Shown piece after piece: positions 1 to 64,000 of a stretch of DNA of 64,000 bases. Position 1 is the stretch's first letter, and every line of letters starts with the position of its first letter. The notes under the pieces were generated by a model. That model worked only from the letters and a program-made list of their open reading frames with translations. It ran no database searches and had not been told where the DNA came from. Source of the DNA: Halothece sp. PCC 7418 (lineage in GTDB: Bacteria; Cyanobacteriota; Cyanobacteriia; Cyanobacteriales; Rubidibacteraceae); NCBI RefSeq assembly GCF_000317635.1, contig NC_019779.1, positions 3,100,001-3,164,000 on the forward strand. Direction: 5' to 3'. A program made the translations under genes and the position numbers.

Positions 1-167
1 GATAGCCGTTTCCGTTGTTGAAAATCCTGTTCTAAGGAGTGTTGGAGTTGTTTGGCGGTTGGCAACAGCCCCTTTTGGGTTTGTTGATATACGCTTTCCA
101 AAGCGGGGGATTGGGACAGATTTTGACCGAGGGTAGTGATACGATCAATCAGTTGCTGACAAGTCAT
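1..167 (-). CDS. N-terminal fragment of an unrecognised protein, cut by the window edge
   Basis: The reverse strand opens with an ATG at 167-165 and stays open to base 1, giving about 55 residues (beginning MTCQQLIDRI) before the window ends. The visible part is polar, rich in Gln and Leu, and looks helical, with no signal peptide or membrane segment. It lies 33 bp downstream of the Hlip gene on the same strand, so the two may be co-transcribed. I do not recognise the family. Confidence 0.5.
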   Translation of the reverse strand, partial: MTCQQLIDRITTLGQNLSQSPALESVYQQTQKGLLPTAKQLQHSLEQDFQQRKRL

Positions 168-200
168 GGTGGCAGTGGGAACTATTGAGGAGAGTTCAGT

Positions 201-398
201 TTATCGTAATCCTAACCAAGCCAAGAAGCCTTGGTTGGTAATCACTTCAATCAGGAGAAGGGCGATCAATCCGATCATGGCAAAACGTCCATTCATGCGC
301 TCAGCATAAGGAGTCCAGCCAAAGCTAGGTTCTTCAAGTTCTGGGATCAGAGATTCATCAGTGGCGGTTGCTTCTGTGTTCGAGGTTTTTTCGTTCAT
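201..398 (-). CDS. High-light-inducible protein (Hlip / small CAB-like protein)
   Basis: This 65-residue protein carries the one-helix chlorophyll-binding signature [11 protein letters not shown] at residues 33-43. In Hlips the Glu, Asn and Arg of this motif hold chlorophyll and the helix packs as a dimer. A single hydrophobic segment (about 39-55) follows. Hlips sit in the thylakoid membrane, bind chlorophyll and carotenoid, and quench energy around photosystem II assembly intermediates. The N-terminal 28 residues are acidic and stromal-type. Length and motif are typical. The paralogue (HliA, B, C or D) cannot be decided by eye. The upstream region is unusually long and gene-free. Confidence 0.9.
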
Positions 399-1362
399 GA
401 TCTAGATCTACTTGATACGTAAATGGGTTTACGATCAGTTTAAAGGGAATAACGGATTTTTGCTGTTACAAGTTAACAATCACTCTTGGACTTTCGCCTT
501 TATTCTCTACCTCCTGTTTGGGTATAATTTCCCTTTTTGTGATCGAGTTTCTCCGCAGCGATCGCTGCTAGAATTCTTTTCGTCTCCTGCTCATTGTTTC
601 AGTCATCAATGATAAAATTAACATCTTGGCTTCTTGCCTTCTGCCGAGAAAAGGAAACTCATCACTATTGCCCAGAGAAAATTCACGCGATCGGGGGATG
701 TAGCTTTTAGTAAGTCTAGAATGATCGGTGATCGTTTCCCTTCCTACTAGCAAATGAATCGTCACGCTAAGTTTTGTCTTGAGCGCGATCGGATTGACCA
801 GCCCTAAAAAGTTGCTGTTAGTTTTTGCCGAGAGGGACTCAAGAACCCGATCAATACACGACAGTAATCACAACGGTTGTGGAAACCTTGTTCAAGAAAA
901 GCGTCACCTCTCTGTTCTTAATTAAAACCGTGAGGAACTCTCTCTTGCATCCTCTCCATCCCTGAAAAAAGCTCAGTTAAACTGGGGTTGTTTTTCTTTT
1001 TTATGGTATAAGTTTTACCACTCACCTCTTCAGGGAAGGTTTTCTCCTTGAACTGCTGATTCCTGTTTCCACTAACTGACAGCGACTGCGAATTATCTCA
1101 GAAAAACTCTCAATTATCAACTTCTTGGGCTCGTTAATCAGGGTTCTTTTCTCCTTTCTGCCAAAAAGATATTACCAGTTCCCCTCTTACTGATTTTTGA
1201 TTTGATCAGAGGGAAGCCAAGGGGTGAATAATAGTAAATCTCAAAATTTAAAAAATTTCTTGTAAAATTGTAGGAGTTTAACGATATATTTTTAATAGGA
1301 GGAATGTTTTTGAGCAAACTCTCCCGACTGAACAGACAATTAAGAGGATAATTAGACAGAAA
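399..1362. other. Long gene-free interval between hlip and cyAbrB
   Basis: About 960 bp carry no convincing coding sequence: the open frames here have no RBS and no recognisable domain. Short symmetric sequences occur, for example GATCTAGATC at 400-409 and GTAAA/TTTAC at 419-432. The interval must hold the divergent promoters of the Hlip gene and the cyAbrB gene. I see no clear intrinsic terminator or known RNA inside it. A small RNA is possible but unsupported. Confidence 0.5.
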
Positions 1363-1776
1363 ATGGAAGAACAAACAACACCGTTAAAAGGTCGCGCTTT
1401 GCTGCAAAAAGTCAAAGAACTCTCTCACTTGCCTCGTCGAGAAACCGCTAAAGAGTGTGGCTATTACAACATAACCAAAACTGGTCAAACTCGTGTTAAC
1501 TTAACTGAGTTTTATGATGCAGTTCTCGAAGCGAAAGGAGTTCCCCTTGATCCCGATGGTGGGAAAGATGGTCGTGGACGTGAACCCACTTATAAGGTCA
1601 GTGTTCACAAAAATGGTCAAATTGTCATCGGTTCGACTTATACCCAAGCCATGGGCTTACAACCTGGGGAAGAATTTGAAATCAAGCTGGGTTACAAACA
1701 TATTCGCTTGGTTCATATCGATGACGGTTTAACAAAAGCAGAAGACGCTGAAGAACTCCAAGAAGCAGCGTCCTAA
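1363..1776 (+). CDS. cyAbrB-type transcriptional regulator
   Basis: A 137-residue protein of the cyanobacterial AbrB family, which regulates carbon/nitrogen balance, hydrogenase and other genes. The N-terminal part has the lineage-typical LSHLPRRETAKECGYY stretch (about residues 21-36). The C-terminal half has the swapped-hairpin AbrB-like DNA-binding segment, roughly residues 74-118 (YKVSVHKNGQIVIG...). In this lineage the AbrB domain is C-terminal rather than N-terminal. It stands alone between a long upstream gap and a converging phosphatase gene. Whether it is the cyAbrB1 or cyAbrB2 orthologue is not resolved. Confidence 0.88.
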   Translation: MEEQTTPLKGRALLQKVKELSHLPRRETAKECGYYNITKTGQTRVNLTEFYDAVLEAKGVPLDPDGGKDGRGREPTYKVSVHKNGQIVIGSTYTQAMGLQPGEEFEIKLGYKHIRLVHIDDGLTKAEDAEELQEAAS

Positions 1777-1806
1777 GCGAGTTACCTTCATGGGTGATTA
1801 TCCCTT

Positions 1807-1876
1807 CTCAGAAAAAAATCCCCACTCAAAAAGAGTAGGGAACGCCAGAGAAAAGACAATCTTAAATTTTTCTGAG
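1807..1876. terminator. Nested inverted repeats between converging genes
   Basis: CTCAGAAAAA at 1807-1816 pairs with TTTTTCTGAG at 1867-1876 (10 bp). Inside it lies a second stem, CCCCACTC (1820-1827) with GAGTAGGG (1833-1840), with one mismatch. It sits between the end of cyAbrB and the end of phoX, where a bidirectional terminator is expected. The outer arms end in A and T runs, so either strand could terminate. Confidence 0.5.
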
Positions 1877-1951
1877 CAAAGGCAATAAATGGGTCAAGAT
1901 TTATTTCCTTCTCACCTATGATTGTATAGCGAGATGCGTCGGAGGTCAGTA

Positions 1952-4135
1952 TTATCCTTTAAGAGAACGACCGTTTTTCCGTCGCACCGCTACTACACTC
2001 GGACGGGGCGGGTCATTGGGACGTAATCCTGGCCAATTGGAACCGAGGGGAACTTCTCGCTGTTGCGTAAAGAGTTCGCCTGTGGTGGTTTTCATAGCAA
2101 AGGTTCGGGTTTCGCTTGCCATGTTTTGGCGTTTCCCATTGGCTGCTCCGACGTGCTGTGGGGCTAAGAAGAGGGTTTTTTGGTCGTTGGTCAGCCAGAT
2201 CCCGCAAATTTCACATTCCATGGGGCCGACAGCAATGGGGTAAGCCATGCCAGCGTTTTCGCCAGAGGTGGGTAAATACCAGGCGGAGTTATTACCAAAA
2301 ATCCCTCGCATGGCAGATTGACCAACCCCATCGCGATCTGAAATTTCTAAATTATGTTTACTGGTGGAAATATCCGTCACCATCCAGACATCCCCATCGG
2401 CATCAAGATCCAGATTATCGGGATTGACAAATCCTAAACCGCCTGCTGCGGGTTCACCCCCGAGGGCAAACATTTCCCAACGGAAACTCATGGCTGCGGG
2501 ATTCTTGCGGTCTTCCTGTAATTTCATAATCCAGCCATATTCGTAGGCTTCGCCATCGGGACCAGCGAAGACTTGACTGTCGGGGCCACCATCGCCACCT
2601 GGACGACCAGAGGTAAAGGCAATAAATAGCGTGCCATCTTTGGCGACATCCGTGTCTTCGGGACGGGCGGTGCAACTAATTCCAGCTGCGTTGCCAGCAA
2701 AGTGAGCATCAATTAAAATCGCCCCCTGTTTCTCACTACGGTTGCCCATGTAGAGGTCGCCTAGGGTTTGAAATTTGGCTTGGAAGGCTTCAGCTTCGGC
2801 ATCGGTGGTGATGGCAATGACCCCGCCTTCGGCGCGATCGGGGTTGGGCAGCATTACTTTATTCCCGAAAACGGTACTGGGACGAACTGGATCAACGGGA
2901 GTGTCTGGAGTGAGAGCAACCCAGCGTCCACTGCCATCAGGGTTAAATTTTGCCCCGTAGAGCATTCCGTTTTCAAGGAGGCGAGAATTACTTTTGTCGG
3001 TTACATTTTTAACGGTATCTTCAGAAACAAATTTGTAGAGGTGTCCCCCACGGCGATCGCAGCCCGAATAAAAGGCAAGTTTTTCATTAGCAACTGCCCG
3101 CACTCCCACGGCTTCATGACGGAAGCGTCCGAGCCAAGTATGTTTTTTGCCGTAATCGGAGGGATTCGCGGGATCAACTTCTACCATCCAGCCATATTTA
3201 TTTCCAGGTAAACCGAAGACATTGGCGCGTCCATCCACTGTTCCAGCAGTGAGAATAAATGGGGTGTTACTGGGGTCAAATGCCGAGCCATCTGCCATCA
3301 CGGGTTCAAAGACCTGATCTTGGAAGTTTTCTTCTGCGGATAAAATGGTTCCCCAAGGGGTGGTTCCGCCTGCACAGTTTTGAAATGTGCCAATAATCCG
3401 ATTGCCTTGGTTGTCTTCGTAACCCATTTTGTTACGCTTGGTGAAAACCGCACTTGCTGGTCCTGTGGCATAGAGAGCGCGATCGTCTTCTAAGCCAGAA
3501 ATACCAGTAATTCGGCGGTCTGCGTTGGAGTAGGTGCGCTCCCAACTGCCATCTCGGTTTTGGCGAATGGAAATAACGCCAATGCCCTGGTCGATTAAGC
3601 CTTCTTTCGAGATTTCTTTAATTTGTTCTTTGAGAGGGCTGTTGTCTGGTAAAGCAAAGGCATTGATCTTACCGTTGGTTTTCGCTGCAACGGCTTTCAC
3701 TTCCGCAAAGGGAAGAGATTTCCCAACCACTTCGGGATAGTTTTCCATCCATGCTTTCCCACTGATATACTCAAAGTTAATGGTGAGGAAACCTTCATTG
3801 GGTGCAGTCTCGACAAAGGAAACATAATCGTTGTTGTAACCAAAGCGAGAATCTCCCACGCGATCGCCCCAAGATGCAATGACATCGTAAGTAAAGCCAT
3901 CGGGAACAATTAAATCATCCACCACTCGATAGCTACTGTAAACCTGCTTTTGTTCCTGAGAAGAAAGTGATTCAATCTCTAGAGGAAGGGGCAGTTTCAC
4001 TGAGGGAATGGTAGTAGCCATAGCCGTTTTTGCTGCTGCTGAAGATGGAAACGGTTTCCCTTGGGTTGGAATCCCGCCTAGGGCAACAGTACCAGCACTT
4101 GCTCCCAGAAAAAGTAAAAAATCGCGACGTTTCAT
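1952..4135 (-). CDS. phoX: PhoX-type alkaline phosphatase (DUF839), Tat-exported
   Basis: A 727-residue protein beginning MKRRDFLLFLG, a twin-arginine export signal followed by a hydrophobic stretch and an Ala-rich cleavage region. The body has the DUF839/PhoX hallmarks, notably NCAGGTTPWGT near residue 253 followed by an SAEEN segment. In characterised PhoX enzymes the corresponding Cys and Glu bind the Fe/Ca cofactor. PhoX releases phosphate from monoesters in the periplasm without needing zinc. Three 11-bp-spaced Pho-box units lie about 90-120 bp upstream, so induction under phosphate starvation through the SphS/SphR (PhoR/PhoB-type) system is likely. It converges with cyAbrB. Confidence 0.9.
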   Translation of the reverse strand: MKRRDFLLFLGASAGTVALGGIPTQGKPFPSSAAAKTAMATTIPSVKLPLPLEIESLSSQEQKQVYSSYRVVDDLIVPDGFTYDVIASWGDRVGDSRFGYNNDYVSFVETAPNEGFLTINFEYISGKAWMENYPEVVGKSLPFAEVKAVAAKTNGKINAFALPDNSPLKEQIKEISKEGLIDQGIGVISIRQNRDGSWERTYSNADRRITGISGLEDDRALYATGPASAVFTKRNKMGYEDNQGNRIIGTFQNCAGGTTPWGTILSAEENFQDQVFEPVMADGSAFDPSNTPFILTAGTVDGRANVFGLPGNKYGWMVEVDPANPSDYGKKHTWLGRFRHEAVGVRAVANEKLAFYSGCDRRGGHLYKFVSEDTVKNVTDKSNSRLLENGMLYGAKFNPDGSGRWVALTPDTPVDPVRPSTVFGNKVMLPNPDRAEGGVIAITTDAEAEAFQAKFQTLGDLYMGNRSEKQGAILIDAHFAGNAAGISCTARPEDTDVAKDGTLFIAFTSGRPGGDGGPDSQVFAGPDGEAYEYGWIMKLQEDRKNPAAMSFRWEMFALGGEPAAGGLGFVNPDNLDLDADGDVWMVTDISTSKHNLEISDRDGVGQSAMRGIFGNNSAWYLPTSGENAGMAYPIAVGPMECEICGIWLTNDQKTLFLAPQHVGAANGKRQNMASETRTFAMKTTTGELFTQQREVPLGSNWPGLRPNDPPRPSVVAVRRKNGRSLKG

Positions 4136-4226
4136 GACGTAATTGTGTTCTCCAACTCTGATGAATTTGGCTTGAAAAGCAGTTAATCGCTCGCCAAATT
4201 GATCCTAAAAGGAATTTTTAGCAATT

Positions 4227-4256
4227 AAGTTAAGAGTAATTTAATGATTTGTTAAT
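4227..4256 (-). promoter_or_regulatory. Pho box upstream of phoX (three 8-bp units, 11-bp period)
   Basis: Read on the minus strand, the units are ATTAACAA, ATTAAATT and CTTAACTT, each separated by exactly 3 bp. Their TTAA cores lie at 4252-4255, 4241-4244 and 4230-4233. This matches the cyanobacterial Pho box layout of three PyTTAAPyPy(T/A) repeats spaced by 3 nt. It lies 92-121 bp before the phoX ATG at 4135. The first base of two units is A rather than pyrimidine, so the match is good but not perfect. Confidence 0.75.
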
Positions 4257-4351
4257 ACTGCGTTATTTCTTCACTATTTTTTTTGGTTTTTGAGCGCGAT
4301 CGCACTCTTGAAAACATTCTTTGCTAAGATACCAAATCAAATCTGCCAGAA

Positions 4352-4474
4352 TTGCCCATAACTCTGACCAAGACACCAGAACCGATACTGATCAAAGAAG
4401 AGACTGATGGGGTCGTGCGAGTTGCTAAAACTCGTATCACCTTAGATACAGTTATCACTGACTTTGTACAGTGA
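4352..4474 (+). pseudogene. Decayed DUF433 (antitoxin-like) N-terminal fragment
   Basis: One frame reads LPITLTKTPEPILIKE then ETDGVVRVAKTRITLDTV and stops at TGA 4472-4474 after 40 codons. The segment DGVVRVxxTRITLDTV is the N-terminal signature of DUF433 proteins, short cyanobacterial proteins often paired with PIN or DUF5615 toxins. The family is normally about 75-80 residues, so the C-terminal half (the helix-turn-helix-like part) is missing. No other frame supplies it downstream. There is no ATG, only a TTG at 4352. No toxin partner is present. Reading: a relic. Confidence 0.6.
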
Positions 4475-4601
4475 CACATTATGTAGCGTGATGACAAATT
4501 AGTGTCGTCAGCTAATAAACTGCCGTTTTTATGGTGATTTCAGAAAAGAAAGCCAAGTTTAGGGCAAGGCAGTAACGGTAACCAATTCATGTCGTTTAAT
4601 T

Positions 4602-5501
4602 ATGAAGAAGTACGCAAGGCTGAAACTAACTAATCCTATAATAGTGGCTTTTTGGGTTGCTTTCTCATTCATCATAGCGGGAGAGGCAAAAGCAGAAACA
4701 ATTTTTGAGGAAATTGAACGAACTGGTACTTTAAAAATCGGAATTCGCAACGATGCGATTCCTTTTGGTTATCGTAAGCCCAATGGTGAATTAACAGGAT
4801 ATTGTGTTGATTTTTTGGCTGCGTTGAAAGAAAGTATCAGAGAAAAAATTGATCGAGAAGAGTTATTGGTGCGTGTTTTTCAATCCACTGTTTCTAATCG
4901 GTGGAGTTTAGTCGCGGATGGTACAGTTCATATTGAGTGCGGTCCCAATACAATCCAAGATCAGATCCCAGAGGAAGAAGTCACTTTTTCGCAACCTTTT
5001 TTTGTTACAGGAACGCAGTTTTTAATTCTAGAATCTCAGCGCGATCGAATTGATTTAAGTCGTTCTCTAGCAGGATTAAGAATTGGTGTTTTGCGAGGGA
5101 CGAGTACAGAAATTTTCCTACAACAACAGTATCCTGAAGCGACTTTAATCCCATTACAAGGTTCAACAGGGCGACGGCGAGGAGTACAAGGGGTATTGCA
5201 GGGTCGTTTTGATAGCTTTGTCTCTGATGGTATTTTACTGATCGGTGAAGTAGAAGGGTTGCAAGCCTTAGGATTTCCGCCTAGCAACTACGCGATTATT
5301 CCTACAATTCCTTTATCTTGTGACCCTTATGGGATGTTGCTCCCTAATGATCTAGAGTGGAAAAACTTTGTGAACAAGATTATTGACAGCGATCGAGGCA
5401 GTGAAATTTGGCAGGATTGGTTCAACGTTGTTTTACCGCAAATCGAGACCACACTCCAAACTTGTGATGAAAGGGGCTTAATTGATCTTAAGCTGGAATG
5501 A
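4602..5501 (+). CDS. Periplasmic substrate-binding protein, family 3 (amino-acid type)
   Basis: A 299-residue protein with a Sec signal peptide (cleavage near GEAKA-ET, residues 27-33) and one bilobal SBP_bac_3 domain. It starts with the typical FEEIERTGTLKIGIRNDAIP and GYCVDFLAAL segments. It carries HIECGPNTI (about residues 110-118) and LSCDPYGMLLPN (about 245). These features, including the Cys residues, are shared with the C-terminal domain of the fusion protein at 19691-22216. No ABC permease or ATPase is adjacent, so it is an orphan binding protein. It may feed a distant transporter or act as a sensor ligand module. Converges with the response-regulator gene. Confidence 0.85.
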   Translation: MKKYARLKLTNPIIVAFWVAFSFIIAGEAKAETIFEEIERTGTLKIGIRNDAIPFGYRKPNGELTGYCVDFLAALKESIREKIDREELLVRVFQSTVSNRWSLVADGTVHIECGPNTIQDQIPEEEVTFSQPFFVTGTQFLILESQRDRIDLSRSLAGLRIGVLRGTSTEIFLQQQYPEATLIPLQGSTGRRRGVQGVLQGRFDSFVSDGILLIGEVEGLQALGFPPSNYAIIPTIPLSCDPYGMLLPNDLEWKNFVNKIIDSDRGSEIWQDWFNVVLPQIETTLQTCDERGLIDLKLE

Positions 5502-5573
5502 ATTTAGGAATATTCCAATTTTGACTTCTCCACGGATTAAAATGACTAATTTTGTGGACTAATGTCTAAGAAT

Positions 5574-6824
5574 TTATTTACTGTTAACAACCCATTTTGT
5601 GATATCAAAGGTTGTTCCAGTTAATTTAATAATTTTTCCTAAGTGATCAAAAACGGGACCCCCGCGTGCGTTAATATAACGAATCTCTCCATCATTTGCC
5701 CGAATAATCCGCAGGTTGGCTTCAAATGCTTCTCCTTTAATGGCGGGAATGCGGATGTTTTGCTGATAGTGCTCCACATCGTCGGGATGAATCAGGGCTA
5801 AGGCTTCCTCAGGATGATCGGGATGGGGCGGGGGCTGAGTGGGATCAAGACCGTGCAGGAGAAAGAGTTCCTCTGTCCAGTAGAGCTTTCGATTTTCAAG
5901 ATTCCATTCCCAACAGCCAATTTGGGCAGCTTTCTGAGCATTGCGCAACATCCGCTCTGAACAGCGCAGTTCGCTCTCAACCGCTCTGCGTTCCTCAACT
6001 TCCCGTTGGAGACGCGCATTGGCAGCCATCAATTCTTGCCAAAGATTAGCTGTAACGGCATCCATCATTGGCTCTGGGGTAGCATTGCCCTTGTTAGACG
6101 GTTTTGTCTCCGGGTCATAATCGGAATTAAGGCTGTACCCCTGACCGTAGCGGGTTTGAATCAAATCTTGCATCCCTGCCTGCTCTAGCTTACGGCGAAT
6201 GCTGCGGATATGGCTTTTAATTGTCGCATTGGTAGGGAGTTGCTCATCTAGTGTCCACAGGCGATCGCCAATTTCATGACACGGAAACCTCTGCCGGGGA
6301 TGACTCAGAAATAATTTGAGCAGTTGGTATTCCTTACGATTAAGTTTTAAGCGTTGACTCTTGCACGTAACTTCTCGGGTAGTGGGATTAAGGGATACAG
6401 GACCCCAATCAAGGCAAAAACTGGCGCGATGCTTACCACGTCTGCCTAGAGCCTCAATTTGGGCGAACAGAGCTGCTTCTGGAAAGGGATGACTTAAGCA
6501 GGCATCTGCCCCGCTATTTAAGCCTTCGATGCAATGCTCCCAACCAGCAACCGCTAGTAGCAGCAGGATGAGAACTGGATTGCCCACTTCGCGCAGGCGA
6601 CGGCATAACTCAATACCCTTTACTTTCGGCAATACCGAGTCTAGCAACACTAAATCATAGAGAAAGGCTTGTAACAAATCCCAAGCCTCCTCGCCATCAA
6701 TCGCTAATTCGACAACGAAGTGATGATGGGATAGCTTCTGATGCAGTTTTTTCTGCAAAATTTGGTTCGAGGAAACTAAGAGAATTTTCATGACCTTCAT
6801 GCAGAATGAGCTAAGGCTTAGCAT
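5574..6824 (-). CDS. OmpR-type response regulator with degenerate receiver and C-terminal PAS domain
   Basis: Domains in order: receiver (about 12-125), OmpR winged-helix DNA-binding (about 130-235, ending RTRYGQGYSL), a short coiled coil (about 255-290), and one PAS/PAC domain (about 290-412). The receiver keeps the phospho-acceptor-position Asp (D62 in LLDS). The acidic pair is S18-S19-N20, the Thr/Ser site is Leu (about L88), and the conserved Lys is His (H112 in SHPF). It is therefore unlikely to be controlled by ordinary phosphorylation. PAS after an OmpR output domain is an uncommon order. A GAGAG Shine-Dalgarno lies upstream of the first ATG. An alternative start is the MKILLVSS Met at 6791. 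Confidence 0.82.
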   Translation of the reverse strand: MLSLSSFCMKVMKILLVSSNQILQKKLHQKLSHHHFVVELAIDGEEAWDLLQAFLYDLVLLDSVLPKVKGIELCRRLREVGNPVLILLLLAVAGWEHCIEGLNSGADACLSHPFPEAALFAQIEALGRRGKHRASFCLDWGPVSLNPTTREVTCKSQRLKLNRKEYQLLKLFLSHPRQRFPCHEIGDRLWTLDEQLPTNATIKSHIRSIRRKLEQAGMQDLIQTRYGQGYSLNSDYDPETKPSNKGNATPEPMMDAVTANLWQELMAANARLQREVEERRAVESELRCSERMLRNAQKAAQIGCWEWNLENRKLYWTEELFLLHGLDPTQPPPHPDHPEEALALIHPDDVEHYQQNIRIPAIKGEAFEANLRIIRANDGEIRYINARGGPVFDHLGKIIKLTGTTFDITKWVVNSK

Positions 6825-7148
6825 TCAACTCTCTTCAGATTATTTTTGGCAAATAGTATTGCAAATCAGACTTTTTTCTTGCACAATGACGAAATTTAGC
6901 TTCAAGGATTAGAGACGAAATCATTAAGAGTTTATTCTTTCCCAAAAAAAAAATAAAAGAGGGTTGAAAAGCAGCCAATAATTTTTTAGATTACACATTT
7001 TTTTTACCTTTTGCTGTGATCATTAATCAATAACTTAAATATATTTGTAAGTAGATTGGAATGGAGAAGACAACAGCATCATTTTGATCGCGAATGACAT
7101 GATTGCTCAACCAAGAAAAGATGACAAGTTTAAACCTCCTGAAACAGC

Positions 7149-7336
7149 TATAGCAATCCCATAAGAATTGTAAATTAATCCCCCCTAGCCCCCCTTAGAA
7201 AGGGGAATCCCCCCTAGCCCCCCTTAGAAAGGGGAATCCCCCCTAGCCCCCCTTAGAAAGGGGAATCCCCCCTAGCCCCCCTTAGAAAGGGGGGAATAGT
7301 TAATCAAGTTTTTACGAATGAATTAGAACTGCTATA
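7149..7336 (+). mobile_element. MITE-like element, family A (expanded copy)
   Basis: 188 bp bounded by TATAGCA (7149-7155) and TGCTATA (7330-7336), a perfect 7-bp terminal inverted repeat. The flank sequences (CAATCCCATAAGAATTGTAA at the left, AGTTAATCAAGTTTTTACG near the right) recur in inverted orientation at 46080-46180. No coding capacity. It lies in the promoter region of glgP. Confidence 0.7.
7177..7292. repeat. Four tandem copies of a 29-bp C/G-rich unit inside the MITE
   Basis: The 29-bp unit reads AATCCCCCCTAGCCCCCC followed by TTAGAAAGGGG and is repeated exactly at 7177, 7206, 7235 and 7264. Each unit is a partial palindrome (C-runs with a G-run). The related element at 46080-46180 has one such unit, and the two elements differ in length by 87 bp, exactly three units. 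Confidence 0.9.
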
Positions 7337-7472
7337 TGATGCCGATGTCGGAATCAACAACCGATCCAGTAGGAGATGGGTATCAGTTGAGGCTTATTGT
7401 GAATAGCATTCTTGAAGGGCTGTTATTCATGCTCTGATCAGCGTGTCAATCAAACCACAAGGACGAACAATT

Positions 7473-10022
7473 ATGGTTGAAAATACGCAAAGTAATCTCG
7501 CGGTGACGGTAACCGGCGTTGAAGACGACCGAACGGGGTTGAGTATCCCGACTTTGCGCCGGGCCCTCGCCGACAACTTGTTTTACCTGCAAGGAAAATT
7601 TCCGCGCATTGCCACGCCAAATGATTATTACATGGCGTTAGCTTATACCGTGCGCGATCGGCTCCTGCAACGATGGCTAAGCACCATCCGTACCTACCTA
7701 GAACAGAATGTTAAAGTTGTCAGTTATCTCTCGGCAGAATTCTTACTCGGTCCTCACCTTGAAAATAACCTCATTAACCTTGGCATCTACGAGCAAGTGC
7801 AGCAAGCTGTGACCGAATCGGGTCTCGACTTGCCCACTCTGCTTGCCCAAGAAGAAGAACCTGGCTTAGGCAACGGCGGGTTAGGACGACTGGCTGCTTG
7901 CTATCTCGAATCCCTAGCCACTCTAGAAATCCCTGCCGTCGGCTATGGCCTTCGCTACGAATTCGGTATTTTTGACCAAGAAATTCAGGAGGGTTGGCAA
8001 GTTGAAATTACCGATAAGTGGCTGCAATACGGTAACCCTTGGGAAATTGCTCGCCCAGAAGCTGCTCAAATGGTGAAGTTTGGTGGACATACAGAGGTTT
8101 ATACTGACAACCAGGGAGCAATGCGGGTTAACTGGATTCCGGGTCAAGAAGTGAAAGGGATTCCTTATGATACTCCAATCTTAGGCTATCGGGTTAACAC
8201 CGCCAATACCCTACGTTTATGGAAAGCCGAAGCCCCCGAATCGTTCGATTTTGAAGCCTTTAATCTGGGTGATTACTATGGCTCTGTCGATGCAAAGATT
8301 GTTTCGGAAAACATCACGAAAGTTCTTTATCCCAACGACGAACCCCTGCAAGGGAAACAACTGCGCCTACAGCAACAGTATTTCTTTGTCTCTTGTGCCT
8401 TGCAAGACATGATTCGGATTCATCTACGGCGGGGTAACCCCATCGAGACTTTCCACGAGAAATTTGCGGTTCAGCTTAACGATACACACCCATCAATTGG
8501 GGTGGCGGAACTGATGCGTCTCTTGGTTGATGAGCATGGCATGGGGTGGGAACGGGCTTGGGAGATTACTCAGCAGACGTTTGGTTATACCAATCATACG
8601 CTTTTGCCAGAAGCACTGGAAAAATGGCCCCTGGATTTGTTTCGTCGCCTTCTTCCCAGACATTTGGAAATTATTTACGAGATCAATCGCCGTTTTCTCG
8701 ATCAAGTGCGAATCCAATACCCCGACGATCATGAAAAATTAGCGCAACTCTCCTTAATTGATGAGTCTGGGGAGCGTTATGTCAGGATGGCTCACTTGGC
8801 GACAGTGGGCAGCCATACCATTAATGGCGTTGCGGAACTACACACCCAGTTACTGCAAGCAGAAGTCCTACAACCTTTTGCCGAACTCTTTGCAGTGGGG
8901 AACTGGCGACAAACCTTCACCAATGTCACTAATGGGGTCACTCCTCGTCGTTGGGTTGCCCTTAGTAATCCTCGGTTGACGCGCCTAATTACCAGTAAAA
9001 TCGGCGATCGCTGGTTGACCCATCTCGATGATTTGCGACAGTTGGAAACCTTCGCTGACGATCCAGCATTCCAACAAGAGTGGCGACAAGTTAAACAAGC
9101 GGTGAAAGAGGATTTGGCGAATCGCATTTATAAGCAACAAGGGATTGCGATCAATCCAAGCTCCCTCTTTGATATCCAAGTGAAGCGGATTCATGAGTAC
9201 AAACGCCAGCACCTGAATGTGCTCCATATTATTACCCTGTATGATCGCCTGAAGCAAAATCCTAATCTTGACCTCGTTCCCCGCACCTTTATTTTTGGCG
9301 GTAAGGCAGCCCCTGGCTATGTCATGGCGAAGCTGATGATCAAGTTAATCAACTCGGTGGCTGAGACGGTCAATAATGACCCAACCGTGCGCGATCGCGT
9401 GAAGGTAGTCTTTATCCCCGACTACAACGTCACCAATAGCCAGCCCGTTTATCCCGCAGCGGATCTCTCCGAGCAAATTTCCACTGCTGGCAAAGAAGCC
9501 TCCGGAACTGGGAATATGAAGTTTTCCTTGAATGGCGCTCTCACCATTGGCACTCTAGACGGGGCAAATGTAGAAATTCGAGAGGAAGTCGGGGCAGAAA
9601 ACTTCTTCCGATTTGGCTTGAGTGCTGATGAGGTCGCTCAACTGAAAGCTGGCGGTTACACGCCCCAATACTATTATCAAAGCAATGTCCTGCTCAAAAG
9701 TGCCATTGACCTGATCGATTCGGGACTTTTCTCCGGCGGCGATCGCGAATTATTCCGACCTCTGATTAACTCCCTCATGAATGAGGATCCCTACCTGCTT
9801 TTCGTGGACTACCCAGACTACATTGAATGTCAGAGCCAGGTGAGCCGAGCTTATCGAGATTCCGAGCATTGGACGCGGATGTCCATTCTCAATGTCGCTC
9901 GTATGGGCAAGTTTTCCTCAGACCGCTCAATTCGGGAGTACAGCGATCGCATCTGGCACACGCCACCCGTCAAAGTTGAGCTCGAGGCTTATGCACAGAC
10001 GAAGGCGGGTCTCTCCGTCTAA
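7473..10022 (+). CDS. glgP: Glycogen phosphorylase
   Basis: An 849-residue GT35 enzyme that releases glucose-1-phosphate from glycogen. The pyridoxal-phosphate site segment [20 protein letters not shown] lies about residues 681-700, and the early [19 protein letters not shown] segment and the [12 protein letters not shown] segment are also intact. The frame opens at a GTG (7443), but the ATG at 7473 has AAGGA 9 nt upstream and is preferred. The phosphoketolase gene follows after 59 bp on the same strand, so glycogen breakdown is tied to the phosphoketolase shunt. Cyanobacteria usually have more than one phosphorylase. Which paralogue this is cannot be told here. Confidence 0.95.
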
Positions 10023-10081
10023 GGAGAAATCCAAAAATTCAACCCATTGTTAACTGTATTCTAAATGAGGTAATCCTAAAG

Positions 10082-12505
10082 ATGACTGCTTCCACTTCTC
10101 CCGCAACCGTTTCACCTACCCCGCTCTCCCCAGAAGAACTGCAAAAAATTCATGCTTACTGGCGAGCGTGTAACTATCTCGCGATCGGGATGATCTATCT
10201 TAAAGACAATCCCTTGCTCAAAGAGCCTTTACAAGCCGAGCACATTAAGTATCGCTTACTTGGTCATTGGGGAGCCTCTCCCGCCTTAAGTTTTTCCTAT
10301 ATTCATCTCAATCGGCTGATCAAAAAATATGACCTGAACCTGATCTTTTTAGCTGGTCCTGGTCACGGTGCGCCTGGAGTTCTCGGTCCCGTCTATCTCG
10401 AAGGGACCTATTCTGAAATTTACCCAGATAAAAGTGAAGATGAAGAAGGGATGCAGAAGTTTTTCAAGCAATTCTCCTTCCCCGGACACATCGGCAGCCA
10501 TTGCACCCCAGAAACTCCTGGTTCAATCCATGAAGGGGGTGAACTCGGTTATAGCATTTCCCATGCTTATGGCACCGTATTTGACAACCCTGATTTGATC
10601 AGTGTCGTCGTGGTTGGCGATGGTGAAGCGGAAACGGGTCCCCTCGCCACAGCCTGGCACTCCAATAAATTTATTAACCCGATTCGAGATGGGGCAGTGC
10701 TCCCGATTTTGAACCTCAACGGTTATAAAATTGCCAACCCCACCATCTTGTCTCGCATTGACCACGAAGATTTAGAGTATCTGTTCCGGGGCTACGGTTA
10801 TACCCCCTACTTTGTGGAAGGGTCAGATCCAGAAGAAATGCACCAAAAGATGGCAGCAACCTTAGAAGACTGTGTCAACCAGATCCGCAGTATTCAAAGG
10901 GAAGCGCGCACCAGTGGCGAGGCAAAAATGGCACGTTGGCCGATGATTATCCTCCGCACCCCGAAAGGGTGGACGGGTCCCAAAGACGTGGATGGTCATA
11001 AAGTGGAAGGCTTTTGGCGGGCGCACCAAGTTCCCATGGGCGGAATGCACAGTAATCCAGAGCACGTCAAGCTCCTGGAAGAGTGGATGAAAAGTTATAA
11101 GCCAGAAGAACTGTTTGATGACAACGGCACCTTGATTCCAGAACTGAAAGAATTAGCGCCAACCGGTCAGCGCCGAATGAGTGCCAATCCCATCGCCAAT
11201 GGCGGTATCGTTCGCAAAGAGTTGTCTCTTCCCAACTTCCGTGACTATGCAGTACAAGTGCCAAAGCCAGGAACCGTAGAAGTCGAAAATACCAAAGTCA
11301 TGGGGTATTTTCTCCGGGATGTCATGGCGAAAAATATGACCAAATTCCGCGTATTTGGTCCAGATGAAACCGCATCGAACCGTTTGAACCCAATTTATGA
11401 AGTGAGTAAGAAAACTTGGTTGGCGAACTATCTCCCAGAAGATGCGGATGGTGGGGAACTTTCCCCAGATGGTCGCGTGATGGAAATGTTGAGCGAGCAT
11501 ACTTTGCAGGGTTGGTTAGAAGGATATCTTCTTTCTGGTCGCCACGGTCTGTTCCACACCTATGAAGCCTTTGCCCATGTGGTGGATTCCATGTTTAACC
11601 AACACGCGAAATGGTTAGATATTTGTAAAAATGAGGTTCCCTGGCGAGCGCCCGTTGCTTCCTTGAACATTCTCTTATCCTCGGTGGTCTGGCGACAAGA
11701 TCACAACGGCTTTAGCCATCAAGATCCTGGCTACATTGATTTAGTCACGAATAAAAGCCCTGATGTTGCTCGGATTTATTTACCCCCAGATGCCAATTGT
11801 CTCCTCTCCGTCACTGATCACTGTTTGCGTAGTACCGATTACGTCAATGTCATCATCGCTGACAAGCAGATGCACTTGCAGTATTTAACGATGGAAGAAG
11901 CGATCCAACACTGCACCAAAGGCATTGGGATTTGGGAATGGGCGAGCAATGATGATTGCGGAACGGAACCCGATGTACCAGATGTGGTAATGGCGTGTTG
12001 TGGGGATATTCCGACGATGGAATCTCTTGCAGCAACCGCTATTTTGCGCGAAGAGTTTCCCCATTTGAAAGTCCGTTTCATTAATGTGGTGGATCTCTAC
12101 AAATTGCAGTCCGAACAAGAACATAGCCATGGTCTCTCGAATACAGACTTTGACGATCTGTTTACCCCAGACAAACCGGTGATCTTTAATTTCCACGGTT
12201 ATCCTTGGTTAATTCACAAATTGGTTTACCGACGCACCAATCAAGAGCGGATTCATGTGCGCGGGTATAAGGAAGAGGGGAATATCAATACGCCATTAGA
12301 GTTAGCAATCCGCAACCAGATTGATCGCTTTAATTTGGTCATTGATGTGATTGAGCGAGTGCCAAAACTCCGTTCTGCTGCTGCTTATGTTAAAGAACGG
12401 ATGCAGAATCAAATTATCGAGCATCTCAACTATGCCTTTGAAGAAGGACGAGATAAACCCGAGATTGTGAACTGGAAGTGGCCCGATGACAGTTCCCGTA
12501 CTTAA
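10082..12505 (+). CDS. xfp: Xylulose-5-phosphate/fructose-6-phosphate phosphoketolase
   Basis: An 807-residue thiamine-diphosphate enzyme that splits xylulose-5-P or fructose-6-P with phosphate to give acetyl-phosphate plus glyceraldehyde-3-P or erythrose-4-P. Seen are GPGHGAPG (about 92-99), the TPP/Mg motif [12 protein letters not shown] (179-190), and a late [12 protein letters not shown] segment typical of the family. Length matches the family. Placed 59 bp after glgP and followed by a histidine-phosphatase gene, it probably forms a dark or fermentative carbon-use operon feeding acetyl-phosphate formation. It is the only phosphoketolase in the window. Confidence 0.95.
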
Positions 12506-12616
12506 TTGTTAGTGCGTTATTGGTGAGAGAACCGCTTGCAGATGGCTGAGTCCACTTCTTGCAAACTGCTCTCTCTTTTATCATTGATGTTGTTGTTCAG
12601 TTGCTTCGGAAAAGAA

Positions 12617-13255
12617 ATGAGTTTAAATTTATATTTTCTACGTCATGGTGAGACCACCCACAGCCAAACAGGCGGATACTGTGGAGAACTTGATCCTGAA
12701 CTCACGAGTGAGGGACAGGAAATGGCGCAAGCCTTTGCGGAAACTTACCGTTCGCTTCCTTGGTGTGCGATTTTTTCCAGTCCGATGAAACGGACGATCG
12801 CGACGGCGAAACCCCTGTGTGAGGCAACGGGGTTGGAAATGCAATTGCGAGACGGGATTAAAGAACTCAACTATGGCAAATGGGAGGATCAGACCCCAGA
12901 GACAGTGAAGAAGCTCTATCCCGAGGATTACATTAGTTGGTTAACTGAACCGGCTTGGAATCCGCCCACAGGTGGAGAAACGGCGGTACAAGTGGCGAGT
13001 CGGGCTGCTTGGGTGATTGCGGAAATTGAGGAAAATTATCCCGATGGTCACGTGCTGGTGGTGTCTCATAAGGCAACGATTCGGATTGTGTTGTGCAGTT
13101 TGTTGGGAATTGATTTAGGTCGCTATCGCGATCGGATTTTTATGCCAGTGTCTGCTCTCACTGTTGTCAAGTTTGACCGTTATGGACCGCTTTTACGGGT
13201 ACTCGGCGATCGCGCTCATCTTTCCTCTCAACTGCGCGATCGACCCGAAGCCTAA
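12617..13255 (+). CDS. Histidine phosphatase family protein (phosphoglycerate-mutase-like)
   Basis: About 212 residues with the catalytic FLRHGETTHS motif at the N-terminus and the second histidine in VLVVSHKATIRI (about residue 150). The frame opens at 12536, but the extra 27 residues are not typical of the family. The ATG at 12617 with GGA 6 nt upstream puts RHGE close to the start, as in relatives, and is preferred. It dephosphorylates a small phospho-metabolite. Its place after glgP and xfp suggests a sugar-phosphate substrate (inference). A lipoprotein reading of the longer start (LLFSC) was considered unlikely. Confidence 0.85.
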   Translation: MSLNLYFLRHGETTHSQTGGYCGELDPELTSEGQEMAQAFAETYRSLPWCAIFSSPMKRTIATAKPLCEATGLEMQLRDGIKELNYGKWEDQTPETVKKLYPEDYISWLTEPAWNPPTGGETAVQVASRAAWVIAEIEENYPDGHVLVVSHKATIRIVLCSLLGIDLGRYRDRIFMPVSALTVVKFDRYGPLLRVLGDRAHLSSQLRDRPEA

Positions 13256-13304
13256 ATTAAGAAACCCTCATCATCGCCGAATCTGCAAGGAGAGTTGTTG
13301 AACT

Positions 13305-14537
13305 ATGAAATCTTCCGATCATCAAACATTTTGGGGGCTATTGCTGCTAATTGCTGCCACCAGCACTGGATGCAGCACGGCAAAACCTGATGCACAAGCC
13401 AGCAGTCCCCCGCCGATTCCCGTCGCGATCGAAACCTTAAGCCCAGAAACCTTAGAAGAGAGTTCTCAGTTTGTGGGAAATTTAGAAGCAACGGAGAAAG
13501 TGGCGCTCAAGCCAGAAATTCAAGGGCGCATTCAACAAATGCGAGTGGCCCCGGGCGATCGCGTGGCACAAGGAGAAGCAATGATGGTGTTAGAACCTGA
13601 TCAGACGCTTCCTCAGTTAGAAAATGCCCAAGCTGGCGTTAACGCTGCGATCGCCAGCCGTGAGACGGCCGTTGAAAAACGAAAAGTTGCCCAGTCTCAG
13701 CGAGATTCTGCCCAAGAAGAAGTGAACTTAGCCCAAGTTAATTATGATCGTGCCCAATTTCTCTTAGAAGCTGGCGCGATCGGGCAATTTCGCCTCGATC
13801 AAGCGGAAACTGAGTTGAAAACTCAAAAAAATCGACTGCAGGAAGCGGAAAATGCAGTGGAAGCAGCGCAAGCAGCCATTCGCCAAGCCGAAGCCAATCT
13901 GGCACAGGCCCGCGCCCAAGTGAAAGCAGCACAAGTGAGTGTTGGCTTTAAACAAATCCTTTCGCCAATCTCAGGGATTGTCGGGGATTTAGCGGTCAAG
14001 CAAGGCGATTACATTACACCAGGGGAAACAATTGCGACCATTACCCGCAATAATTTCCTCGATCTGGAAATCTCAGTTCCCGCCCGACGGTCTGGGGAGT
14101 TACAGCAAGGGATGACGGTAGAATTGCTTGATCCAGCGAGCCAGCAGACTTTAAGCCAAGGAAAAATCAATTTTATTTCTCCCAATGTGGAGACAACCCT
14201 GCAAACGATTCCGATTAAAGCGCGTTTCCCCAATTCTGGGGGAACACTCCGCGATGGACAACGGGTGGAGGCAAAAATTGTTTGGAATAATGAACCAGGG
14301 ATTTTAATTCCGACAACAGCGATTTCTCGGGTCGGAAGTAAAAGTTTTGTTTTCGTTCAAGACCAACCCGAAGCCAGTAATGAAGAAGCAGAGGTGATTG
14401 TGCGCCAACGCCCGATTCAACTTGGGGAGATTCAAGGATCGGATTATCAGGTTTTAGACGGGTTAGAAGCCGGAGATCAAATTGCCGTTTCCAACATTCT
14501 GAAATTGAGAGATGGAGCAGCGATTCAACCCCAATAA
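13305..14537 (+). CDS. RND efflux periplasmic adaptor (HlyD/MFP family), lipoprotein
   Basis: A 410-residue protein with a lipoprotein signal ending STGC (Cys about residue 23), a biotinyl-lipoyl-like domain split by a long alpha-helical hairpin rich in Ala, Gln and Glu (about 105-215), and a beta-barrel segment (KQGDYITPGETIATI). It links the inner-membrane RND pump encoded next to an outer-membrane channel that is not in the window. A start at 13305 is preceded by AGGAGAG. Same strand as the pump gene, gap about 50 bp, so an operon. Confidence 0.93.
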   Translation: MKSSDHQTFWGLLLLIAATSTGCSTAKPDAQASSPPPIPVAIETLSPETLEESSQFVGNLEATEKVALKPEIQGRIQQMRVAPGDRVAQGEAMMVLEPDQTLPQLENAQAGVNAAIASRETAVEKRKVAQSQRDSAQEEVNLAQVNYDRAQFLLEAGAIGQFRLDQAETELKTQKNRLQEAENAVEAAQAAIRQAEANLAQARAQVKAAQVSVGFKQILSPISGIVGDLAVKQGDYITPGETIATITRNNFLDLEISVPARRSGELQQGMTVELLDPASQQTLSQGKINFISPNVETTLQTIPIKARFPNSGGTLRDGQRVEAKIVWNNEPGILIPTTAISRVGSKSFVFVQDQPEASNEEAEVIVRQRPIQLGEIQGSDYQVLDGLEAGDQIAVSNILKLRDGAAIQPQ

Positions 14538-14589
14538 GTGATCACAGAAGTCTTGCCAAATCCGAAATTAACAGTTGACTGAAGCCATT

Positions 14590-17500
14590 ATGCCCATTTT
14601 TTCGATTGCCAATACCTTTATTAAACGACCGATACTGACCACCGTTTGCACATTGTTGATTCTTTTAGTGGGAGGAGTTTGTATTCCGCTATTGCCCATC
14701 AACTACTTACCTGACATTTCCCCCATTCAAATTCAGGTGAGTTCTTTTTATACTGGTGCGGATGTGGATACGGTGGAAAATACGGTGACCACGATTCTCG
14801 AACGGGATATCAATGGGGTGGAGAACATGGATTACATGACCTCCCAAAGCTATGCTGGCACCAGTAAGATTTCTGTCTTGTTTCCCTCCAATACTGATAA
14901 AAGCACCAACCAGGTGAATGTGCAAAACCGAGTTGCCCAAGCCTTGCCAAAACTGCCTTCTTCGGTTCAACAACTAGGGGTATCAACGAAGGCAGCCTCT
15001 ACTAGTATTCTCATGATCTATGGATTCTATTCGGAAGGAGGGGAGTATGACAATATCTTTATTAGCGATTATGTCGATCTCAATGTCACCGATATTATTA
15101 AGCGGGTGTCGGGGGTGGGCGATGTTGCCGTTTTTGGCAATAAACAAAATGCGATGCGGTTGTGGTTGAATCCAACCGCGTTAAGCGCTCGTGGGTTAAC
15201 CATTCTCGATGTAGTGAATGCTTTGCGCTCTCAAAACATTGTAGTTGGGGCAGGCGCGATCGGTCAAGAACCGGTGCCTGAGGGTCAAAGTTATGAGTTG
15301 CCTTTGCGAATTCGCAGTCGCTTTACCAATCCGAAAGATTTTGACAATTTAGTGGTCAAAACGGGCAATGATGGCACATTGGTGAAATTGGAAGATGTCG
15401 GTGATGTGGAAATTGGGGCCGAGAACTATAGCAGTAATGCGTTAGTGAATGGACAGGAAGGGTTAGGGCTTGCCGTTTACCAATCCCCAGGGAGTAATGC
15501 TTTGGATGTGGCGAGAAATGTCCAAAGTACGATGGCAGAGTTAAACGAGAATTTTCCGCCAGGGATGAAAGCGGAGATTGTTTACGACACCACTTCCTTT
15601 ATTCAAACCTCGATTAAAGAAGTGTTTATTACCCTGCTGCAAGCGATCGCGCTGGTGATTTTGGTGATTTACTGTTTTTTACAGGACTGGCGCACCACGA
15701 TTATTCCCGCGATCGCGATTCCTGTGGCTTTAATTGGGGCGTTGGCGTTTGCCCTGATCTTTGGCTTCTCCATCAACAGTTTAACCATGTTCGGTCTGAT
15801 TCTTGCCACGGGAGTGGTTGTGGATGACGCGATCGTGATTGTGGAGGCGGTAAGCGGAAAACTAGAGCAAGGCTTATCGGCAAAAGAAGCCTCAATGGCA
15901 GTGATGAAAGAAATGACGGGGGCGGTGGTTTCAACGTCTTTGGTGCTACTAGCGGTTTTTATTCCTGTTGCCTTCTTCCCAGGAACAACTGGAAAACTCT
16001 ACCAACAGTTCGCCCTGATTATCGCCTTTGCCATTGTTGTTTCTACCTTTAACGCCCTCAGTTTTAGTCCCAGTATGTCCGCGATTCTGCTGCGACCGCA
16101 ACAGGAAAGCAGAGGGCCTCTCGGCTGGTTCTTTGGCAAATTTAACCAGTTTCTGGCTGGCTTGCGCGATCGATATCAAGGTCTGGTGGCGTTTTTCATT
16201 CGCATTCGCTATTTAGTCATGGCTGCATTTGTCGCTGCTCTGTTTGGGACGTACTATATGTTCCAAGCGGTTCCCAGTGGTTTTGTTCCCGCAGAGGATC
16301 AAGGGGTGGTTTTAGGTTTGATTCAAGCTCCAGATGGGGTTTCCTTGAGCTATACCGACCAGGTGGTTGCAGAAGTTGGGGAGATCATGGGGGAAATTCC
16401 TGAAATTGAAGGCAGCTTTATTGCCAGTGGGAACGGCTTTGAGGGGGCTGGACCAAATCAGGGATTGTTCTTTGCCAAACTGAAACCTTGGGGAGAGCGA
16501 ACCAACGAGGAACAGAAAATTAATGGCATTTTGCGACGGTTGAACATTGCATTTAGTCAAATTGACAGCGCGATCGTCGCTGCGTTTAACCCTCCTGCAA
16601 TTCCTGGCTTTGGAACGACAGGAGGCTTTGAGTTAATGCTCCAAGATCGCACAGGTGGAAAACTCTCCATTGATGAATTTCTAGGGAACGCCCAAGAAAT
16701 CTTAGGCAATGCCAATCAAAAACCAGCGATCGGTGGGAGCGCTTATACTCAATTTACAGCAGGAACGCCCCAATTACAGGTAGAATTTGACCGTAACAAG
16801 TTAGAGTCTCTCAACATTGATTTCCAACAAGCGGTGCAAACCCTCGGGGCAACGATGGGGTCTCAATATGTAAATGACTTTGTCCTCGGTACTCGCAGTT
16901 ATAAAGCCTACGTCCAAGCCCAAGGGAATTATCGCAATTCGCCTCAGGATATCAAAAAACTGTACGTCCGTTCTCGCGATGGCAACATGATTCCCATGAG
17001 CGAACTGGCAACGATAACACCGATTACGGGGCCACAAACGATTACCCACTACAATGGCTATCGTTCGATTAAACTGCAAGGCTCTCCCGCACCAGGCTAC
17101 AGTAGCGGACAGGCGATCGCTGCTATGGATGAAACGGTAGAAGCCAGCGCTCTTCCTGGTATCAACAGTAACTGGATTGGTTTAGCCAAAGAAGAAATTG
17201 CTGCCGGTAGTTTGGGCATCTTAGTCTTTCTCTTTGGGATTATCATGGTCTTTCTCACACTCTCGGCTCAGTATGAGAGTTACGTTGACCCGATTATTAT
17301 TCTGCTATCGGTTCCGTTAGCGATGTTAGGGTCTTTGCTGTTCTTGTCTATGCGAGGCTTAGTGAATGATGTTTATGCGAACGTCGCTTTAGTGATGTTA
17401 ATTGGTCTGGCGAGTAAAAATGCGATTCTGATTGTCGAGTTTGCTAACCAAGCCCGCATGGAAGGTTTAAGCATTGTTAAAGCAGCCCAAAAAGCAGCAG

Positions 17501-17796
17501 GGGAACGCTTTCGACCGATTCTCATGACGGCGATTTCCTCACTGGTTGGGTTTTTCCCCTTGGTGATTGCAACTGGAGCAGGATCGGCATCGCGTTGGTC
17601 TATTGGAACCGCCTTGTTTGGGGGCTTGCTGGTGGCAACAGTGCTCAGTTTGCTCATTGTTCCTGTGCTGTATGTGGTGATTAAAAGTTTAGAAAGTCAT
17701 TTTCTGGATAGTAACCCTCCCGCGCAGGTCAACGGCTCTCAACTGGCAAATCTCAGTGATGCTTCCGAAGAAGAACAAGCTGCTTTCCGTTCCTAA
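14590..17796 (+). CDS. RND multidrug efflux pump, AcrB/HAE1 type
   Basis: About 1068 residues with the RND layout: TM1, a large periplasmic loop, a TM2-6 bundle, a second loop, then TM8-12. The proton-relay pair is seen in GVVVDDAIVIVEAV in TM4, with the matching Lys in LASKNAILIVEFA in TM10. The start MPIFSIANTFIKRPI is typical of HAE1 pumps. The ATG at 14590 is preferred over a TTG at 14575. It forms an operon with the adaptor. Substrate unknown; lipophilic drugs, bile-like compounds or pigments are family substrates. Confidence 0.94.
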   Translation: MPIFSIANTFIKRPILTTVCTLLILLVGGVCIPLLPINYLPDISPIQIQVSSFYTGADVDTVENTVTTILERDINGVENMDYMTSQSYAGTSKISVLFPSNTDKSTNQVNVQNRVAQALPKLPSSVQQLGVSTKAASTSILMIYGFYSEGGEYDNIFISDYVDLNVTDIIKRVSGVGDVAVFGNKQNAMRLWLNPTALSARGLTILDVVNALRSQNIVVGAGAIGQEPVPEGQSYELPLRIRSRFTNPKDFDNLVVKTGNDGTLVKLEDVGDVEIGAENYSSNALVNGQEGLGLAVYQSPGSNALDVARNVQSTMAELNENFPPGMKAEIVYDTTSFIQTSIKEVFITLLQAIALVILVIYCFLQDWRTTIIPAIAIPVALIGALAFALIFGFSINSLTMFGLILATGVVVDDAIVIVEAVSGKLEQGLSAKEASMAVMKEMTGAVVSTSLVLLAVFIPVAFFPGTTGKLYQQFALIIAFAIVVSTFNALSFSPSMSAILLRPQQESRGPLGWFFGKFNQFLAGLRDRYQGLVAFFIRIRYLVMAAFVAALFGTYYMFQAVPSGFVPAEDQGVVLGLIQAPDGVSLSYTDQVVAEVGEIMGEIPEIEGSFIASGNGFEGAGPNQGLFFAKLKPWGERTNEEQKINGILRRLNIAFSQIDSAIVAAFNPPAIPGFGTTGGFELMLQDRTGGKLSIDEFLGNAQEILGNANQKPAIGGSAYTQFTAGTPQLQVEFDRNKLESLNIDFQQAVQTLGATMGSQYVNDFVLGTRSYKAYVQAQGNYRNSPQDIKKLYVRSRDGNMIPMSELATITPITGPQTITHYNGYRSIKLQGSPAPGYSSGQAIAAMDETVEASALPGINSNWIGLAKEEIAAGSLGILVFLFGIIMVFLTLSAQYESYVDPIIILLSVPLAMLGSLLFLSMRGLVNDVYANVALVMLIGLASKNAILIVEFANQARMEGLSIVKAAQKAAGERFRPILMTAISSLVGFFPLVIATGAGSASRWSIGTALFGGLLVATVLSLLIVPVLYVVIKSLESHFLDSNPPAQVNGSQLANLSDASEEEQAAFRS

Positions 17797-17827
17797 CTGA
17801 ATCGCTCAATGGCAGAGGGGAAAACCG

Positions 17828-18097
17828 ATGAATTACAAAAGAATTATTTTCTCAGGTCTAGTGACGGCTCTTGTGGGAATGGGCATGGGGTGGGTCGTTG
17901 GTCGTGCCATTCCCAGCCCTTACACATCTGAGGTTTATCGCGATTTAGGGCGCAAGTATGCGATTGTCGGCGGAAGTTTTGGCTTACTAATGGGTTTGAG
18001 TCAAGAATCCTTAAGACAACTCAAACAGCAACGAGACAGAGAAGAGAATGCTCGCCATGCTAAAAAACACAGCAGCAAGGAATCTCAAAACAGTTAA
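17828..18097 (+). CDS. Small membrane protein, unrecognised
   Basis: 89 residues with an N-terminal hydrophobic helix containing GMGMGWVVGRAIPSPY (about 17-32), a second weakly hydrophobic stretch (GGSFGLLMGLSQE) and a basic, coiled-coil-prone tail rich in Gln, Arg and Lys. It follows the RND gene by 31 bp with a possible GAGGGG ribosome-binding site, so it may be co-transcribed. I know of no assigned function. It resembles short conserved cyanobacterial membrane proteins. Confidence 0.65.
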   Translation: MNYKRIIFSGLVTALVGMGMGWVVGRAIPSPYTSEVYRDLGRKYAIVGGSFGLLMGLSQESLRQLKQQRDREENARHAKKHSSKESQNS

Positions 18098-18180
18098 TCA
18101 ATGGAGTTTGCTAAAAAAAGCACCATTTGCACCCAGGGTTCAATGACCAATTTAATTTTTATTGTTTAATTGTTCCATTT

Positions 18181-19428
18181 ATGATCAGTACAACTCCTCA
18201 CTATCCTTTCACTCTAATTTTGCAAACCGTTGTCGAGACGGATTCGTCTTCGCCTCAAAATCCCATGTTGATACTCAATTGGTTGGATCAACTGCATCAA
18301 CTGATGATTTCTGGAGAGCCGATCGCGATCAATCCCATTTACTTAATTTTGGGCGTTCTGGCACTTGTAATTACCACTATTGTTTTCGTCATTCCCAGGA
18401 TTTTGCGTTTTCTGGTGTTTCGGTTTTTGCCGTTAGAATTGCAAGCAGCCTATCAACAAATTGTTGCTCCTTATCAACGGTGGATTACTGTTTCGTTTTT
18501 CCTCTCCCTTGGCGATATTGTTTTATTGTTAATTCCTGAAGAACCGACGTGGTTATTCATTAGCGAATTTTTTCTTGGGGGCGCGATCGCGATTAATACT
18601 TGTCTTTTAGCATTTACTCTCTTTAATCAGTTTTTTAGCGGTTATCTGCTCGACTTAGCCCTAAGAAGCCGAAAGAATGTCAACAGCGAACTGTTAGCCT
18701 TCATTAAATTTGTTGCTAATTCACTCATTGTTCTCATTGTCATCTTTATTTTTGCCGAGTCACATCGTCTCAGTATTACGGGCTTAGTAGCAAGTATCGG
18801 CATTGGCGGAATTGCTGTTGCCTTTGCTTCTCAAAAAGTCTTGGAACAGGTGTTGTGGACAATTTTGCTGTATGTAGATCGTCCGTTTGTAGTCGATGAC
18901 TATATTTACCTGCAAGACGGCACCTTCGGCAGAGTCGAAGGGATTGGTTGGCGATCGAGCAAAATTCGTTTATCGGGAAAAGGAACTTTAGTCGTGATTC
19001 CTAATAGTATGCTGACGCAAATGTCCATTGAAAATTTATCAGGAGCACAGAAAATTATTACGCTACTGAATATCTTTTTTGAACGCGCCATTCCTGAACA
19101 AGAAAAAGCCCTAGTGCGTCAAATTATTCTGGATAGTACCAAGGATATTTACGGCATCGATCATCGCTTAACCGAAGTCAGCTTCGGCACTCCCAGCATC
19201 GACAATAAAAATCCTAGAAGTAGAAATAATCAAAATAATGATCAATTAGAACCTGCTCAAGCACGGGTCACTTTCTTTATTCTCGGGGCGGGTTCAATCG
19301 CGCTGGAAATTCGGACACAACTTTTAGATGCTGCCCGACGCAATATTAGTAAACGTCTTCAAGAATATGGGATTCGTTTCCAAATTGATCAGAAACCGAT
19401 CAATGTCGATTCCCCCATGAATATCTAG
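18181..19428 (+). CDS. MscS-family mechanosensitive channel
   Basis: About 415 residues with four predicted membrane segments followed by the MscS pore-helix and beta domain: GIGGIAVAFASQKVLEQ (TM3 pore region), then DRPFVVDDYI and VVIPNSMLTQMSIENLS. MscS channels release solutes upon hypo-osmotic shock, fitting a halotolerant host. The open frame starts at a TTG (18127), but the ATG at 18181 is preferred. Neither has a strong RBS. An unrelated, larger MscS protein is encoded at 49605-51335. Confidence 0.87.
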   Translation: MISTTPHYPFTLILQTVVETDSSSPQNPMLILNWLDQLHQLMISGEPIAINPIYLILGVLALVITTIVFVIPRILRFLVFRFLPLELQAAYQQIVAPYQRWITVSFFLSLGDIVLLLIPEEPTWLFISEFFLGGAIAINTCLLAFTLFNQFFSGYLLDLALRSRKNVNSELLAFIKFVANSLIVLIVIFIFAESHRLSITGLVASIGIGGIAVAFASQKVLEQVLWTILLYVDRPFVVDDYIYLQDGTFGRVEGIGWRSSKIRLSGKGTLVVIPNSMLTQMSIENLSGAQKIITLLNIFFERAIPEQEKALVRQIILDSTKDIYGIDHRLTEVSFGTPSIDNKNPRSRNNQNNDQLEPAQARVTFFILGAGSIALEIRTQLLDAARRNISKRLQEYGIRFQIDQKPINVDSPMNI

Positions 19429-19620
19429 GTGTGCTGAATTAGTCATTAGTTCGTGGTGCTTGGCGCGGGATACGGCCTACATGGTTAACTACTGTAACTG
19501 GTATTCCAAAGAACGAATAACAAATAACAAGCGATGAATTCAGGAAGCCGTACATAAAATTTTTACCTTTTAATGTGAAATTTATAAGGAGCTTTTACAT
19601 CTGCGCGATCCAATCTTTGA

Positions 19621-19647
19621 GTCGCTGTTAGAGAAAATCCCAGCGAC
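19621..19647. promoter_or_regulatory. Perfect 7-bp hairpin immediately upstream of the fusion gene frame
   Basis: GTCGCTG (19621-19627) and CAGCGAC (19641-19647) pair perfectly around a 13-nt loop, one base before a GTG (19649) that opens the downstream frame. The hairpin occupies the position of a ribosome-binding site for that GTG. This either argues for the internal ATG at 19691 as the true start or makes a leader structure. The rest of 19429-19620 holds no gene; AATAACAAATAACAA near 19515-19530 looks like a short-repeat remnant. Confidence 0.45.
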
Positions 19648-19690
19648 CGTGAGTGAGAACAAAAGAGGCACGATTAATGTAAATAAAGAT

Positions 19691-22216
19691 ATGGTGTCCG
19701 TGAGCAAATATTTATCAAACTTCTTATGGGGACTCACCTCCTGTGGGCTAATGACAATGATCGGGGTTGTCACGGAATGTATAGCCCCTCAACCTGTCTC
19801 TAGCGCCGAGACAGTCCGTTTTTCAGTTTTAGGTCCAGTTACGTTTTCTTTTTCTCTTGAGGCCCTGAAAGTCTATGCGGACACTGGAGAGATGACTGGC
19901 GATCTCAAAATCTTAGCTCGCTTTGCGGATGAGCAGATGATGAGCAACTTACGAAAAGGATTGCGACGACCTCTCTCCCTGGATGCAGTAAGAGCTTATC
20001 AACTGACCCACTCTCCTCTCGGTCGAGACTTGTTAGAGGAACTGGGAAAAGTCATACGCTATACCCCCCATCGCAATGGGTTTTATGGACTCAGGGCTGC
20101 GATTGTCGGCGCTGCTGACCAGGCTGATGCAGATGGTTGGACGATCCTTGATGTGATCGAGCAGTTTCCCACTGATCGGATCGAAATTGATGTTCAAGAT
20201 CTGCTTCAACTCAAAGAACTATTAAATGTTTACCTCGCCTATAATCAGTCCAGTGTTGCTGTCATTGAGAAGAACGCACAAGCCGAAGCACTAGCTTGGT
20301 CTGACTTTGACTTCAGCCAGTTGCCAGATTTAAGTCAACCTGGAGAGTATGAGATTCGAGAGGAAACGATTACAGTCATTAATCCTGCGCTACGTCAAAC
20401 GGATCAGGGGTTATCTGTGAATTATGAATTTCCAGTGGATGTTTATCTGCCCCAGGGATTAACTGAACCAACGCCAGTCATTATTGTTTCTCATGGGTTT
20501 GGTGCAGTCAAAGAAAATTTTGTCTATATTGCCGAACATTTAGCCTCCTATGGGTTTGCGGTATTTGTTCCCAATCATATCGGGAGTGATCTCTCCTATC
20601 GGGAAACTTATCTCTCTGGTCAACTCAATACCCTCTTGAGTCCAGTAGAATTTCTCAATCGTCCCCAGGAAATCTCCTTTTTAATCGATCAACTAGAAGC
20701 CTCAGTCGCTTCAGGTGGAAAGTGGTCAGATTTGTTGAATTTAGAACAGATTGGCGTGATGGGCGATTCTCTGGGTGCAACCACCGTTTTGTCTCTAGCG
20801 GGCGCGGAAATCAATTATTCTCGCTTAGTGGCAACCTGTCATCAAGATAATGTCATTTTAAATTTTTCCCTTTACCTGCAATGTCGGGGCCAACATTTAC
20901 CACCTGGAAATTTTAACCTGGGAGACTTACGAGTTAAGGCTGCTTTGGCAGCGCACCCCTTAAGCAGCGCGATTTTTGGACCAGAGGGTATGAGCCACAC
21001 TAAGATTCCTTTATTGATGACAGCTGGGAGTCAGGATTTGGTCGCGCCGACGGTAACTGAGCAGATTCATCCCTTTGTTTGGCTACAGTCAGACCCGAAA
21101 TATTTAGCCTTATTTAACCCTGGTACGCATTTTATTACCAGTGAACAGAGTCCAGAAGGCATTGAAGTGATTCCTTCCTTTTTAATTGGTGAGCACCAAG
21201 GGGTTGGACGAGAATATTTTAAAGTCTTGAATGTTGCCTTTTTTAAAGCTCATTTAGAAAATCGCGCTGAATTTCTGCCCTACTTAAGTGCCGGTTATAG
21301 CCAAGTCTTGAGCAAGGATCGCCCCCTCAACTTAGCTATTATTCAGTCTCTTTCCCCAGATGCTCTCGAAAGGGCTTACGGTAAAAAAACACCCATTCCA
21401 GTGATTCCTGATCGGGTTGAAGCCACTGTTGCCAACCGCGAAGAAAGTATTATCGATGAAATTCAGCGCACTGGAGTCCTGAAAGTTGCCATGCGCCGTG
21501 ATGTTCCCTTGTTCGGTTATATTGACCGCCAAAACCAGTGGACGGGTTACTGCACTGACTTAGCTGTTGCCTTACAAAATCATCTCAGCACTCAACTGGA
21601 TACTAATCTCCGAATCGAGTTGGCAGAACTGCCTTCAACCTTGGATAACCGCTTTTCTCTGGTTCAAAACGGCACGGTTCATCTCGAATGCGGTCCTAAT
21701 ACCATCCGTCAAGATATTCAAGGAATTACCTTCTCTAATCCGATTTTAACCACAGGCACTCGTTTATTGAGCCAGCGCGATCGCGCAGATGAAATTAATC
21801 CCAGTTTCACGCTGGAAAATCTGCAAATCGGCGTTCTAGAGAAAACAACAACAGCTGAATTTATGGCAACCACCTACCCACAAGCCAACTTAGTCTATTT
21901 CAAGGGAATACAAGGACAAACCGAGGCAATAGAGGCAGTTGTGGAAGGAGAGATTGATGCCTTTGCCAATGATACGCTTCTTACCATCGCAGAAGTTGTC
22001 CAAAAAGATTTATCGATTCAAAATTATCAATTACAACCGAAACTACCTCTAACCTGCGATTTTTACGGCTTCATTCTCCCGAATAATGACCCCCAGTGGG
22101 TTGCAACGATCAACAAATTTATTTCTGAACCATCAGCAAAGCAGATCATGGAACAGTGGTTTCAACAAACGATACCGATTGAATTTAATGACCTTGAGTA
22201 TTGTCTAAATCGTTAA
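19691..22216 (+). CDS. Exported fusion: DUF1400 + alpha/beta hydrolase + family 3 solute-binding domain
   Basis: About 841 residues. After a signal peptide (cleavage near PVSSA-ET), a DUF1400 domain spans about residues 35-175. An alpha/beta hydrolase follows (about 210-560) with IIVSHGFGAVKENF as oxyanion region and nucleophile elbow GDSLGAT (Ser about 360). A Gly-Thr-His segment (NPGTHF) supplies the candidate catalytic His. The final 250 residues form an SBP_bac_3 domain (RTGVLKVAMRRDVPLFGY, HLECGPNTI, LTCDFYGFILPN), clearly homologous to the protein at 4602-5501. DUF1400 plus hydrolase is a known cyanobacterial pairing; adding a binding domain is not one I know. The frame also opens at GTG 19649. 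Likely periplasmic. Confidence 0.85.
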   Translation: MVSVSKYLSNFLWGLTSCGLMTMIGVVTECIAPQPVSSAETVRFSVLGPVTFSFSLEALKVYADTGEMTGDLKILARFADEQMMSNLRKGLRRPLSLDAVRAYQLTHSPLGRDLLEELGKVIRYTPHRNGFYGLRAAIVGAADQADADGWTILDVIEQFPTDRIEIDVQDLLQLKELLNVYLAYNQSSVAVIEKNAQAEALAWSDFDFSQLPDLSQPGEYEIREETITVINPALRQTDQGLSVNYEFPVDVYLPQGLTEPTPVIIVSHGFGAVKENFVYIAEHLASYGFAVFVPNHIGSDLSYRETYLSGQLNTLLSPVEFLNRPQEISFLIDQLEASVASGGKWSDLLNLEQIGVMGDSLGATTVLSLAGAEINYSRLVATCHQDNVILNFSLYLQCRGQHLPPGNFNLGDLRVKAALAAHPLSSAIFGPEGMSHTKIPLLMTAGSQDLVAPTVTEQIHPFVWLQSDPKYLALFNPGTHFITSEQSPEGIEVIPSFLIGEHQGVGREYFKVLNVAFFKAHLENRAEFLPYLSAGYSQVLSKDRPLNLAIIQSLSPDALERAYGKKTPIPVIPDRVEATVANREESIIDEIQRTGVLKVAMRRDVPLFGYIDRQNQWTGYCTDLAVALQNHLSTQLDTNLRIELAELPSTLDNRFSLVQNGTVHLECGPNTIRQDIQGITFSNPILTTGTRLLSQRDRADEINPSFTLENLQIGVLEKTTTAEFMATTYPQANLVYFKGIQGQTEAIEAVVEGEIDAFANDTLLTIAEVVQKDLSIQNYQLQPKLPLTCDFYGFILPNNDPQWVATINKFISEPSAKQIMEQWFQQTIPIEFNDLEYCLNR

Positions 22217-22232
22217 TAGCTCAAGTTCTGGG

Positions 22233-25200
22233 CTAGAAGAAGTGTTCATAACGCACCTTAAATTCGCTAAAAATATAGTCGTAACCCACCCCTAAAATAG
22301 CGTCTTCTTGTAGTTGATAAATACCTTCTAATTCGGGATAAATTAAAGCCTGATCAACACCAATAAGCGGTTGAGCCACTTTCGTCGCCTGTTCATTGAC
22401 TGAGAAAATGATATCTCTCACCAAAGGTTCAACCAAAAATTCGGTCACCCCAAACTGCAACAGTTCCTCACCCGTGCTATTTTCGAGTTGTTCGGCTAGA
22501 CCAACAAATTGTTGGGCTAAAAGTTCGATAATTTCTCCTCGCGCCAGAGAAGGGCTGCTAGAAAGTTGCACGGCTTGAGATTCTAAAATCTGTTGGCTGG
22601 AATTGTTGCCATTGCTAATAACGGTTTGATTCAGACACTGTTCTTCTTGCTCTAAATTATTAGTTGATAGTTCCTCCGTTGCCATTTCTGGAAAAAAGCC
22701 TTCGGGGCTGCGTTGACAAACATCCGTTTCTGTCACTGCGCCTAGAGAAGTGAGTAATTCCTCTGCTTGCCCTTGCACTGAAAAATTCACTGTAACCGTA
22801 TCGGTTTGTCCAACTCGGATGACATCATCGCGAATTTCGTTGGGTGAGGTTTCTGCACCAATTCCTGTGGGATCAGAGATTGTGGTTCCCATTTCCACGT
22901 CTAAAGTAGGATTGAGAAGCGGTTGCGAGGCATCAAATACCACTTGATTTTCATTGAGACGAGATAAGAAGAAGTCGGTATTAAAGAGGGTAATGTCTCC
23001 ACGATCGAGCGCGATCGCGCCAGAAGCCCGTAAACTAGGAATATCTAAAGGCGATCCCGTGAGGGTAAAATCTCCTGTCATGGAGAAGTTATAAACTGGG
23101 GAACTGACCAAGCGAAAGTTATCGTCTAATATCACCCGGAAGTTATCCAGTTGAACGTTGACAGGGGGTTCTCCTAAAAGTTTTGCGAAGTCACCAAACC
23201 ACCGTTTATAAGCAGGGGAGAGGGTTGTTGCCGTGCGCTGAGGGATAAAAACTTGTCCGTCATAAAGACGCACTTCTCCGCCAATAATCGGATTTAGAGC
23301 CATCCCTTTCAGGGTGATATTAGCATCAGCGCGACCCTCATAGAGATTTTCCAGATTCATTTGACCCTGATCCAGTTGGGCGGTTAAGGGATTGCCAGAC
23401 TCTAAGGGGGTAAAGAAGGGAAAAACCCCTGTCACTGCAATTTCCGCTTCATCGACGTTTCCTTGTAATTGTTCAATGTTTAAGCGATCTTCGCTGAGTA
23501 CCACTTCACCGTTGAGGGTTAAATTTTTGTCGAGGGCAGTGGTGAGAACAACCGCGTCTTCAAGGATGATTTGCCCTGTGAGATCTAAGTTATCAATGGC
23601 AGCACGGGGATCATCGGTGTAAGCCGTTTCCGCAGCCATTACCAGCTTCCCTTTCCCTTTTACCCATTCGATTTGTCCTAAACTGAAGGCACTCAGCAAG
23701 GCGAACCCGCTTTCTCCAATATCAGCATTGGCGGTGAAGGTATTTTCAAAGTTGGGCTGTGGGGGGAGGGCAATGTTGCCATTAATTTGAATGTCAATAT
23801 CACTGGGATTTGTGGTTTGTAAGGCGAACTGAGAATTGCTGTAACTAAATTCGCCGATAAAGTTTTCTGCAATGGCTTGACCTTGAAATGATCCGTTCGT
23901 AAAAGAAAATTCTCCTTGCACTTCTGGGTTTTGTGGGGTTCCTGATACGGCAAGATTAAGCGCGATCGCGCCAGAAGCATCAACGGGACTGGGAACAAAT
24001 TCCAGAATCGTATCCAAAGGTAAATCATCAATTTCCGCGTTTCCAGAAATGCGGTTGGGGTCAAACTCTCCAGAGGCAGTAATTTTTCCTCGACCCAGCG
24101 TTAAACTGGCTTCTTCCAATTCACCGACACCCTCTTGATAATTGGCTGCGATGGTTAGATCATTGATCCGTAAAATGCCAGCGTCTTCAATAATAAAACC
24201 GAGAGTGGGGTTGACAGTGGGAACACTTTCACGAGGGCGGGCTTCCCAATCTTCTCCGCTGATGCTGAGATTAAGATCTGGGTTATCAACTGTCCCGTTT
24301 AAGTTGGCTTCTAACTCTAATTGTCCTCTCAAATTTAGCTGATTGGGGAGTTGAGATCGACGGGATGCAGCAGTCGCCTGGACTTCCTTTACGGTCTTGC
24401 GATGCAGGGCTAAACTGGAACTAAGAGAATTGTCTTGGGGGGTCAGCGCGATCGCGCCTAAATCTGCTGCATTGCCTTGATCTTGGGTTTGGGCAAAGCG
24501 AGCAACGTCTTGCACACTGGGCAAGTTGAGGGCTGCGAGAATGTCTTGAATATTGCCATCGACTAAGGTTAAGTTCCCGCCAATTTCTCTAGAGGTTACG
24601 TTATAGTTCCCTTCAAAATTAAAGCGGTTTTCTCCGATGAGTAAACGTCCTTGCGAGAGAGTGGCTTCGTTGTTTCCATAAGCAAACGCGATCGCGAGTT
24701 CATCGGCTTCAGTTGTTCCGACCCCAGGTTTTGCAATCTCAACTTCTCCCTTCGCGGTTACAGTTCCTAGATCAAGGCTGGCTTGGGCGTTCACGATACC
24801 ACCGACGGTTCCCGGAAAGCCCAATTCTTGAGTAGGGGCAATTCTAAAAATCGAGAGGGGAAAGTTTTCAATGCTGGCTGCAATCTGATTGTCTTGACCA
24901 GTGGCGAGGACTAAAATTGGTTCGTTGGGGGCTTCCTGTTGTCGTAATTCTAAGGTATCTAAGCGGTAAGGGGCAACACAAGCGGTTTCTAAACAAGGAC
25001 TCACCGCAGCGATGATCGCATCATTGTCTCCCCTTAAGGCAATTTCGAGATCGTTACCGGTGGCGAAATTCACCGTTCCCGCCATCATGGGATCGAAAAT
25101 CAAATCGTTGAATTGGAAGTTAGTCAGGTTGATATCTCCCTCCACAATAATGCTATTGGGGGCGGTTGGGGCTTGTAATAACTGCTGTCCGCGAATTTGA

Positions 25201-27992
25201 CCGCGAAAACGGCTTTCTCCAGCGATTTCTAAGGATTGGGGCAAATACTGGCGTTCAATAGGAATTAAATCTAGAATTTCGGCGGTGGGAAGGGTATTAA
25301 AATCAAGGTTAGTTTCCACCTCAAATTGGGCTTCGGCAATATCGGGGGCGGTGAACAGGGGGGCTAATATGAGGTTACCTCGGGCTTGCAACGATTGTTT
25401 TCCCCATTCGACATTCGCACGATTTAGATCAACTGAGGCGGGAGCATTTTGCAGTAAGGGGTTGGCTTCTCCAGAAATGGCAACATCCGCGTTGAGTGGG
25501 GGAAAGGTAAAGGCAGTTGTTTCGGGTGTTAGGTTGACGAGGTAAGGGCGGGTGATGGGAGTAGTCTCAACCTCGGAAACCAAGAGATTCGCCTCCCAGA
25601 TGCCATTTTGTAAGTTGCCCTGAAGCGCGATCGCGCCGTCTGCTATGCTGAAATTTAAGTTAGTTTGGGCGGTCAGTCCTCCCACATCTTGAGTCTTGAG
25701 AAGGGTGGCGAGTTGCGCGATCGTCCCTGAGACACTAGCAGTTCCATTTTCAAAGATTGCTTCTGTGGGTAAATTGGGGACAAATGGTGTCATTGCAAAG
25801 GCAGAATCGGAGAAGAAATTAGCTTCTAGTTGACCGCCTTTTCTTAAATTAGCATTGAAGTTTACTAAAGATTTATCAATAGCAACAACGGTATTTACCT
25901 GTCCTGCTAATGCGTCTAAAGCGGTGACTAAATCAAAGTCTTCTTGAAATAGAGATGTAATATTTCCGCCTAATTCTCCTTGTAAGCGATTCACTTCTAA
26001 AGCAACATTCAATTGCGGGAAAAATGGAGAAATCAACGGGACTAGATTCAAGCGTTGTCCACTAAAAAAGGTTTGTAAATTTCCTTTTTCTAAATTTCCT
26101 TGAAAATCAATGGCTGTTCCCCCTACCGCAACTGTGACATTCGCTTTTCCTGCGGTATCTTCTAGATTGGTAGCCTCTAAACTTCCCCCAGTCCTAATAT
26201 CAATATTAAGGGCTGTAATAGATTCTTCTAATTTTCCTTGCCCAATTAATTCCGAAATAATCGGATCAAGAGCAACTGCATCACTATTAATAATGGCTTC
26301 CCAATTTTGAGTTTCTAAGTTTCCTTGACCGAAAATCGTAATGTCACCTAATTCCGTTTGGAAGCCTGTATTCTCAAGTAAGAATTGTGTCCCGTCAAAG
26401 GTGGCTTCTCCTTCTCCGACAATTTCACCAACGGTTGTAATAAATGTATCAATGAGTTGCCAGTTCGCACGAAAATCAGGGTCTTTTGCTGTTCCTTGGA
26501 ATTGAATCTTGCTATTAAATGAACCAAGAAGAGTCTCGGTTGGAAGTGTGGTATAAATTGAAGCTAATTCATCAAGGGGCAGATCAATTATTGCGTCTAA
26601 GTTAACGGGCATTGTAGCAGGGTTAATGGCTTTTCTCCCCTGTAATGTTTCTTTTAAATCTGTTTGTATCTTTCCTGTGGCGACAATAGTTCCCCCTGTT
26701 TCTGGAATAATTTCAGCGCGATCGAGTATAATCTGATCGAGAGTGGCATTGAGGATAACATTGGTTTCAGCCAGTTTAATTTGATCAATTTCTGTCGGTT
26801 TTGTTGAAGTAAAAACTGCCTTTAATTCTGGGTTATCAATTGCCCCTAAAATATTTAAAGCCAGTTGAAATTCTCCTGCTGTCTTAATCGGGAGTTCGAT
26901 ATCTGGCGTTACAGCGAGAACATCTTTAATCGTAAAGGGAGAAACCGAAACATCTAAGTCGTATCCTTGTTTTAAGTTTGCTTTCCCTGATAAATTAACC
27001 GCAATTTCTCCCAGTTTGATATCGCCTTGGGTAAAATTAACTTCTTGATCTTGAAAATTCAATCCGATATTACTGTTAAAAGAGGTGGTTTTTTCTTCAC
27101 TGATCGCAAGGGTTCCTGTGACTTGCTTAATTTCTAGATTCCCCTGAACTTGACTGTCTTGATACGCCTCTAAACTGGGGATATTTAAATCGAGATCAGC
27201 ATTTAATTCTCCTTGACTTAAACGAACGGATAACGGTGCAACTAAACTGCTAAGTTTCACTAAAGATAGTTGCGCGATCGCGATGTTAGCTTGGGTTACC
27301 AAGTTATTTAAATTAGTTTTTCCTTGAATTTGAATCGGCGCATCTGCAAAGTTTGCTTCAATATCATAGCTTAATTCTTTTTCCCCCTCTCGGGGATAAT
27401 TTAACACTCCTTCCACCTGAGAATTAATTTCTACTGTGCTGTTTAAGGCTTGCGGAAGCAGGACAATTTCTGCGTCTTCAATCGTGGCGTTTGCTTCTAA
27501 CTCAAACGGTAATTCTGGTAGCTTCGGTTCTGTTTCTGTTGGTTTTAAATCTAACTCTAACCAAGCCCCCTTTTCATTTTGATCCAGATAGATATCAGGA
27601 TTAATAATTGTCAAATGAATTGGTAATTTCCACTGTGTTAGCAATGAACCCAGATCATATTCAATTTTAATCCCTTGAACAGAAAGATTATCCTGATCAG
27701 AGGCTGTGGCTGGAATTTCTGAAAATCCCATTTCAATTTCAGAAAACGAGAAAGTTTTTAACTCCCCGAGATCAACAGGACGATCCAGAAAATTGGTCAG
27801 TTGAGATTCTAAAAAAGAAGGTAATTGGCGACGAATCACAGAATAGGAAATTATTGAACCGCCAATTATAATCACAACAACTGTTCCGGTAGCAATTACC
27901 GTTGAAGGGCGTTTCAGCCAGTTCCAAAAACGAGAGATTTTAGAGAGTGGGGGATTCGACTCAGGATCAGGTTGTAATGGAGAATGATTCAT
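22233..27992 (-). CDS. tamB: TamB/DUF490 family inner-membrane protein
   Basis: 1919 residues with a short cytoplasmic N-terminus, one membrane anchor (about 32-55, VIATGTVVVIIIGGSIISYSV), a very long beta-repeat body and the conserved C-terminal TamB/DUF490 domain (about 1500-1919), ending in the aromatic FKVRYEHFF. TamB-like proteins bridge the inner and outer membrane and carry lipid or support outer-membrane protein assembly. No TamA with POTRA domains is adjacent. It faces away from the next gene across a repeat-filled promoter region and converges with the fusion gene, with only a 16-bp gap. Confidence 0.88.
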   Translation of the reverse strand: MNHSPLQPDPESNPPLSKISRFWNWLKRPSTVIATGTVVVIIIGGSIISYSVIRRQLPSFLESQLTNFLDRPVDLGELKTFSFSEIEMGFSEIPATASDQDNLSVQGIKIEYDLGSLLTQWKLPIHLTIINPDIYLDQNEKGAWLELDLKPTETEPKLPELPFELEANATIEDAEIVLLPQALNSTVEINSQVEGVLNYPREGEKELSYDIEANFADAPIQIQGKTNLNNLVTQANIAIAQLSLVKLSSLVAPLSVRLSQGELNADLDLNIPSLEAYQDSQVQGNLEIKQVTGTLAISEEKTTSFNSNIGLNFQDQEVNFTQGDIKLGEIAVNLSGKANLKQGYDLDVSVSPFTIKDVLAVTPDIELPIKTAGEFQLALNILGAIDNPELKAVFTSTKPTEIDQIKLAETNVILNATLDQIILDRAEIIPETGGTIVATGKIQTDLKETLQGRKAINPATMPVNLDAIIDLPLDELASIYTTLPTETLLGSFNSKIQFQGTAKDPDFRANWQLIDTFITTVGEIVGEGEATFDGTQFLLENTGFQTELGDITIFGQGNLETQNWEAIINSDAVALDPIISELIGQGKLEESITALNIDIRTGGSLEATNLEDTAGKANVTVAVGGTAIDFQGNLEKGNLQTFFSGQRLNLVPLISPFFPQLNVALEVNRLQGELGGNITSLFQEDFDLVTALDALAGQVNTVVAIDKSLVNFNANLRKGGQLEANFFSDSAFAMTPFVPNLPTEAIFENGTASVSGTIAQLATLLKTQDVGGLTAQTNLNFSIADGAIALQGNLQNGIWEANLLVSEVETTPITRPYLVNLTPETTAFTFPPLNADVAISGEANPLLQNAPASVDLNRANVEWGKQSLQARGNLILAPLFTAPDIAEAQFEVETNLDFNTLPTAEILDLIPIERQYLPQSLEIAGESRFRGQIRGQQLLQAPTAPNSIIVEGDINLTNFQFNDLIFDPMMAGTVNFATGNDLEIALRGDNDAIIAAVSPCLETACVAPYRLDTLELRQQEAPNEPILVLATGQDNQIAASIENFPLSIFRIAPTQELGFPGTVGGIVNAQASLDLGTVTAKGEVEIAKPGVGTTEADELAIAFAYGNNEATLSQGRLLIGENRFNFEGNYNVTSREIGGNLTLVDGNIQDILAALNLPSVQDVARFAQTQDQGNAADLGAIALTPQDNSLSSSLALHRKTVKEVQATAASRRSQLPNQLNLRGQLELEANLNGTVDNPDLNLSISGEDWEARPRESVPTVNPTLGFIIEDAGILRINDLTIAANYQEGVGELEEASLTLGRGKITASGEFDPNRISGNAEIDDLPLDTILEFVPSPVDASGAIALNLAVSGTPQNPEVQGEFSFTNGSFQGQAIAENFIGEFSYSNSQFALQTTNPSDIDIQINGNIALPPQPNFENTFTANADIGESGFALLSAFSLGQIEWVKGKGKLVMAAETAYTDDPRAAIDNLDLTGQIILEDAVVLTTALDKNLTLNGEVVLSEDRLNIEQLQGNVDEAEIAVTGVFPFFTPLESGNPLTAQLDQGQMNLENLYEGRADANITLKGMALNPIIGGEVRLYDGQVFIPQRTATTLSPAYKRWFGDFAKLLGEPPVNVQLDNFRVILDDNFRLVSSPVYNFSMTGDFTLTGSPLDIPSLRASGAIALDRGDITLFNTDFFLSRLNENQVVFDASQPLLNPTLDVEMGTTISDPTGIGAETSPNEIRDDVIRVGQTDTVTVNFSVQGQAEELLTSLGAVTETDVCQRSPEGFFPEMATEELSTNNLEQEEQCLNQTVISNGNNSSQQILESQAVQLSSSPSLARGEIIELLAQQFVGLAEQLENSTGEELLQFGVTEFLVEPLVRDIIFSVNEQATKVAQPLIGVDQALIYPELEGIYQLQEDAILGVGYDYIFSEFKVRYEHFF

Positions 27993-28154
27993 GATTCTAA
28001 TTCAGTTGAAGTCACTGAATTTTAAGATTATTTCTGATTAAAACGAATACTAAAAAATAATGATAAGTCTTGTTTGTTACCAACTAATCTTACACTGAGA
28101 TCGATTCCTACTTCAGTACTAGACATCTAAGGGAAAGCGCGATCGTTAACACTA

Positions 28155-28193
28155 GCTGTACTCCTTCTTTTTTCCTCCATGTTGGAGGATGAA
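28155..28193 (-). repeat. Dispersed hairpin repeat (TCCTCC/GGAGGA), copy 1
   Basis: On the minus strand it reads TTCATCCTCCAACATGGAGG then AAAAAAGAAGGAGTACAGC. TCCTCC and GGAGGA form a hairpin followed by an A-run and a second GGAG. Near-identical sequence occurs at 46552-46590 and a diverged copy at 51521-51552. No coding capacity. Confidence 0.6.
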
Positions 28194-28217
28194 CTTTCAT
28201 TGATACTTTTTTATGAT

Positions 28218-28505
28218 CAAAACGTAGGTTGGGTTGAGGTGACGAAACCCAACACCAGCAAGAGTCTTTTTCATGAGCAAATGAATGATAGTCACAAAGC
28301 TGATTGACTGACAAAAGATTCAAAACGTAGGTTGGGTTGAGGTGACGAAACCCAACACCAGCAAGAGTCTTTTTCATGAGCAAATGAATGACAATCACAA
28401 AGCTGATTGACTGACAAAAGATTCAAAACGTAGGTTGGGTTGAGGTGACGAAACCCAACACCAGCAAGAGTCTTTTTCATGAGCAAATGAATGATAGTCA
28501 CAAAG
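28218..28505 (+). repeat. Tandem array: 2.8 copies of a 103-bp unit with internal hairpin
   Basis: Copies start at 28218, 28321 and 28424 with exactly 103-bp spacing; the third ends at about 28505. They are nearly identical (a few transitions, for example GATAGTCAC versus GACAATCAC). Each contains GTTGGGTT and AACCCAAC, an 8-bp stem typical of cyanobacterial REP-like sequences. The array fills the divergent promoter region between tamB and the gene at 28536, ending about 30 bp before its ATG. A 66-bp piece of the same unit recurs at 34241-34306. Confidence 0.9.
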
Positions 28506-28535
28506 AAAGGATAACAAAATTTTTCCACACAACGA

Positions 28536-29777
28536 ATGATTCAGGAAGAAATTTCAGAAAATTTCCAGATTACTGCCTTTCAATCAAGGATTATATATTT
28601 CGTTCAATTTTATTTAGTGATGTTAATCGCTAACTTTTGTTGGCAACCTATTGTAATAGCGGATGAGGGGTTAAATATAAGACTACAAAAAAGCCTTTTA
28701 TTTTCGAGGGAAAGCAGTTTAATCAGTTTGGAACCCATTGAAAAGGTTTCATATCAATTAGACTCTTTACCATTTACAGATCCTTTGGGGGAAGGGATTG
28801 ATTATCAATTTGCTGATCGTAAAAGTTGGCATGATCTGGCTCTGATTATTCAGATCGAGGAGGATAGTGAAGCAAATTTACCAAAAGCGAGTGTTCAAGC
28901 TCAAGACCTGTTGTTTTCAACTTCAGATCAGACCCGATCCACTAGAGAGCTTCTTATGAATTCTCCTGAATCTCCTCTTGAGAAGAATGTAGAAATTCCG
29001 ATGAATACGATTCAAACAGCACAAGCTGATGAAAAAGAAGCAGCTTCCAATAATTATGAGGATCTGGCAAAGCAATCTCAAAATCCAGTTGCAAGTCTGA
29101 TTTCAGTCCCCTTTCAAAATAATACAAATTTTGGGGTGGGTGACTTTGATCGAACCAGTAATATCTTGAATATTCAGCCAGTTATTCCAACACCTATTAA
29201 TGATAATTGGAACTTAGTGAATCGGACAATTATCCCGATCGCGTATCAACCCAAACTAACATCAGGAAGTGATAATGCCTTTGGCTTCGGTGATATCAAT
29301 TATCAAGGATTTTTTACCCCAAGAACAACAGGAGATTTTACTTGGGGGGTAGGACCTTCTTTGATCATTCCCACTGCCACAGATACAGTGCTCGGGTTAG
29401 GGAAATGGTCACTGGGAGCATCAGCCGTCGGCTTGGTCACTAAAGATCGCATTGTTGCAGGAGGTCTGATCAGCCAAGTTTGGTCATTCGCAGGTGATGA
29501 TGATCGCTCTGAGGTTAGTCTTTTAACGCTGCAACCTTTCTTTAACTATAACTTTGAGGGGGGATGGTATGCTGTATCGGCTCCTATTCTCACAGCGAAC
29601 TGGAATGCAGAAGGGGAACAGTGGGTGATTCCGATTGGAGGGGGCTTTGGTCGCGTTTTTAACATTGGCAAGCAACCAGTCAATACTTCTCTGCAAGGCT
29701 ATTGGAATATTGTCCATCCTGACAATGCAGCAGATTGGACAGTGCGCGCACAATTAACTTTGTTATTTCCCAAGTAA
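28536..29777 (+). CDS. Outer-membrane transporter-like protein with beta-barrel C-terminal domain
   Basis: 413 residues: an N-terminal hydrophobic segment (about 17-40), a polar linker to about 180, then a barrel-like domain (SLISVPFQNNTNFGVGDFDR at about 186-205, IPTATDTVLGLGKWSLG, ending LTLLFPK). This domain matches a family often annotated as transporter or mislabelled neuromedin U, and related to MetA-pathway/phenol-degradation outer-membrane proteins. Next gene on the same strand (59 bp on) is a BASS transporter, suggesting an outer/inner membrane pair. The exact start is uncertain; a shorter start exists at 28620. Confidence 0.7.
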   Translation: MIQEEISENFQITAFQSRIIYFVQFYLVMLIANFCWQPIVIADEGLNIRLQKSLLFSRESSLISLEPIEKVSYQLDSLPFTDPLGEGIDYQFADRKSWHDLALIIQIEEDSEANLPKASVQAQDLLFSTSDQTRSTRELLMNSPESPLEKNVEIPMNTIQTAQADEKEAASNNYEDLAKQSQNPVASLISVPFQNNTNFGVGDFDRTSNILNIQPVIPTPINDNWNLVNRTIIPIAYQPKLTSGSDNAFGFGDINYQGFFTPRTTGDFTWGVGPSLIIPTATDTVLGLGKWSLGASAVGLVTKDRIVAGGLISQVWSFAGDDDRSEVSLLTLQPFFNYNFEGGWYAVSAPILTANWNAEGEQWVIPIGGGFGRVFNIGKQPVNTSLQGYWNIVHPDNAADWTVRAQLTLLFPK

Positions 29778-29836
29778 TTGAGTGCATCAAGATTTTCAGT
29801 CAGAGATTACCGTTGGTCAATTAGGATGAAACCACG

Positions 29837-30718
29837 ATGGAAATTGATTTTAAAACGATTATCGGCAGTTATGCTCAAATTACACTGTTTCTTTTGATGC
29901 TTTCCATTGGACTCAAGGAAGGGGTTGAGAATTTAACGCTTCTTTGGAAACGACCGAACTTGTTAATCCGTTGTCTCATTGCCTCTTTTCTTCTAGTCCC
30001 CTTAGCTGCAATTGCAATTGATGCTTTGTTACCGTTGGATACACCCGCTCGTTTGGGAATCGGGGCGATGGCAATCTGTCCGGGAGCACCGATGCTTTAT
30101 CGGAAGTTAGTTCAAAATAATGCAAGTTCAGCCTTAGCTGGCAGTTATCAGGTCACCACATCTTTGTTAGCAATTGTGTTAGTTCCGATTTGGATTGTAT
30201 TTTTAAACGCGCTTTACTTAACTGATAATGCAGCCCCTGTGGCTGTGATTGCTAAGCAGGTGGCAACGGTTCAATTTATCCCAATTTTAGTCGGGCTTGT
30301 GATTCGGGAGTGGTTACCGAATCTCGCCAATGATTTGTTAGATCCAGTGGATAAAATAGGTTCCTATCTTCTGATTGGTGTGTTAATTATTTTATTGGTC
30401 ATTGCGCTTCCGAAAATGGCTCAAATTGGTTTAATAACAACAATTGGTGTGGTGTTGTTTATTGCTGCGACTATTATTATCGGTCATTATTTAGGAGGTC
30501 CTGAACCTGACACTCGGATTTCGATCGCGCTGGCAAATTCCACTCGTAATGCTGGACTCGCCCTCACCTTAGTTGCTTTGAATGTTGAAGAGATGATCAC
30601 AATCCTTGGCACAATCTCCGCGATCGCGCTTTTATCAGCAGTCATCGGTACAATTTATGTCAACTTTTATCGCAAACATTTACCGCAGGAAGTGCCTCCT
30701 GAAGTGAGTGAAAGTTAA
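29837..30718 (+). CDS. BASS-type (bile acid:sodium symporter family) membrane transporter, paralogue 1
   Basis: 293 residues with about nine to ten hydrophobic segments. The family pattern is visible: LLMLSIGLKEGV near the N-terminus, GAMAICPGAPMLYRKL mid-protein (the first crossover region) and ALANSTRNAGLALTLVALN near residues 230-250 (the second). BASS proteins move organic anions such as bile salts, pyruvate, 2-keto acids or sulfur compounds, usually with sodium. Two more BASS domains occur nearby (36231-37583 and 40547-41425). It follows the barrel-like protein and precedes a sulfatase gene. Substrate not deducible. Confidence 0.82.
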   Translation: MEIDFKTIIGSYAQITLFLLMLSIGLKEGVENLTLLWKRPNLLIRCLIASFLLVPLAAIAIDALLPLDTPARLGIGAMAICPGAPMLYRKLVQNNASSALAGSYQVTTSLLAIVLVPIWIVFLNALYLTDNAAPVAVIAKQVATVQFIPILVGLVIREWLPNLANDLLDPVDKIGSYLLIGVLIILLVIALPKMAQIGLITTIGVVLFIAATIIIGHYLGGPEPDTRISIALANSTRNAGLALTLVALNVEEMITILGTISAIALLSAVIGTIYVNFYRKHLPQEVPPEVSES

Positions 30719-30721
30719 ACC

Positions 30722-31093
30722 TCATTTAGGATCAATTTCTCGTTTCAGTTTTAGTCCTTCCGTTGTCTCTTTTTCAAGGAAATAATTGAGGAAAGTCCGA
30801 ATCACAGCAATCATTCCTAACCGAATCAATTGATTTAAAGTGGGCTCAACCGTCGTCGCTAGAATATCTGCTGCTAATTGAAATTCCAAAGCAAGACCCA
30901 ACCAACGGGCAAAAGCAAGACGCATATTCAAAAAAGGGAGTCCATTTCTTTGATCAGCATTCCATCCTGGAAAACAAGTTAAGGCTTTTATGAATCCAAT
31001 TAAGACACAGAAAATTGAGATCCCTTCTAGCAGTAAGATCAGAAAATCAACAATAATCTCAAGCCCACTTCGCAACTGTTCTAGTAACTCCAT
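30722..31093 (-). CDS. DUF1622 family membrane protein
   Basis: 123 residues with two or three hydrophobic segments (about 10-45 and 60-80) and a C-terminal IRTFLNYFLEKE segment typical of DUF1622. Function unknown. It converges with the BASS gene (3-bp gap) and diverges from the sulfatase gene downstream. The family is often found beside transporters or stress-response membrane proteins. Confidence 0.75.
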   Translation of the reverse strand: MELLEQLRSGLEIIVDFLILLLEGISIFCVLIGFIKALTCFPGWNADQRNGLPFLNMRLAFARWLGLALEFQLAADILATTVEPTLNQLIRLGMIAVIRTFLNYFLEKETTEGLKLKREIDPK

Positions 31094-31126
31094 AAATTGA
31101 TCCTCTCGTAATATTCAATTGGGATA

Positions 31127-31184
31127 TATAGCAATCCTACTTACAGGTTAATTGGGGAAGGGGGAGATCAAAAAAAGTTCTATA
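31127..31184 (+). repeat. Short, diverged relative of MITE family A
   Basis: Begins TATAGCAATCCTACTTACAG, very similar to the left end of the element at 7149. It has a G-rich core (GGGGAAGGGGGAGATC) and ends GTTCTATAT. It lies in the roughly 300-bp promoter interval between DUF1622 and the first sulfatase. The rest of that interval is AT-rich with nothing else recognised. Confidence 0.45.
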
Positions 31185-31396
31185 TCTAGAGAAAAACAGT
31201 TTATTATTGTGATTTTTACTTGGTTAAATTTGTGCTAAAAAATGACTAATAAATTTCTGGTTAAGTAAACTCAAAGATATCACATCTGGTCAAAAAATGA
31301 GCGATTGTAACAATTAATATCAAAAATCTTCCCATTATAAACACTAGCTATTAAATTATATACTTAAGTGTTTAAGTTTAACGGTAAATTTTAGTT

Positions 31397-33001
31397 ATGA
31401 AACAGTTGCCTCAATTGCTCAGAAAAGTTGCCCTGCTTTCCTGCACTGTCTTGTTGTTATTGGTTGCTAGCCTCCCCCTTGGGGGTCGCGCGATCGCGCT
31501 ACCGAGTAAACAACCCAATATTGTCGTCATTTGGGGAGATGATATCGGACAAAGCGACATCAGTGCCTTTACAAAAGGGATGATGGGCTTCCGCACCCCG
31601 AATATTGACCGCCTCGCTGAAGAAGGGATGACCTTCACCGACTATTACGGCGAGCAAAGTTGCACCGCGGGTCGTTCTGCTTTTATTACGGGACAGAGTG
31701 TATTTCGCACGGGGTTGAGTAAAGTCGGATTACCTGGTGCTGATTTGGGTCTGCGGGCTGAAGATCCGACGATTGCTGAAATGCTGAAAGCTCAAGGTTA
31801 TGCCACGGCTCAATTTGGTAAAAATCACTTAGGTGATAAGGATGAGTTTTTACCCACGGTTCACGGGTTTGATGAATTCTACGGCAACCTTTACCACCTG
31901 AATGCAGAAGAAGAACCGGAATTGCAGGATTATCCCTCAGCAGAAGAGTTTCCTAATTTCAAAGAAAATTATGGTCCACGCGGTGTTCTCCACAGTTTTG
32001 CTAAAGCCGATGGGGGACAAAAAATCGAAGATACCGGTCCGTTAACCAGCAAGCGCATGGAAACCATTGACGATGATATTGCCAATCGCTCTGTTGAGTA
32101 TGTGAAGCAGCAAGCCGATGGCAATGAGCCATTTTTCATGTGGACAAATTTCACTCACATGCACTTCCGCACCCATACCAAGCCCGAAAGTCTAGGACAA
32201 GCGGGACGCTGGCAATCTTTCTACCATGATACGATGATCGACCATGACCAAAACGTCGGTCAGATTTTAGATGCCATTGATGAAGCGGGTATCGCTGATA
32301 ATACGATTGTTATCTACAGTACGGATAATGGTCCGCACATGAACACCTGGCCCGATGGCGCGATGACTCCTTTCCGAGGTGAGAAAAATACGGGATGGGA
32401 AGGGGCTTTCCGAGTGCCTGCTTTTGTGCGCTGGCCTGGTCATATCGAACCAGGTTCGGTCTCCAATGAAATTATCTCTCACCTCGACTGGATGCCGACT
32501 CTGTTAGCTGCTGCGGGAGAACCGGAAATCAAAGAAAAACTGCTCGATCGTTATCAAGCTGGCAATAAGAGCTTTAAAGTCCATCTCGATGGTTATAATC
32601 TTCTCCCTTATTTAACAGGGGAGCAAGAAAAGAGTCCCAGAGAGTCAATGTTTTATTTCTCTGATGATGGCGATTTGTTAGCCCTGCGGTATGACAACTG
32701 GAAACTGCACTTTGCCCAACAAAGAACACCGGGTACACTCGATCTGTGGACGGAACCGTTTGTAGCAACTCGCGTTCCTTGGCTTTACAACCTCCGCACC
32801 GATCCCTATGAAAAAGCAAGTGTTACCTCTAACACTTACTGGGATTGGTTCATTGACCATGTTTTCTTATTAGTACCAGCTCAGCAATATGTTGGGGATT
32901 TCTTGGCAACGTTTGAAGAATATCCTCCTCGTCAAAAAGCAGCGAGCTTTACCATTGACCAGGTACTGGAGAAGTTAACCAACGCCAACGGTTACCAATA
33001 A
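31397..33001 (+). CDS. Exported type I sulfatase (arylsulfatase family), CTAGR variant
   Basis: 534 residues, Sec signal peptide (about 1-35), then the alkaline-phosphatase-superfamily sulfatase fold. The metal-binding Asp pair is in VVIWGDDIGQSD (about 43-54). The modified cysteine is C89 in CTAGRSAFITGQ, a C-x-A-x-R form of the usual C-x-P-x-R. A second metal segment is YSTDNGPHMNTW (about 309-320). Type I sulfatases need formylglycine at this Cys, and an FGE is encoded at 45032-46018. It releases sulfate from an organic sulfate ester in the periplasm or outside. An outer-membrane-type protein gene follows. Confidence 0.9.
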   Translation: MKQLPQLLRKVALLSCTVLLLLVASLPLGGRAIALPSKQPNIVVIWGDDIGQSDISAFTKGMMGFRTPNIDRLAEEGMTFTDYYGEQSCTAGRSAFITGQSVFRTGLSKVGLPGADLGLRAEDPTIAEMLKAQGYATAQFGKNHLGDKDEFLPTVHGFDEFYGNLYHLNAEEEPELQDYPSAEEFPNFKENYGPRGVLHSFAKADGGQKIEDTGPLTSKRMETIDDDIANRSVEYVKQQADGNEPFFMWTNFTHMHFRTHTKPESLGQAGRWQSFYHDTMIDHDQNVGQILDAIDEAGIADNTIVIYSTDNGPHMNTWPDGAMTPFRGEKNTGWEGAFRVPAFVRWPGHIEPGSVSNEIISHLDWMPTLLAAAGEPEIKEKLLDRYQAGNKSFKVHLDGYNLLPYLTGEQEKSPRESMFYFSDDGDLLALRYDNWKLHFAQQRTPGTLDLWTEPFVATRVPWLYNLRTDPYEKASVTSNTYWDWFIDHVFLLVPAQQYVGDFLATFEEYPPRQKAASFTIDQVLEKLTNANGYQ

Positions 33002-33007
33002 CTTATA

Positions 33008-33034
33008 ATCCCCCCAACCTTAACAAGGGGGGAT
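33008..33034 (+). terminator. G/C hairpin after the first sulfatase gene
   Basis: ATCCCCCC (33008-33015) pairs with GGGGGGAT (33027-33034) around an 11-nt loop. No T-run follows, so it may be an mRNA-stabilising or attenuating stem rather than a full terminator. It lies between the sulfatase stop and the next gene on the same strand. Its core resembles the C/G core of MITE family A. Confidence 0.4.
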
Positions 33035-33090
33035 CAAGGAGAGAGCAACCTTTTTTGAAATCAGTTAACGAAATTCCAAAGGATAGTTGC

Positions 33091-34203
33091 ATGAAACGAT
33101 TTTCAATTTCACTGGGTGTGTTGTTATTGAGCAGTGTTATCTCTCCTCCCGCCCAAGCCTGTGACCGATCTCATAGGCTTTTACTTAATGCTGAAACGAT
33201 TAACGAGAGTCTAGCAAGGGAAGTTTATCCATTGGATATCTCGGTCTATGAGTGGAGCGATCCACGGGTGTCAATTCAGACGGATGTTGATGATTTCGCG
33301 CTTCCTATTCCCACAAGTGAGGAAACTTGTCTTAAAAATTCCGCAGCGATCGCGCAGTTATCTGGAATCGTCGTCAGTTTACCCAAGCCTTTAGAGTCAG
33401 ATGTTACTCCTGAGTTAACCACTCAAAGTGTTAATGTAAGGGATGAAATTCCTTGGCGATTTATCCTAGAACCCTACATTTATCTCCCCTTAGAAACCAC
33501 TGGCGATATTACCGTTAGGAATACAGAAGTGCCAGTTGATTTCAGCCTTGGGGATATTTTGGATACCCTCAACTTTGCTTTGTATGGACGGTTTGAGGGT
33601 TGGAAGGGTCATTGGGGATTTATTATTGACGCTTATCATTTCAATAGTGCTGATTCAGACTCGACCCGAGTTGATACCCCTCCCGCTTTACAAGGGGTGC
33701 TTCCGGCTCAAATTACGATTAATGCAACTGCGGAAACCGCCTTTACAAAACTGGATTTAGCTGCTGGCTATCGCTTTGGTAATGAGGGATTAACGGATGC
33801 CTTTCAAACCGCTAAGACTGACTTTGAACTGGGTCCCTTTATTTTTGACGCGATCGCGGGATTACGGTTCTACTTTGTCAATAATGACCTCGAACTGACC
33901 AGCGATATTGGTCAAGAGTTTGACTTTAGTAGCTCAAACACCCTAGTTGAACCAATGATTGGCGGTCGCGCCCGCTGGAACCTTTCCGATCACTTAGCGG
34001 TACTCGCCGTGGCTAATTTTTCAGGCTTCGGCATCGGGACGAACATTTCGATAGAAAGTTATGCTGGCATAGACTGGCTCTTTTCAGGTAATACTTCCAT
34101 GACAGCAACTTATCGCCTCACTTACATTAATTATGAAGAGGATGACTCAGGGCTTGATATCTTTCAACATGGTCCTGCCTTGGGAGTCAAATTCCGCTTT
34201 TAA
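33091..34203 (+). CDS. Predicted outer-membrane beta-barrel protein
   Basis: About 370 residues with a signal peptide (MKRFSISLGVLLLSSV..., cleavage near AQA-CDR). After a roughly 110-residue linker, alternating strands from about residue 125 (WRFILEPYIYLPLETTGDI) run to a C-terminal aromatic residue (GVKFRF), typical of an outer-membrane barrel. The ATG at 33091 has AAAGGA 7 nt upstream and is preferred over a TTG at 33055. It follows the sulfatase by about 90 bp on the same strand. Its last 18 codons plus 3' flank are duplicated at 34307-34390. Confidence 0.65.
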   Translation: MKRFSISLGVLLLSSVISPPAQACDRSHRLLLNAETINESLAREVYPLDISVYEWSDPRVSIQTDVDDFALPIPTSEETCLKNSAAIAQLSGIVVSLPKPLESDVTPELTTQSVNVRDEIPWRFILEPYIYLPLETTGDITVRNTEVPVDFSLGDILDTLNFALYGRFEGWKGHWGFIIDAYHFNSADSDSTRVDTPPALQGVLPAQITINATAETAFTKLDLAAGYRFGNEGLTDAFQTAKTDFELGPFIFDAIAGLRFYFVNNDLELTSDIGQEFDFSSSNTLVEPMIGGRARWNLSDHLAVLAVANFSGFGIGTNISIESYAGIDWLFSGNTSMTATYRLTYINYEEDDSGLDIFQHGPALGVKFRF

Positions 34204-34232
34204 AACCACCTTTTTTGCTAATAAAACCATAA
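34149..34232 (+). repeat. 84-bp direct repeat, copy 1 (3' end of barrel gene plus flank)
   Basis: Begins AGGGCTTGATATCTTTCAAC and ends AATAAAACCATAA. It is repeated at 34307-34390 with two base differences only. It covers the last 18 codons of the barrel gene, its stop codon and 29 bp of flank. Confidence 0.92.
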
Positions 34233-34240
34233 CCCATGAT

Positions 34241-34306
34241 GCTGATTAACTGACAAAAGATTCAAAACGTAGGTTGGGTTGAGATAACGAAACCCAACAC
34301 CAGCAA
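34241..34306 (+). repeat. Partial copy of the 103-bp REP-like unit
   Basis: GCTGATTAACTGACAAAAGA through CCAACACCAGCAA matches the tandem unit at 28218-28505, including the GTTGGGTT/AACCCAAC stem. It sits exactly between the two 84-bp direct repeats. Confidence 0.85.
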
Positions 34307-34390
34307 AGGGCTTGATATCTTTCAACATGGTCCCGCTTTGGGAGTCAAATTCCGCTTTTAAAACCACCTTTTTTGCTAATAAAACCATAA
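34307..34390 (+). pseudogene. 84-bp direct repeat, copy 2: orphan tail of a barrel gene
   Basis: Encodes the same final residues (GLDIFQHGPALGVKFRF and stop) as the gene ending at 34203, without the rest of a gene. The two differences from copy 1 (CCT to CCC and GCC to GCT) are both synonymous in that frame. This could be the surviving tail of a tandem paralogue, or a duplication tied to the REP-like sequence between the copies. Confidence 0.6.
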
Positions 34391-34430
34391 AAAATAATAT
34401 TTCATGGAACGTCTCTCGCTAGCCCGAAAG

Positions 34431-34841
34431 TTACTGCAATAAAGGACTAATTAAAATGCCAACGAAAGCAATCGTTCCTAAAATAATTAGCACATAAGCA
34501 ACGATCAGCGAGGTCGATTGCCGTGAAATATACGTGAGATCATTGCGTTGAATTCGTCGTAATTGATTTCTATGGTCAAATGTTGCAAATAACATCGCAA
34601 AAGTACCTAAAGCAACAAAAGATAACCCGAGAATGCGTGACAACCGCGCGGGATTGATGGTATCTCCTAATGCTTGATAAATTGCAGCAACAATCCGTTC
34701 AATACCAAAACCGAAACCAATTAAAGACAGTGAAGTCCTAATCCATGCCATTAAGGTTCGTTCTTCTGCTGCTCGGTTACGCTCCTTTGCTAATTCTGTA
34801 CTAGGACTTGGGGTTTGGCGAATATTCTCGGCATCACTCAT
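34431..34841 (-). CDS. DUF202 (YidH-like) membrane protein, paralogue 1
   Basis: 136 residues. The DUF202 signature LAKERNRAAEERTLMAWIRT occurs at about 17-36, followed by three predicted membrane helices (about 38-57, 70-90, 112-133). Function unknown; YidH-like proteins are small inner-membrane proteins. It is one of four DUF202 domains in 3.2 kb. Diverges from the next DUF202 gene across a 350-bp region filled with MITE-like sequence. Confidence 0.85.
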   Translation of the reverse strand: MSDAENIRQTPSPSTELAKERNRAAEERTLMAWIRTSLSLIGFGFGIERIVAAIYQALGDTINPARLSRILGLSFVALGTFAMLFATFDHRNQLRRIQRNDLTYISRQSTSLIVAYVLIILGTIAFVGILISPLLQ

Positions 34842-34870
34842 GATTTAGTATAGAAATAGGAAAATTATTG

Positions 34871-34922
34871 TATAGTGTTTCTTCATCGGTTGAGAGACAA
34901 AGTGGGTTGGTGGATGTTATTA
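34871..34922 (+). repeat. Partial MITE family B copy
   Basis: TATAGTGTTTCTTCATCGGT followed by GGTTGGTGGATGTTATTAG resembles the right end of the complete family-B elements at 46176-46315 and 59610-59783 read in reverse. The opposite end is not recognised. Confidence 0.45.
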
Positions 34923-35071
34923 GTTCTTTGGTGAGTCTAATAAATCTAGAAAAAATTTGATAAAGTATCTCGTAGCAATTATGACTTGTATCAATCAGTA
35001 ATTACCAAAAAATGGATTAGATATCCTTGGTAAAATCAATACAAGTTAAGCGTATCTTATCTAAAATAAAT

Positions 35072-35156
35072 TATAGCGTTTCTGAGTCTGTTGAGGACAG
35101 TTACTAGTTACCAATAAAAATTTAGAATGTCCCTCATGAGCGTGAAAAATGCTATA
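35072..35156 (+). mobile_element. Short MITE family B copy
   Basis: 85 bp from TATAGCGTTTC to AAATGCTATA. It contains AAATTTAGAATGTCCCTCAT, the sequence shared (inverted) by the copies at 46176 and 59610. It forms part of the divergent promoter region of two DUF202 genes, and another TATAGCA lies directly against the ATG of the gene at 35192. Confidence 0.6.
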
Positions 35157-35191
35157 AATGCTATATGTAACATTAAATAAAAGCTATAGCA

Positions 35192-35593
35192 ATGAGTGTT
35201 TCCCAACCTGAAAAACCATCAGGGACAACAAATGAACTTGCCAAAGAACGTAATCGTGCTGCTGCCGAGCGTACAATTAATTCTTGGATCGGTCATTCCT
35301 TGGCTCTCATTGGATTTGGCATTGCCTTCGAGCAAATCACACAAAGTTTGAGAGAACGATTTCCAGAGGCGAATCCTCTAATTACGGAAAATGTTGCTCA
35401 CGCGATCGGTCTTACTTTTATTGGTCTAGATATTATCTTATTAATCATTGCATTGGTGCAACATCGTCTTGAAATCAAAACAATTGAACGAGCAGATTAT
35501 GTCTTTCTCTCAATAAGTAATCTGAACTGGATTGTGATAGTCGGAATTGTATTGCTAGGTTTTGCTGTGATATTTTCCACCCTATTTTTATAA
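35192..35593 (+). CDS. DUF202 membrane protein, paralogue 2
   Basis: 133 residues. Signature LAKERNRAAAERTINSWIGH at about 15-34, then three membrane helices. It differs from paralogue 1 in the usually conserved AWIRTSL region (here SWIGHSL). The start codon directly abuts TATAGCA, the end motif of the MITE families, so its leader may derive from an inserted element. Converges with paralogue 3 (35-bp gap). Confidence 0.8.
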   Translation: MSVSQPEKPSGTTNELAKERNRAAAERTINSWIGHSLALIGFGIAFEQITQSLRERFPEANPLITENVAHAIGLTFIGLDIILLIIALVQHRLEIKTIERADYVFLSISNLNWIVIVGIVLLGFAVIFSTLFL

Positions 35594-35628
35594 TGAAAAA
35601 TAGCTGCACCTGTTAATTATTAGGGGTC

Positions 35629-36018
35629 TCAATCTAAAACTCTGATCACAATCCATCCGAAGGCAAATAAGCTGATGATAACGATCGCGAAACCTGTTAT
35701 TGCGCCTAAAGAAGAACGAGGTGTAAACTGGTACTCTGGCTGTTGTAATCGCTTCATTTCCTGTTGGTAATCGAAACAAGCGAAGATCAGATTGAAGTTG
35801 CCTAAACCCACAAAAAATAAGCTCAAAATATAAGCAAATCGGTTCGCATAAGTATCATTCGGTGATAAAGTCATCACAATTTCCTTCACGCCGATTCCAA
35901 TACTGATCAAAGTTAAGCTATTGCGTGTAAAGGAAAGTAGGGAACGGTTTGCTGCAAGGTAATTACGTTGTCGGGCGAGTTGAGCCTGAGTATCGGGAGG
36001 ATAAGGATTAATTGTCAT
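35629..36018 (-). CDS. DUF202-like membrane protein, paralogue 3
   Basis: About 129 residues. A diverged DUF202 signature LARQRNYLAANRSLLSFTRN is followed by NSLTLISIGIGVKEIV and two further membrane helices. The frame opens at 36042; the ATG at 36018 gives a family-like N-terminus, but neither start has a clear RBS. It lies downstream of the DUF202-BASS fusion on the same strand, separated by a perfect palindrome at 36179-36203. Confidence 0.75.
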   Translation of the reverse strand: MTINPYPPDTQAQLARQRNYLAANRSLLSFTRNSLTLISIGIGVKEIVMTLSPNDTYANRFAYILSLFFVGLGNFNLIFACFDYQQEMKRLQQPEYQFTPRSSLGAITGFAIVIISLFAFGWIVIRVLD

Positions 36019-36178
36019 AGATTGGCAAACACTTGATATCATGCTACGCGCTGGGATAAGGTTAAAGAAGGTTAATTCTCTGTTTTTATTTTTGCTTGTG
36101 TGGTTGAGAGATCGTCAGTTTTAAAGCATCCCCTCTGGTGACTCTGAGGTCTAGATTAAGTGACCTAAGCCCAGTTCA

Positions 36179-36203
36179 GTAGGGTGGGCAGTGCCCACCC
36201 TAC
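36179..36203. repeat. Perfect 12-bp palindrome (REP-like hairpin)
   Basis: GTAGGGTGGGCA (36179-36190), one base, then TGCCCACCCTAC (36192-36203). It lies 28 bp past the end of the DUF202-BASS gene. It may act as a terminator or mRNA-stabilising stem. A weaker relative starts at 51481. Confidence 0.75.
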
Positions 36204-36230
36204 CATTCAGTAAGATTACTCTTGATTCAG

Positions 36231-37583
36231 TCATTGCAACTTTCGCTTCATCCAAACTGAGTAGGGAAGACCGACTAAAGTTCCCACAATGACGATCCCA
36301 ATGATAATGGGGACAACTTCCACTAGCCCGTTGAAAGTGGCAATAGTAATGGCAAGTCCAGCATTACGAGCAATGGTCGCAATGGCGATTCCAGCTTGTT
36401 GCTCTAAAGGTTGTCCAATGGTTACGAGATGACCGATCGCGAGTCCCAATACGGTAATGAGTATTGTTACAACCAAGACAGGAAGCCCTAAAGTGGGAAC
36501 AATCCCCAACCCGATCATCAAAACAATCAGTGTCAGTACAAGAAACAGCGTATTCGCGATCGTGGATAAGAGGTCTGTAATCTCTTCGGCTAGATCTTGC
36601 CAGATGATGGATGCTGCCACTCCCAGCCCCAACGGTAAAAATTGGATCAGCCCCACTTGCCTGGCAACGTCCCAACTACTCACCATCAGGTCTAGATCGG
36701 GAAACAAAAGCACGAAGATTCTTAAAATGAGAGGAACAATGATAATGGCAAGCAGAGCTAATGTTGTCTGGAGACTCGCAGCAAACTCCATCCGAACACC
36801 AGCTAACCCAGCCCGTCTCGTAAGTAAAGCAGGACCAGGTGCAGCAATGAGGAAGATCAACGCTAAAGCAAAGGATTCTGGGAGTTGCAAGACGGCAAAA
36901 ATCCCAGCCAGAAGCAGTGGTGGAATCAAAACCGTTGCTAAGAGTGAGCGCCCGACAAGGATCGGCTGTTGCCAAAAATTGATCAGATTAGGAACGGATA
37001 GAGAAGTTCCAATCGAGAGCATGATGAAAAAAATTGACAAAGAAATCAGGGTTTTGACAACTTGGCTATCGGGAGAAATCAGTTGTTGAAAGCTAATGTC
37101 TTGGGCAATTAAGGGAATGTAACTTGCTAAGCCAATAAAGACGAGGACGATCGCGATTGTAATGGCAAAGGAACGATCAGAGGTAAAGTCGTATTGAAAT
37201 CGAGGTTGTTCTAGATTTTTCAGCACGCGCCAGTAGTTGAGTGTTCCTCCAGCTAGCGCAACTACCCCCAAGACAATCAACCCCAATCCTAAAACCCGTT
37301 CTTCTGCTAATTGATTCACAGCAGTTCCTGTTTCTGACTGTTTCAAATAAGCAAAAAAGCGATCAATGCCAAAACCAAAGCTGATCATGGACAGGGAAGT
37401 CCGAATCCAAGCCATCAGGGTGCGTTCCGCTGCCAGACGATTACGGTCTTTCGCCAGATCAGTGCGATCGCTGGCGAGATCAGTCCGAGTTAAAGCAAGT
37501 TCAGTATTGCTTAAGCCAGCAAAGGGAGAAGTCTCTTCATTCGATGCTGAATTCTGGTCTGAGGGATTTTGAGGATTATTCAT
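36231..37583 (-). CDS. DUF202-BASS fusion membrane transporter
   Basis: 450 residues. The N-terminal part has repeated TDLA units (about 29-50) leading into the DUF202 signature LAKDRNRLAAERTLMAWIRT, with three helices (about 60-160). A full BASS-type transporter follows (about 165-450): FFIMLSIGTSLSVPNLINFW, IFLIAAPGPALLTRRAG and ATIARNAGLAITIATFN. Fusion of these two families places DUF202 with BASS transport function and supports a joint role of the separate copies nearby. It lies 4 bp downstream of the UPF0114 gene, so they form an operon. Confidence 0.87.
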   Translation of the reverse strand: MNNPQNPSDQNSASNEETSPFAGLSNTELALTRTDLASDRTDLAKDRNRLAAERTLMAWIRTSLSMISFGFGIDRFFAYLKQSETGTAVNQLAEERVLGLGLIVLGVVALAGGTLNYWRVLKNLEQPRFQYDFTSDRSFAITIAIVLVFIGLASYIPLIAQDISFQQLISPDSQVVKTLISLSIFFIMLSIGTSLSVPNLINFWQQPILVGRSLLATVLIPPLLLAGIFAVLQLPESFALALIFLIAAPGPALLTRRAGLAGVRMEFAASLQTTLALLAIIIVPLILRIFVLLFPDLDLMVSSWDVARQVGLIQFLPLGLGVAASIIWQDLAEEITDLLSTIANTLFLVLTLIVLMIGLGIVPTLGLPVLVVTILITVLGLAIGHLVTIGQPLEQQAGIAIATIARNAGLAITIATFNGLVEVVPIIIGIVIVGTLVGLPYSVWMKRKLQ

Positions 37584-37587
37584 CTCA

Positions 37588-38100
37588 TCAAGACTCTCCT
37601 TCAGACATCAATCGGGTACTGAGCGCGATCGCGACAATGGATAAAGGAATAATGATAATTTTCCACTCAATTTCGCTCGGGGTTGCAGCTTCCAAGGTGC
37701 GTTTGACAAAGACCACACTCAAAAGCACAAGGAGTACCTCTAATAAACTTTTTTTGAGGGCAGCAATATTTTTAATCTTTAACCACTCGGGAATGTCTAA
37801 ATCATCCCCTTGCAAGTTAAGAAACAGGGCATAGATGCCATAGGCAAAGGAAAGAAAGGCAAGACCAATCAGAAAATTATCCAGTGCTTCTAATAGACGC
37901 AATGTCGCTTCTTCTGCCACGCCAATGGGCATCGTAGTAGTCCCACGCTGGAACGCGATCGCGAAAGCAGCGATCGTTTCTTTAATCCCCAACAACAGCA
38001 TCAGCAATGCAGCAGCGATAGAAGTAAAAACGGGAATGACACTAACCCAGCGTGTTCGTGAGAGAATCTTTAATAACATGGGTGCATTGGTTTTGACCAT
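37588..38100 (-). CDS. UPF0114/YqhA family membrane protein
   Basis: About 170 residues with four predicted membrane helices (VSVIPVFTSIAAALLML, a second around LIGLAFLSFAYGIYALFL, and two near the C-terminus). LEALDNFLIGLAFLSFAYGIY is the recognisable UPF0114 segment, quoted here in two parts: LEALDNFLIGL and AFLSFAYGIY. The Met at 38100 gives the family-typical start; the open frame extends to 38175. The DUF202-BASS gene begins 4 bp after its stop. UPF0114 members include a recently named small-carboxylate transporter subgroup, so linkage with BASS is suggestive. Confidence 0.8.
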   Translation of the reverse strand: MVKTNAPMLLKILSRTRWVSVIPVFTSIAAALLMLLLGIKETIAAFAIAFQRGTTTMPIGVAEEATLRLLEALDNFLIGLAFLSFAYGIYALFLNLQGDDLDIPEWLKIKNIAALKKSLLEVLLVLLSVVFVKRTLEAATPSEIEWKIIIIPLSIVAIALSTRLMSEGES

Positions 38101-38315
38101 TGATTTTGTCCCTGATGAGATTCCAGTTCTCCTGAAATGAAAGATTGTAATTAAACAAAAAGCATTAAGATGCACCGATATTCATATCTACTTAAGTATA
38201 GTATAAGATTATAATATGGCAGTTTTCGCTCTCGTAAAATACCTTCTAAATTTCTGTTTTTTCTCTCTCCCCATTTTAGTGCCTTTGCTCGGGCTTATCG
38301 TTAGCCTGTGACTCA

Positions 38316-38549
38316 TTGACTACACTAGTAGTCGGTCTCAATAGCAAACCAGTATTGAACTGGAATTCCTTCATCATTATTGAATTGCTTTCTCAAGATT
38401 TGGATAATATACAAGAAAGAATTGATCGATTTTCAATGGAGTTGAGCAAAGCACTCAATCAACCAGTTCAATTAGATGTAGATATAATTCCTTATCATCA
38501 ATTTAATACTCAAAGTCAACCAGACTATTCGTTGAAGAGGCAAAATTGA
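38316..38549 (+). pseudogene. Possible gene fragment, unrecognised
   Basis: A 77-codon frame starting at TTG. The central part (IIIELLSQDLDNIQERIDRF then NQPVQLDVDIIPYHQF) looks like real protein and resembles C-terminal tails of membrane proteins such as DUF389. The first 15 residues do not look coding, and no RBS or upstream domain exists. It lies alone in the roughly 600-bp gap between UPF0114 and DUF3611. Low confidence. Confidence 0.3.
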
Positions 38550-38698
38550 AAAAGTTCGCTTGGAATCAATAAACGTTTGAGATGAGCGGACTCTTACCCG
38601 AGCAAAAAAGAAGTTTTGAAGCGTTTTTCCTTTCAAGCCTTTTCCTGATTTATGTTTGCAGGATTATTTCTGATACTTGATCATCTGTCAATAAAATT

Positions 38699-39313
38699 AT
38701 GAGCAATAGCAACAATATTGAAACTGCTGATTTTACCTCTCAAACCCCACCTCATCGCCGTCGCATCGCTGCTGCTTTTCGTCGTTGGGGCTGGATCGGG
38801 TTTTGGAGCCAACTGATCTTAGGTTTTATTCCAGTTATCTTGGTGACATTCCAATTATTTTTCTCCTCAAAGTCTCAACTCAGAGGGGGTTTAGATTCTG
38901 GAAACATTTTGAGCTTTTTGGATCTCCTCACCCTGTTCTTTACCATTTACTGGTGTTTTCGCTACACGCGATTAGGCATTCAACTCGAAGATTCAAAGCA
39001 ATATCCAAGCTCAGCCAAAGTCATTCGAGAAGTGTGGATTGGAATTATTGCCAATGTTGGGGTCATCTTCCTTGCGGTTTTGATCGGGATAGGTACTGTG
39101 GGAGGATTGCTTTATGTCGTTCTGTCGATGCCACAAGGGGGCGCAACGATTTTGCAGCCTACCCCAGGCGGAAAAATGATTAGCCCAGGACCAATCATAG
39201 TACCGATGGATATGCTGGGTTTGCTCGCTGTGATGAGCGTTATTTTAGCTGGCTTGTTGGGTCTCATGGTTAGCCTGTGGTTAATGCACCGCGCCAGTAC
39301 CCGATCCAAATAG
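38699..39313 (+). CDS. DUF3611 family membrane protein
   Basis: 204 residues, four predicted membrane helices (about 35-56, 72-92, 110-135, 172-196). The N-terminal PPHRRRIAAAFRRWGWIGFW and the internal YWCFRYTRLG match DUF3611, a family of cyanobacteria and chloroplasts of unknown function. No obvious operon. A TA-flanked MITE follows. Confidence 0.8.
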   Translation: MSNSNNIETADFTSQTPPHRRRIAAAFRRWGWIGFWSQLILGFIPVILVTFQLFFSSKSQLRGGLDSGNILSFLDLLTLFFTIYWCFRYTRLGIQLEDSKQYPSSAKVIREVWIGIIANVGVIFLAVLIGIGTVGGLLYVVLSMPQGGATILQPTPGGKMISPGPIIVPMDMLGLLAVMSVILAGLLGLMVSLWLMHRASTRSK

Positions 39314-39333
39314 CTAAAGTTCAAAAAAAGATA

Positions 39334-39460
39334 AGTAGGTCAGCGTTATCCTTTCATTGCTCCTTACAGAGGGTGAACTGAACTCGATTTACCTTTCTGA
39401 GGGGCTTTTGCTTTCATTGACAAACCGTAAAATAGTGCTATTTTAATGTGCTGACCTACT
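39334..39460. mobile_element. MITE with 11-bp terminal inverted repeats and TA flanks
   Basis: 127 bp from AGTAGGTCAGC (39334-39344) to GCTGACCTACT (39450-39460), perfect inverted repeats flanked by TA on both sides (39332-39333, 39461-39462). TA duplication is the mark of IS630/Tc1-mariner-type transposition. The interior holds no gene. The following stretch to 39734 has nothing I recognise. Confidence 0.75.
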
Positions 39461-39734
39461 TAATTGCACCTTATTCACTATAGTTACTAATTTTGTAGAA
39501 ATATATCTACTCAAGCTTTATAGAGTCTTTAAGACTACTATAGGGCTAACTACGAGCCGCTCTATTTGGTTTTCTATCAAAGATAGAAGTTCCAAACTAC
39601 TTTAAAGATGAGATTATTCACTCTAATAAAGTGAGTCTCTTAAAAGAAATGAGGTTAAATCATTTCTACTATTATGATAGCAGAAGAAGAAAAGTGTTAG
39701 TTTGTCTATAAATGTCTTCATCTTCAACGAAACT

Positions 39735-40259
39735 TTATAATACTGAACTGAAATGCTCCTGTAGTTTAGCTTCCTCTTCATAGGACAAATTAGATTGAAT
39801 CAGTTCAGCACTTATCTCCCCTAAAGCTTCTTTGACTTTGTCAAGAGTTGCTTCACCAGTATATAAAAATAGAGCCGATGTCCCTTCAGTCACCTTGCTC
39901 TTGACATCGTTAATAAAGTTGTCATTGATGCCGTAATCACGAAGAGAACCTCCTAAAGCTCCCATTGAGGCTCCGACAGCTATACCTAAGATGGGGCAGA
40001 AAAAGATTAATCCGAAGAGCAACCCCCAGAAGGCTCCATCTAATGCCCCTAAACCTACTAAATTGACAGCTTGTTTGGTTCTGGGTTTCTTTTTCCCTTT
40101 AGGCCAAGAAACAGTAGCAGCATCTTTGATATCAATGATATGCTCCTTTTGTAATTGCGCTAATTTCGTTAAAGTTTCTTCGGCTCCCTTAGGGGTATTG
40201 AATTTCCAAACCGTAAATGAATTCATGAGCTTAGCTTGTAATAGATTCTGTACACTCAT
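39735..40259 (-). CDS. DUF1269 family membrane protein
   Basis: 174 residues. TVWKFNTPKGAEETLTKL at about 16-33, DAATVSWPKGKKKPRTKQ, and a Gly-rich membrane hairpin (GALDGAFWGLLFGLIFFCPI) are diagnostic for DUF1269. The family start is usually close to this segment, so the Met at 40226 is a credible alternative start. Function unknown; members are common in cyanobacteria and stress regions. Confidence 0.85.
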   Translation of the reverse strand: MSVQNLLQAKLMNSFTVWKFNTPKGAEETLTKLAQLQKEHIIDIKDAATVSWPKGKKKPRTKQAVNLVGLGALDGAFWGLLFGLIFFCPILGIAVGASMGALGGSLRDYGINDNFINDVKSKVTEGTSALFLYTGEATLDKVKEALGEISAELIQSNLSYEEEAKLQEHFSSVL

Positions 40260-40389
40260 TAATTATACTGATAAAAAACCCTAGATTGTGCTGAAGTATC
40301 CGAGAAAACCATTAGTGATCTGTCAACTTTGAAATGATGGATTGAGTTATGTCTTTTACAAAATATGATTGAAGTTAGTATAAATTTCC

Positions 40390-40423
40390 AACTCCAATCT
40401 AAGAGGAAGCGGATTGGGGAGTT
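40390..40423 (-). terminator. Candidate terminator of the FGE-sulfatase-HAD-BASS operon
   Basis: On the minus strand AACTCCCCAATC pairs with GATTGGAGTT (bulged stem) about 120 bp past the BASS stop. The T-run is weak, so confidence is low. The rest of 40260-40546 has no gene. Confidence 0.35.
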
Positions 40424-40546
40424 TTATAGTGCTACGCACTGGGGACCGGAACAAGGGGAAAGGGAAAAGGGAATCCATGAGGGGGTTTGAGTTCACCCAT
40501 CGCTGTTACTCCAAGCAGTTTCTTGAACCCAGAAATGATTTGCATT

Positions 40547-41425
40547 TCATCGATTGGGAAGGGGTTGTTTCCGTTTCATCCATTGGGAATAGGGGATATT
40601 GATAATTATCCCAATAATTTGAGCAGCAAGGATGGTTAAGATCGCATCGGCTCGTGCGAGAGAAGTAGCAATAAAAATCGCTAACCCAAGATTACGCGCG
40701 ATCGCGGCGATGGCAACGCTAGCCTGCAACTGGGGTTCGTAACCCGTGGCTAAGACATGACCGATTGCCAATAGCACCACATTAAACAGCGCGATCATGA
40801 AAAAAGACAGCCAGCCCAAGGTTAACAGCAACTTTGAGTCGATCAGATATATCAAAAGAACGACCACTAAAATTAACAGAAGCACTTGCGAGACTCGATT
40901 GAGAATTTTCGCTAATTGCTCGACCCACCCCGCTTGAATTTGATGAATGGCAAAACCGATACCAAGAGGTAAAAACTGCACCAAAGCAACTTGTTGGATA
41001 ACTCTCCCAATATTGAGTCTGACTGTGGTCGCTTCCGGAAATCCGGCTTGAAAGAGACTGAGAATTAAGGGTGTCACGACAATTGTAATGAGAGCGAGAG
41101 TCACCTGCATACTCAAAGCGAGATTTCGAGTTACCCCAGCTTGGGAAATACGTAGCGTCAGCAGAGGTGGGCCAGGGGCAGCCATCAGTAACGCTAGCGC
41201 GATCGGTACGGGTTTAGGCAAATCGACGGTTAAAATCAATAGTGCTAATAGTAAAGGCGGTAAAACCACCGTAACGAGGAGGGTTCGGAGCATTAACCCC
41301 GATCGCTGCCAAAACTCGCGCAGTTGAGTGACTGACAAGCTCATTCCTAGAGAAAGAACAAACGTCAAGATCGTTACTGAGACAAACCCCTGAAACAAGG
41401 GATTGTTGAAGTTGATAATGTTCAT
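40547..41425 (-). CDS. BASS-type transporter, paralogue 3
   Basis: 292 residues, about nine or ten hydrophobic segments. TFVLSLGMSLSVTQLREFW, LLMAAPGPPLLTLRIS and VAIAAIARNLGLAIFIATS correspond closely to the C-terminal domain of the DUF202-BASS fusion (IFLIAAPGPALLTRRAG and ATIARNAGLAITIATFN). It is therefore nearer to that paralogue than to the one at 29837. It is the last gene of the apparent operon with the HAD phosphatase, sulfatase and FGE, 50 bp after the HAD gene, so transport of a desulfated or sulfated product is plausible. Confidence 0.85.
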   Translation of the reverse strand: MNIINFNNPLFQGFVSVTILTFVLSLGMSLSVTQLREFWQRSGLMLRTLLVTVVLPPLLLALLILTVDLPKPVPIALALLMAAPGPPLLTLRISQAGVTRNLALSMQVTLALITIVVTPLILSLFQAGFPEATTVRLNIGRVIQQVALVQFLPLGIGFAIHQIQAGWVEQLAKILNRVSQVLLLILVVVLLIYLIDSKLLLTLGWLSFFMIALFNVVLLAIGHVLATGYEPQLQASVAIAAIARNLGLAIFIATSLARADAILTILAAQIIGIIINIPYSQWMKRKQPLPNR

Positions 41426-41475
41426 GAGTCAAACTCTTCATTGGTTTGAAAATTTGAAAGAATTGACAAGAAGCG

Positions 41476-42489
41476 TTATTGCCAGGCAAAAAACTGAAGC
41501 CAATCCGTTTTCATGCTGACAACCTGCCAACCCTTGTCTTGAGCGGTATTGAGAGAAGCGTTGTCGGCTTCGCTGTAGGCAAACTCACATTCATCATCAT
41601 CGTGGTTGATTAAAAGTTGAAAAGTTGGATAAAAGGCACTTTGGCTGTAGGTGAGCATGGCAATATCGCCACCGGAACGGACATTGCCACAAGCAAAAAC
41701 AGGCGGTTGACCGATCGCGCGATCAATCCCAACTGGCTTACCTGCCTTATCGTTAATCAGGTCTATCTGAGGCAATCGCCAGATGACATTGCCTCCATCA
41801 ACTGAGCGGTATTCTTTCTCTAAGGAACTGCCGATGACCTGTTGCGGGGTGATACCGTACATCGACGTGGAGATTAACCGCACAAAGTCGATCCCACCGC
41901 CCGTGCAAATCCAAGTTTGAAACCCGTTGGCACGCAGATAAGCCAGCAGTTCAAGCTGAGGCTGATAACCCAGTTCGGTGTATTTGACTCCGTATTCGGG
42001 ATGGGTTGCCGTTTCTAAAAAAGATTGCGCCTTGCGCTCATATTCTTCCTGGGGCATATTGGCACTGATTGTCGCTAAGAGTTTGAGCAGTTCTGCCCTT
42101 GCTTCCGGTTGAGCAAAATAGCTAGGATCGCGAGTCAGCAACGCCCTGACCACTGGTCGGTCTGATAATTCAGGCTGCATTTCGATACGCGCCTTCACCT
42201 GAGAAATCACAAACATCCCTTGGACTAATGGTTGTTCGCACCAGAGAGTGCCATCATTATCAAAAGTTGCGATGCGATCGCGCGGGGGAATATACCCATC
42301 ACTGCCCTCGCTTGTGGCTTGCTGGACAAAGTCTAAAATCGCGGATTTAACCGGTCTGTCTTGCCAGGATGGTAGAGGATCGGGATTCAGGGCAAGTGTC
42401 GGTTGCTGGGGTAAAGACAATGATTGAGCCGTGGGAATGGCAATCACAGCCGGGAGTAATTGTAAGAAGCGCGATCGGGTTAGTTTCAT
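41476..42489 (-). CDS. Exported HAD-superfamily phosphatase
   Basis: 337 residues with an N-terminal export signal (MKLTRSRFLQLLPAVIAIPT). HAD motif I is IATFDNDGTLWC (D77, D79), motif II is TWICTGGG (Thr about 200), and the later VFACGNVRSGGDIAML supplies motif IV-like Asp and Gly residues. The fold resembles the phosphoserine-phosphatase-like HAD group. Secreted HAD proteins of this type are seen beside arylsulfatases. Lies 74 bp after the sulfatase and 50 bp before the BASS gene. Substrate unknown; phosphate removal after sulfate removal is an inference. Confidence 0.85.
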   Translation of the reverse strand: MKLTRSRFLQLLPAVIAIPTAQSLSLPQQPTLALNPDPLPSWQDRPVKSAILDFVQQATSEGSDGYIPPRDRIATFDNDGTLWCEQPLVQGMFVISQVKARIEMQPELSDRPVVRALLTRDPSYFAQPEARAELLKLLATISANMPQEEYERKAQSFLETATHPEYGVKYTELGYQPQLELLAYLRANGFQTWICTGGGIDFVRLISTSMYGITPQQVIGSSLEKEYRSVDGGNVIWRLPQIDLINDKAGKPVGIDRAIGQPPVFACGNVRSGGDIAMLTYSQSAFYPTFQLLINHDDDECEFAYSEADNASLNTAQDKGWQVVSMKTDWLQFFAWQ

Positions 42490-42563
42490 AGCTCAGTCAC
42501 TCTTACTAAGTTAGCGATTGGAATGGATTTCTGAATTTTTAACAAACTCAGAAATAACTGGGC

Positions 42564-44957
42564 TTATTTCAAAGCGAAATTGACTTTATTAATCTGCCCC
42601 GTGAACTCAAATTTGCCTTGATCTTGATAGTCAGGCGCGATCGCGGTAATGGAGTCACGACCCACCTCAAACGGCTCTAAACCGTGACGGAACAAAGAGC
42701 GGGTGAGTTTGCCCTCTCCTGCCAGCTTGTCGTTGACAAACAGCTTGAGAGTCCCACCGCCTTTTTGAGACCCATCGGGAGTAAACTCACTTTTGACAGT
42801 TACTTTGCCCTTAGGTAAGTCAACGGTGCCCGGAATCGTTACATCCCCAATATCAAAGACCGTATAGCGGAAATTGGGTTTGTTGTCTTTAACGTATAGC
42901 GACCAACCCGCCGAAAACGATCCAGCACAAGTAATCACGCCTTCTGCACCTTCTTGGGGAATCGTGACATCAGCAGCGATCGTATGCCCTCTCGGGAACA
43001 GTTGCGGACCGACTGGCTCGGGTAGGCGCACGTCATTGCCGTAATAAGTCCAATCAGTTGGCGGTTCACCGCTCCCTCGCAGTTTCGGATCGAAGCGCTC
43101 GGACAGTCGAGGATCGAGGGGGAAGACATTATACTTCTCGGCTTCCTCAACAAACTTAGCTTGCAATTCCTGCAGTTTGGCTGGGTTTTCTTCCGCAAGA
43201 TCATTTGCCTGACTAAAGTCTTCTTCTAGGTTGTAAAGTTCCCAAGGGGCATCTAGAAAATCTCCCTCGCGAGTCGCGGTATTCCAGGGAACGCCAAAGC
43301 GCGTCGAAGCCATCCAGCCCTCGTCATAGATCCCCCGATTGACAAACATCTCGAAATATTGGGTGGTTCGTTTGTCCTCAGCCTTTTGATTATCAAACGA
43401 GTAGAGCATACTGACTCCTTCGATGGGTTTTTGCTCGATTCCGTTGACTTCGGTGGGTGCGGGAATTTTAGTTGCCTCCAGAATGGTCGGTGCGATGTCA
43501 ATCACGTGATGAAACTGGTCGCGCATTTCCCCTTTAGATTCAATGCCTTGGGGCCAATGCACCACCATCGGGTTACGAGTCCCGCCGAAGTGACTGGCAA
43601 CCTGCTTCGTCCACTGAAAGGGAGAATCCATTGCCCAAGCCCAACCCACGGGGACATGAGGTTCACTGGTGGGTCCGCCGATTTCGTCGAGTCGATTGAT
43701 CGTACTCTCTAATCCCAACTGAATGCCCAGCAAACTCGCCAGTTCACTAAAAGTCCCTTCCAAACCGCCTTCAGCACTAGCGCCGTTGTCGCCGACGATG
43801 TAGAAAATCAGGGTATTGTCTAATTCTCCAGATTCCTCCAAAGCGTCAATGAGGCGACCGATGTGATAGTCGGTATGTGCCATGTATCCCGCATAGTTTT
43901 CCATGAGGCGGGTATAGACCGTTTTCGCCTCTTCAGGCACTTCCTCCCAAGCGGGGATTTCTTTGGGGCGGGGCGTTAGTTGGGTCTCTTCGGGAATGAT
44001 GCCCATCTCTAACTGCTTTTGGTAGGTTAATTCCCGTTGTTTATCCCAGCCGTGATTAAACTGTCCTTTGAACTTTTCCCGCCATTCTGGGGGAACGTGA
44101 TGGGGGGCATGAATCGCGCCGGTACTAAAGTAAACAAACCACGGTTTATCTTTATCGGCTGCTCTCACGTTGCGCGTCCACGCGATCGCTTCATCGGTCA
44201 TATCCGCAGTAAAGTGATAGCCCTCTTCGGGAGTTTTCGACGGACTGACGGGGACTGTATTCCGATAGAGGTTGGGATAGTATTGGTGCGCTTCTCCTTG
44301 GTTAAAGCCGTAGAAGTAATCAAAGCCTAAGCCAGTGGGCCAGCGATTGAAAGGTCCAGCTGGGCTAATGTCTGGTTCTGGGGTATTGTGCCATTTGCCA
44401 AACATAGCGGTGGCGTAACCATTATCATTTAAGGTTTCTGAGATCAGAGCCGTGCTTTTGGGAATGATGCCCGTATAGCCTGGATAGCCAGTTCCTGTTT
44501 CAATAATGACCCCAGTGCCGACACTGTGATGATTGCGCCCAGTGAGCAGGGCAGCGCGGGTGGGACTGCACAGGGCTGTGGTGTGGAAGCGATTGTAGGA
44601 AATGCCGTTACTCGCGAGTTTGTCCAGATTGGGAGTGGGAACCGGTCCGCCAAAGGTGGAGGTCATGCCAAAGCCCACATCATCGAGCAGGATGATCAAC
44701 ACATTGGGGTCTCCTTCGGGAGCCTCTACTGGCTCGGGATAACTGGGAACAGAATCTTTATAGGTTTTGCCCACTTTGCCCTTAAATTCTGGGTCGGGTT
44801 TGGGCAGTTGGATTATTGTCTGAGCCGATTTGCTAGAAACTTCGGCTGCGATCGCGCGATTACTAAAAACTAAATTGTTCGTTAGCACTAAGGCAATTGA
44901 GAGGGCGATCATGACAATTAACTTACTGCAGCAATCGCGAAATAAATGTTTCATCAT
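42564..44957 (-). CDS. Exported type I arylsulfatase (CSPTR)
   Basis: About 797 residues with a signal peptide (about 1-37), the sulfatase metal site LIILLDDVGFGMTSTFGG, and the canonical formylglycine motif CSPTRAALLTGRN (Cys about 130). A second metal site is YIVGDNGASAEG. The C-terminal roughly 130 residues form a beta-rich domain seen in large arylsulfatases. The start at 44957 has GGAG 6 nt upstream; the frame opens at TTG 44969. The gene follows the FGE by 74 bp on the same strand, so enzyme and activator are co-expressed. Only distantly similar to the sulfatase at 31397. Confidence 0.93.
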   Translation of the reverse strand: MMKHLFRDCCSKLIVMIALSIALVLTNNLVFSNRAIAAEVSSKSAQTIIQLPKPDPEFKGKVGKTYKDSVPSYPEPVEAPEGDPNVLIILLDDVGFGMTSTFGGPVPTPNLDKLASNGISYNRFHTTALCSPTRAALLTGRNHHSVGTGVIIETGTGYPGYTGIIPKSTALISETLNDNGYATAMFGKWHNTPEPDISPAGPFNRWPTGLGFDYFYGFNQGEAHQYYPNLYRNTVPVSPSKTPEEGYHFTADMTDEAIAWTRNVRAADKDKPWFVYFSTGAIHAPHHVPPEWREKFKGQFNHGWDKQRELTYQKQLEMGIIPEETQLTPRPKEIPAWEEVPEEAKTVYTRLMENYAGYMAHTDYHIGRLIDALEESGELDNTLIFYIVGDNGASAEGGLEGTFSELASLLGIQLGLESTINRLDEIGGPTSEPHVPVGWAWAMDSPFQWTKQVASHFGGTRNPMVVHWPQGIESKGEMRDQFHHVIDIAPTILEATKIPAPTEVNGIEQKPIEGVSMLYSFDNQKAEDKRTTQYFEMFVNRGIYDEGWMASTRFGVPWNTATREGDFLDAPWELYNLEEDFSQANDLAEENPAKLQELQAKFVEEAEKYNVFPLDPRLSERFDPKLRGSGEPPTDWTYYGNDVRLPEPVGPQLFPRGHTIAADVTIPQEGAEGVITCAGSFSAGWSLYVKDNKPNFRYTVFDIGDVTIPGTVDLPKGKVTVKSEFTPDGSQKGGGTLKLFVNDKLAGEGKLTRSLFRHGLEPFEVGRDSITAIAPDYQDQGKFEFTGQINKVNFALK

Positions 44958-45031
44958 TAAAATCTCCAACCATTTACGGATTTGATAACTTCCCCCTTCC
45001 GAAGGCAGTAGGGGGGATTCTTAACGGGTTA

Positions 45032-46018
45032 CTACTCTAATGGCACAAGTGAGCGAAAACCAATATGAGTTGTCCCAGTGTCAGGCGCTTGGGATTCTCG
45101 GGCTGCCGGACGATAACGGCTACAATAGTTTTTGGCACATAAATGAGAACCGCCTTTAATCACGTGCATTGCACCATCAGTGGGCTTTTTCGGGTCAAAA
45201 CTTTCTTCTTCAGAAGCACCAGTCGGATTGAGGCGATGCGCTTTATCCGCATGGCTGACACCGTACCAATCCGATGTCCATTCCCAAACATTGCCTGTCA
45301 TGTCGTATAACCCGTAACCATTGGCAGGAAAGGATTCAACGGGAGCCGTGCCTAGATAATGATCTTCTTTGGTATTGAAAAACGGAAATATGCCCTGCCA
45401 AGTATTAGCTTTCTGGGCGGAGTATTCGTCACCCCAAGTAAATTTCTTATTCTTCAATCCTCCCCTAGCAGCAAATTCCCACTGCGCTTCTGTGGGTAGG
45501 GTTTTACCCGCCCATTCGGTATAGGCTTGGGCATCTTCATAAGCAATATGCACAACGGGATAATTGTCTTTCCCTTGAATGTCGCTATCGGGTCCAAACG
45601 GGTGTCGCCAGTTTGCGCCTGGAGTCCAATGCCACCAACTCAGATACGCCACTTGTTGCGAGTTCTCAGGAGGCGGTTCAAAAACTAATGAACCAGGTGC
45701 ACGTTCTTCCTCAGACAAGTCTGGAAAGTTTTCTTGAGACAGGGGGCGTTCTGCGACAGTAACATAACCGGTTGCTTCCACAAATTTGGCAAATTCCGCG
45801 TTTGTCACCTCATGTCGATCTATACAGAAGGAACTCACGGAAACATCCTCTGCTGCTTGTTCTTCCCAAAATCTAGACTGATTATCTCCCATCTGAAACG
45901 ATCCCCCAGAAATGAATACCATATCCTCGGGACAAGCAGCAGTATTATCAGCGGGAACGGGTAGCGGAAAAACCAAGAGAATGATCAGCGCGATCGCGCT
46001 ACTAACAATTAATTTCAT
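45032..46018 (-). CDS. Exported formylglycine-generating enzyme (sulfatase-activating)
   Basis: 328 residues. Signal peptide MKLIVSSAIALIILLVFPL with cleavage near VPADN, then the FGE-sulfatase fold (MVFISGGSFQMGD near 33-45, DRHEVTNAEFAKF, LPTEAQWEFAARGG). The two copper-binding active-site cysteines are present as C294 and C299 in GGSHLCAKNYCSRYRPAAR, as in genuine FGEs. The enzyme oxidises the sulfatase Cys to formylglycine. A Sec signal on FGE implies maturation in the periplasm, unlike the usual cytoplasmic bacterial FGE. First gene of an operon with sulfatase, HAD phosphatase and BASS. Confidence 0.92.
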   Translation of the reverse strand: MKLIVSSAIALIILLVFPLPVPADNTAACPEDMVFISGGSFQMGDNQSRFWEEQAAEDVSVSSFCIDRHEVTNAEFAKFVEATGYVTVAERPLSQENFPDLSEEERAPGSLVFEPPPENSQQVAYLSWWHWTPGANWRHPFGPDSDIQGKDNYPVVHIAYEDAQAYTEWAGKTLPTEAQWEFAARGGLKNKKFTWGDEYSAQKANTWQGIFPFFNTKEDHYLGTAPVESFPANGYGLYDMTGNVWEWTSDWYGVSHADKAHRLNPTGASEEESFDPKKPTDGAMHVIKGGSHLCAKNYCSRYRPAARESQAPDTGTTHIGFRSLVPLE

Positions 46019-46079
46019 AGCTGGCTTGATAGGTTGAAATCGGCAAAAAAGTTACACTTTCAATTCACTGCATCAGATA

Positions 46080-46180
46080 TATAGCAGTTCTAAATCTTAT
46101 GTAAAAAGTTGATTAACCGTTCCCCCCTTACTAAGGGGGGCGAGGGGGGATTAATTTACAATTCTTATGGGATTGCTATA
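46080..46180 (-). mobile_element. MITE-like element, family A (single-unit copy)
   Basis: 101 bp from TATAGCA to TGCTATA, inverted relative to 7149-7336. It has one C/G core instead of four. It sits about 60 bp upstream of the FGE start, inside the likely promoter of the FGE-sulfatase operon. Confidence 0.7.
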
Positions 46181-46315
46181 GCAGTTTTCACGCTTCTTGA
46201 GGGACATTCTAAATTTTGGTTCTTTGTTCTTCGTTCTTTGACCGTTCGACAGGTTAATCAACCATGAACATCCACCGACTCGCTTTGTACCTCAACCAAC
46301 TAGGAAACGCTATAT
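46176..46315 (-). mobile_element. MITE-like element, family B
   Basis: 140 bp from CTATAGC to GCTATA. Contains ACATTCTAAATTTTGGTTCT, GAACATCCACCGACTCGC and CAACCAACTAGGAAACGC, all shared with 59610-59783. It abuts the family-A element, sharing the CTATA end sequence. The following stretch to 46672 holds another TCCTCC repeat (46552-46590) and a relic of family A (about 46593-46666), but no gene. Confidence 0.65.
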
Positions 46316-46551
46316 CACGGCAAATCGAACATTGTTTTAATACATTTTCTGGGCTAGATTTTCCAGCGATGTTAACTTCATTACAATGATGAAGAAAACA
46401 CAAAACTATTGTTGTTTGCGAAGATCTTTGGCTATATTTTTTTTAGCAATTTGTCATACCATAGTTCTTAGCTAAATATTCAATGAAAATTATCACTTTA
46501 TCATCTCAAGTCTTTGTAACTAGTTTCATCTTAAAAAAGCCTGAATTATAA

Positions 46552-46590
46552 TTCATCCTCCAACACGGAGGAAAAAAGGAGGAGTGACAG
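46552..46590 (+). repeat. Dispersed hairpin repeat (TCCTCC/GGAGGA), copy 2
   Basis: TTCATCCTCCAACACGGAGG then AAAAAAGGAGGAGTGACAG matches copy 1 at 28155-28193 in opposite orientation. Confidence 0.6.
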
Positions 46591-46672
46591 TAGATCCCCC
46601 TTAGTAAGAGGTGAATTAAAGGGGGGATCAAATTCAGGAATTTATAACTGATTCCTGACTGCTATAAATGAT

Positions 46673-49327
46673 TTAATTCTTAAAAATTGGAGTAATAAAA
46701 CCTAATTCTGTTGCGCGAACCACTGCTTGTCTGCGATTATGAACATTGAGTTTCTGGTAAAGATGTTTCAGGTGAGACTTAACGGTTGTTCTTGAAATTC
46801 CTAACTGTTTTGCGATTTCTTTATCTTGCAGTCGTTGTGAAAGCATTTCTAAAATTTCGGCTTCTCGGTGGGTGAGATATTCAACCATCTGTATATTGAA
46901 TTGAGATTGTTTTGTGGGAAGATTCAATATCTCTAAAAGTCGTCTTTTGAAACAACATTGAGGACTGTATTGATGCAACTGTCGGATCAGCGTTGCAAGA
47001 GGATAACCGAGCTCAATAAAGGGACGCATAAAGCTACCTGACTCTGCAAGAAGGGTCACTGATTCTAAAACGGCTAATGCTTTTTCCCAATCCCCTTGTT
47101 TTTCTAGGACAAGGGCTTGTAAGAGTCCAATTTCGATAATTTGGCAAGTATAATTGAGACTTTCTGCTTCTTCTCTAAGGGGTTGTAGTAATTCGGTTGC
47201 GTTTTGTAAAGATTGTTTACAGCCGATCGCGCTTAAAACTCGAACTTGAGTGATGATCGGGACTTCGAGCCAACAAAATAGGCTAGAAGCATGGGGGGTA
47301 TCTTCAAAAGAGTGCAACCACTGAGATGCTGAGAAAAGATCCCCTTGTAATAAGGCGAGTCTGGCTTGAGCAGAATGCGCGATCGCGATCATCTCAAAAT
47401 CCCCTGTTTCTCTGGCAAATGCTAGCACTTGTTTCATGGTTGCGGTTGCAGAATCCGCTTGCTGCAATGCTTGATAAGTCAGCGTTAGCCCAATCAGACT
47501 ATCAATGATTAATCTTACTTCTCTCAAATTTCCACTTTCAGCAACACAGTGAAAATGCAGTAACGCCTGTTCAGGATGATTTCTGCGGAAATAAGCAGCC
47601 CCTTGCAGATAGTGCGCCCAATGGTTAACGGGTTCGATTTTCTCCACTTGCTGTGCAATTTCTAGTGCAGGGGTTAACTGACCCGATAAGGTATAGAGCA
47701 GGCCTAATCCCTTTACCATATAGATATTACGATGGCACCGTTTCCGATCTGCTGTGAAAAATTGGATGGCGTTTCGCTTTTCTCCACAAATGTAAAGGGC
47801 GAGACCGAAATAGATTTGCGTTTCATTGCGGATTCTGTGAGCCGTTTCTGATAGAGACGCTAATGCTGTTTCTAAGTATCTTAAACTGCTTTCAGCTTGT
47901 CCTTCCCAGAAAAATACAATCCCTTGTAAACTGTTGAATTCGGCTAATAATTCGGGTGCTAATGGGTCATCTTCTAATTGTTGTAATATCAGTGCAACCT
48001 CTCGAAACTGATGGCGAAAGCACGCAATCCAACCCTGACTTAATAAAAGCGGCGATCGCTGCTGTAAAATCTCTGGTGGGATTTGTTTCAACCAAATCTC
48101 AAGTTGATCCCATTGCTCTGCATTTAAGGTTTTTAAACGATGTCCTTCGATGATTTCAACTGCACGGATTACGTTATTCGCAGCTAAAGCGTGCGCGATC
48201 GCGTCATCAATTAAATCCTCAGACTCAAACCACTGACTGGCTTGTAGATGCCATGCAGTAATATCTTGAGGGCGATATTGCTCTTGTAGCTGTTTCAGTA
48301 ATACCTTCCGCAATAAGGGATGATAGCGATACCATTTTCCAGCTTCATCTAAAGGAGTAACTAACAGATTTCCATGATTCATCATGTCTAGAAAGTCACT
48401 TTCCTGAAACATTCCATCTGATAAAAAAACTGCTTCTACTAAAGGAAAGCAAAAGCAGTTAAACATTGAAGATTGTGTCAGCCATTTTTTTACGCTTAGG
48501 GGTTGTACAGCAAGCACTTCTTCCCGCAAATATTCCTCAATGGAAGCGATATCTTCTGGCAAATGAAACAGAAAATTATTCGGATTCGCTTGCTGAAATA
48601 AAATTAGAGAAATCAAACGTAAACCAACGGCCCATCCCTCCAGTTCATTCTGTAAATTTAATAAAGCCTGTCGATTAATTTGACCTTCTAGAAACTGATT
48701 CTGGTGAAGAAAATACTCAGTTTCTAACAGAGTAAACGCCAGTTCTTTCGTTCGTAATTCAGTGAGTTGACCTTGTGCTCGTAGAGTAGAGAGAGGCAAA
48801 GCAGGATCTTTTCGCGTTATGATAACTAAGTGTAAAGCCGATGGCGGATATTTCAGAATCAGACTAATAAAGTGATGGATTTCTGGATGATGAATGCAAT
48901 GATAGTTATCCAGAACTAAAATAAAAGATGATTCAATTTGATTAATTTTATTGAGCAAAGAGTTCGTCAAAATTGGCAATGATGAAAAACCATTTGCCTT
49001 TAACTGTTCCTTCGTTTGTAAACAGGCTTCAGGAAATAATTGTTCTATGGCTGCGATAAAATATTTTAGAAAAATGATCGGATTATTATCTGTTTGATCC
49101 AAAGATAGCCAACTGCTTGGTTCTTTCCGAGAATTGAGCCACTGACCAACTAATACACTTTTACCATATCCTGCGGGCGCTGAAACTAAGAGTAATGAAC
49201 CTTGCATCCCTTGATCCAAAAGTCCCTTTAAGCGTTTTCTTTCCAACAAATCCTGTCTCAACGAAGGGAGATTCATTTTCGTTGAAATCACCCCAGTCGT
49301 ATCCTTCCAGCTAATATCATTCATCAT
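46673..49327 (-). CDS. Large LuxR-family (MalT/LAL-type) transcriptional regulator
   Basis: About 884 residues. N-terminal P-loop ATPase with Walker A SAPAGYGKSVLVGQW and Walker B-like SSFILVLDNYHCI, a winged-helix stretch, a long helical TPR-like sensor region (about 370-800), and a C-terminal LuxR helix-turn-helix (YLTHREAEILEML ... ISRTTVKSHLKHLYQKL). Such regulators bind an inducer and ATP, then oligomerise to activate transcription; MalT is the classic example. It precedes the FGE operon on the same strand, so control of that operon is plausible but unproven. The frame opens at TTG 49357; the ATG at 49327 is preferred. Confidence 0.88.
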   Translation of the reverse strand: MMNDISWKDTTGVISTKMNLPSLRQDLLERKRLKGLLDQGMQGSLLLVSAPAGYGKSVLVGQWLNSRKEPSSWLSLDQTDNNPIIFLKYFIAAIEQLFPEACLQTKEQLKANGFSSLPILTNSLLNKINQIESSFILVLDNYHCIHHPEIHHFISLILKYPPSALHLVIITRKDPALPLSTLRAQGQLTELRTKELAFTLLETEYFLHQNQFLEGQINRQALLNLQNELEGWAVGLRLISLILFQQANPNNFLFHLPEDIASIEEYLREEVLAVQPLSVKKWLTQSSMFNCFCFPLVEAVFLSDGMFQESDFLDMMNHGNLLVTPLDEAGKWYRYHPLLRKVLLKQLQEQYRPQDITAWHLQASQWFESEDLIDDAIAHALAANNVIRAVEIIEGHRLKTLNAEQWDQLEIWLKQIPPEILQQRSPLLLSQGWIACFRHQFREVALILQQLEDDPLAPELLAEFNSLQGIVFFWEGQAESSLRYLETALASLSETAHRIRNETQIYFGLALYICGEKRNAIQFFTADRKRCHRNIYMVKGLGLLYTLSGQLTPALEIAQQVEKIEPVNHWAHYLQGAAYFRRNHPEQALLHFHCVAESGNLREVRLIIDSLIGLTLTYQALQQADSATATMKQVLAFARETGDFEMIAIAHSAQARLALLQGDLFSASQWLHSFEDTPHASSLFCWLEVPIITQVRVLSAIGCKQSLQNATELLQPLREEAESLNYTCQIIEIGLLQALVLEKQGDWEKALAVLESVTLLAESGSFMRPFIELGYPLATLIRQLHQYSPQCCFKRRLLEILNLPTKQSQFNIQMVEYLTHREAEILEMLSQRLQDKEIAKQLGISRTTVKSHLKHLYQKLNVHNRRQAVVRATELGFITPIFKN

Positions 49328-49604
49328 TAAATTATGATGTCTATTATCACCAACCAATGAATTTTAATGAGGTATCAAAAAACAAACAGTATTCTGAGAA
49401 AATCACATAATTAACGTATAAGGTAGGTTGGGTAGAACCTAGCGCGAAACGCAACATAAATTATGAGCGATCACCCGAACTTGATATAAACCTTGAATTT
49501 TGTTATATCCATTTAAAATATGACAGTATTATCACTGAATTACAAGTCATGTTTAAAAAATTTGATAACTTTTCCTTGCGCGTCAATGTTGCTAATTGAT
49601 CTGT

Positions 49605-51335
49605 TTATTCACGAAACGACTTCGGAAACTCAATTTGAAATCTGGGTCGAGTGTAATTTTTCGGCAAATAACTAGCTGGAATGGTATTCTGGTTACCATC
49701 TCGAACCGCTGCATAGTGAGGCGACATAATTTCAATCCCCGCAGCATTACAGTAATCTTGCACATTTTGTAGTAAATTCGAGTAGATTTGTTCAATCTGC
49801 TCAGGTTCGTTCAAAAAAATCTTCAGTTGATAGGTGACATAAAAGTCATCTAAGCTGGTTTGCAAGACAAAAGGAGCGGGGTCTGCTAAAACAGATGGCG
49901 TTGCTAAAGCTGCTTCTACCAACACAGCATGAACTTGTCGCCAAGGCACATCATAACCGAGGGTGATCGTCGTTCGCATGGCTAGAGATAACTTGAGTTC
50001 ATGAACTGCTGCTGAGTAGTTCATAATCGTCTTGGATTGCAACGTATCGCTGGGAATCGTTAAAATTTCATCATCAAAGGTTCGGATTTGCGTCGCTAAA
50101 ATTGATTTTTTGTGGACAAAGCCCTGATAATTCTCAAATGCAATCAGATCCCCCACTTGAAACGCTCGTGAAAAAATAATGACGTAACCCGCAATGATAT
50201 TAGAAATCGTACCCGCCCCTCCTAAGCTCAATAACGCACCCGCTAACAGCCCTAACCCCTGAATCGCTGGAGATTCAAAGATGGGCAAATAGGGTAAGAT
50301 CATCGCAAGGGTGACTAACCAAATCAAAACAAACACTAACTTTTGGGTGGGTCGCGCCCAGTCTTGATAAAAGCCGGGCCATCTGACACGACCCGTTGCA
50401 AGAGAATCAAAAATGAGCTTATTCGTCTTAAAAACAAACCGAGCCAAAATAATGACGATTAAAATCACAAACAAGTTCGGCAGAAAATTAATTGCTGATT
50501 CCCAGATTGAAATGAAGGGAGTTTGAAACAACTGCAACATCCTTCTGCCAAAATTCTCTGTTCTCGGAAAAAAGAAGGTAATCAGGATAAAATAGCCGAC
50601 CAAGTAAATACCTAGTAGCACCCAGCTTAATAGCGAGATTAGGGAGTGCGCAAATAAAACTTGTTCATTAACACTGACAATAACTAAGCCTCGGAATCGG
50701 ATCGGATATACTCTTGTTTCTCGCCAAGTATCGATCGAATGTTGAATAGTTTTCAACAGACGCTGAGTTACTCGTAATAAAATAATGAGAACTACGGTAG
50801 CAATGACAAGAGCGATAACACCAATAATCCTTCTTCTTAAGCTATATTGTTGGCGATATTCACCAATTCCGTCTTGAATTGCCTCTAGCCACTCGTTTGC
50901 TAGATCTGACACAGGATGTTGAGCAATGGCAGCATCATTTTTGTTGACTAAAACAATAATTTGGGATTCCTCGTTATTGCGAATCTGGGAAATTAGATAA
51001 ACTTCTTCTTCTTGAATCGGACGAGCAACAATGCTGTTGAGCGGAATATCATGATCGTGGGCAATCCTTTGAATCTCTTCGCTAGCAAGACGTGCCCGTT
51101 GTGATGCTTGCATCCTCGGGAGATCAGCCCCAATCGTAAATAAGGTTTTGTCTCCTAAAGTAACTGGAAATTGATCCGTTTCACTTGGGGAAGATTGAGA
51201 TTGACCCTGAGATTCTGATTGCGCGTAGGTCAAAGACCAAACCGAAGGTATCGCTGTTGGTACGATTACAGCGAGATTAAATTGCAGTAGTATCGTCAGG
51301 ATCATGATGAATCCAAATTGCTGCCATCTCTGCAT
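49605..51335 (-). CDS. MscS-family channel with N-terminal periplasmic domain
   Basis: 576 residues. Signal peptide (about 1-40), an exported domain (about 50-165) with LGDKTLFTIGADLP, then about five membrane helices and the MscS core (GALLSLGGAGTISNIIAG about 367-384, FSRAFQVGDLIAFENYQGF, EILTIPSDTL). The C-terminal cytoplasmic domain is short. Larger than MscS of E. coli because of the extra N-terminal domain and helices, more like cyanobacterial MscK-style proteins. A role in osmotic safety is likely. A divergent barrel gene lies upstream across a repeat-bearing gap. Confidence 0.88.
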   Translation of the reverse strand: MQRWQQFGFIMILTILLQFNLAVIVPTAIPSVWSLTYAQSESQGQSQSSPSETDQFPVTLGDKTLFTIGADLPRMQASQRARLASEEIQRIAHDHDIPLNSIVARPIQEEEVYLISQIRNNEESQIIVLVNKNDAAIAQHPVSDLANEWLEAIQDGIGEYRQQYSLRRRIIGVIALVIATVVLIILLRVTQRLLKTIQHSIDTWRETRVYPIRFRGLVIVSVNEQVLFAHSLISLLSWVLLGIYLVGYFILITFFFPRTENFGRRMLQLFQTPFISIWESAINFLPNLFVILIVIILARFVFKTNKLIFDSLATGRVRWPGFYQDWARPTQKLVFVLIWLVTLAMILPYLPIFESPAIQGLGLLAGALLSLGGAGTISNIIAGYVIIFSRAFQVGDLIAFENYQGFVHKKSILATQIRTFDDEILTIPSDTLQSKTIMNYSAAVHELKLSLAMRTTITLGYDVPWRQVHAVLVEAALATPSVLADPAPFVLQTSLDDFYVTYQLKIFLNEPEQIEQIYSNLLQNVQDYCNAAGIEIMSPHYAAVRDGNQNTIPASYLPKNYTRPRFQIEFPKSFRE

Positions 51336-51480
51336 GGACTATTCTCCAGAAAACTGATTCGTTGCTCTCTTCTACAGCAAGATCAGTTTCAACTTTTGGC
51401 ATCAATATTTATGGCTTAATATACAAGGTTTGACTGAACCAGAAATCCTCTCAAAAGTAGGAAAAACAGGGGAGATAGTT

Positions 51481-51504
51481 GTAGGGTGGGCATTACCCAC
51501 CGTG
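51481..51504. repeat. REP-like hairpin related to 36179-36203
   Basis: GTAGGGTGGG, then CATTA, then CCCACCGTG. GGTGGG and CCCACC pair around a 5-nt loop. The first 12 bases match the perfect palindrome at 36179. Confidence 0.5.
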
Positions 51505-51520
51505 CAAGATGTAACAAGCA

Positions 51521-51552
51521 TCTCCTCCTTTTCTCATCCATTGAGGAGGATG
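51521..51552 (-). repeat. Dispersed hairpin repeat (TCCTCC/GGAGGA), diverged copy 3
   Basis: On the minus strand: CATCCTCCTCAATGGATGAG then AAAAGGAGGAGA. It keeps the CATCCTCC start and the GGAGGAG end of copies 1 and 2 but has a changed middle. Confidence 0.4.
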
Positions 51553-51664
51553 TGCAATTAAATCCCATAGAAGACGATAATCATGACAGATTAAGTAAGT
51601 TATTAAGCAAAAACCAAGGTTTCTTATTATTTCTAGCTATAATTTGCCATATTTAACTCACGGA

Positions 51665-53077
51665 ATGATTGATTGCTTAGGCAACGTTTTGGGAAGAAAA
51701 ATTCTCATGATTTTGCTGGTTGGAATCTCGAATTTAGTTCGCATCCAGCCTAGTTTTGCTGAGTCGGAAGCAGTTTCCCCTGTCAAACTATCATCACTAG
51801 AAATGGATTACTCAACTCAGGCGAAAGATTTACAGCACTATTCTTTTTTCTTCATTGATGAGAGTTCGCCCCTGATGCCCATTGACTCTGTTGATGACCC
51901 TGAGAGGGATCGTTTAATGATTGGGCAGGCGGGTGACTTAAAAGTTCCTTTAGGAGAAGCAACAGGAAACCTGTTGTTTGGGTTTGGCAGTTTAACGCAA
52001 GAGCCGACTACTGTCCGTTCCGCCAATCGCCGTCGAGCAGCTTTGAGGGGACGCGATACCCTCGGTAACTTAGCGGTTGATACCTACTTGGGATTTAAAC
52101 CCTCTGATGATGAATTAACACTGCTTGAGATTAAGCCCGATCTGACAGGAAAGTTAATCAATTTCGATTTGATTTATGTAAATTTGGGCAATTCTGATGA
52201 TTATTGGCAGGTTAATCTCTTTAACCAGCGATCGCGCTCCCCGTCTTTTGAAAATGGAGAAACTGCGGTCGATTTGCCCAATGGGAATGTTCCCTGGGTT
52301 GATCGCGTCGGTGTCGGCTTGGAATATGTTAGAGACTTCACCCCCGGATGGCGTACCGCCTTTGGCATTAACTATCAACGGATTGCCGTGCGCGATGAGA
52401 TTTTTTCCTCTGACTTGCAACCGTTTGATGAACGGGGAAATCCTTTAACCCTTGACGATGATGGCAATGACACCATGCTGTTATTAGGGGTGTCAACGTT
52501 ATTTAGTACCATTGATGAACCGAGTTTTCCGACTGAGGGGAGTCGTCTTCGTTTCGCGATCGATCAGTCGATCCCTGTCGGAGACGCAGACTTAACGTTT
52601 ACAAGGCTGGAGTTTAGCGCGTCCCAATACTTTCCGTTGCAAATCTATCAAATCGGAAAACTCGACCCCCAAGTTCTCATTCTCAATATTCAAGCAGGAA
52701 CAGTCATGGGAGACGATTTACCGCCTTACGAAGCATTTAACCTCGGCGGATCAAGCTCGGTACGGGGGTTTGCTAAGGGAGAAGTCGGCTCTGGGAAAAG
52801 TTTTATTCAGGGGTCTGTTGAGTTGCGATTGCCTCTCTTCACCGCTTTAAAGTCTAACTTTGGGGTGAATCTTTTCATGGACTATGCCGATGATTTGGGA
52901 ACCGCCGATCAGATTGTTGGTAACCCAGCAGATGTTCGCGATAAGCCTGGCAGTGGTTTCGGGTATGGCTTGGGGCTTTATGGCGATACCCCCATCGGTT
53001 TTACTCGCTTTGAATTGGGGTTTACCGATGAAGGAAGCAGTCAGTTCCATTTTCTCGTCTTCGGCGATCGATTTTGA
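51665..53077 (+). CDS. Omp85/BamA-TamA-type outer-membrane barrel lacking POTRA domains
   Basis: About 470 residues. Signal peptide (MIDCLGNVLGRKILMILL..., cleavage near SFA-ESE), a polar stretch of about 90 residues, then a 16-strand-type barrel. The Omp85 loop-6 motif is SSSVRGF (about residue 365), preceded by LPPYEAFNLGG, and the chain ends FHFLVFGDRF. There is no room for the POTRA repeats that normally precede the barrel. It may be a stand-alone Omp85-like pore, like patatin-free or surface-antigen D15-like short forms. The ATG at 51665 is preferred over TTG 51644. The next gene starts 21 bp later. Confidence 0.78.
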   Translation: MIDCLGNVLGRKILMILLVGISNLVRIQPSFAESEAVSPVKLSSLEMDYSTQAKDLQHYSFFFIDESSPLMPIDSVDDPERDRLMIGQAGDLKVPLGEATGNLLFGFGSLTQEPTTVRSANRRRAALRGRDTLGNLAVDTYLGFKPSDDELTLLEIKPDLTGKLINFDLIYVNLGNSDDYWQVNLFNQRSRSPSFENGETAVDLPNGNVPWVDRVGVGLEYVRDFTPGWRTAFGINYQRIAVRDEIFSSDLQPFDERGNPLTLDDDGNDTMLLLGVSTLFSTIDEPSFPTEGSRLRFAIDQSIPVGDADLTFTRLEFSASQYFPLQIYQIGKLDPQVLILNIQAGTVMGDDLPPYEAFNLGGSSSVRGFAKGEVGSGKSFIQGSVELRLPLFTALKSNFGVNLFMDYADDLGTADQIVGNPADVRDKPGSGFGYGLGLYGDTPIGFTRFELGFTDEGSSQFHFLVFGDRF

Positions 53078-53098
53078 GCATTATTGTGGAGTGAACTC

Positions 53099-53725
53099 AT
53101 GAAATCATTACTAAATCTGTTATCGATCAGTGTTGTCAATTGCTTACTCTTCCTAACTGATGCTTCCGCCCAACGATTGAATCAACCCACCTTTTTTGAA
53201 GAAGGTCGTGAACAGTTTGAAGAACTAATTCAGAAACTAGAACAGTCGCAACCTAACGCTGAACTCACGATTGATGAAAGTATTCAGCAATGGCACCCGA
53301 TTACATCCGAAGACGGTGGATTTTCAGTTTGGGTTCCGTTAGGAATCTTGTTTGATGACACTGAGACTATTCAAATCGGAGAAACCCCTTTAATTTTCAG
53401 AATCCTGTCTAGCCAAGTTTCTACAGGTAAATTCGTTGTTGCCTATGCAGACGCACCTAATCTCCCAACAGACCAGCTTTTTACCGCCGTGAAAGATGCT
53501 CTGGTTCAGCGCACAGCCTTTGAGATCACTCATGTCGAAAGTATCACAGTGGATGGCAATATAGGAGAATCTCTGATTTTGAGAAGCGATGCTGGTCAAA
53601 TCTCAACTTATATTCTTTTAGGGAACAGTCGTTTATACGTCGTGGGGGTTCGACAGTCACAAGAAAATCTATCCTCGGAAGTAGCAAATAGATTCCTGAG
53701 TTCATTTCAGTTTACAAGCAATTAA
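53099..53725 (+). CDS. Exported protein of unknown function
   Basis: About 208 residues. Signal peptide (MKSLLNLLSISVVNCLLFL, cleavage near DASA-QRL). The mature part has an N-terminal helical, Gln/Glu-rich stretch and a C-terminal alpha/beta domain (HPITSEDGGFSVWVPLG ... RLYVVGVRQSQENL) resembling the PsbP/MOG1-like or DUF1795 style of small periplasmic folds (weak). The ATG at 53099 has GGAG nearby and is preferred. It lies 21 bp after the barrel gene, so the two are likely co-transcribed. Confidence 0.65.
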   Translation: MKSLLNLLSISVVNCLLFLTDASAQRLNQPTFFEEGREQFEELIQKLEQSQPNAELTIDESIQQWHPITSEDGGFSVWVPLGILFDDTETIQIGETPLIFRILSSQVSTGKFVVAYADAPNLPTDQLFTAVKDALVQRTAFEITHVESITVDGNIGESLILRSDAGQISTYILLGNSRLYVVGVRQSQENLSSEVANRFLSSFQFTSN

Positions 53726-53735
53726 AATCAGCAGT

Positions 53736-54308
53736 TTATTCCTGCACTGGTTTCAGTCGAATCGTTACATCGCTTGGACTCTGGCGAATCAGTTGAATAA
53801 AGTTGGTTTCTGTTTCCCACTCCACCAATACTGATAAATTTTCACCATCTGATGGGTCAACGCCTGAGGAAGATGAAGAAGTCTCAGGACGAGCAAAAGT
53901 TTCATCCTCAATCAATGTAAAACCGCGAGGCTTTTCACTCCGTTGTAGTCTTCCTGTCATCCGAGTGGGACGACCAAACCTTTGATTTAATTCTCCAACT
54001 AAACCTGTCGTATCTCCTTTCGATCTCAAAATGATCTCAGATAGCTTGGGTTCACTGCCAACAAAATTCAGTAGCACTTCAAACTGGTATTCATTGAATT
54101 CCCAATCACTTTTAAGCAGTGTTTTTTGTTCGCCATCGATGATTGGCTCTTCTAAGGGAACAGCACTTCCCTCAGAGGCTTCGCGAACTTCTTCCAGACT
54201 CATGCCCCACTCGGTATATTCCCATTCTGCTCTAACGGGTTGAGCTAAGAATTGTGTGACGATGGGAGTGAGAATGAGGGATAGCAAAAGTGAAATTTTG
54301 TTCTTCAT
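53736..54308 (-). CDS. Exported protein of unknown function
   Basis: 190 residues. Signal peptide (MKNKISLLLSLILTPIV, cleavage near VRA-EWE). The mature protein begins with YTEWGMSLEEVREA, a pattern seen in small periplasmic proteins that score a substrate by a Trp-Gly-Met-Ser motif, followed by beta-strand-rich sequence and a Ser-rich insert (about 140-150). I do not recognise a named family. Converges with the gene ending at 53725. Confidence 0.6.
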   Translation of the reverse strand: MKNKISLLLSLILTPIVTQFLAQPVRAEWEYTEWGMSLEEVREASEGSAVPLEEPIIDGEQKTLLKSDWEFNEYQFEVLLNFVGSEPKLSEIILRSKGDTTGLVGELNQRFGRPTRMTGRLQRSEKPRGFTLIEDETFARPETSSSSSGVDPSDGENLSVLVEWETETNFIQLIRQSPSDVTIRLKPVQE

Positions 54309-54361
54309 CGTCTTATCCTTAATTTCAAGTAACTATGATATTGATAAATTGACGAATTCAT

Positions 54362-55189
54362 TCATTTGTTGGAGGATTTTAGCTTCTCTTGCAGATCAAG
54401 AATCGGTTGCTGGCTGACGGGAATTAAACTTTTCGTGGCTGTCTTATCTAGGTCTAAGATGACTAAGACAATTGCTGAAAACATAAGAGCCAGCAATAAG
54501 AAACCTAAAACACTTCCTGAATTGCTAAGCCCGAATTCATATCCGACAGCTACCATGGCAAGCATCGTGACAAAATAGGTTAGAAGCCAAATAGTTGGAT
54601 GTAAACGATATTGAAGCCCTTGATTGTAGCGTTCTGAGTGCAAATCAATCACTTCGTTTAATGACTGGATATATAGCGCAAACACTTCCGTCTCTTTTTC
54701 TTCACTGGAAGCCTTGTTGGCTAGAGACCAAAGTTCATCTTGTATGGCTTCTGAATCGACCAATAGCTTCTGGAGTTGGCTTTTATTTTTTATGTCTTGT
54801 ACCTGAGATCTCAGATCCACATAATCAATTAAAAGTTGTCGAGATTGGGTACGCAAAGGTTCTTCCAAGAAATCTGTACGCAATATCGCTGTGCCAAGGG
54901 CGTTCGCTTCCTCCAAGACTAATGCTTTACGAGCAGCATAGCGTGAAGAGACCAGCGACAAGGTTAATGCCAGCATGAAACCCAGCAAAGCCAGCATCGC
55001 ACTGACAATTGACCCTGCCGAGAGATTTTTCCCATTTTTCTTATGTCGTTGAATGTATTGTCCTAAATGAATGCCAATCCAAATTGATAAAAGGACAAAA
55101 GCAACGATCGCGAAATAGGTCAGTAGAGAACTCAATAGAGAACTAAGGATCATAACTCTACTAAGTTTATTAGCTGTAAGATTAAGCAT
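54362..55189 (-). CDS. DUF4239 (bestrophin-like) membrane protein
   Basis: 275 residues. Two N-terminal and two C-terminal membrane helices around a soluble helical region. SIVSAMLALLGFMLALTLSL (about 61-80), SSRYAARKALVLEEANALGT and LVILDLDKT near the C-terminus are typical of DUF4239. The family is thought to resemble bestrophin-type channels, but no function is established. An alternative start is the Met at 55153. It precedes the exported protein at 53736 on the same strand with a 53-bp gap. Confidence 0.78.
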   Translation of the reverse strand: MLNLTANKLSRVMILSSLLSSLLTYFAIVAFVLLSIWIGIHLGQYIQRHKKNGKNLSAGSIVSAMLALLGFMLALTLSLVSSRYAARKALVLEEANALGTAILRTDFLEEPLRTQSRQLLIDYVDLRSQVQDIKNKSQLQKLLVDSEAIQDELWSLANKASSEEKETEVFALYIQSLNEVIDLHSERYNQGLQYRLHPTIWLLTYFVTMLAMVAVGYEFGLSNSGSVLGFLLLALMFSAIVLVILDLDKTATKSLIPVSQQPILDLQEKLKSSNK

Positions 55190-55247
55190 AAGACCGACTT
55201 CAAAATTAAGGATGCCAAAATGGCAACTTTGTTTGCGTCATATCTAA

Positions 55248-56048
55248 CTAGAATCTATGACTAACCCCTAATAGGTAGGCATTGCTGCCTCGCCTAACGC
55301 CATTAAAGAGACCAAATGCACCACTCCGGTGATGAATGCGACCTGTCAGTGCCCAATCTTCAGCGACGCTGACTTCTATTTCTAAGGCAAAATAGTTGAG
55401 TAATGGATTAGTTTGATCAGCCCGTTCTTTTTCTATTTGAGGGGTTTCAGTTGCTAGAGAGAAACCGTTAAAAAAAGCCACGCTCACTGGCTCGGCAAGC
55501 TGCCAACGCAGACCAATACCAAGGGTAAATTCTAAATGATTCTGATCGCCAAAATGCTTCAGTGCTTGCAATTCTCCTTCTAAGTAAACTCGTTTATTTA
55601 AGGCTAAAATCCCTTTGTTAGCTGCTAAACCAATCAGGTAAGAGTCAGCAAGCTCAATCTTAAATAAGAGAATTTCACTGAGATCTGCTGAGCTTAAAAT
55701 TCCTCCCCAAAGTGTTAATCGCCAATCTTTCCAATCATCATCAAAGGAGTGATTAGTATCTGAAGCAATTAGCCTCGCCCACTCTTCAGCAAAAATAGTT
55801 GAGATCTCAATTGATAAATTGACCCCTTCTCTTGCTGAGATAGGAACCTCTGCACTCTTTTTGCTCTCCTTATTTTTTGGAAAAAGAATGATCGGAAACT
55901 CTTCAATATTCTGATCGCCACTTACGGTAGCTTCTTCGCCAAAGAGTACATTATTAGCTGAAGCAGCCTCTAAATTAATCAGAAAGTGACTCCCAACTGT
56001 GGCAACCATTACCATGGACTTCAAGCTAGCTAACTTAAAATATTTCAT
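55248..56048 (-). CDS. Probable outer-membrane barrel protein, unrecognised family
   Basis: 266 residues. Signal peptide with cleavage near ASA-NNV. About 190 residues of alternating strands end in the aromatic-rich LLGVSHRF. The C-terminal GRIHHRSGAFGLFNGVRRGS recalls the HxS and Asn-Gly region of small barrels such as PagL-type lipid A deacylases, but the match is weak and the catalytic triad cannot be assigned. Same strand as neighbours on both sides. Confidence 0.55.
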   Translation of the reverse strand: MKYFKLASLKSMVMVATVGSHFLINLEAASANNVLFGEEATVSGDQNIEEFPIILFPKNKESKKSAEVPISAREGVNLSIEISTIFAEEWARLIASDTNHSFDDDWKDWRLTLWGGILSSADLSEILLFKIELADSYLIGLAANKGILALNKRVYLEGELQALKHFGDQNHLEFTLGIGLRWQLAEPVSVAFFNGFSLATETPQIEKERADQTNPLLNYFALEIEVSVAEDWALTGRIHHRSGAFGLFNGVRRGSNAYLLGVSHRF

Positions 56049-56147
56049 TGGGAATCCTTGCCAATTTTTATCCCAGCCACTTCATCGTTATCTTGCCAGA
56101 TTTTTTATTTCATTCTCTTGCATTAATTACCTATTGTTCCTTGAACT

Positions 56148-56645
56148 TTACTCACAACCCAAGACAGAAACCCGATAGGCATTATTGCGAGCACTGTTAA
56201 CATTAAAGTTGATTTGGAAGGGCTGTCTTTCGCTAGGAGACTGAAATTCGTCAGCAACTCGCTCGAACCGTTCCATCGCCAGAGTGTTCTGAAAAACACT
56301 GGCACTGCTGCCATCGCTAAACTTAAAAAAGACTCGTATTCTATACTCGGCATTATTTTCTGCTAACAGTTGAGGGATATAGGACGTAAAATTGCTTCCT
56401 GAGGGGACAACAAAATCTGTATTCTGGTTACCAGTTCTAACTACTTTTCTAATTTCAATTTCCCGAGTAGAAACTTCCTGTAAGTAGGTACAATTCTCAG
56501 GTGCTTCTGGTAGCTCAGGTGCTTCCATTAGTTCTTCTTCTGGAGGCTCAGTAGGCTCTTGGGCATACAAGTTTTTGTTAACTGACATAAATATCGGCAG
56601 ACTGGTAAGAGCAGCTACAGATAAAATCAGAGGAAATTTAGTCAT
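56148..56645 (-). CDS. Exported protein of unknown function
   Basis: About 165 residues. Signal peptide (MTKFPLILSVAALTSLPIF, cleavage near LYA-QEP), an acidic Pro/Glu stretch, then a compact beta-rich domain ending in a Cys (VSVLGCE), with another Cys at ENCTYL; these two could form a disulfide. The open frame begins at TTG 56666, but the AGGAGA Shine-Dalgarno lies inside that extension and 9 nt before the ATG at 56645, so the shorter start is preferred. No family recognised. Confidence 0.6.
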   Translation of the reverse strand: MTKFPLILSVAALTSLPIFMSVNKNLYAQEPTEPPEEELMEAPELPEAPENCTYLQEVSTREIEIRKVVRTGNQNTDFVVPSGSNFTSYIPQLLAENNAEYRIRVFFKFSDGSSASVFQNTLAMERFERVADEFQSPSERQPFQINFNVNSARNNAYRVSVLGCE

Positions 56646-56806
56646 TATGATTGATCTCCTGATCAAGAAACTTTAATTAGGTTCTAACGATCCCTTTTTG
56701 AATCATAGCATTATTTTACGTAAGTATATGCTTAAGTAACAAAAAGCAATCCTAATGACGAAGTTAGCTAACTTTTCACCTTGAAACGGGTGATACTGTC
56801 GATTTC

Positions 56807-58138
56807 TCATTTAATTTCTGGTGCTGGGCAGGATACTGCATTAGGAAAACCGAGCAATTCAGAAAGAGAAAAACAGAGAAAAGGGGCTTCGGGAACGGGA
56901 GTCTCAACCCCACTTGCCACCCAAAATAAACCAGTTTTTGGCTCAAAAACGACCTGGCGCAAAGGACCATTGCCCCCGATACTGATATCGTCGTCAAACA
57001 GATCGGGTGGGCTGATTTCTCCAGTTTCGGGGTTGACACGATCGCGCAACACTTGAATCGCCCCCTCAGGATTAAGCGTTCCGTAAACCGAATCTTTGCC
57101 ATCTGGTTCGAGAAGCTGTTGATAACGGTTGAAACGACTGTAACTGGAATCGCTGGGAGTATCCCGTCCAGCAAATCCCTCAGCAACAAAATGGTTGGAG
57201 GCGTAAACAATCCCTTGTTCATCAATAGGGCGCAACGTACTTTCAAAGCCAAGCAACTCCAGTATTCCCCCTTGTTCCTGATTACCATCCGCGATCGCGA
57301 TGATATTCGCCCGCATTCGTTCCTGGGCGTTAAAGATGGCAATTGCTTCTTCCAGAGAAGTTGCCCGTGACATCACTTCTCCCATCATTTGTACGTTACT
57401 CGTGCCTTGCAAAGACAAATCATCAAACTCGTCTGGGTGTGCCGAATTCACGGCGATAGAAATCCCAGCAGCGTTCATCGCTTGAGTGGGAACCACTGAC
57501 CCTGGGGCGGTCACGGAAACCGATGGAATCCCCCCAGTCGGCTGTCGGATGACCAGCGTGGGATTTTGAATCAAATGATCGAGAGCAGCAAAACTATCTA
57601 AAGTGTGGGCATGATAAAGCTGACCATCTGCCGTGGCTTCTCCCCTCACAATAAAGCTAGAACAGCCATCGTTAAACAAAATCTGGGGTAACAACGTGCC
57701 AAAGACTTCTTGATAAACATCCCCAAAAGCAAGCATCATACAAGCCTCCATGGTCATGCTAGTCCCCTCAGATAAACCGCTGCATTCTTCCACGAACGGG
57801 GAAAAAGAGCGACGAATCGCCAAGCGGGATAAACCAAAGGCGCGTCCGAAAAAGTCTAGCGTGTTAAGTGTCTCTCGTCCCATGGCTTCCACCCCCTCCC
57901 CCACCAGTTCCGCCTGTTGGAGTCCCATTTCATAGGGCGTACCCGATAGCCAAATAATGGTAATTGAGCCTCGTTCTTCTCGACGCGGGGGGACGGGTTC
58001 CCAGTTTGGGGGCGGTTGCCAGTTTACCAATTGAGGCAGTTCTGTTGCAGGATCTTGGGCAATGGCTTCTCCTTGCGGAAAAGGAACAAGGCTCGCGATC
58101 GCGAGGGAGATAATAAGGGGAGTGAGTGGTTGTTTCAT
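56807..58138 (-). CDS. Exported C45-type acyltransferase/peptidase-like protein (Ntn hydrolase)
   Basis: About 443 residues. Signal peptide (MKQPLTPLIISLAIASLVPF, cleavage near AIA-QDP). The body resembles the acyl-CoA:6-aminopenicillanate acyltransferase / C45 family: LSGTPYEMGLQQAELVGE near the start and NDGCSSFIVRGEATADG, where the Cys would be the autocatalytic nucleophile. AAGISIAVNSAHPDE and GGILELLGFE fit the Ntn fold. It likely acts on an amide or ester in the periplasm. It lies 26 bp after the double-DUF1400 gene on the same strand. DUF1400 proteins elsewhere are coupled to hydrolases, so a joint lipid- or amide-related role is possible. Confidence 0.78.
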   Translation of the reverse strand: MKQPLTPLIISLAIASLVPFPQGEAIAQDPATELPQLVNWQPPPNWEPVPPRREERGSITIIWLSGTPYEMGLQQAELVGEGVEAMGRETLNTLDFFGRAFGLSRLAIRRSFSPFVEECSGLSEGTSMTMEACMMLAFGDVYQEVFGTLLPQILFNDGCSSFIVRGEATADGQLYHAHTLDSFAALDHLIQNPTLVIRQPTGGIPSVSVTAPGSVVPTQAMNAAGISIAVNSAHPDEFDDLSLQGTSNVQMMGEVMSRATSLEEAIAIFNAQERMRANIIAIADGNQEQGGILELLGFESTLRPIDEQGIVYASNHFVAEGFAGRDTPSDSSYSRFNRYQQLLEPDGKDSVYGTLNPEGAIQVLRDRVNPETGEISPPDLFDDDISIGGNGPLRQVVFEPKTGLFWVASGVETPVPEAPFLCFSLSELLGFPNAVSCPAPEIK

Positions 58139-58164
58139 TTTCAGTAACTTCACCAAATTCAGTA

Positions 58165-59400
58165 CTATTCGGGGCAATCGCAAATCTCATCCGCAGCCTC
58201 TGATTGCAGTTCTAAAAGCAAATCATCAACCCCTGTGGTTACCGTTCCCACTACCCCTTGTTGACCGACATTGCGGGCAAACCGCTTTAAATTCAACCCT
58301 TCAATGACAACGACAGATAACGGGAAGTTTTGGAGAAATTCTAGGAATGTCAATTGATTATTGCTCAAGGCAGATCGCATTAACGAGGAGCGCAACACTT
58401 GAATGTTGGAATTTCCTGCTTTTCCATGTACAACACGGGAAACTTGAAACAGAAGATATTCTCCGAGGAGGGAATTGAGGCGTTTATGTAGTGCAATGGG
58501 ATCAACGGAAATTTCTTTGAGGAGGAGGGCGCGGAAATTTTCTGGGGAAACGTTAGCAATCCCGAAGTAAGTATTCCAAACGGACGGATATTCTCCCGTT
58601 TCTGCAAACGTCGTCAAGTCATCTACTCGAAAATTGACGGTAATGACCCCATATTGAAAGGTGACTTTCTCTGCACCATCAATGGGGGGAAGTGTAATCA
58701 GGCGTTGTGCCATAGGGCTAGAATCGCTAGCAGGGGTAACGGGGATGATCGAGGCAACCAGTTGGGGAGGATAACCCATCTCTTGCTCTTGAAAGTTTCC
58801 TCCTTGCAATTCACACTCACACACTAACTCGTGTAAGAGAAGCTCAGTCACTGCTAAAATGGGTTCGATACGCTCCACAAAGCGTTCATATTCTGTAACA
58901 GAGCGATCCAGTCTTGGCAAATCCACTCTGACTTCATCCCTGTCATACGTTTCGAGCAATTCAAGGGTCGTGATCCGACGATCATCAGCAAAGGTTTTTT
59001 CTAGGGCTTCCACTAAGGGTTCGATGATTGGTCGACCTAGGGGGTCGCCAATGAGTTTATTGTACTGAATTGCGAGAAACTGCAAATCATTCGGACCCAA
59101 AAGTCTTCCTGTATCCGAGATCTCTCGGTTCATTAACTCTCGAATCCGACTACTTTCCAGAGGAATTTGTTCTAGGAAGATCGCTAAAGATTCACTGCTT
59201 TCTCCCGACTCCGCAAACGTTTTTAACTCATTCAAGGGGATCGCAACACGCTGACTTTGATGGCGCAAAATAACGGTTTCCGCAGCGACAACGGGTAAGA
59301 CAATTCCCAAACCGCTCAAACTCCCGATCGCGCAAATGGCAAGTAACCAAAATCGCTGAAAGGGTTTTCCACTCGTGCTAACTTGATTTTCTGATTCCAT
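58165..59400 (-). CDS. Exported protein with two tandem DUF1400 domains
   Basis: About 411 residues. Signal peptide (about 15-45). A first DUF1400-like unit runs to about 160 (VILRHQSQRVAIPLNELKTF ... ITTLELLETY), then a Cys-bearing linker (CECELQGGNF), then a second unit (VITVNFRVDDLTTFAETGEY ... QLTFLEFLQNFP). In relatives this domain is followed by an alpha/beta hydrolase; here no hydrolase is attached. The same unit is fused to a hydrolase in the protein at 19691. The ATG at 59400 is preferred; the frame opens at 59418. Confidence 0.78.
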   Translation of the reverse strand: MESENQVSTSGKPFQRFWLLAICAIGSLSGLGIVLPVVAAETVILRHQSQRVAIPLNELKTFAESGESSESLAIFLEQIPLESSRIRELMNREISDTGRLLGPNDLQFLAIQYNKLIGDPLGRPIIEPLVEALEKTFADDRRITTLELLETYDRDEVRVDLPRLDRSVTEYERFVERIEPILAVTELLLHELVCECELQGGNFQEQEMGYPPQLVASIIPVTPASDSSPMAQRLITLPPIDGAEKVTFQYGVITVNFRVDDLTTFAETGEYPSVWNTYFGIANVSPENFRALLLKEISVDPIALHKRLNSLLGEYLLFQVSRVVHGKAGNSNIQVLRSSLMRSALSNNQLTFLEFLQNFPLSVVVIEGLNLKRFARNVGQQGVVGTVTTGVDDLLLELQSEAADEICDCPE

Positions 59401-59609
59401 TGTTTCTCTTTTCACCATAACGAGTTGGGATCATTACGCTTTCGTCACAGGCGAGATTTATTTGTCCGATCAGACTGAGAAGTCAATATTTTTACTTAAA
59501 TTTGCCATGGATCATGAGCGAAGTGCGCGATCGTCGTTGCCTCTTCCTTGAAAAAAAGTTAAACCCTTACCTCAAGCTGATCGCTGATCTGTCTGGTTCA
59601 AAAACCAAT

Positions 59610-59783
59610 CTATAGCACTTCCCAATCTCATGAGGTACATTCTAAATTTTGGTTCTTTGTTCTTTGTTCTTCGTTCTTTGTTATTTGTTGGTTGTTAATC
59701 AATGAACCACGAACCATGAACCATGAACCATGAACATCCACCGACTCGCATTACGTACCTCAACCAACTAGGAAACGCTATAG
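59610..59783 (-). mobile_element. MITE-like element, family B (long copy with short tandem repeats)
   Basis: 174 bp, CTATAG at both ends. Compared with 46176-46315 it carries extra internal repeats: TTCTTTG-type heptamers (about 59650-59680) and GAACCAT heptamers (about 59703-59730). No gene. Confidence 0.7.
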
Positions 59784-59887
59784 AAATAATCAGGATTAAT
59801 GAGTTTGCTATATCCGTAATTATACTGTAATTAAACCTGATCCGCCCTTTTTTCTTTCAAGTTTCTCAAACCTTGGACTCCTTAACC

Positions 59888-60013
59888 GATTGCGGAAAAG
59901 TGCCAGAAGCCCTTCGTCTAATCCATGTAGTGATGAAGGGAGAAAGCAGTTCCAAGCCGAAAACTTGGCTGATCAGTTTGAGGGAGGAAACAATGTGGTA
60001 CAAATATCTGTGA
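59888..60013 (+). pseudogene. Possible 3' remnant of a lost gene, structured
   Basis: One frame reads DCGKVPEALRLIHVVMKGES then KPKTWLISLREE and ends at TGA 60011-60013 without a usable start (stop about 20 codons upstream). The DNA also folds: CCCTTCGTC (59910-59918) with GATGAAGGG (59932-59940), and CCAAG with CTTGG just after. Coding-looking sequence with hairpins, followed by a terminator, recalls the 3' ends of IS605-type tnpB genes, but no zinc-finger part remains. Low confidence. Confidence 0.3.
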
Positions 60014-60024
60014 GTTGAAAAACC

Positions 60025-60055
60025 AAGCCAACGCTGGTCATGATTTGGCTTTTTT
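60025..60055 (+). terminator. Intrinsic terminator before the ABC permease gene
   Basis: AAGCCAA (60025-60031) pairs with TTGGCTT (60045-60051) around 13 nt, followed by a T-run to 60055. It lies 40 bp upstream of the permease start, so it ends a short upstream transcript or acts as an attenuator. Confidence 0.65.
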
Positions 60056-60095
60056 CCTTAAATTAACCTGTAGTCAGTTCTAGAGATTTGCCATT

Positions 60096-61121
60096 GTGTC
60101 TCGTACTAAAGCCCTTCGTTATTACATTTTCGTCCGTTTACTTCTCGCCCCCCTCATGTTGTGGACGATTACCACCCTTGTCTTCCTGCTCTTACGCGCC
60201 ACACCAGGTGATCCAGCTGATGCGATTTTAGGTGCAAGAGCACCAGAAGCAGCAAAAGAAGCACTGCGAGAACAGCTTGGACTCAACCAGCCCTTGTTAT
60301 GGCAATATTTAGATTATTTAGGGGATTTATTGCGCTTAGATTTGGGTAATTCTCTCACCAGTCGCGGGTTGTCAGTTTGGCAAGTGATTCAGGATTATTT
60401 TCCCGCTACCGTGGAACTGTCTTTATTTAGTATGACGATCGCGCTGTTAGTTGGTTTAGGGGTGGGAATGGTGGCTGCTGCCAAATCAGGGACACTGATT
60501 GATGCACTGGGACGCTTGTTTGGTGTTGTGACCTATTCTCTCCCGTTGTTTTGGGTGGGAATGCTCTTACAACTGGTTTTTGCCGTACAGTTAGGCTGGT
60601 TTCCCTTAGGCACCCGCTTTCCCATTAGTGAACCCACTCCCTTTGATGTAACGGGACTTTATACGGTTGATAGCCTCCTGCAAGGGAACTTAGGACAATT
60701 CTTCACCGCCTTGTATTATCTGGCGTTACCGAGTTTTACCCTTGGCTTACTCCTCAGTGGCATTTTTGAGCGTATTGTTCGCATTAACCTCAAACAAACT
60801 CTGAAAGCCGATTATGTGGAAGCAGCAAGGGCAAGAGGCTTATCAGAAAGACGGATTTTATTGGCTCATGCCCTCCGCAATGCCTTGATTCCCGTGATTA
60901 CTGTCTTAGGTTTAACCTTTGCTGCGTTACTGAGTGGGGCAGTTTTAACTGAAGTGACCTTTTCTTGGCCTGGGTTAGGCAATCGGTTGTATGAGGCCAT
61001 TTCCTTGCGGGATTATCCCACAGTACAGGGGATTATGGTCTTTTTTGGCGCGATCGTTGTTTTCGCCAGTATTCTGATTGATATTATTAACGCCTACATT
61101 GATCCCCGCATTCGCTATTGA
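60096..61121 (+). CDS. DppB/OppB-type ABC transporter permease
   Basis: 341 residues with six membrane helices. N-terminal LLRATPGDPADAILGARAPE segment typical of DppB-type permeases, and the EAA-loop sequence ARGLSERRILLAHALRNAL near residues 247-265 that contacts the ATPase. It imports peptides, nickel or similar small molecules. The GTG start at 60096 is used. No binding protein, second permease or ATPase is adjacent; cyanobacterial dpp/opp genes are often scattered. The terminator just upstream suggests regulated or independent transcription. Confidence 0.9.
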   Translation: MSRTKALRYYIFVRLLLAPLMLWTITTLVFLLLRATPGDPADAILGARAPEAAKEALREQLGLNQPLLWQYLDYLGDLLRLDLGNSLTSRGLSVWQVIQDYFPATVELSLFSMTIALLVGLGVGMVAAAKSGTLIDALGRLFGVVTYSLPLFWVGMLLQLVFAVQLGWFPLGTRFPISEPTPFDVTGLYTVDSLLQGNLGQFFTALYYLALPSFTLGLLLSGIFERIVRINLKQTLKADYVEAARARGLSERRILLAHALRNALIPVITVLGLTFAALLSGAVLTEVTFSWPGLGNRLYEAISLRDYPTVQGIMVFFGAIVVFASILIDIINAYIDPRIRY

Positions 61122-61233
61122 TAACTATAACCAAGGATAGTAGGAGATAGAAAAATCAATCTTCTAATATGTTGTCGATCAGTAGATCGGTATTCCTTAT
61201 TCATTATTCATTGTTAATTATTGATTCTTAAAC

Positions 61234-63708
61234 GTGGTTGTACAAACAGAACAAACAATTCAGTTACAAGAAAACCCAACCCAAGACCTCCTAGATTGGG
61301 CGATCGCGCTGGAAGAGTCTGAACTCAGCTATCTGGAAAAATCCGAAGCGATCGCGCGTCGTCTCGGGGCCCATTATCGCGAAGATGGCTTGACTGAAAT
61401 TGGCTTTTGGACCCCCGAATTAACTGGTGAAGTGATGCGCCCGCGTGCCATTTATCTGGAAGTCTTAACCCCAGAAGCAGATGTGGATTTACGCGCCAAA
61501 AGTCAAACCCTCAAATTTAAGCGCGATCGCGTGCCCATGCGACAAGAAGGGGAATATTTCTGGGGCGTTTATTCTGGTATCCGTCCTGGAACACGGCATC
61601 AACTGGGAAGCCTCTACTGGTTACGCTACGTTGATCCCCGCGAAGAACTACAAACCGTTCGCGATGTCCTCGCCTATTCTCTCCCTTTTGGAGTATTTGG
61701 TCCAGCAGAAGTTTACGATTTCAACCAGTTACAACAACACCGTACCGATTTATCTTATTTCCAACAAAGGTCACAACTTGATGCAGAAGGAAATCTTCCT
61801 CGACAACCAGCCCCGCAAAACATTCTGCAACTGCACGTGGGAACCGCTTCTGAGGAAGGGACATTTGAAGGCTTAACTCGCGTTTATCAAACCATTTCCG
61901 ATAAACTTGCTCAAGGAGAACCCCTCACTCCCCGTGAAGAGAATTATATCGGCTATGATGCCGTGCAACTGCTTCCCATCGAACCCACCATTGAATATCG
62001 GGATGATTACAGTCCCATTAGCGAATTTTTTGACTTTGAAGACAACGAAACCGAACATCCAGACTCTACTAGCATTCCTCTCACGGATGAAGTCAAAGTT
62101 CACCTCAAAAAACCAAACACCCAAGACTGGGGTTATGATGTGCCAATTTTAGGCTCAAGTGCAACCAATCCAGCGATTTTAGGCAGTTTACGCCCTGATG
62201 AAGTGATTGATTTTGTCGCAACCCTCCATAATTTTGCAACAGGTCCGATTCAGATCATCTATGATTTGGTTTATGGTCATGCCGATAATCAAGCGGAACT
62301 CCTCATTAATCGCCAATTCCTCAAAGGACCCAATATGTATGGGCAAGATTTAAATCATCAACTTCCCACAGTGCGGGCGATTTTCCTAGAAATGCAACGA
62401 CGGAAACTCAATACAGGTGCAGATGGGATTCGGGTTGATGGCGGACAAGATTTTCGCTTCTTTAATCCTCTCACAGGACGAGTCGAACAAGATGATGCCT
62501 ACCTGTTAGAAATGAGCGATGTCGTGCAGGAAATTGGCGAAAATAAACGTCTCATGTTTACCATCTTTGAAGATGGTCGTCCTTGGCCGGCCCAAGGATG
62601 GGAAGAAACGTCCACCTATCGGGACTTAATTGAACTCAAACCAGAATCTTATCAATGGGGTCCTCTAATTTTCGCTCATAATACCCCCAGTTTAGCTGGA
62701 TTTTGGGAACGGAAATGGGGACGAGTTTCGGAGGTGATGTATCAAGGTGATCGCTGGATTACAGGCTGTGCCAATCATGATACAGTGCGACGAGGAAATC
62801 AAATTGATCCAGAAGAAAAGATCAACTGGAATCTAGGCGATACTCTTTCTGAAGTCTTGAAAAATGCCTACGATAACCCTGCAACAAATCTTTGGGTGTA
62901 TGGTTTTAGCCCCGGCATTCCCATGGACTTTATTAACTCTCTCATGCACACCCCTTGGATGTTTTTCCGCAATACCGATGAACGGTATGGGGTGAAAGTG
63001 GTTTCCGAAGAAGTGGGCTTTTTAGACTGGCAAATCACAGAAGACATCTATAATCAAAAACAGTCTTTCTCCCGTCTCAAGTCCCTCGGGTTTGAAACCT
63101 TGGAACAACTGCGGGAGTTTGGCAAAGCTCTGCAGACAACAATGATCGAACGGGATTATGATCTCAATGCGGTGATTGAAGCCTGTCATTCCTGTTTGGG
63201 AGATCAGACAGACCGTTGTGAGTTTCCTTTGTTAATGCGTCTCAATCGTCCAGGAATGGTTGCGTTTTTACGGGAGTTAGATCTTCCCAAGTTGAAACAG
63301 TTTGCATTGATGTTTATGGAAGATTGTTATGAGGTCTGTAATGTTGGGCATTATGGGAAAGACCTCAATCCAGAAAAAACTGCCTTTAATCTGGCTTTAC
63401 GTCGATTTCGAGACCAACATCGCTGGTTACATGAGAATCTTGTCCCTGGAACGGATCGCTTTAATCAAGTCAGCGAAGAAACCCATACCGTCTTCTATGG
63501 GCTACGAACGAATCCTGAGCATCCTGAGGAACAGATTGCTATGGTTACTCACATGGGCGGTGAACCGATTACCGTGACCCTTGGCGACTGGTTGCAACTC
63601 GATGTAAATGAATGGCACTGCGCGATCGCGTCCCCTGGATTAGAAATTGCTGATCTCAGTTGCTTTGAGTTGAAAGATTCTCAGGGAGTGCTTCTAAAAT
63701 CCACTTGA
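61234..63708 (+). CDS. gghA: GH13-like glucosylglycerol hydrolase (GghA-like)
   Basis: 824 residues. N-terminal DWAIALEESELSYLEKSEAI and FGVFGPAEVYDF segments, then an alpha-amylase-type barrel with GADGIRVDGGQDF (region II, candidate nucleophile Asp about 402), a later FEDGRPWP segment and CANHDTVRRG (region IV). The long N-terminal part and these motifs recall the cyanobacterial glucosylglycerol hydrolase, which splits the osmolyte glucosylglycerol after down-shift. Product specificity is inferred. GTG start. It follows the permease by 112 bp and precedes a CpcT-type gene. Confidence 0.75.
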   Translation: MVVQTEQTIQLQENPTQDLLDWAIALEESELSYLEKSEAIARRLGAHYREDGLTEIGFWTPELTGEVMRPRAIYLEVLTPEADVDLRAKSQTLKFKRDRVPMRQEGEYFWGVYSGIRPGTRHQLGSLYWLRYVDPREELQTVRDVLAYSLPFGVFGPAEVYDFNQLQQHRTDLSYFQQRSQLDAEGNLPRQPAPQNILQLHVGTASEEGTFEGLTRVYQTISDKLAQGEPLTPREENYIGYDAVQLLPIEPTIEYRDDYSPISEFFDFEDNETEHPDSTSIPLTDEVKVHLKKPNTQDWGYDVPILGSSATNPAILGSLRPDEVIDFVATLHNFATGPIQIIYDLVYGHADNQAELLINRQFLKGPNMYGQDLNHQLPTVRAIFLEMQRRKLNTGADGIRVDGGQDFRFFNPLTGRVEQDDAYLLEMSDVVQEIGENKRLMFTIFEDGRPWPAQGWEETSTYRDLIELKPESYQWGPLIFAHNTPSLAGFWERKWGRVSEVMYQGDRWITGCANHDTVRRGNQIDPEEKINWNLGDTLSEVLKNAYDNPATNLWVYGFSPGIPMDFINSLMHTPWMFFRNTDERYGVKVVSEEVGFLDWQITEDIYNQKQSFSRLKSLGFETLEQLREFGKALQTTMIERDYDLNAVIEACHSCLGDQTDRCEFPLLMRLNRPGMVAFLRELDLPKLKQFALMFMEDCYEVCNVGHYGKDLNPEKTAFNLALRRFRDQHRWLHENLVPGTDRFNQVSEETHTVFYGLRTNPEHPEEQIAMVTHMGGEPITVTLGDWLQLDVNEWHCAIASPGLEIADLSCFELKDSQGVLLKST

Positions 63709-63806
63709 TCAATGTTTGCGAACCAGAAGAAGCGAAAAGAAACAACTGGACAATGGAAGGAGGATGATAGAGAATTGATATCAGTTGCCAAAAATCATAT
63801 AGTGTT

Positions 63807-64000
63807 ATGTCTCACGCTACTGATATCGTTACTCTCGGTCGCTGGATGGCTGCGGACTTTAGTAATCAAGAGCAAGCATTTGCGAATCCTCCTTTTTTTG
63901 CCCACATTCGGGTTTGTATGCGCCCCCTCCCCGTGGCATTACTCTCAGGGATTAGTTTGTTTGTAGAACAAGCCTATGACTATATGCTGAATAACCCTTA
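63807..64000 (+). CDS. cpcT: CpcT/CpeT-type phycobiliprotein lyase, N-terminal part only
   Basis: An ATG at 63807 opens a frame to the window end (about 64 residues). It starts MSHATDIVTLGRWMAADFSN and continues with QEQAFANPPFFAHIRVCMRP and VEQAYDYML, the strongly conserved beginning of CpcT/CpeT T-type lyases. These attach phycocyanobilin to the beta-subunit Cys of phycocyanin, or phycoerythrin in CpeT. CpcT versus CpeT cannot be separated from this part. A competing frame from 63712 is spurious. Confidence 0.85.
   Translation, partial: MSHATDIVTLGRWMAADFSNQEQAFANPPFFAHIRVCMRPLPVALLSGISLFVEQAYDYMLNNP

What the first reader, a model, noticed from the sequence alone, without database searches (positions are those of the whole stretch)
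28536..46018. Candidate organosulfate-processing and transport island: two sulfatases, exported FGE, exported HAD phosphatase, three BASS transporters, DUF202 set
Within 17.5 kb there are an apparent FGE-sulfatase-HAD-BASS operon (46018 to 40547), a second sulfatase with its own barrel protein, a barrel-BASS pair, and a DUF202-BASS fusion flanked by free DUF202 and UPF0114 genes. The DUF202-BASS fusion links two families of unknown joint function to the same neighbourhood as exported sulfatases. One reading: sulfated compounds are desulfated and dephosphorylated outside the inner membrane, and the product or sulfate is moved by BASS/DUF202 carriers. The members and spacing are seen; the joint pathway is inference.
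Basis: partly seen in the sequence, partly recalled or inferred. Interest (0 to 1): 0.82.

Follow-up and report, generated by a model that had tools for sequence, protein, structure and literature searches.

The report
Sulfatase cluster with VTC-like membrane proteins
A cyanobacterial gene cluster pairs exported sulfate-releasing enzymes with membrane proteins related to a yeast polyphosphate channel, and this pairing recurs in other bacteria, which suggests a testable role in handling sulfate compounds for a protein family of unknown function (DUF202).

Summary
The two sulfatases and four DUF202 proteins here are the only matches in the genome. The clustering is conserved: of 45 cyanobacterial genomes with both families, 26 (10 families) have a pair within 10 kb; 0.58 expected. 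BASS is in 24 of those 26 loci, against 2 of 12 chosen sulfatase loci without DUF202. Related sets occur on proteobacterial plasmids and, reduced, in E. coli yidF-J. Two Nostoc plasmids carry FGE-sulfatase-BASS near sulfur genes.

Best reading: an organosulfate-scavenging module with a VTC-like DUF202 pore and a divergent BASS carrier. Transport, substrate and regulation are untested.

The parts
   Evidence: ORF; no Pfam match; profile matches in 3 of 26 loci, window included
29837..30718 (+). BASS1, divergent SBF-family transporter
   Evidence: PF01758 E 5.8e-15; below TIGR00841 cut-off
30722..31093 (-).
   Evidence: PF07784; in 14 of 26 loci, window included
31397..33001 (+). SULF1, exported (by eye) formylglycine-type sulfatase, motif CTAGR at residue 89
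   Evidence: PF00884 E 7.9e-52; motifs; best solved chain 7aj0 arylsulfatase
33055..34203 (+). barrelB: barrel-like protein downstream of SULF1
   Evidence: PF13505 below cut-off; profile matches in 9 of 26 loci, window included
34431..34841 (-). DUF202 type a
   Evidence: PF02656; model matches VTC chains first; basic pair R21/R28
35192..35593 (+). DUF202 type b
   Evidence: PF02656; clade support 1.0
35629..36042 (-). DUF202 type c
   Evidence: PF02656; clade support 0.80
36231..37583 (-). DUF202-BASS fusion (type d) with arginine ladder R33, R40, R47, R54
   Evidence: PF02656 + PF01758; ladder; model; Foldseek
37588..38175 (-). UPF0114 membrane protein, 4 bp upstream of the fusion
   Evidence: PF03350; also in 6 of 80 named DUF202 loci, 5 of them with the fusion
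38699..39313 (+). DUF3611 membrane protein, membership of the module doubtful
   Evidence: PF12263; in none of the other 25 related loci by a one-sequence profile; in 1 of 80 named DUF202 loci (L136)
39735..40259 (-). DUF1269 protein, membership of the module doubtful
   Evidence: PF06897; in none of the other 25 related loci by a one-sequence profile; next to DUF202 in 1 of 80 named loci (L105)
40547..41425 (-). BASS3, divergent SBF-family transporter, last gene of the FGE run
   Evidence: PF01758 E 9.8e-11; Arg in place of the conserved Gln
41476..42489 (-). HAD-family hydrolase, probably exported
   Evidence: PF12710; borderline signal-like start by heuristic; in 4 of 26 loci, window included
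42564..44969 (-). SULF2, exported (by eye) 801-aa formylglycine-type sulfatase, motif CSPTR at residue 134
   Evidence: PF00884 E 3e-68; best solved chains 7all and 1hdh arylsulfatases; motifs
45032..46018 (-). formylglycine-generating enzyme with signal-like start, first gene of the run
   Evidence: PF03781 E 1.3e-79; aligned to solved FGEs with both C-x4-C cysteines kept; signal-like start
46673..49357 (-). LuxR/MalT-type regulator upstream of the FGE run; possible regulator, unproven
   Evidence: PF17874, PF00196

Best explanation
The locus is an accessory organosulfate-scavenging module. FGE turns the cysteine of the C-x-[PA]-x-R motif of two exported sulfatases into formylglycine, and the sulfatases strip sulfate from organic esters outside the inner membrane. 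The membrane half moves the products across the inner membrane. DUF202 proteins of types a, b, c and d most likely assemble, like Vtc1/3/4, into a multi-subunit pore lined by their first helices. In type d that helix is prolonged into the cytoplasm by an arginine every seventh residue and is fused to a BASS carrier, giving a basic path suited to anions (sulfate or the desulfated organic acid). The BASS partner differs from sodium-coupled bile-acid symporters at the sodium site. Shown: gene content, motifs, conserved clustering, relationship to VTC1 (weak by sequence, best by structure), one-of-each DUF202 types, arginine ladder, sodium-site changes. Inferred: pore formation, topology, substrate, direction of transport, use for sulfur nutrition.
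For: Conserved clustering: 26 of 45 genomes within 10 kb against 0.58 expected; BASS in 24 of 26 of these loci, DUF202 fused or adjacent to BASS in 20 of 26; FGE or an anSME-like protein in 14 of 26. Other phyla: Paraburkholderia sulfatase-anSME beside DUF202-BASS; Phyllobacterium DUF202-sulfatase-BASS-FGE-DUF1622; Neorhizobium DUF202-sulfatase-sulfatase-DUF1622, no BASS seen; E. coli yidF, yidH, yidJ; FGE-sulfatase-sulfatase-...-BASS in the archaeon Halobaculum, no DUF202 seen. Sulfur context: FGE-sulfatase-BASS near ssu genes and near metX, a sulfhydrylase, YeeE and a TauD-type gene; SsuA-D-like genes among the sulfatases of L055. Pore: VTC1 chains are the top 4 of 6 sequence hits, VTC chains the top 5 structural hits. 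Vtc1 K24/R31 line the VTC pore (PMC9911596 passages); the same 7-residue spacing is R21/R28 in DUF202a. Types never repeat within a locus in 47 loci with two or more placed copies. Fusion ladder 4-11, all arginine, in 11 of 11.
Against: No transport, binding or expression data. 38 of 73 DUF202 copies in genomes holding both families are not within 10 kb of a sulfatase, and 65 of 80 named DUF202 loci show no sulfatase in the stretch held, so DUF202 is not sulfatase-specific. 12 of 26 clusters have neither FGE nor an anSME-like gene in the stretch held. The two Nostoc trios, the Sphaerospermopsis BASS-sulfatase pair and the Halobaculum set show no DUF202 in the stretch read. Two fusion loci (L089, L095) have no sulfatase in the stretch held; a third (L067) is a 3.3-kb contig. 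Of 14 plasmid regions opened, 6 show no sulfatase (profiles). The VTC sequence match is weak (E 0.0025), and no structural hit of DUF202a reaches E 0.001. Alanine changes of Vtc1 K24/R31 raised, not lowered, VTC activity in vitro. Co-regulation of the two halves was not tested.
Confidence: 0.55

Rival explanations
1. The sulfatases remodel or recycle the cell's own sulfated extracellular polysaccharide (or feed on that of others) for carbon or envelope properties; the membrane proteins import sugars or acids rather than sulfate.
For: MFS sugar-type transporter in the related cassette; in Shark Bay mats cyanobacteria are named as the primary sources of sulfated polysaccharide and the cyanobacterial sulfatases examined all had signal peptides (PMC9723792 passages); solved relatives of SULF1 include a carrageenan sulfatase at E 3e-48.
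Against: No glycoside hydrolase family was found in the island's proteins; the nearest one identified among the ORFs scanned, GHL5, lies 15 kb away. SULF2 is closest to arylsulfatases such as 1hdh. Sulfur genes lie near the FGE-sulfatase-BASS trio in two Nostoc plasmids.
Confidence: 0.2
2. DUF202, UPF0114, DUF1622, MscS and bestrophin-like proteins form a general anion or osmotic homeostasis group of the envelope, and sulfatases merely share accessory envelope islands with them.
For: DUF202 c-b-a triples occur without sulfatases in the stretch held in Nodosilinea and others, near LytR-CpsA-Psr and other genes; MscS at 49605 and a bestrophin-like protein at 54362 lie nearby, and MscS lies beside DUF202 in other loci too.
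Against: DUF202-sulfatase proximity far exceeds uniform placement and spans ten families and proteobacterial plasmids; fusions associate with sulfatases, 8 of 11 loci against 7 of 69 others, Fisher p 2.8e-5 without correction for kinship or contig length.
Confidence: 0.15
3. The formylglycine enzymes and HAD protein act on phosphate or phosphonate esters, so the module is for phosphorus.
For: Formylglycine enzymes include phosphonate and phosphodiester hydrolases (recalled); a 5'-nucleotidase-like gene lies in 3 related loci, L042, L069 and L147; HAD in the run; PhoX at 1952-4135 of the window; VTC handles polyphosphate.
Against: Among solved chains SULF1 and SULF2 score best to arylsulfatases; they reach no NCBIfam cut-off, neither PehA (57.5 and 68.4 bits against 900) nor arylsulfatase (93.9 and 103.4 against 481). 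Sulfur genes, not annotated phosphorus genes, lie near the Nostoc trios.
Confidence: 0.1

Closest known systems
E. coli K-12 yidF-yidG-yidH-yidI-yidJ-yidK region
   Same: DUF202 protein YidH, sulfatase YidJ, a YidF match to my anSME-like profile and a putative transporter gene together
   Different: no BASS or FGE match by my profiles, no fusion; function of that locus unknown
Eukaryotic VTC complex (Vtc1/Vtc3/Vtc4)
   Same: three-helix domain of the DUF202 kind, paired basic residues seven apart in helix 1, several distinct subunits; best structural match of the DUF202a model
   Different: no SPX or polymerase domain; fused to BASS instead; long arginine ladder; bacterial, next to sulfatases
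BASS / SLC10 symporters (ASBT_NM, ASBT_Yf, NTCP)
   Same: SBF domain and overall fold
   Different: glutamate of the sodium site absent in 22 of 22 rows and the following Gln replaced by Arg in 22 of 22; far below the TIGR00841 cut-off
Pseudomonas aeruginosa AtsA type arylsulfatase (1hdh; species and name recalled) and FGE
   Same: catalytic motifs and strong sequence match
   Different: SULF2 runs on to 801 aa beyond the matched part (residues 88-603); FGE here has a signal-like start
Nostoc plasmid FGE-sulfatase-BASS trio
   Same: same order as 46018-40547 without HAD
   Different: no DUF202 in the stretch read; sulfur genes nearby

Membership tests
Formylglycine-dependent sulfatase (PF00884) | PF00884 domain over its cut-off | tested here: met
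   SULF1 176.9 bits, SULF2 230.8 bits against 25
Formylglycine-dependent sulfatase (PF00884) | C-x-[PA]-x-R maturation motif and GK.H / DNG motifs (motifs recalled) | tested here: met
   SULF1 CTAGR, GKNH, DNG; SULF2 CSPTR, GKWH, DNG
Formylglycine-dependent sulfatase (PF00884) | sulfate ester hydrolysis | not testable with these tools
   needs an enzyme assay
Formylglycine-generating enzyme | PF03781 domain plus the two catalytic cysteines (role recalled) | tested here: met
   267.9 bits; GGSHLCAKNYCSRYR aligned with solved FGEs
VTC-type channel | homology of the DUF202 domain to Vtc1 | tested here: met
   top 4 of 6 profile hits are VTC1, weak E 0.0025-0.0066; top 5 structural hits are VTC, probability 0.99-1.00 but E 0.045-0.49
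VTC-type channel | basic pair seven residues apart in helix 1 | tested here: met
   R21/R28 in DUF202a; at least two steps in all 147 distinct free sequences with the anchor motif, 3 of 151 free ORFs lacking the motif; Vtc1 K24/R31
VTC-type channel | SPX and polyphosphate polymerase domains in the complex | tested here: not met
   only DUF202 and SBF families in these four proteins, apart from one sub-cut-off Wzy match; so it is not filed as a VTC complex
VTC-type channel | pentameric pore and anion passage | not testable with these tools
   only single chains can be folded here
BASS sodium symporter | SBF domain and fold | tested here: met
   PF01758 over cut-off in all three; fusion model Foldseek E 1.9e-8 to ASBT
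BASS sodium symporter | sodium-site glutamate (E254 of ASBT_Yf; role recalled) | tested here: not met
   0 of 22 rows have Glu, 22 of 22 have Arg at the later Gln position; one further row has a gap
BASS sodium symporter | TIGR00841 bass subfamily cut-off | tested here: not met
   67.4, 57.6 and 36.7 bits against 326.3

The most novel reading that the evidence does not exclude
Bacteria have a VTC-like hetero-oligomeric anion channel made of four DUF202 subunit types, one of them fused to a sodium-independent BASS carrier and carrying a cytoplasmic arginine-ladder funnel of variable length, which takes up sulfate or sulfated/desulfated organic anions produced by exported sulfatases; the yeast polyphosphate channel would be a relative of this bacterial anion pathway.
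Probability: 0.3. Interest if true: 0.85.

Novelty: new variant of a known kind. Interest (0 to 1): 0.66.

Why it matters
DUF202 is of unknown function in bacteria (Pfam name). A conserved link to sulfatases and a divergent BASS carrier, with distinct subunit types and a fused partner bearing an arginine ladder, gives a concrete and testable hypothesis for it. It would also connect bacterial organosulfate use with the eukaryotic polyphosphate channel. Four searches of the held paper library listed no paper that I judged on topic: DUF202+sulfatase, 2 papers; DUF202+sulfate+membrane protein+operon, 1; DUF202+cyanobacteri, 3; DUF202+VTC, 4, eukaryotic or general by their titles. Of these I opened passages of PMC10434189 (its DUF202 word-start hits are DUF2023 and DUF2027) and PMC12388464; the others I judged from the listings. 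The library lacks most subscription journals, so this is no proof of novelty.

Tried and rejected
Empty-site test: the left neighbour (TamB-like) and the LuxR/MalT gene have no close match in G001-G004, so no empty site could be read. DUF3611 and DUF1269 as core members: absent from the other 25 loci, though each occurs in 1 of 80 named DUF202 loci. HAD as core: 4 of 26, window included. Exported FGE as a general rule: 9 of 25 FGEs look signal-bearing by my heuristic, which flags only 22 of 65 sulfatases and so may undercount. A relation of the Neorhizobium barrel 'transporter' to barrelA/B: none found. E. coli YidH as a D-alanine exporter: candidate in a screen, not borne out by the accumulation assay in the passages seen (PMC10299036). 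BASS places across the phylum: the row list was cut, so only per-genome counts were used. The named scan kept the best 80 of 407 DUF202 relatives, 78 of them cyanobacterial by record title, so evidence from other phyla rests on plasmids and E. coli. A sulfur-starvation array paper on Synechocystis (PMC2491639, passages) mentions arylsulfatase only in other organisms. A search for sodium-site papers gave none.

Choices that bear on counts: I used sulfatase rows with E up to 3.6e-23 (62 genomes) and dropped weaker rows; the chance model is uniform placement without correction for kinship or contig breaks. In one search, of 40 fetched stretches, L029 and L030 (pairs 10-20 kb apart) and L053 (5-kb contig) were left out of both groups, the window was added to the first group (25 + 1), and the 12 comparison loci were my choice, not a random draw; family labels there come from my own profiles, some built from one or two sequences. 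In one search three DUF202 domains were not placed, and the clades were defined by the window sequences on a midpoint-rooted tree (supports: a 0.44, b 1.0, c 0.80, d 0.76). Alignment A1 includes E. coli YidG, which my DUF202 profile did not find again. Plasmid regions: 14 of 17 records with a match were opened; the 3 not opened are Paraburkholderia close to L148. The BASS query itself lies near a sulfatase, which biases that sample.
Full report
WHAT IS THERE. The window is part of a single-contig cyanobacterial genome of 4,179,170 bases. On the minus strand FGE, SULF2, HAD and BASS3 run from 46018 to 40547 with gaps of 62, 74 and 50 bp. On the plus strand barrelA-BASS1 and SULF1-barrelB form two pairs. 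Between them lie three free DUF202 genes, a DUF202-BASS fusion and, 4 bp upstream of the fusion, UPF0114. The genome has two sulfatase and four DUF202 matches, all here. It has four SBF matches, three of them here, and three PF03781 matches, one here. Of five congeners searched, three have neither DUF202 nor sulfatase (G001-G003), one has DUF202 only (G004, 85% complete) and one has both (G005). G005 carries FGE and SULF2 at 79% and 94% identity. The island is therefore accessory.

ENZYMES. SULF1 has CTAGR, GKNH and DNG; SULF2 has CSPTR, GKWH and DNG. Their best solved relatives are arylsulfatases: 7aj0 for SULF1, 7all and 1hdh for SULF2. FGE aligns over its length with solved formylglycine-generating enzymes and keeps both cysteines of C-x4-C. 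FGE, and HAD at the borderline, begin with signal-like stretches by my heuristic. The two sulfatases do so by eye. Nine of 25 FGEs examined look signal-bearing by that heuristic.

IS THE CLUSTERING MORE THAN CHANCE? In 291 cyanobacterial genomes DUF202 was found in 89 and strong sulfatase matches (E up to 3.6e-23) in 62. Of the 45 genomes with both, 22 have a pair within 5 kb (0.29 expected) and 26 within 10 kb (0.58 expected). By the family labels these 26 fall in ten families. The model ignores kinship, but ten families remain far above expectation. In the 26 loci (25 fetched plus the window) my profiles find BASS in 24, FGE or an anSME-like protein in 14, DUF1622 in 14, AraC regulators in 9 and HAD in 4. 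DUF202 is fused or adjacent to BASS on the same strand in 20. Among 12 chosen sulfatase loci without DUF202, BASS is in 2. A named scan kept 80 of 407 DUF202 loci. Eleven carry the fusion; 8 of those 11 have a sulfatase in the stretch held, against 7 of the other 69 (Fisher p 2.8e-5, kinship and contig length not corrected). In L069 (Nodosilinea) and L071 (Phormidium) the order is sulfatase, a small gene, UPF0114, MFS transporter, DUF1622, DUF202 c, b (reversed), a, fusion, FGE; L070 (Halomicronema) is similar. A 93.5-kb plasmid of Leptolyngbya sp. BL0902 carries nearly the same set without UPF0114.

OUTSIDE THAT SAMPLE. E. coli K-12 has yidF, yidG, yidH, yidI, yidJ and yidK side by side; YidF, YidH and YidJ match my anSME-like, DUF202 and sulfatase profiles. 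Protein searches of plasmids with two DUF202 and two BASS queries matched 17 records. I opened 14, and 8 hold a sulfatase: BL0902; Paraburkholderia caribensis (sulfatase and anSME-like on one strand, DUF202 and BASS on the other); Phyllobacterium (DUF202, sulfatase, BASS, FGE, DUF1622 on one strand, with sulfatase and FGE each split over two frames); Neorhizobium (DUF202, two arylsulfatases, DUF1622, no BASS seen); Sphaerospermopsis (BASS-sulfatase); the archaeon Halobaculum (FGE, two arylsulfatases, two further genes, BASS on one strand); and two Nostoc plasmids. Six hold none: Microvirga, Nostoc HK-01 and four haloarchaeal plasmids. The Nostoc, Sphaerospermopsis and Halobaculum sets show no DUF202 in the stretch read. 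One Nostoc FGE-sulfatase-BASS trio lies near ssu sulfonate genes. The other lies near metX, an O-acetylhomoserine sulfhydrylase/cysteine synthase, YeeE/YedE and a TauD-type dioxygenase. SsuA, B, C and D-like genes also lie among the sulfatases of L055. This is the best evidence for a role in sulfur nutrition.

THE MEMBRANE HALF. A profile of DUF202 proteins finds six solved chains at E up to 1, the best four of them Vtc1 (E 0.0025-0.0066). A model of DUF202a (mean pLDDT 73) matches VTC chains in its first five places (probability 0.99-1.00, TM by target up to 0.79, but E 0.045-0.49). In the fusion model (mean pLDDT 85.5) the BASS half matches ASBT and NTCP, and a VTC chain appears at rank 47 (E 1.3, probability 0.99). 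In the VTC paper (passages of PMC9911596) three Vtc1, one Vtc3 and one Vtc4 form a channel whose first helices line the pore, with K24 and R31 of Vtc1 among the basic residues; changing these two to alanine increased activity in vitro, while changes in Vtc3 or Vtc4 reduced it. DUF202a has R21 and R28 at the same seven-residue spacing, and R28 aligns with R31.

THE ARGININE LADDER. Walking back from that arginine in steps of seven, 144 of 147 distinct free DUF202 sequences have exactly two arginines; two have three and one has seven. Three of 151 free ORFs lack the anchor motif and were not scored. All 11 fusions of the 80-locus set have 4 to 11, every step an arginine, and the window's has four: R33, R40, R47, R54. 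The model shows one unbroken helix from residue 26 to 81. An arginine every seventh residue stays near one face of a helix, so several such helices together would make a basic funnel; that assembly is inference.

ONE OF EACH. A tree of 170 DUF202 domains gives four groups around the window's copies: a (70 loci), b (47), c (30), d (23, of which 14 are fused counting the window). No group occurs twice in one locus, and in all 47 other loci with two or more placed copies the types differ. Distinct subunits kept side by side are what a hetero-oligomer would give, as in VTC. Support for group a is low (0.44).

THE BASS PARTNERS. In 22 of 22 rows of alignment A2 (one further row has a gap) the position aligned with E254 of ASBT_Yf is not glutamate, and the later glutamine is arginine. 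That this Glu and Gln are sodium ligands is recalled; the solved E254A mutant (4n7x, title) shows the Glu was singled out. Sodium coupling of the usual kind is therefore doubtful.

VERDICT. The most likely reading is an organosulfate-scavenging module with a VTC-like DUF202 pore and a divergent BASS carrier. What passes through, in which direction, and when the genes are expressed is not known. DUF202 also occurs in many places without sulfatases in reach, and BASS-sulfatase sets occur without DUF202, so the link is one use of each family, perhaps not the only one. Four paper searches listed no report of the link that I could recognise.

Noticed in passing
window 46673-49357: LuxR/MalT-type regulator directly upstream of the FGE run; of five congeners only G005 has a fuller relative, at 33-36% identity; candidate regulator.
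   Followed up: partly
window 22233-27992: TamB-like 1919-aa protein left of the island; the genome has a second, distant copy, and among five congeners only G005 has a close match at 60%. The neighbourhood is variable as a whole.
   Followed up: partly
window 49605-51335 and 54362-55189: MscS-type and bestrophin-like genes to the right of the island; MscS also lies beside DUF202 in L096 (Chlorogloeopsis) and in L107 and L119 nearby.
   Followed up: no
window 1952-4135: PhoX alkaline phosphatase at the left of the window, with a carbohydrate phosphorylase and a phosphoketolase at 7443-12505.
   Followed up: no
L073, L075, L078, L080-L083, L085, L086: DUF202 c-b-a triples in Nodosilinea-type genomes with no sulfatase or BASS found in the stretch held, in a shared context with LytR-CpsA-Psr, FemAB-like and in several a cyclase gene: DUF202 has another setting.
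   Followed up: partly
L087:10933-11658: DUF202 protein of the fusion type with a seven-step ladder but no BASS part detected.
   Followed up: no
L026, L061, L063, L064 and others: DUF1254/DUF1214 proteins recur near cyanobacterial sulfatases, in these four loci in two or more copies.
   Followed up: no
L147 (Leptolyngbya sp. BL0902 plasmid, NZ_CP046157.1): Nearly the whole cassette on a 93.5-kb plasmid, with a transposase gene just before the sulfatase: likely horizontal spread.
   Followed up: partly
related FGE genes in L026-L120: Both signal-bearing and plain FGEs occur with cyanobacterial sulfatases (9 of 25 signal-like by heuristic), so maturation may happen in different compartments.
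   Followed up: partly
L156 (Halobaculum plasmid, NZ_CP120469.1): Archaeal FGE, two arylsulfatases and a BASS protein on one strand, with three further short frames after it that match my BASS profile.
   Followed up: no
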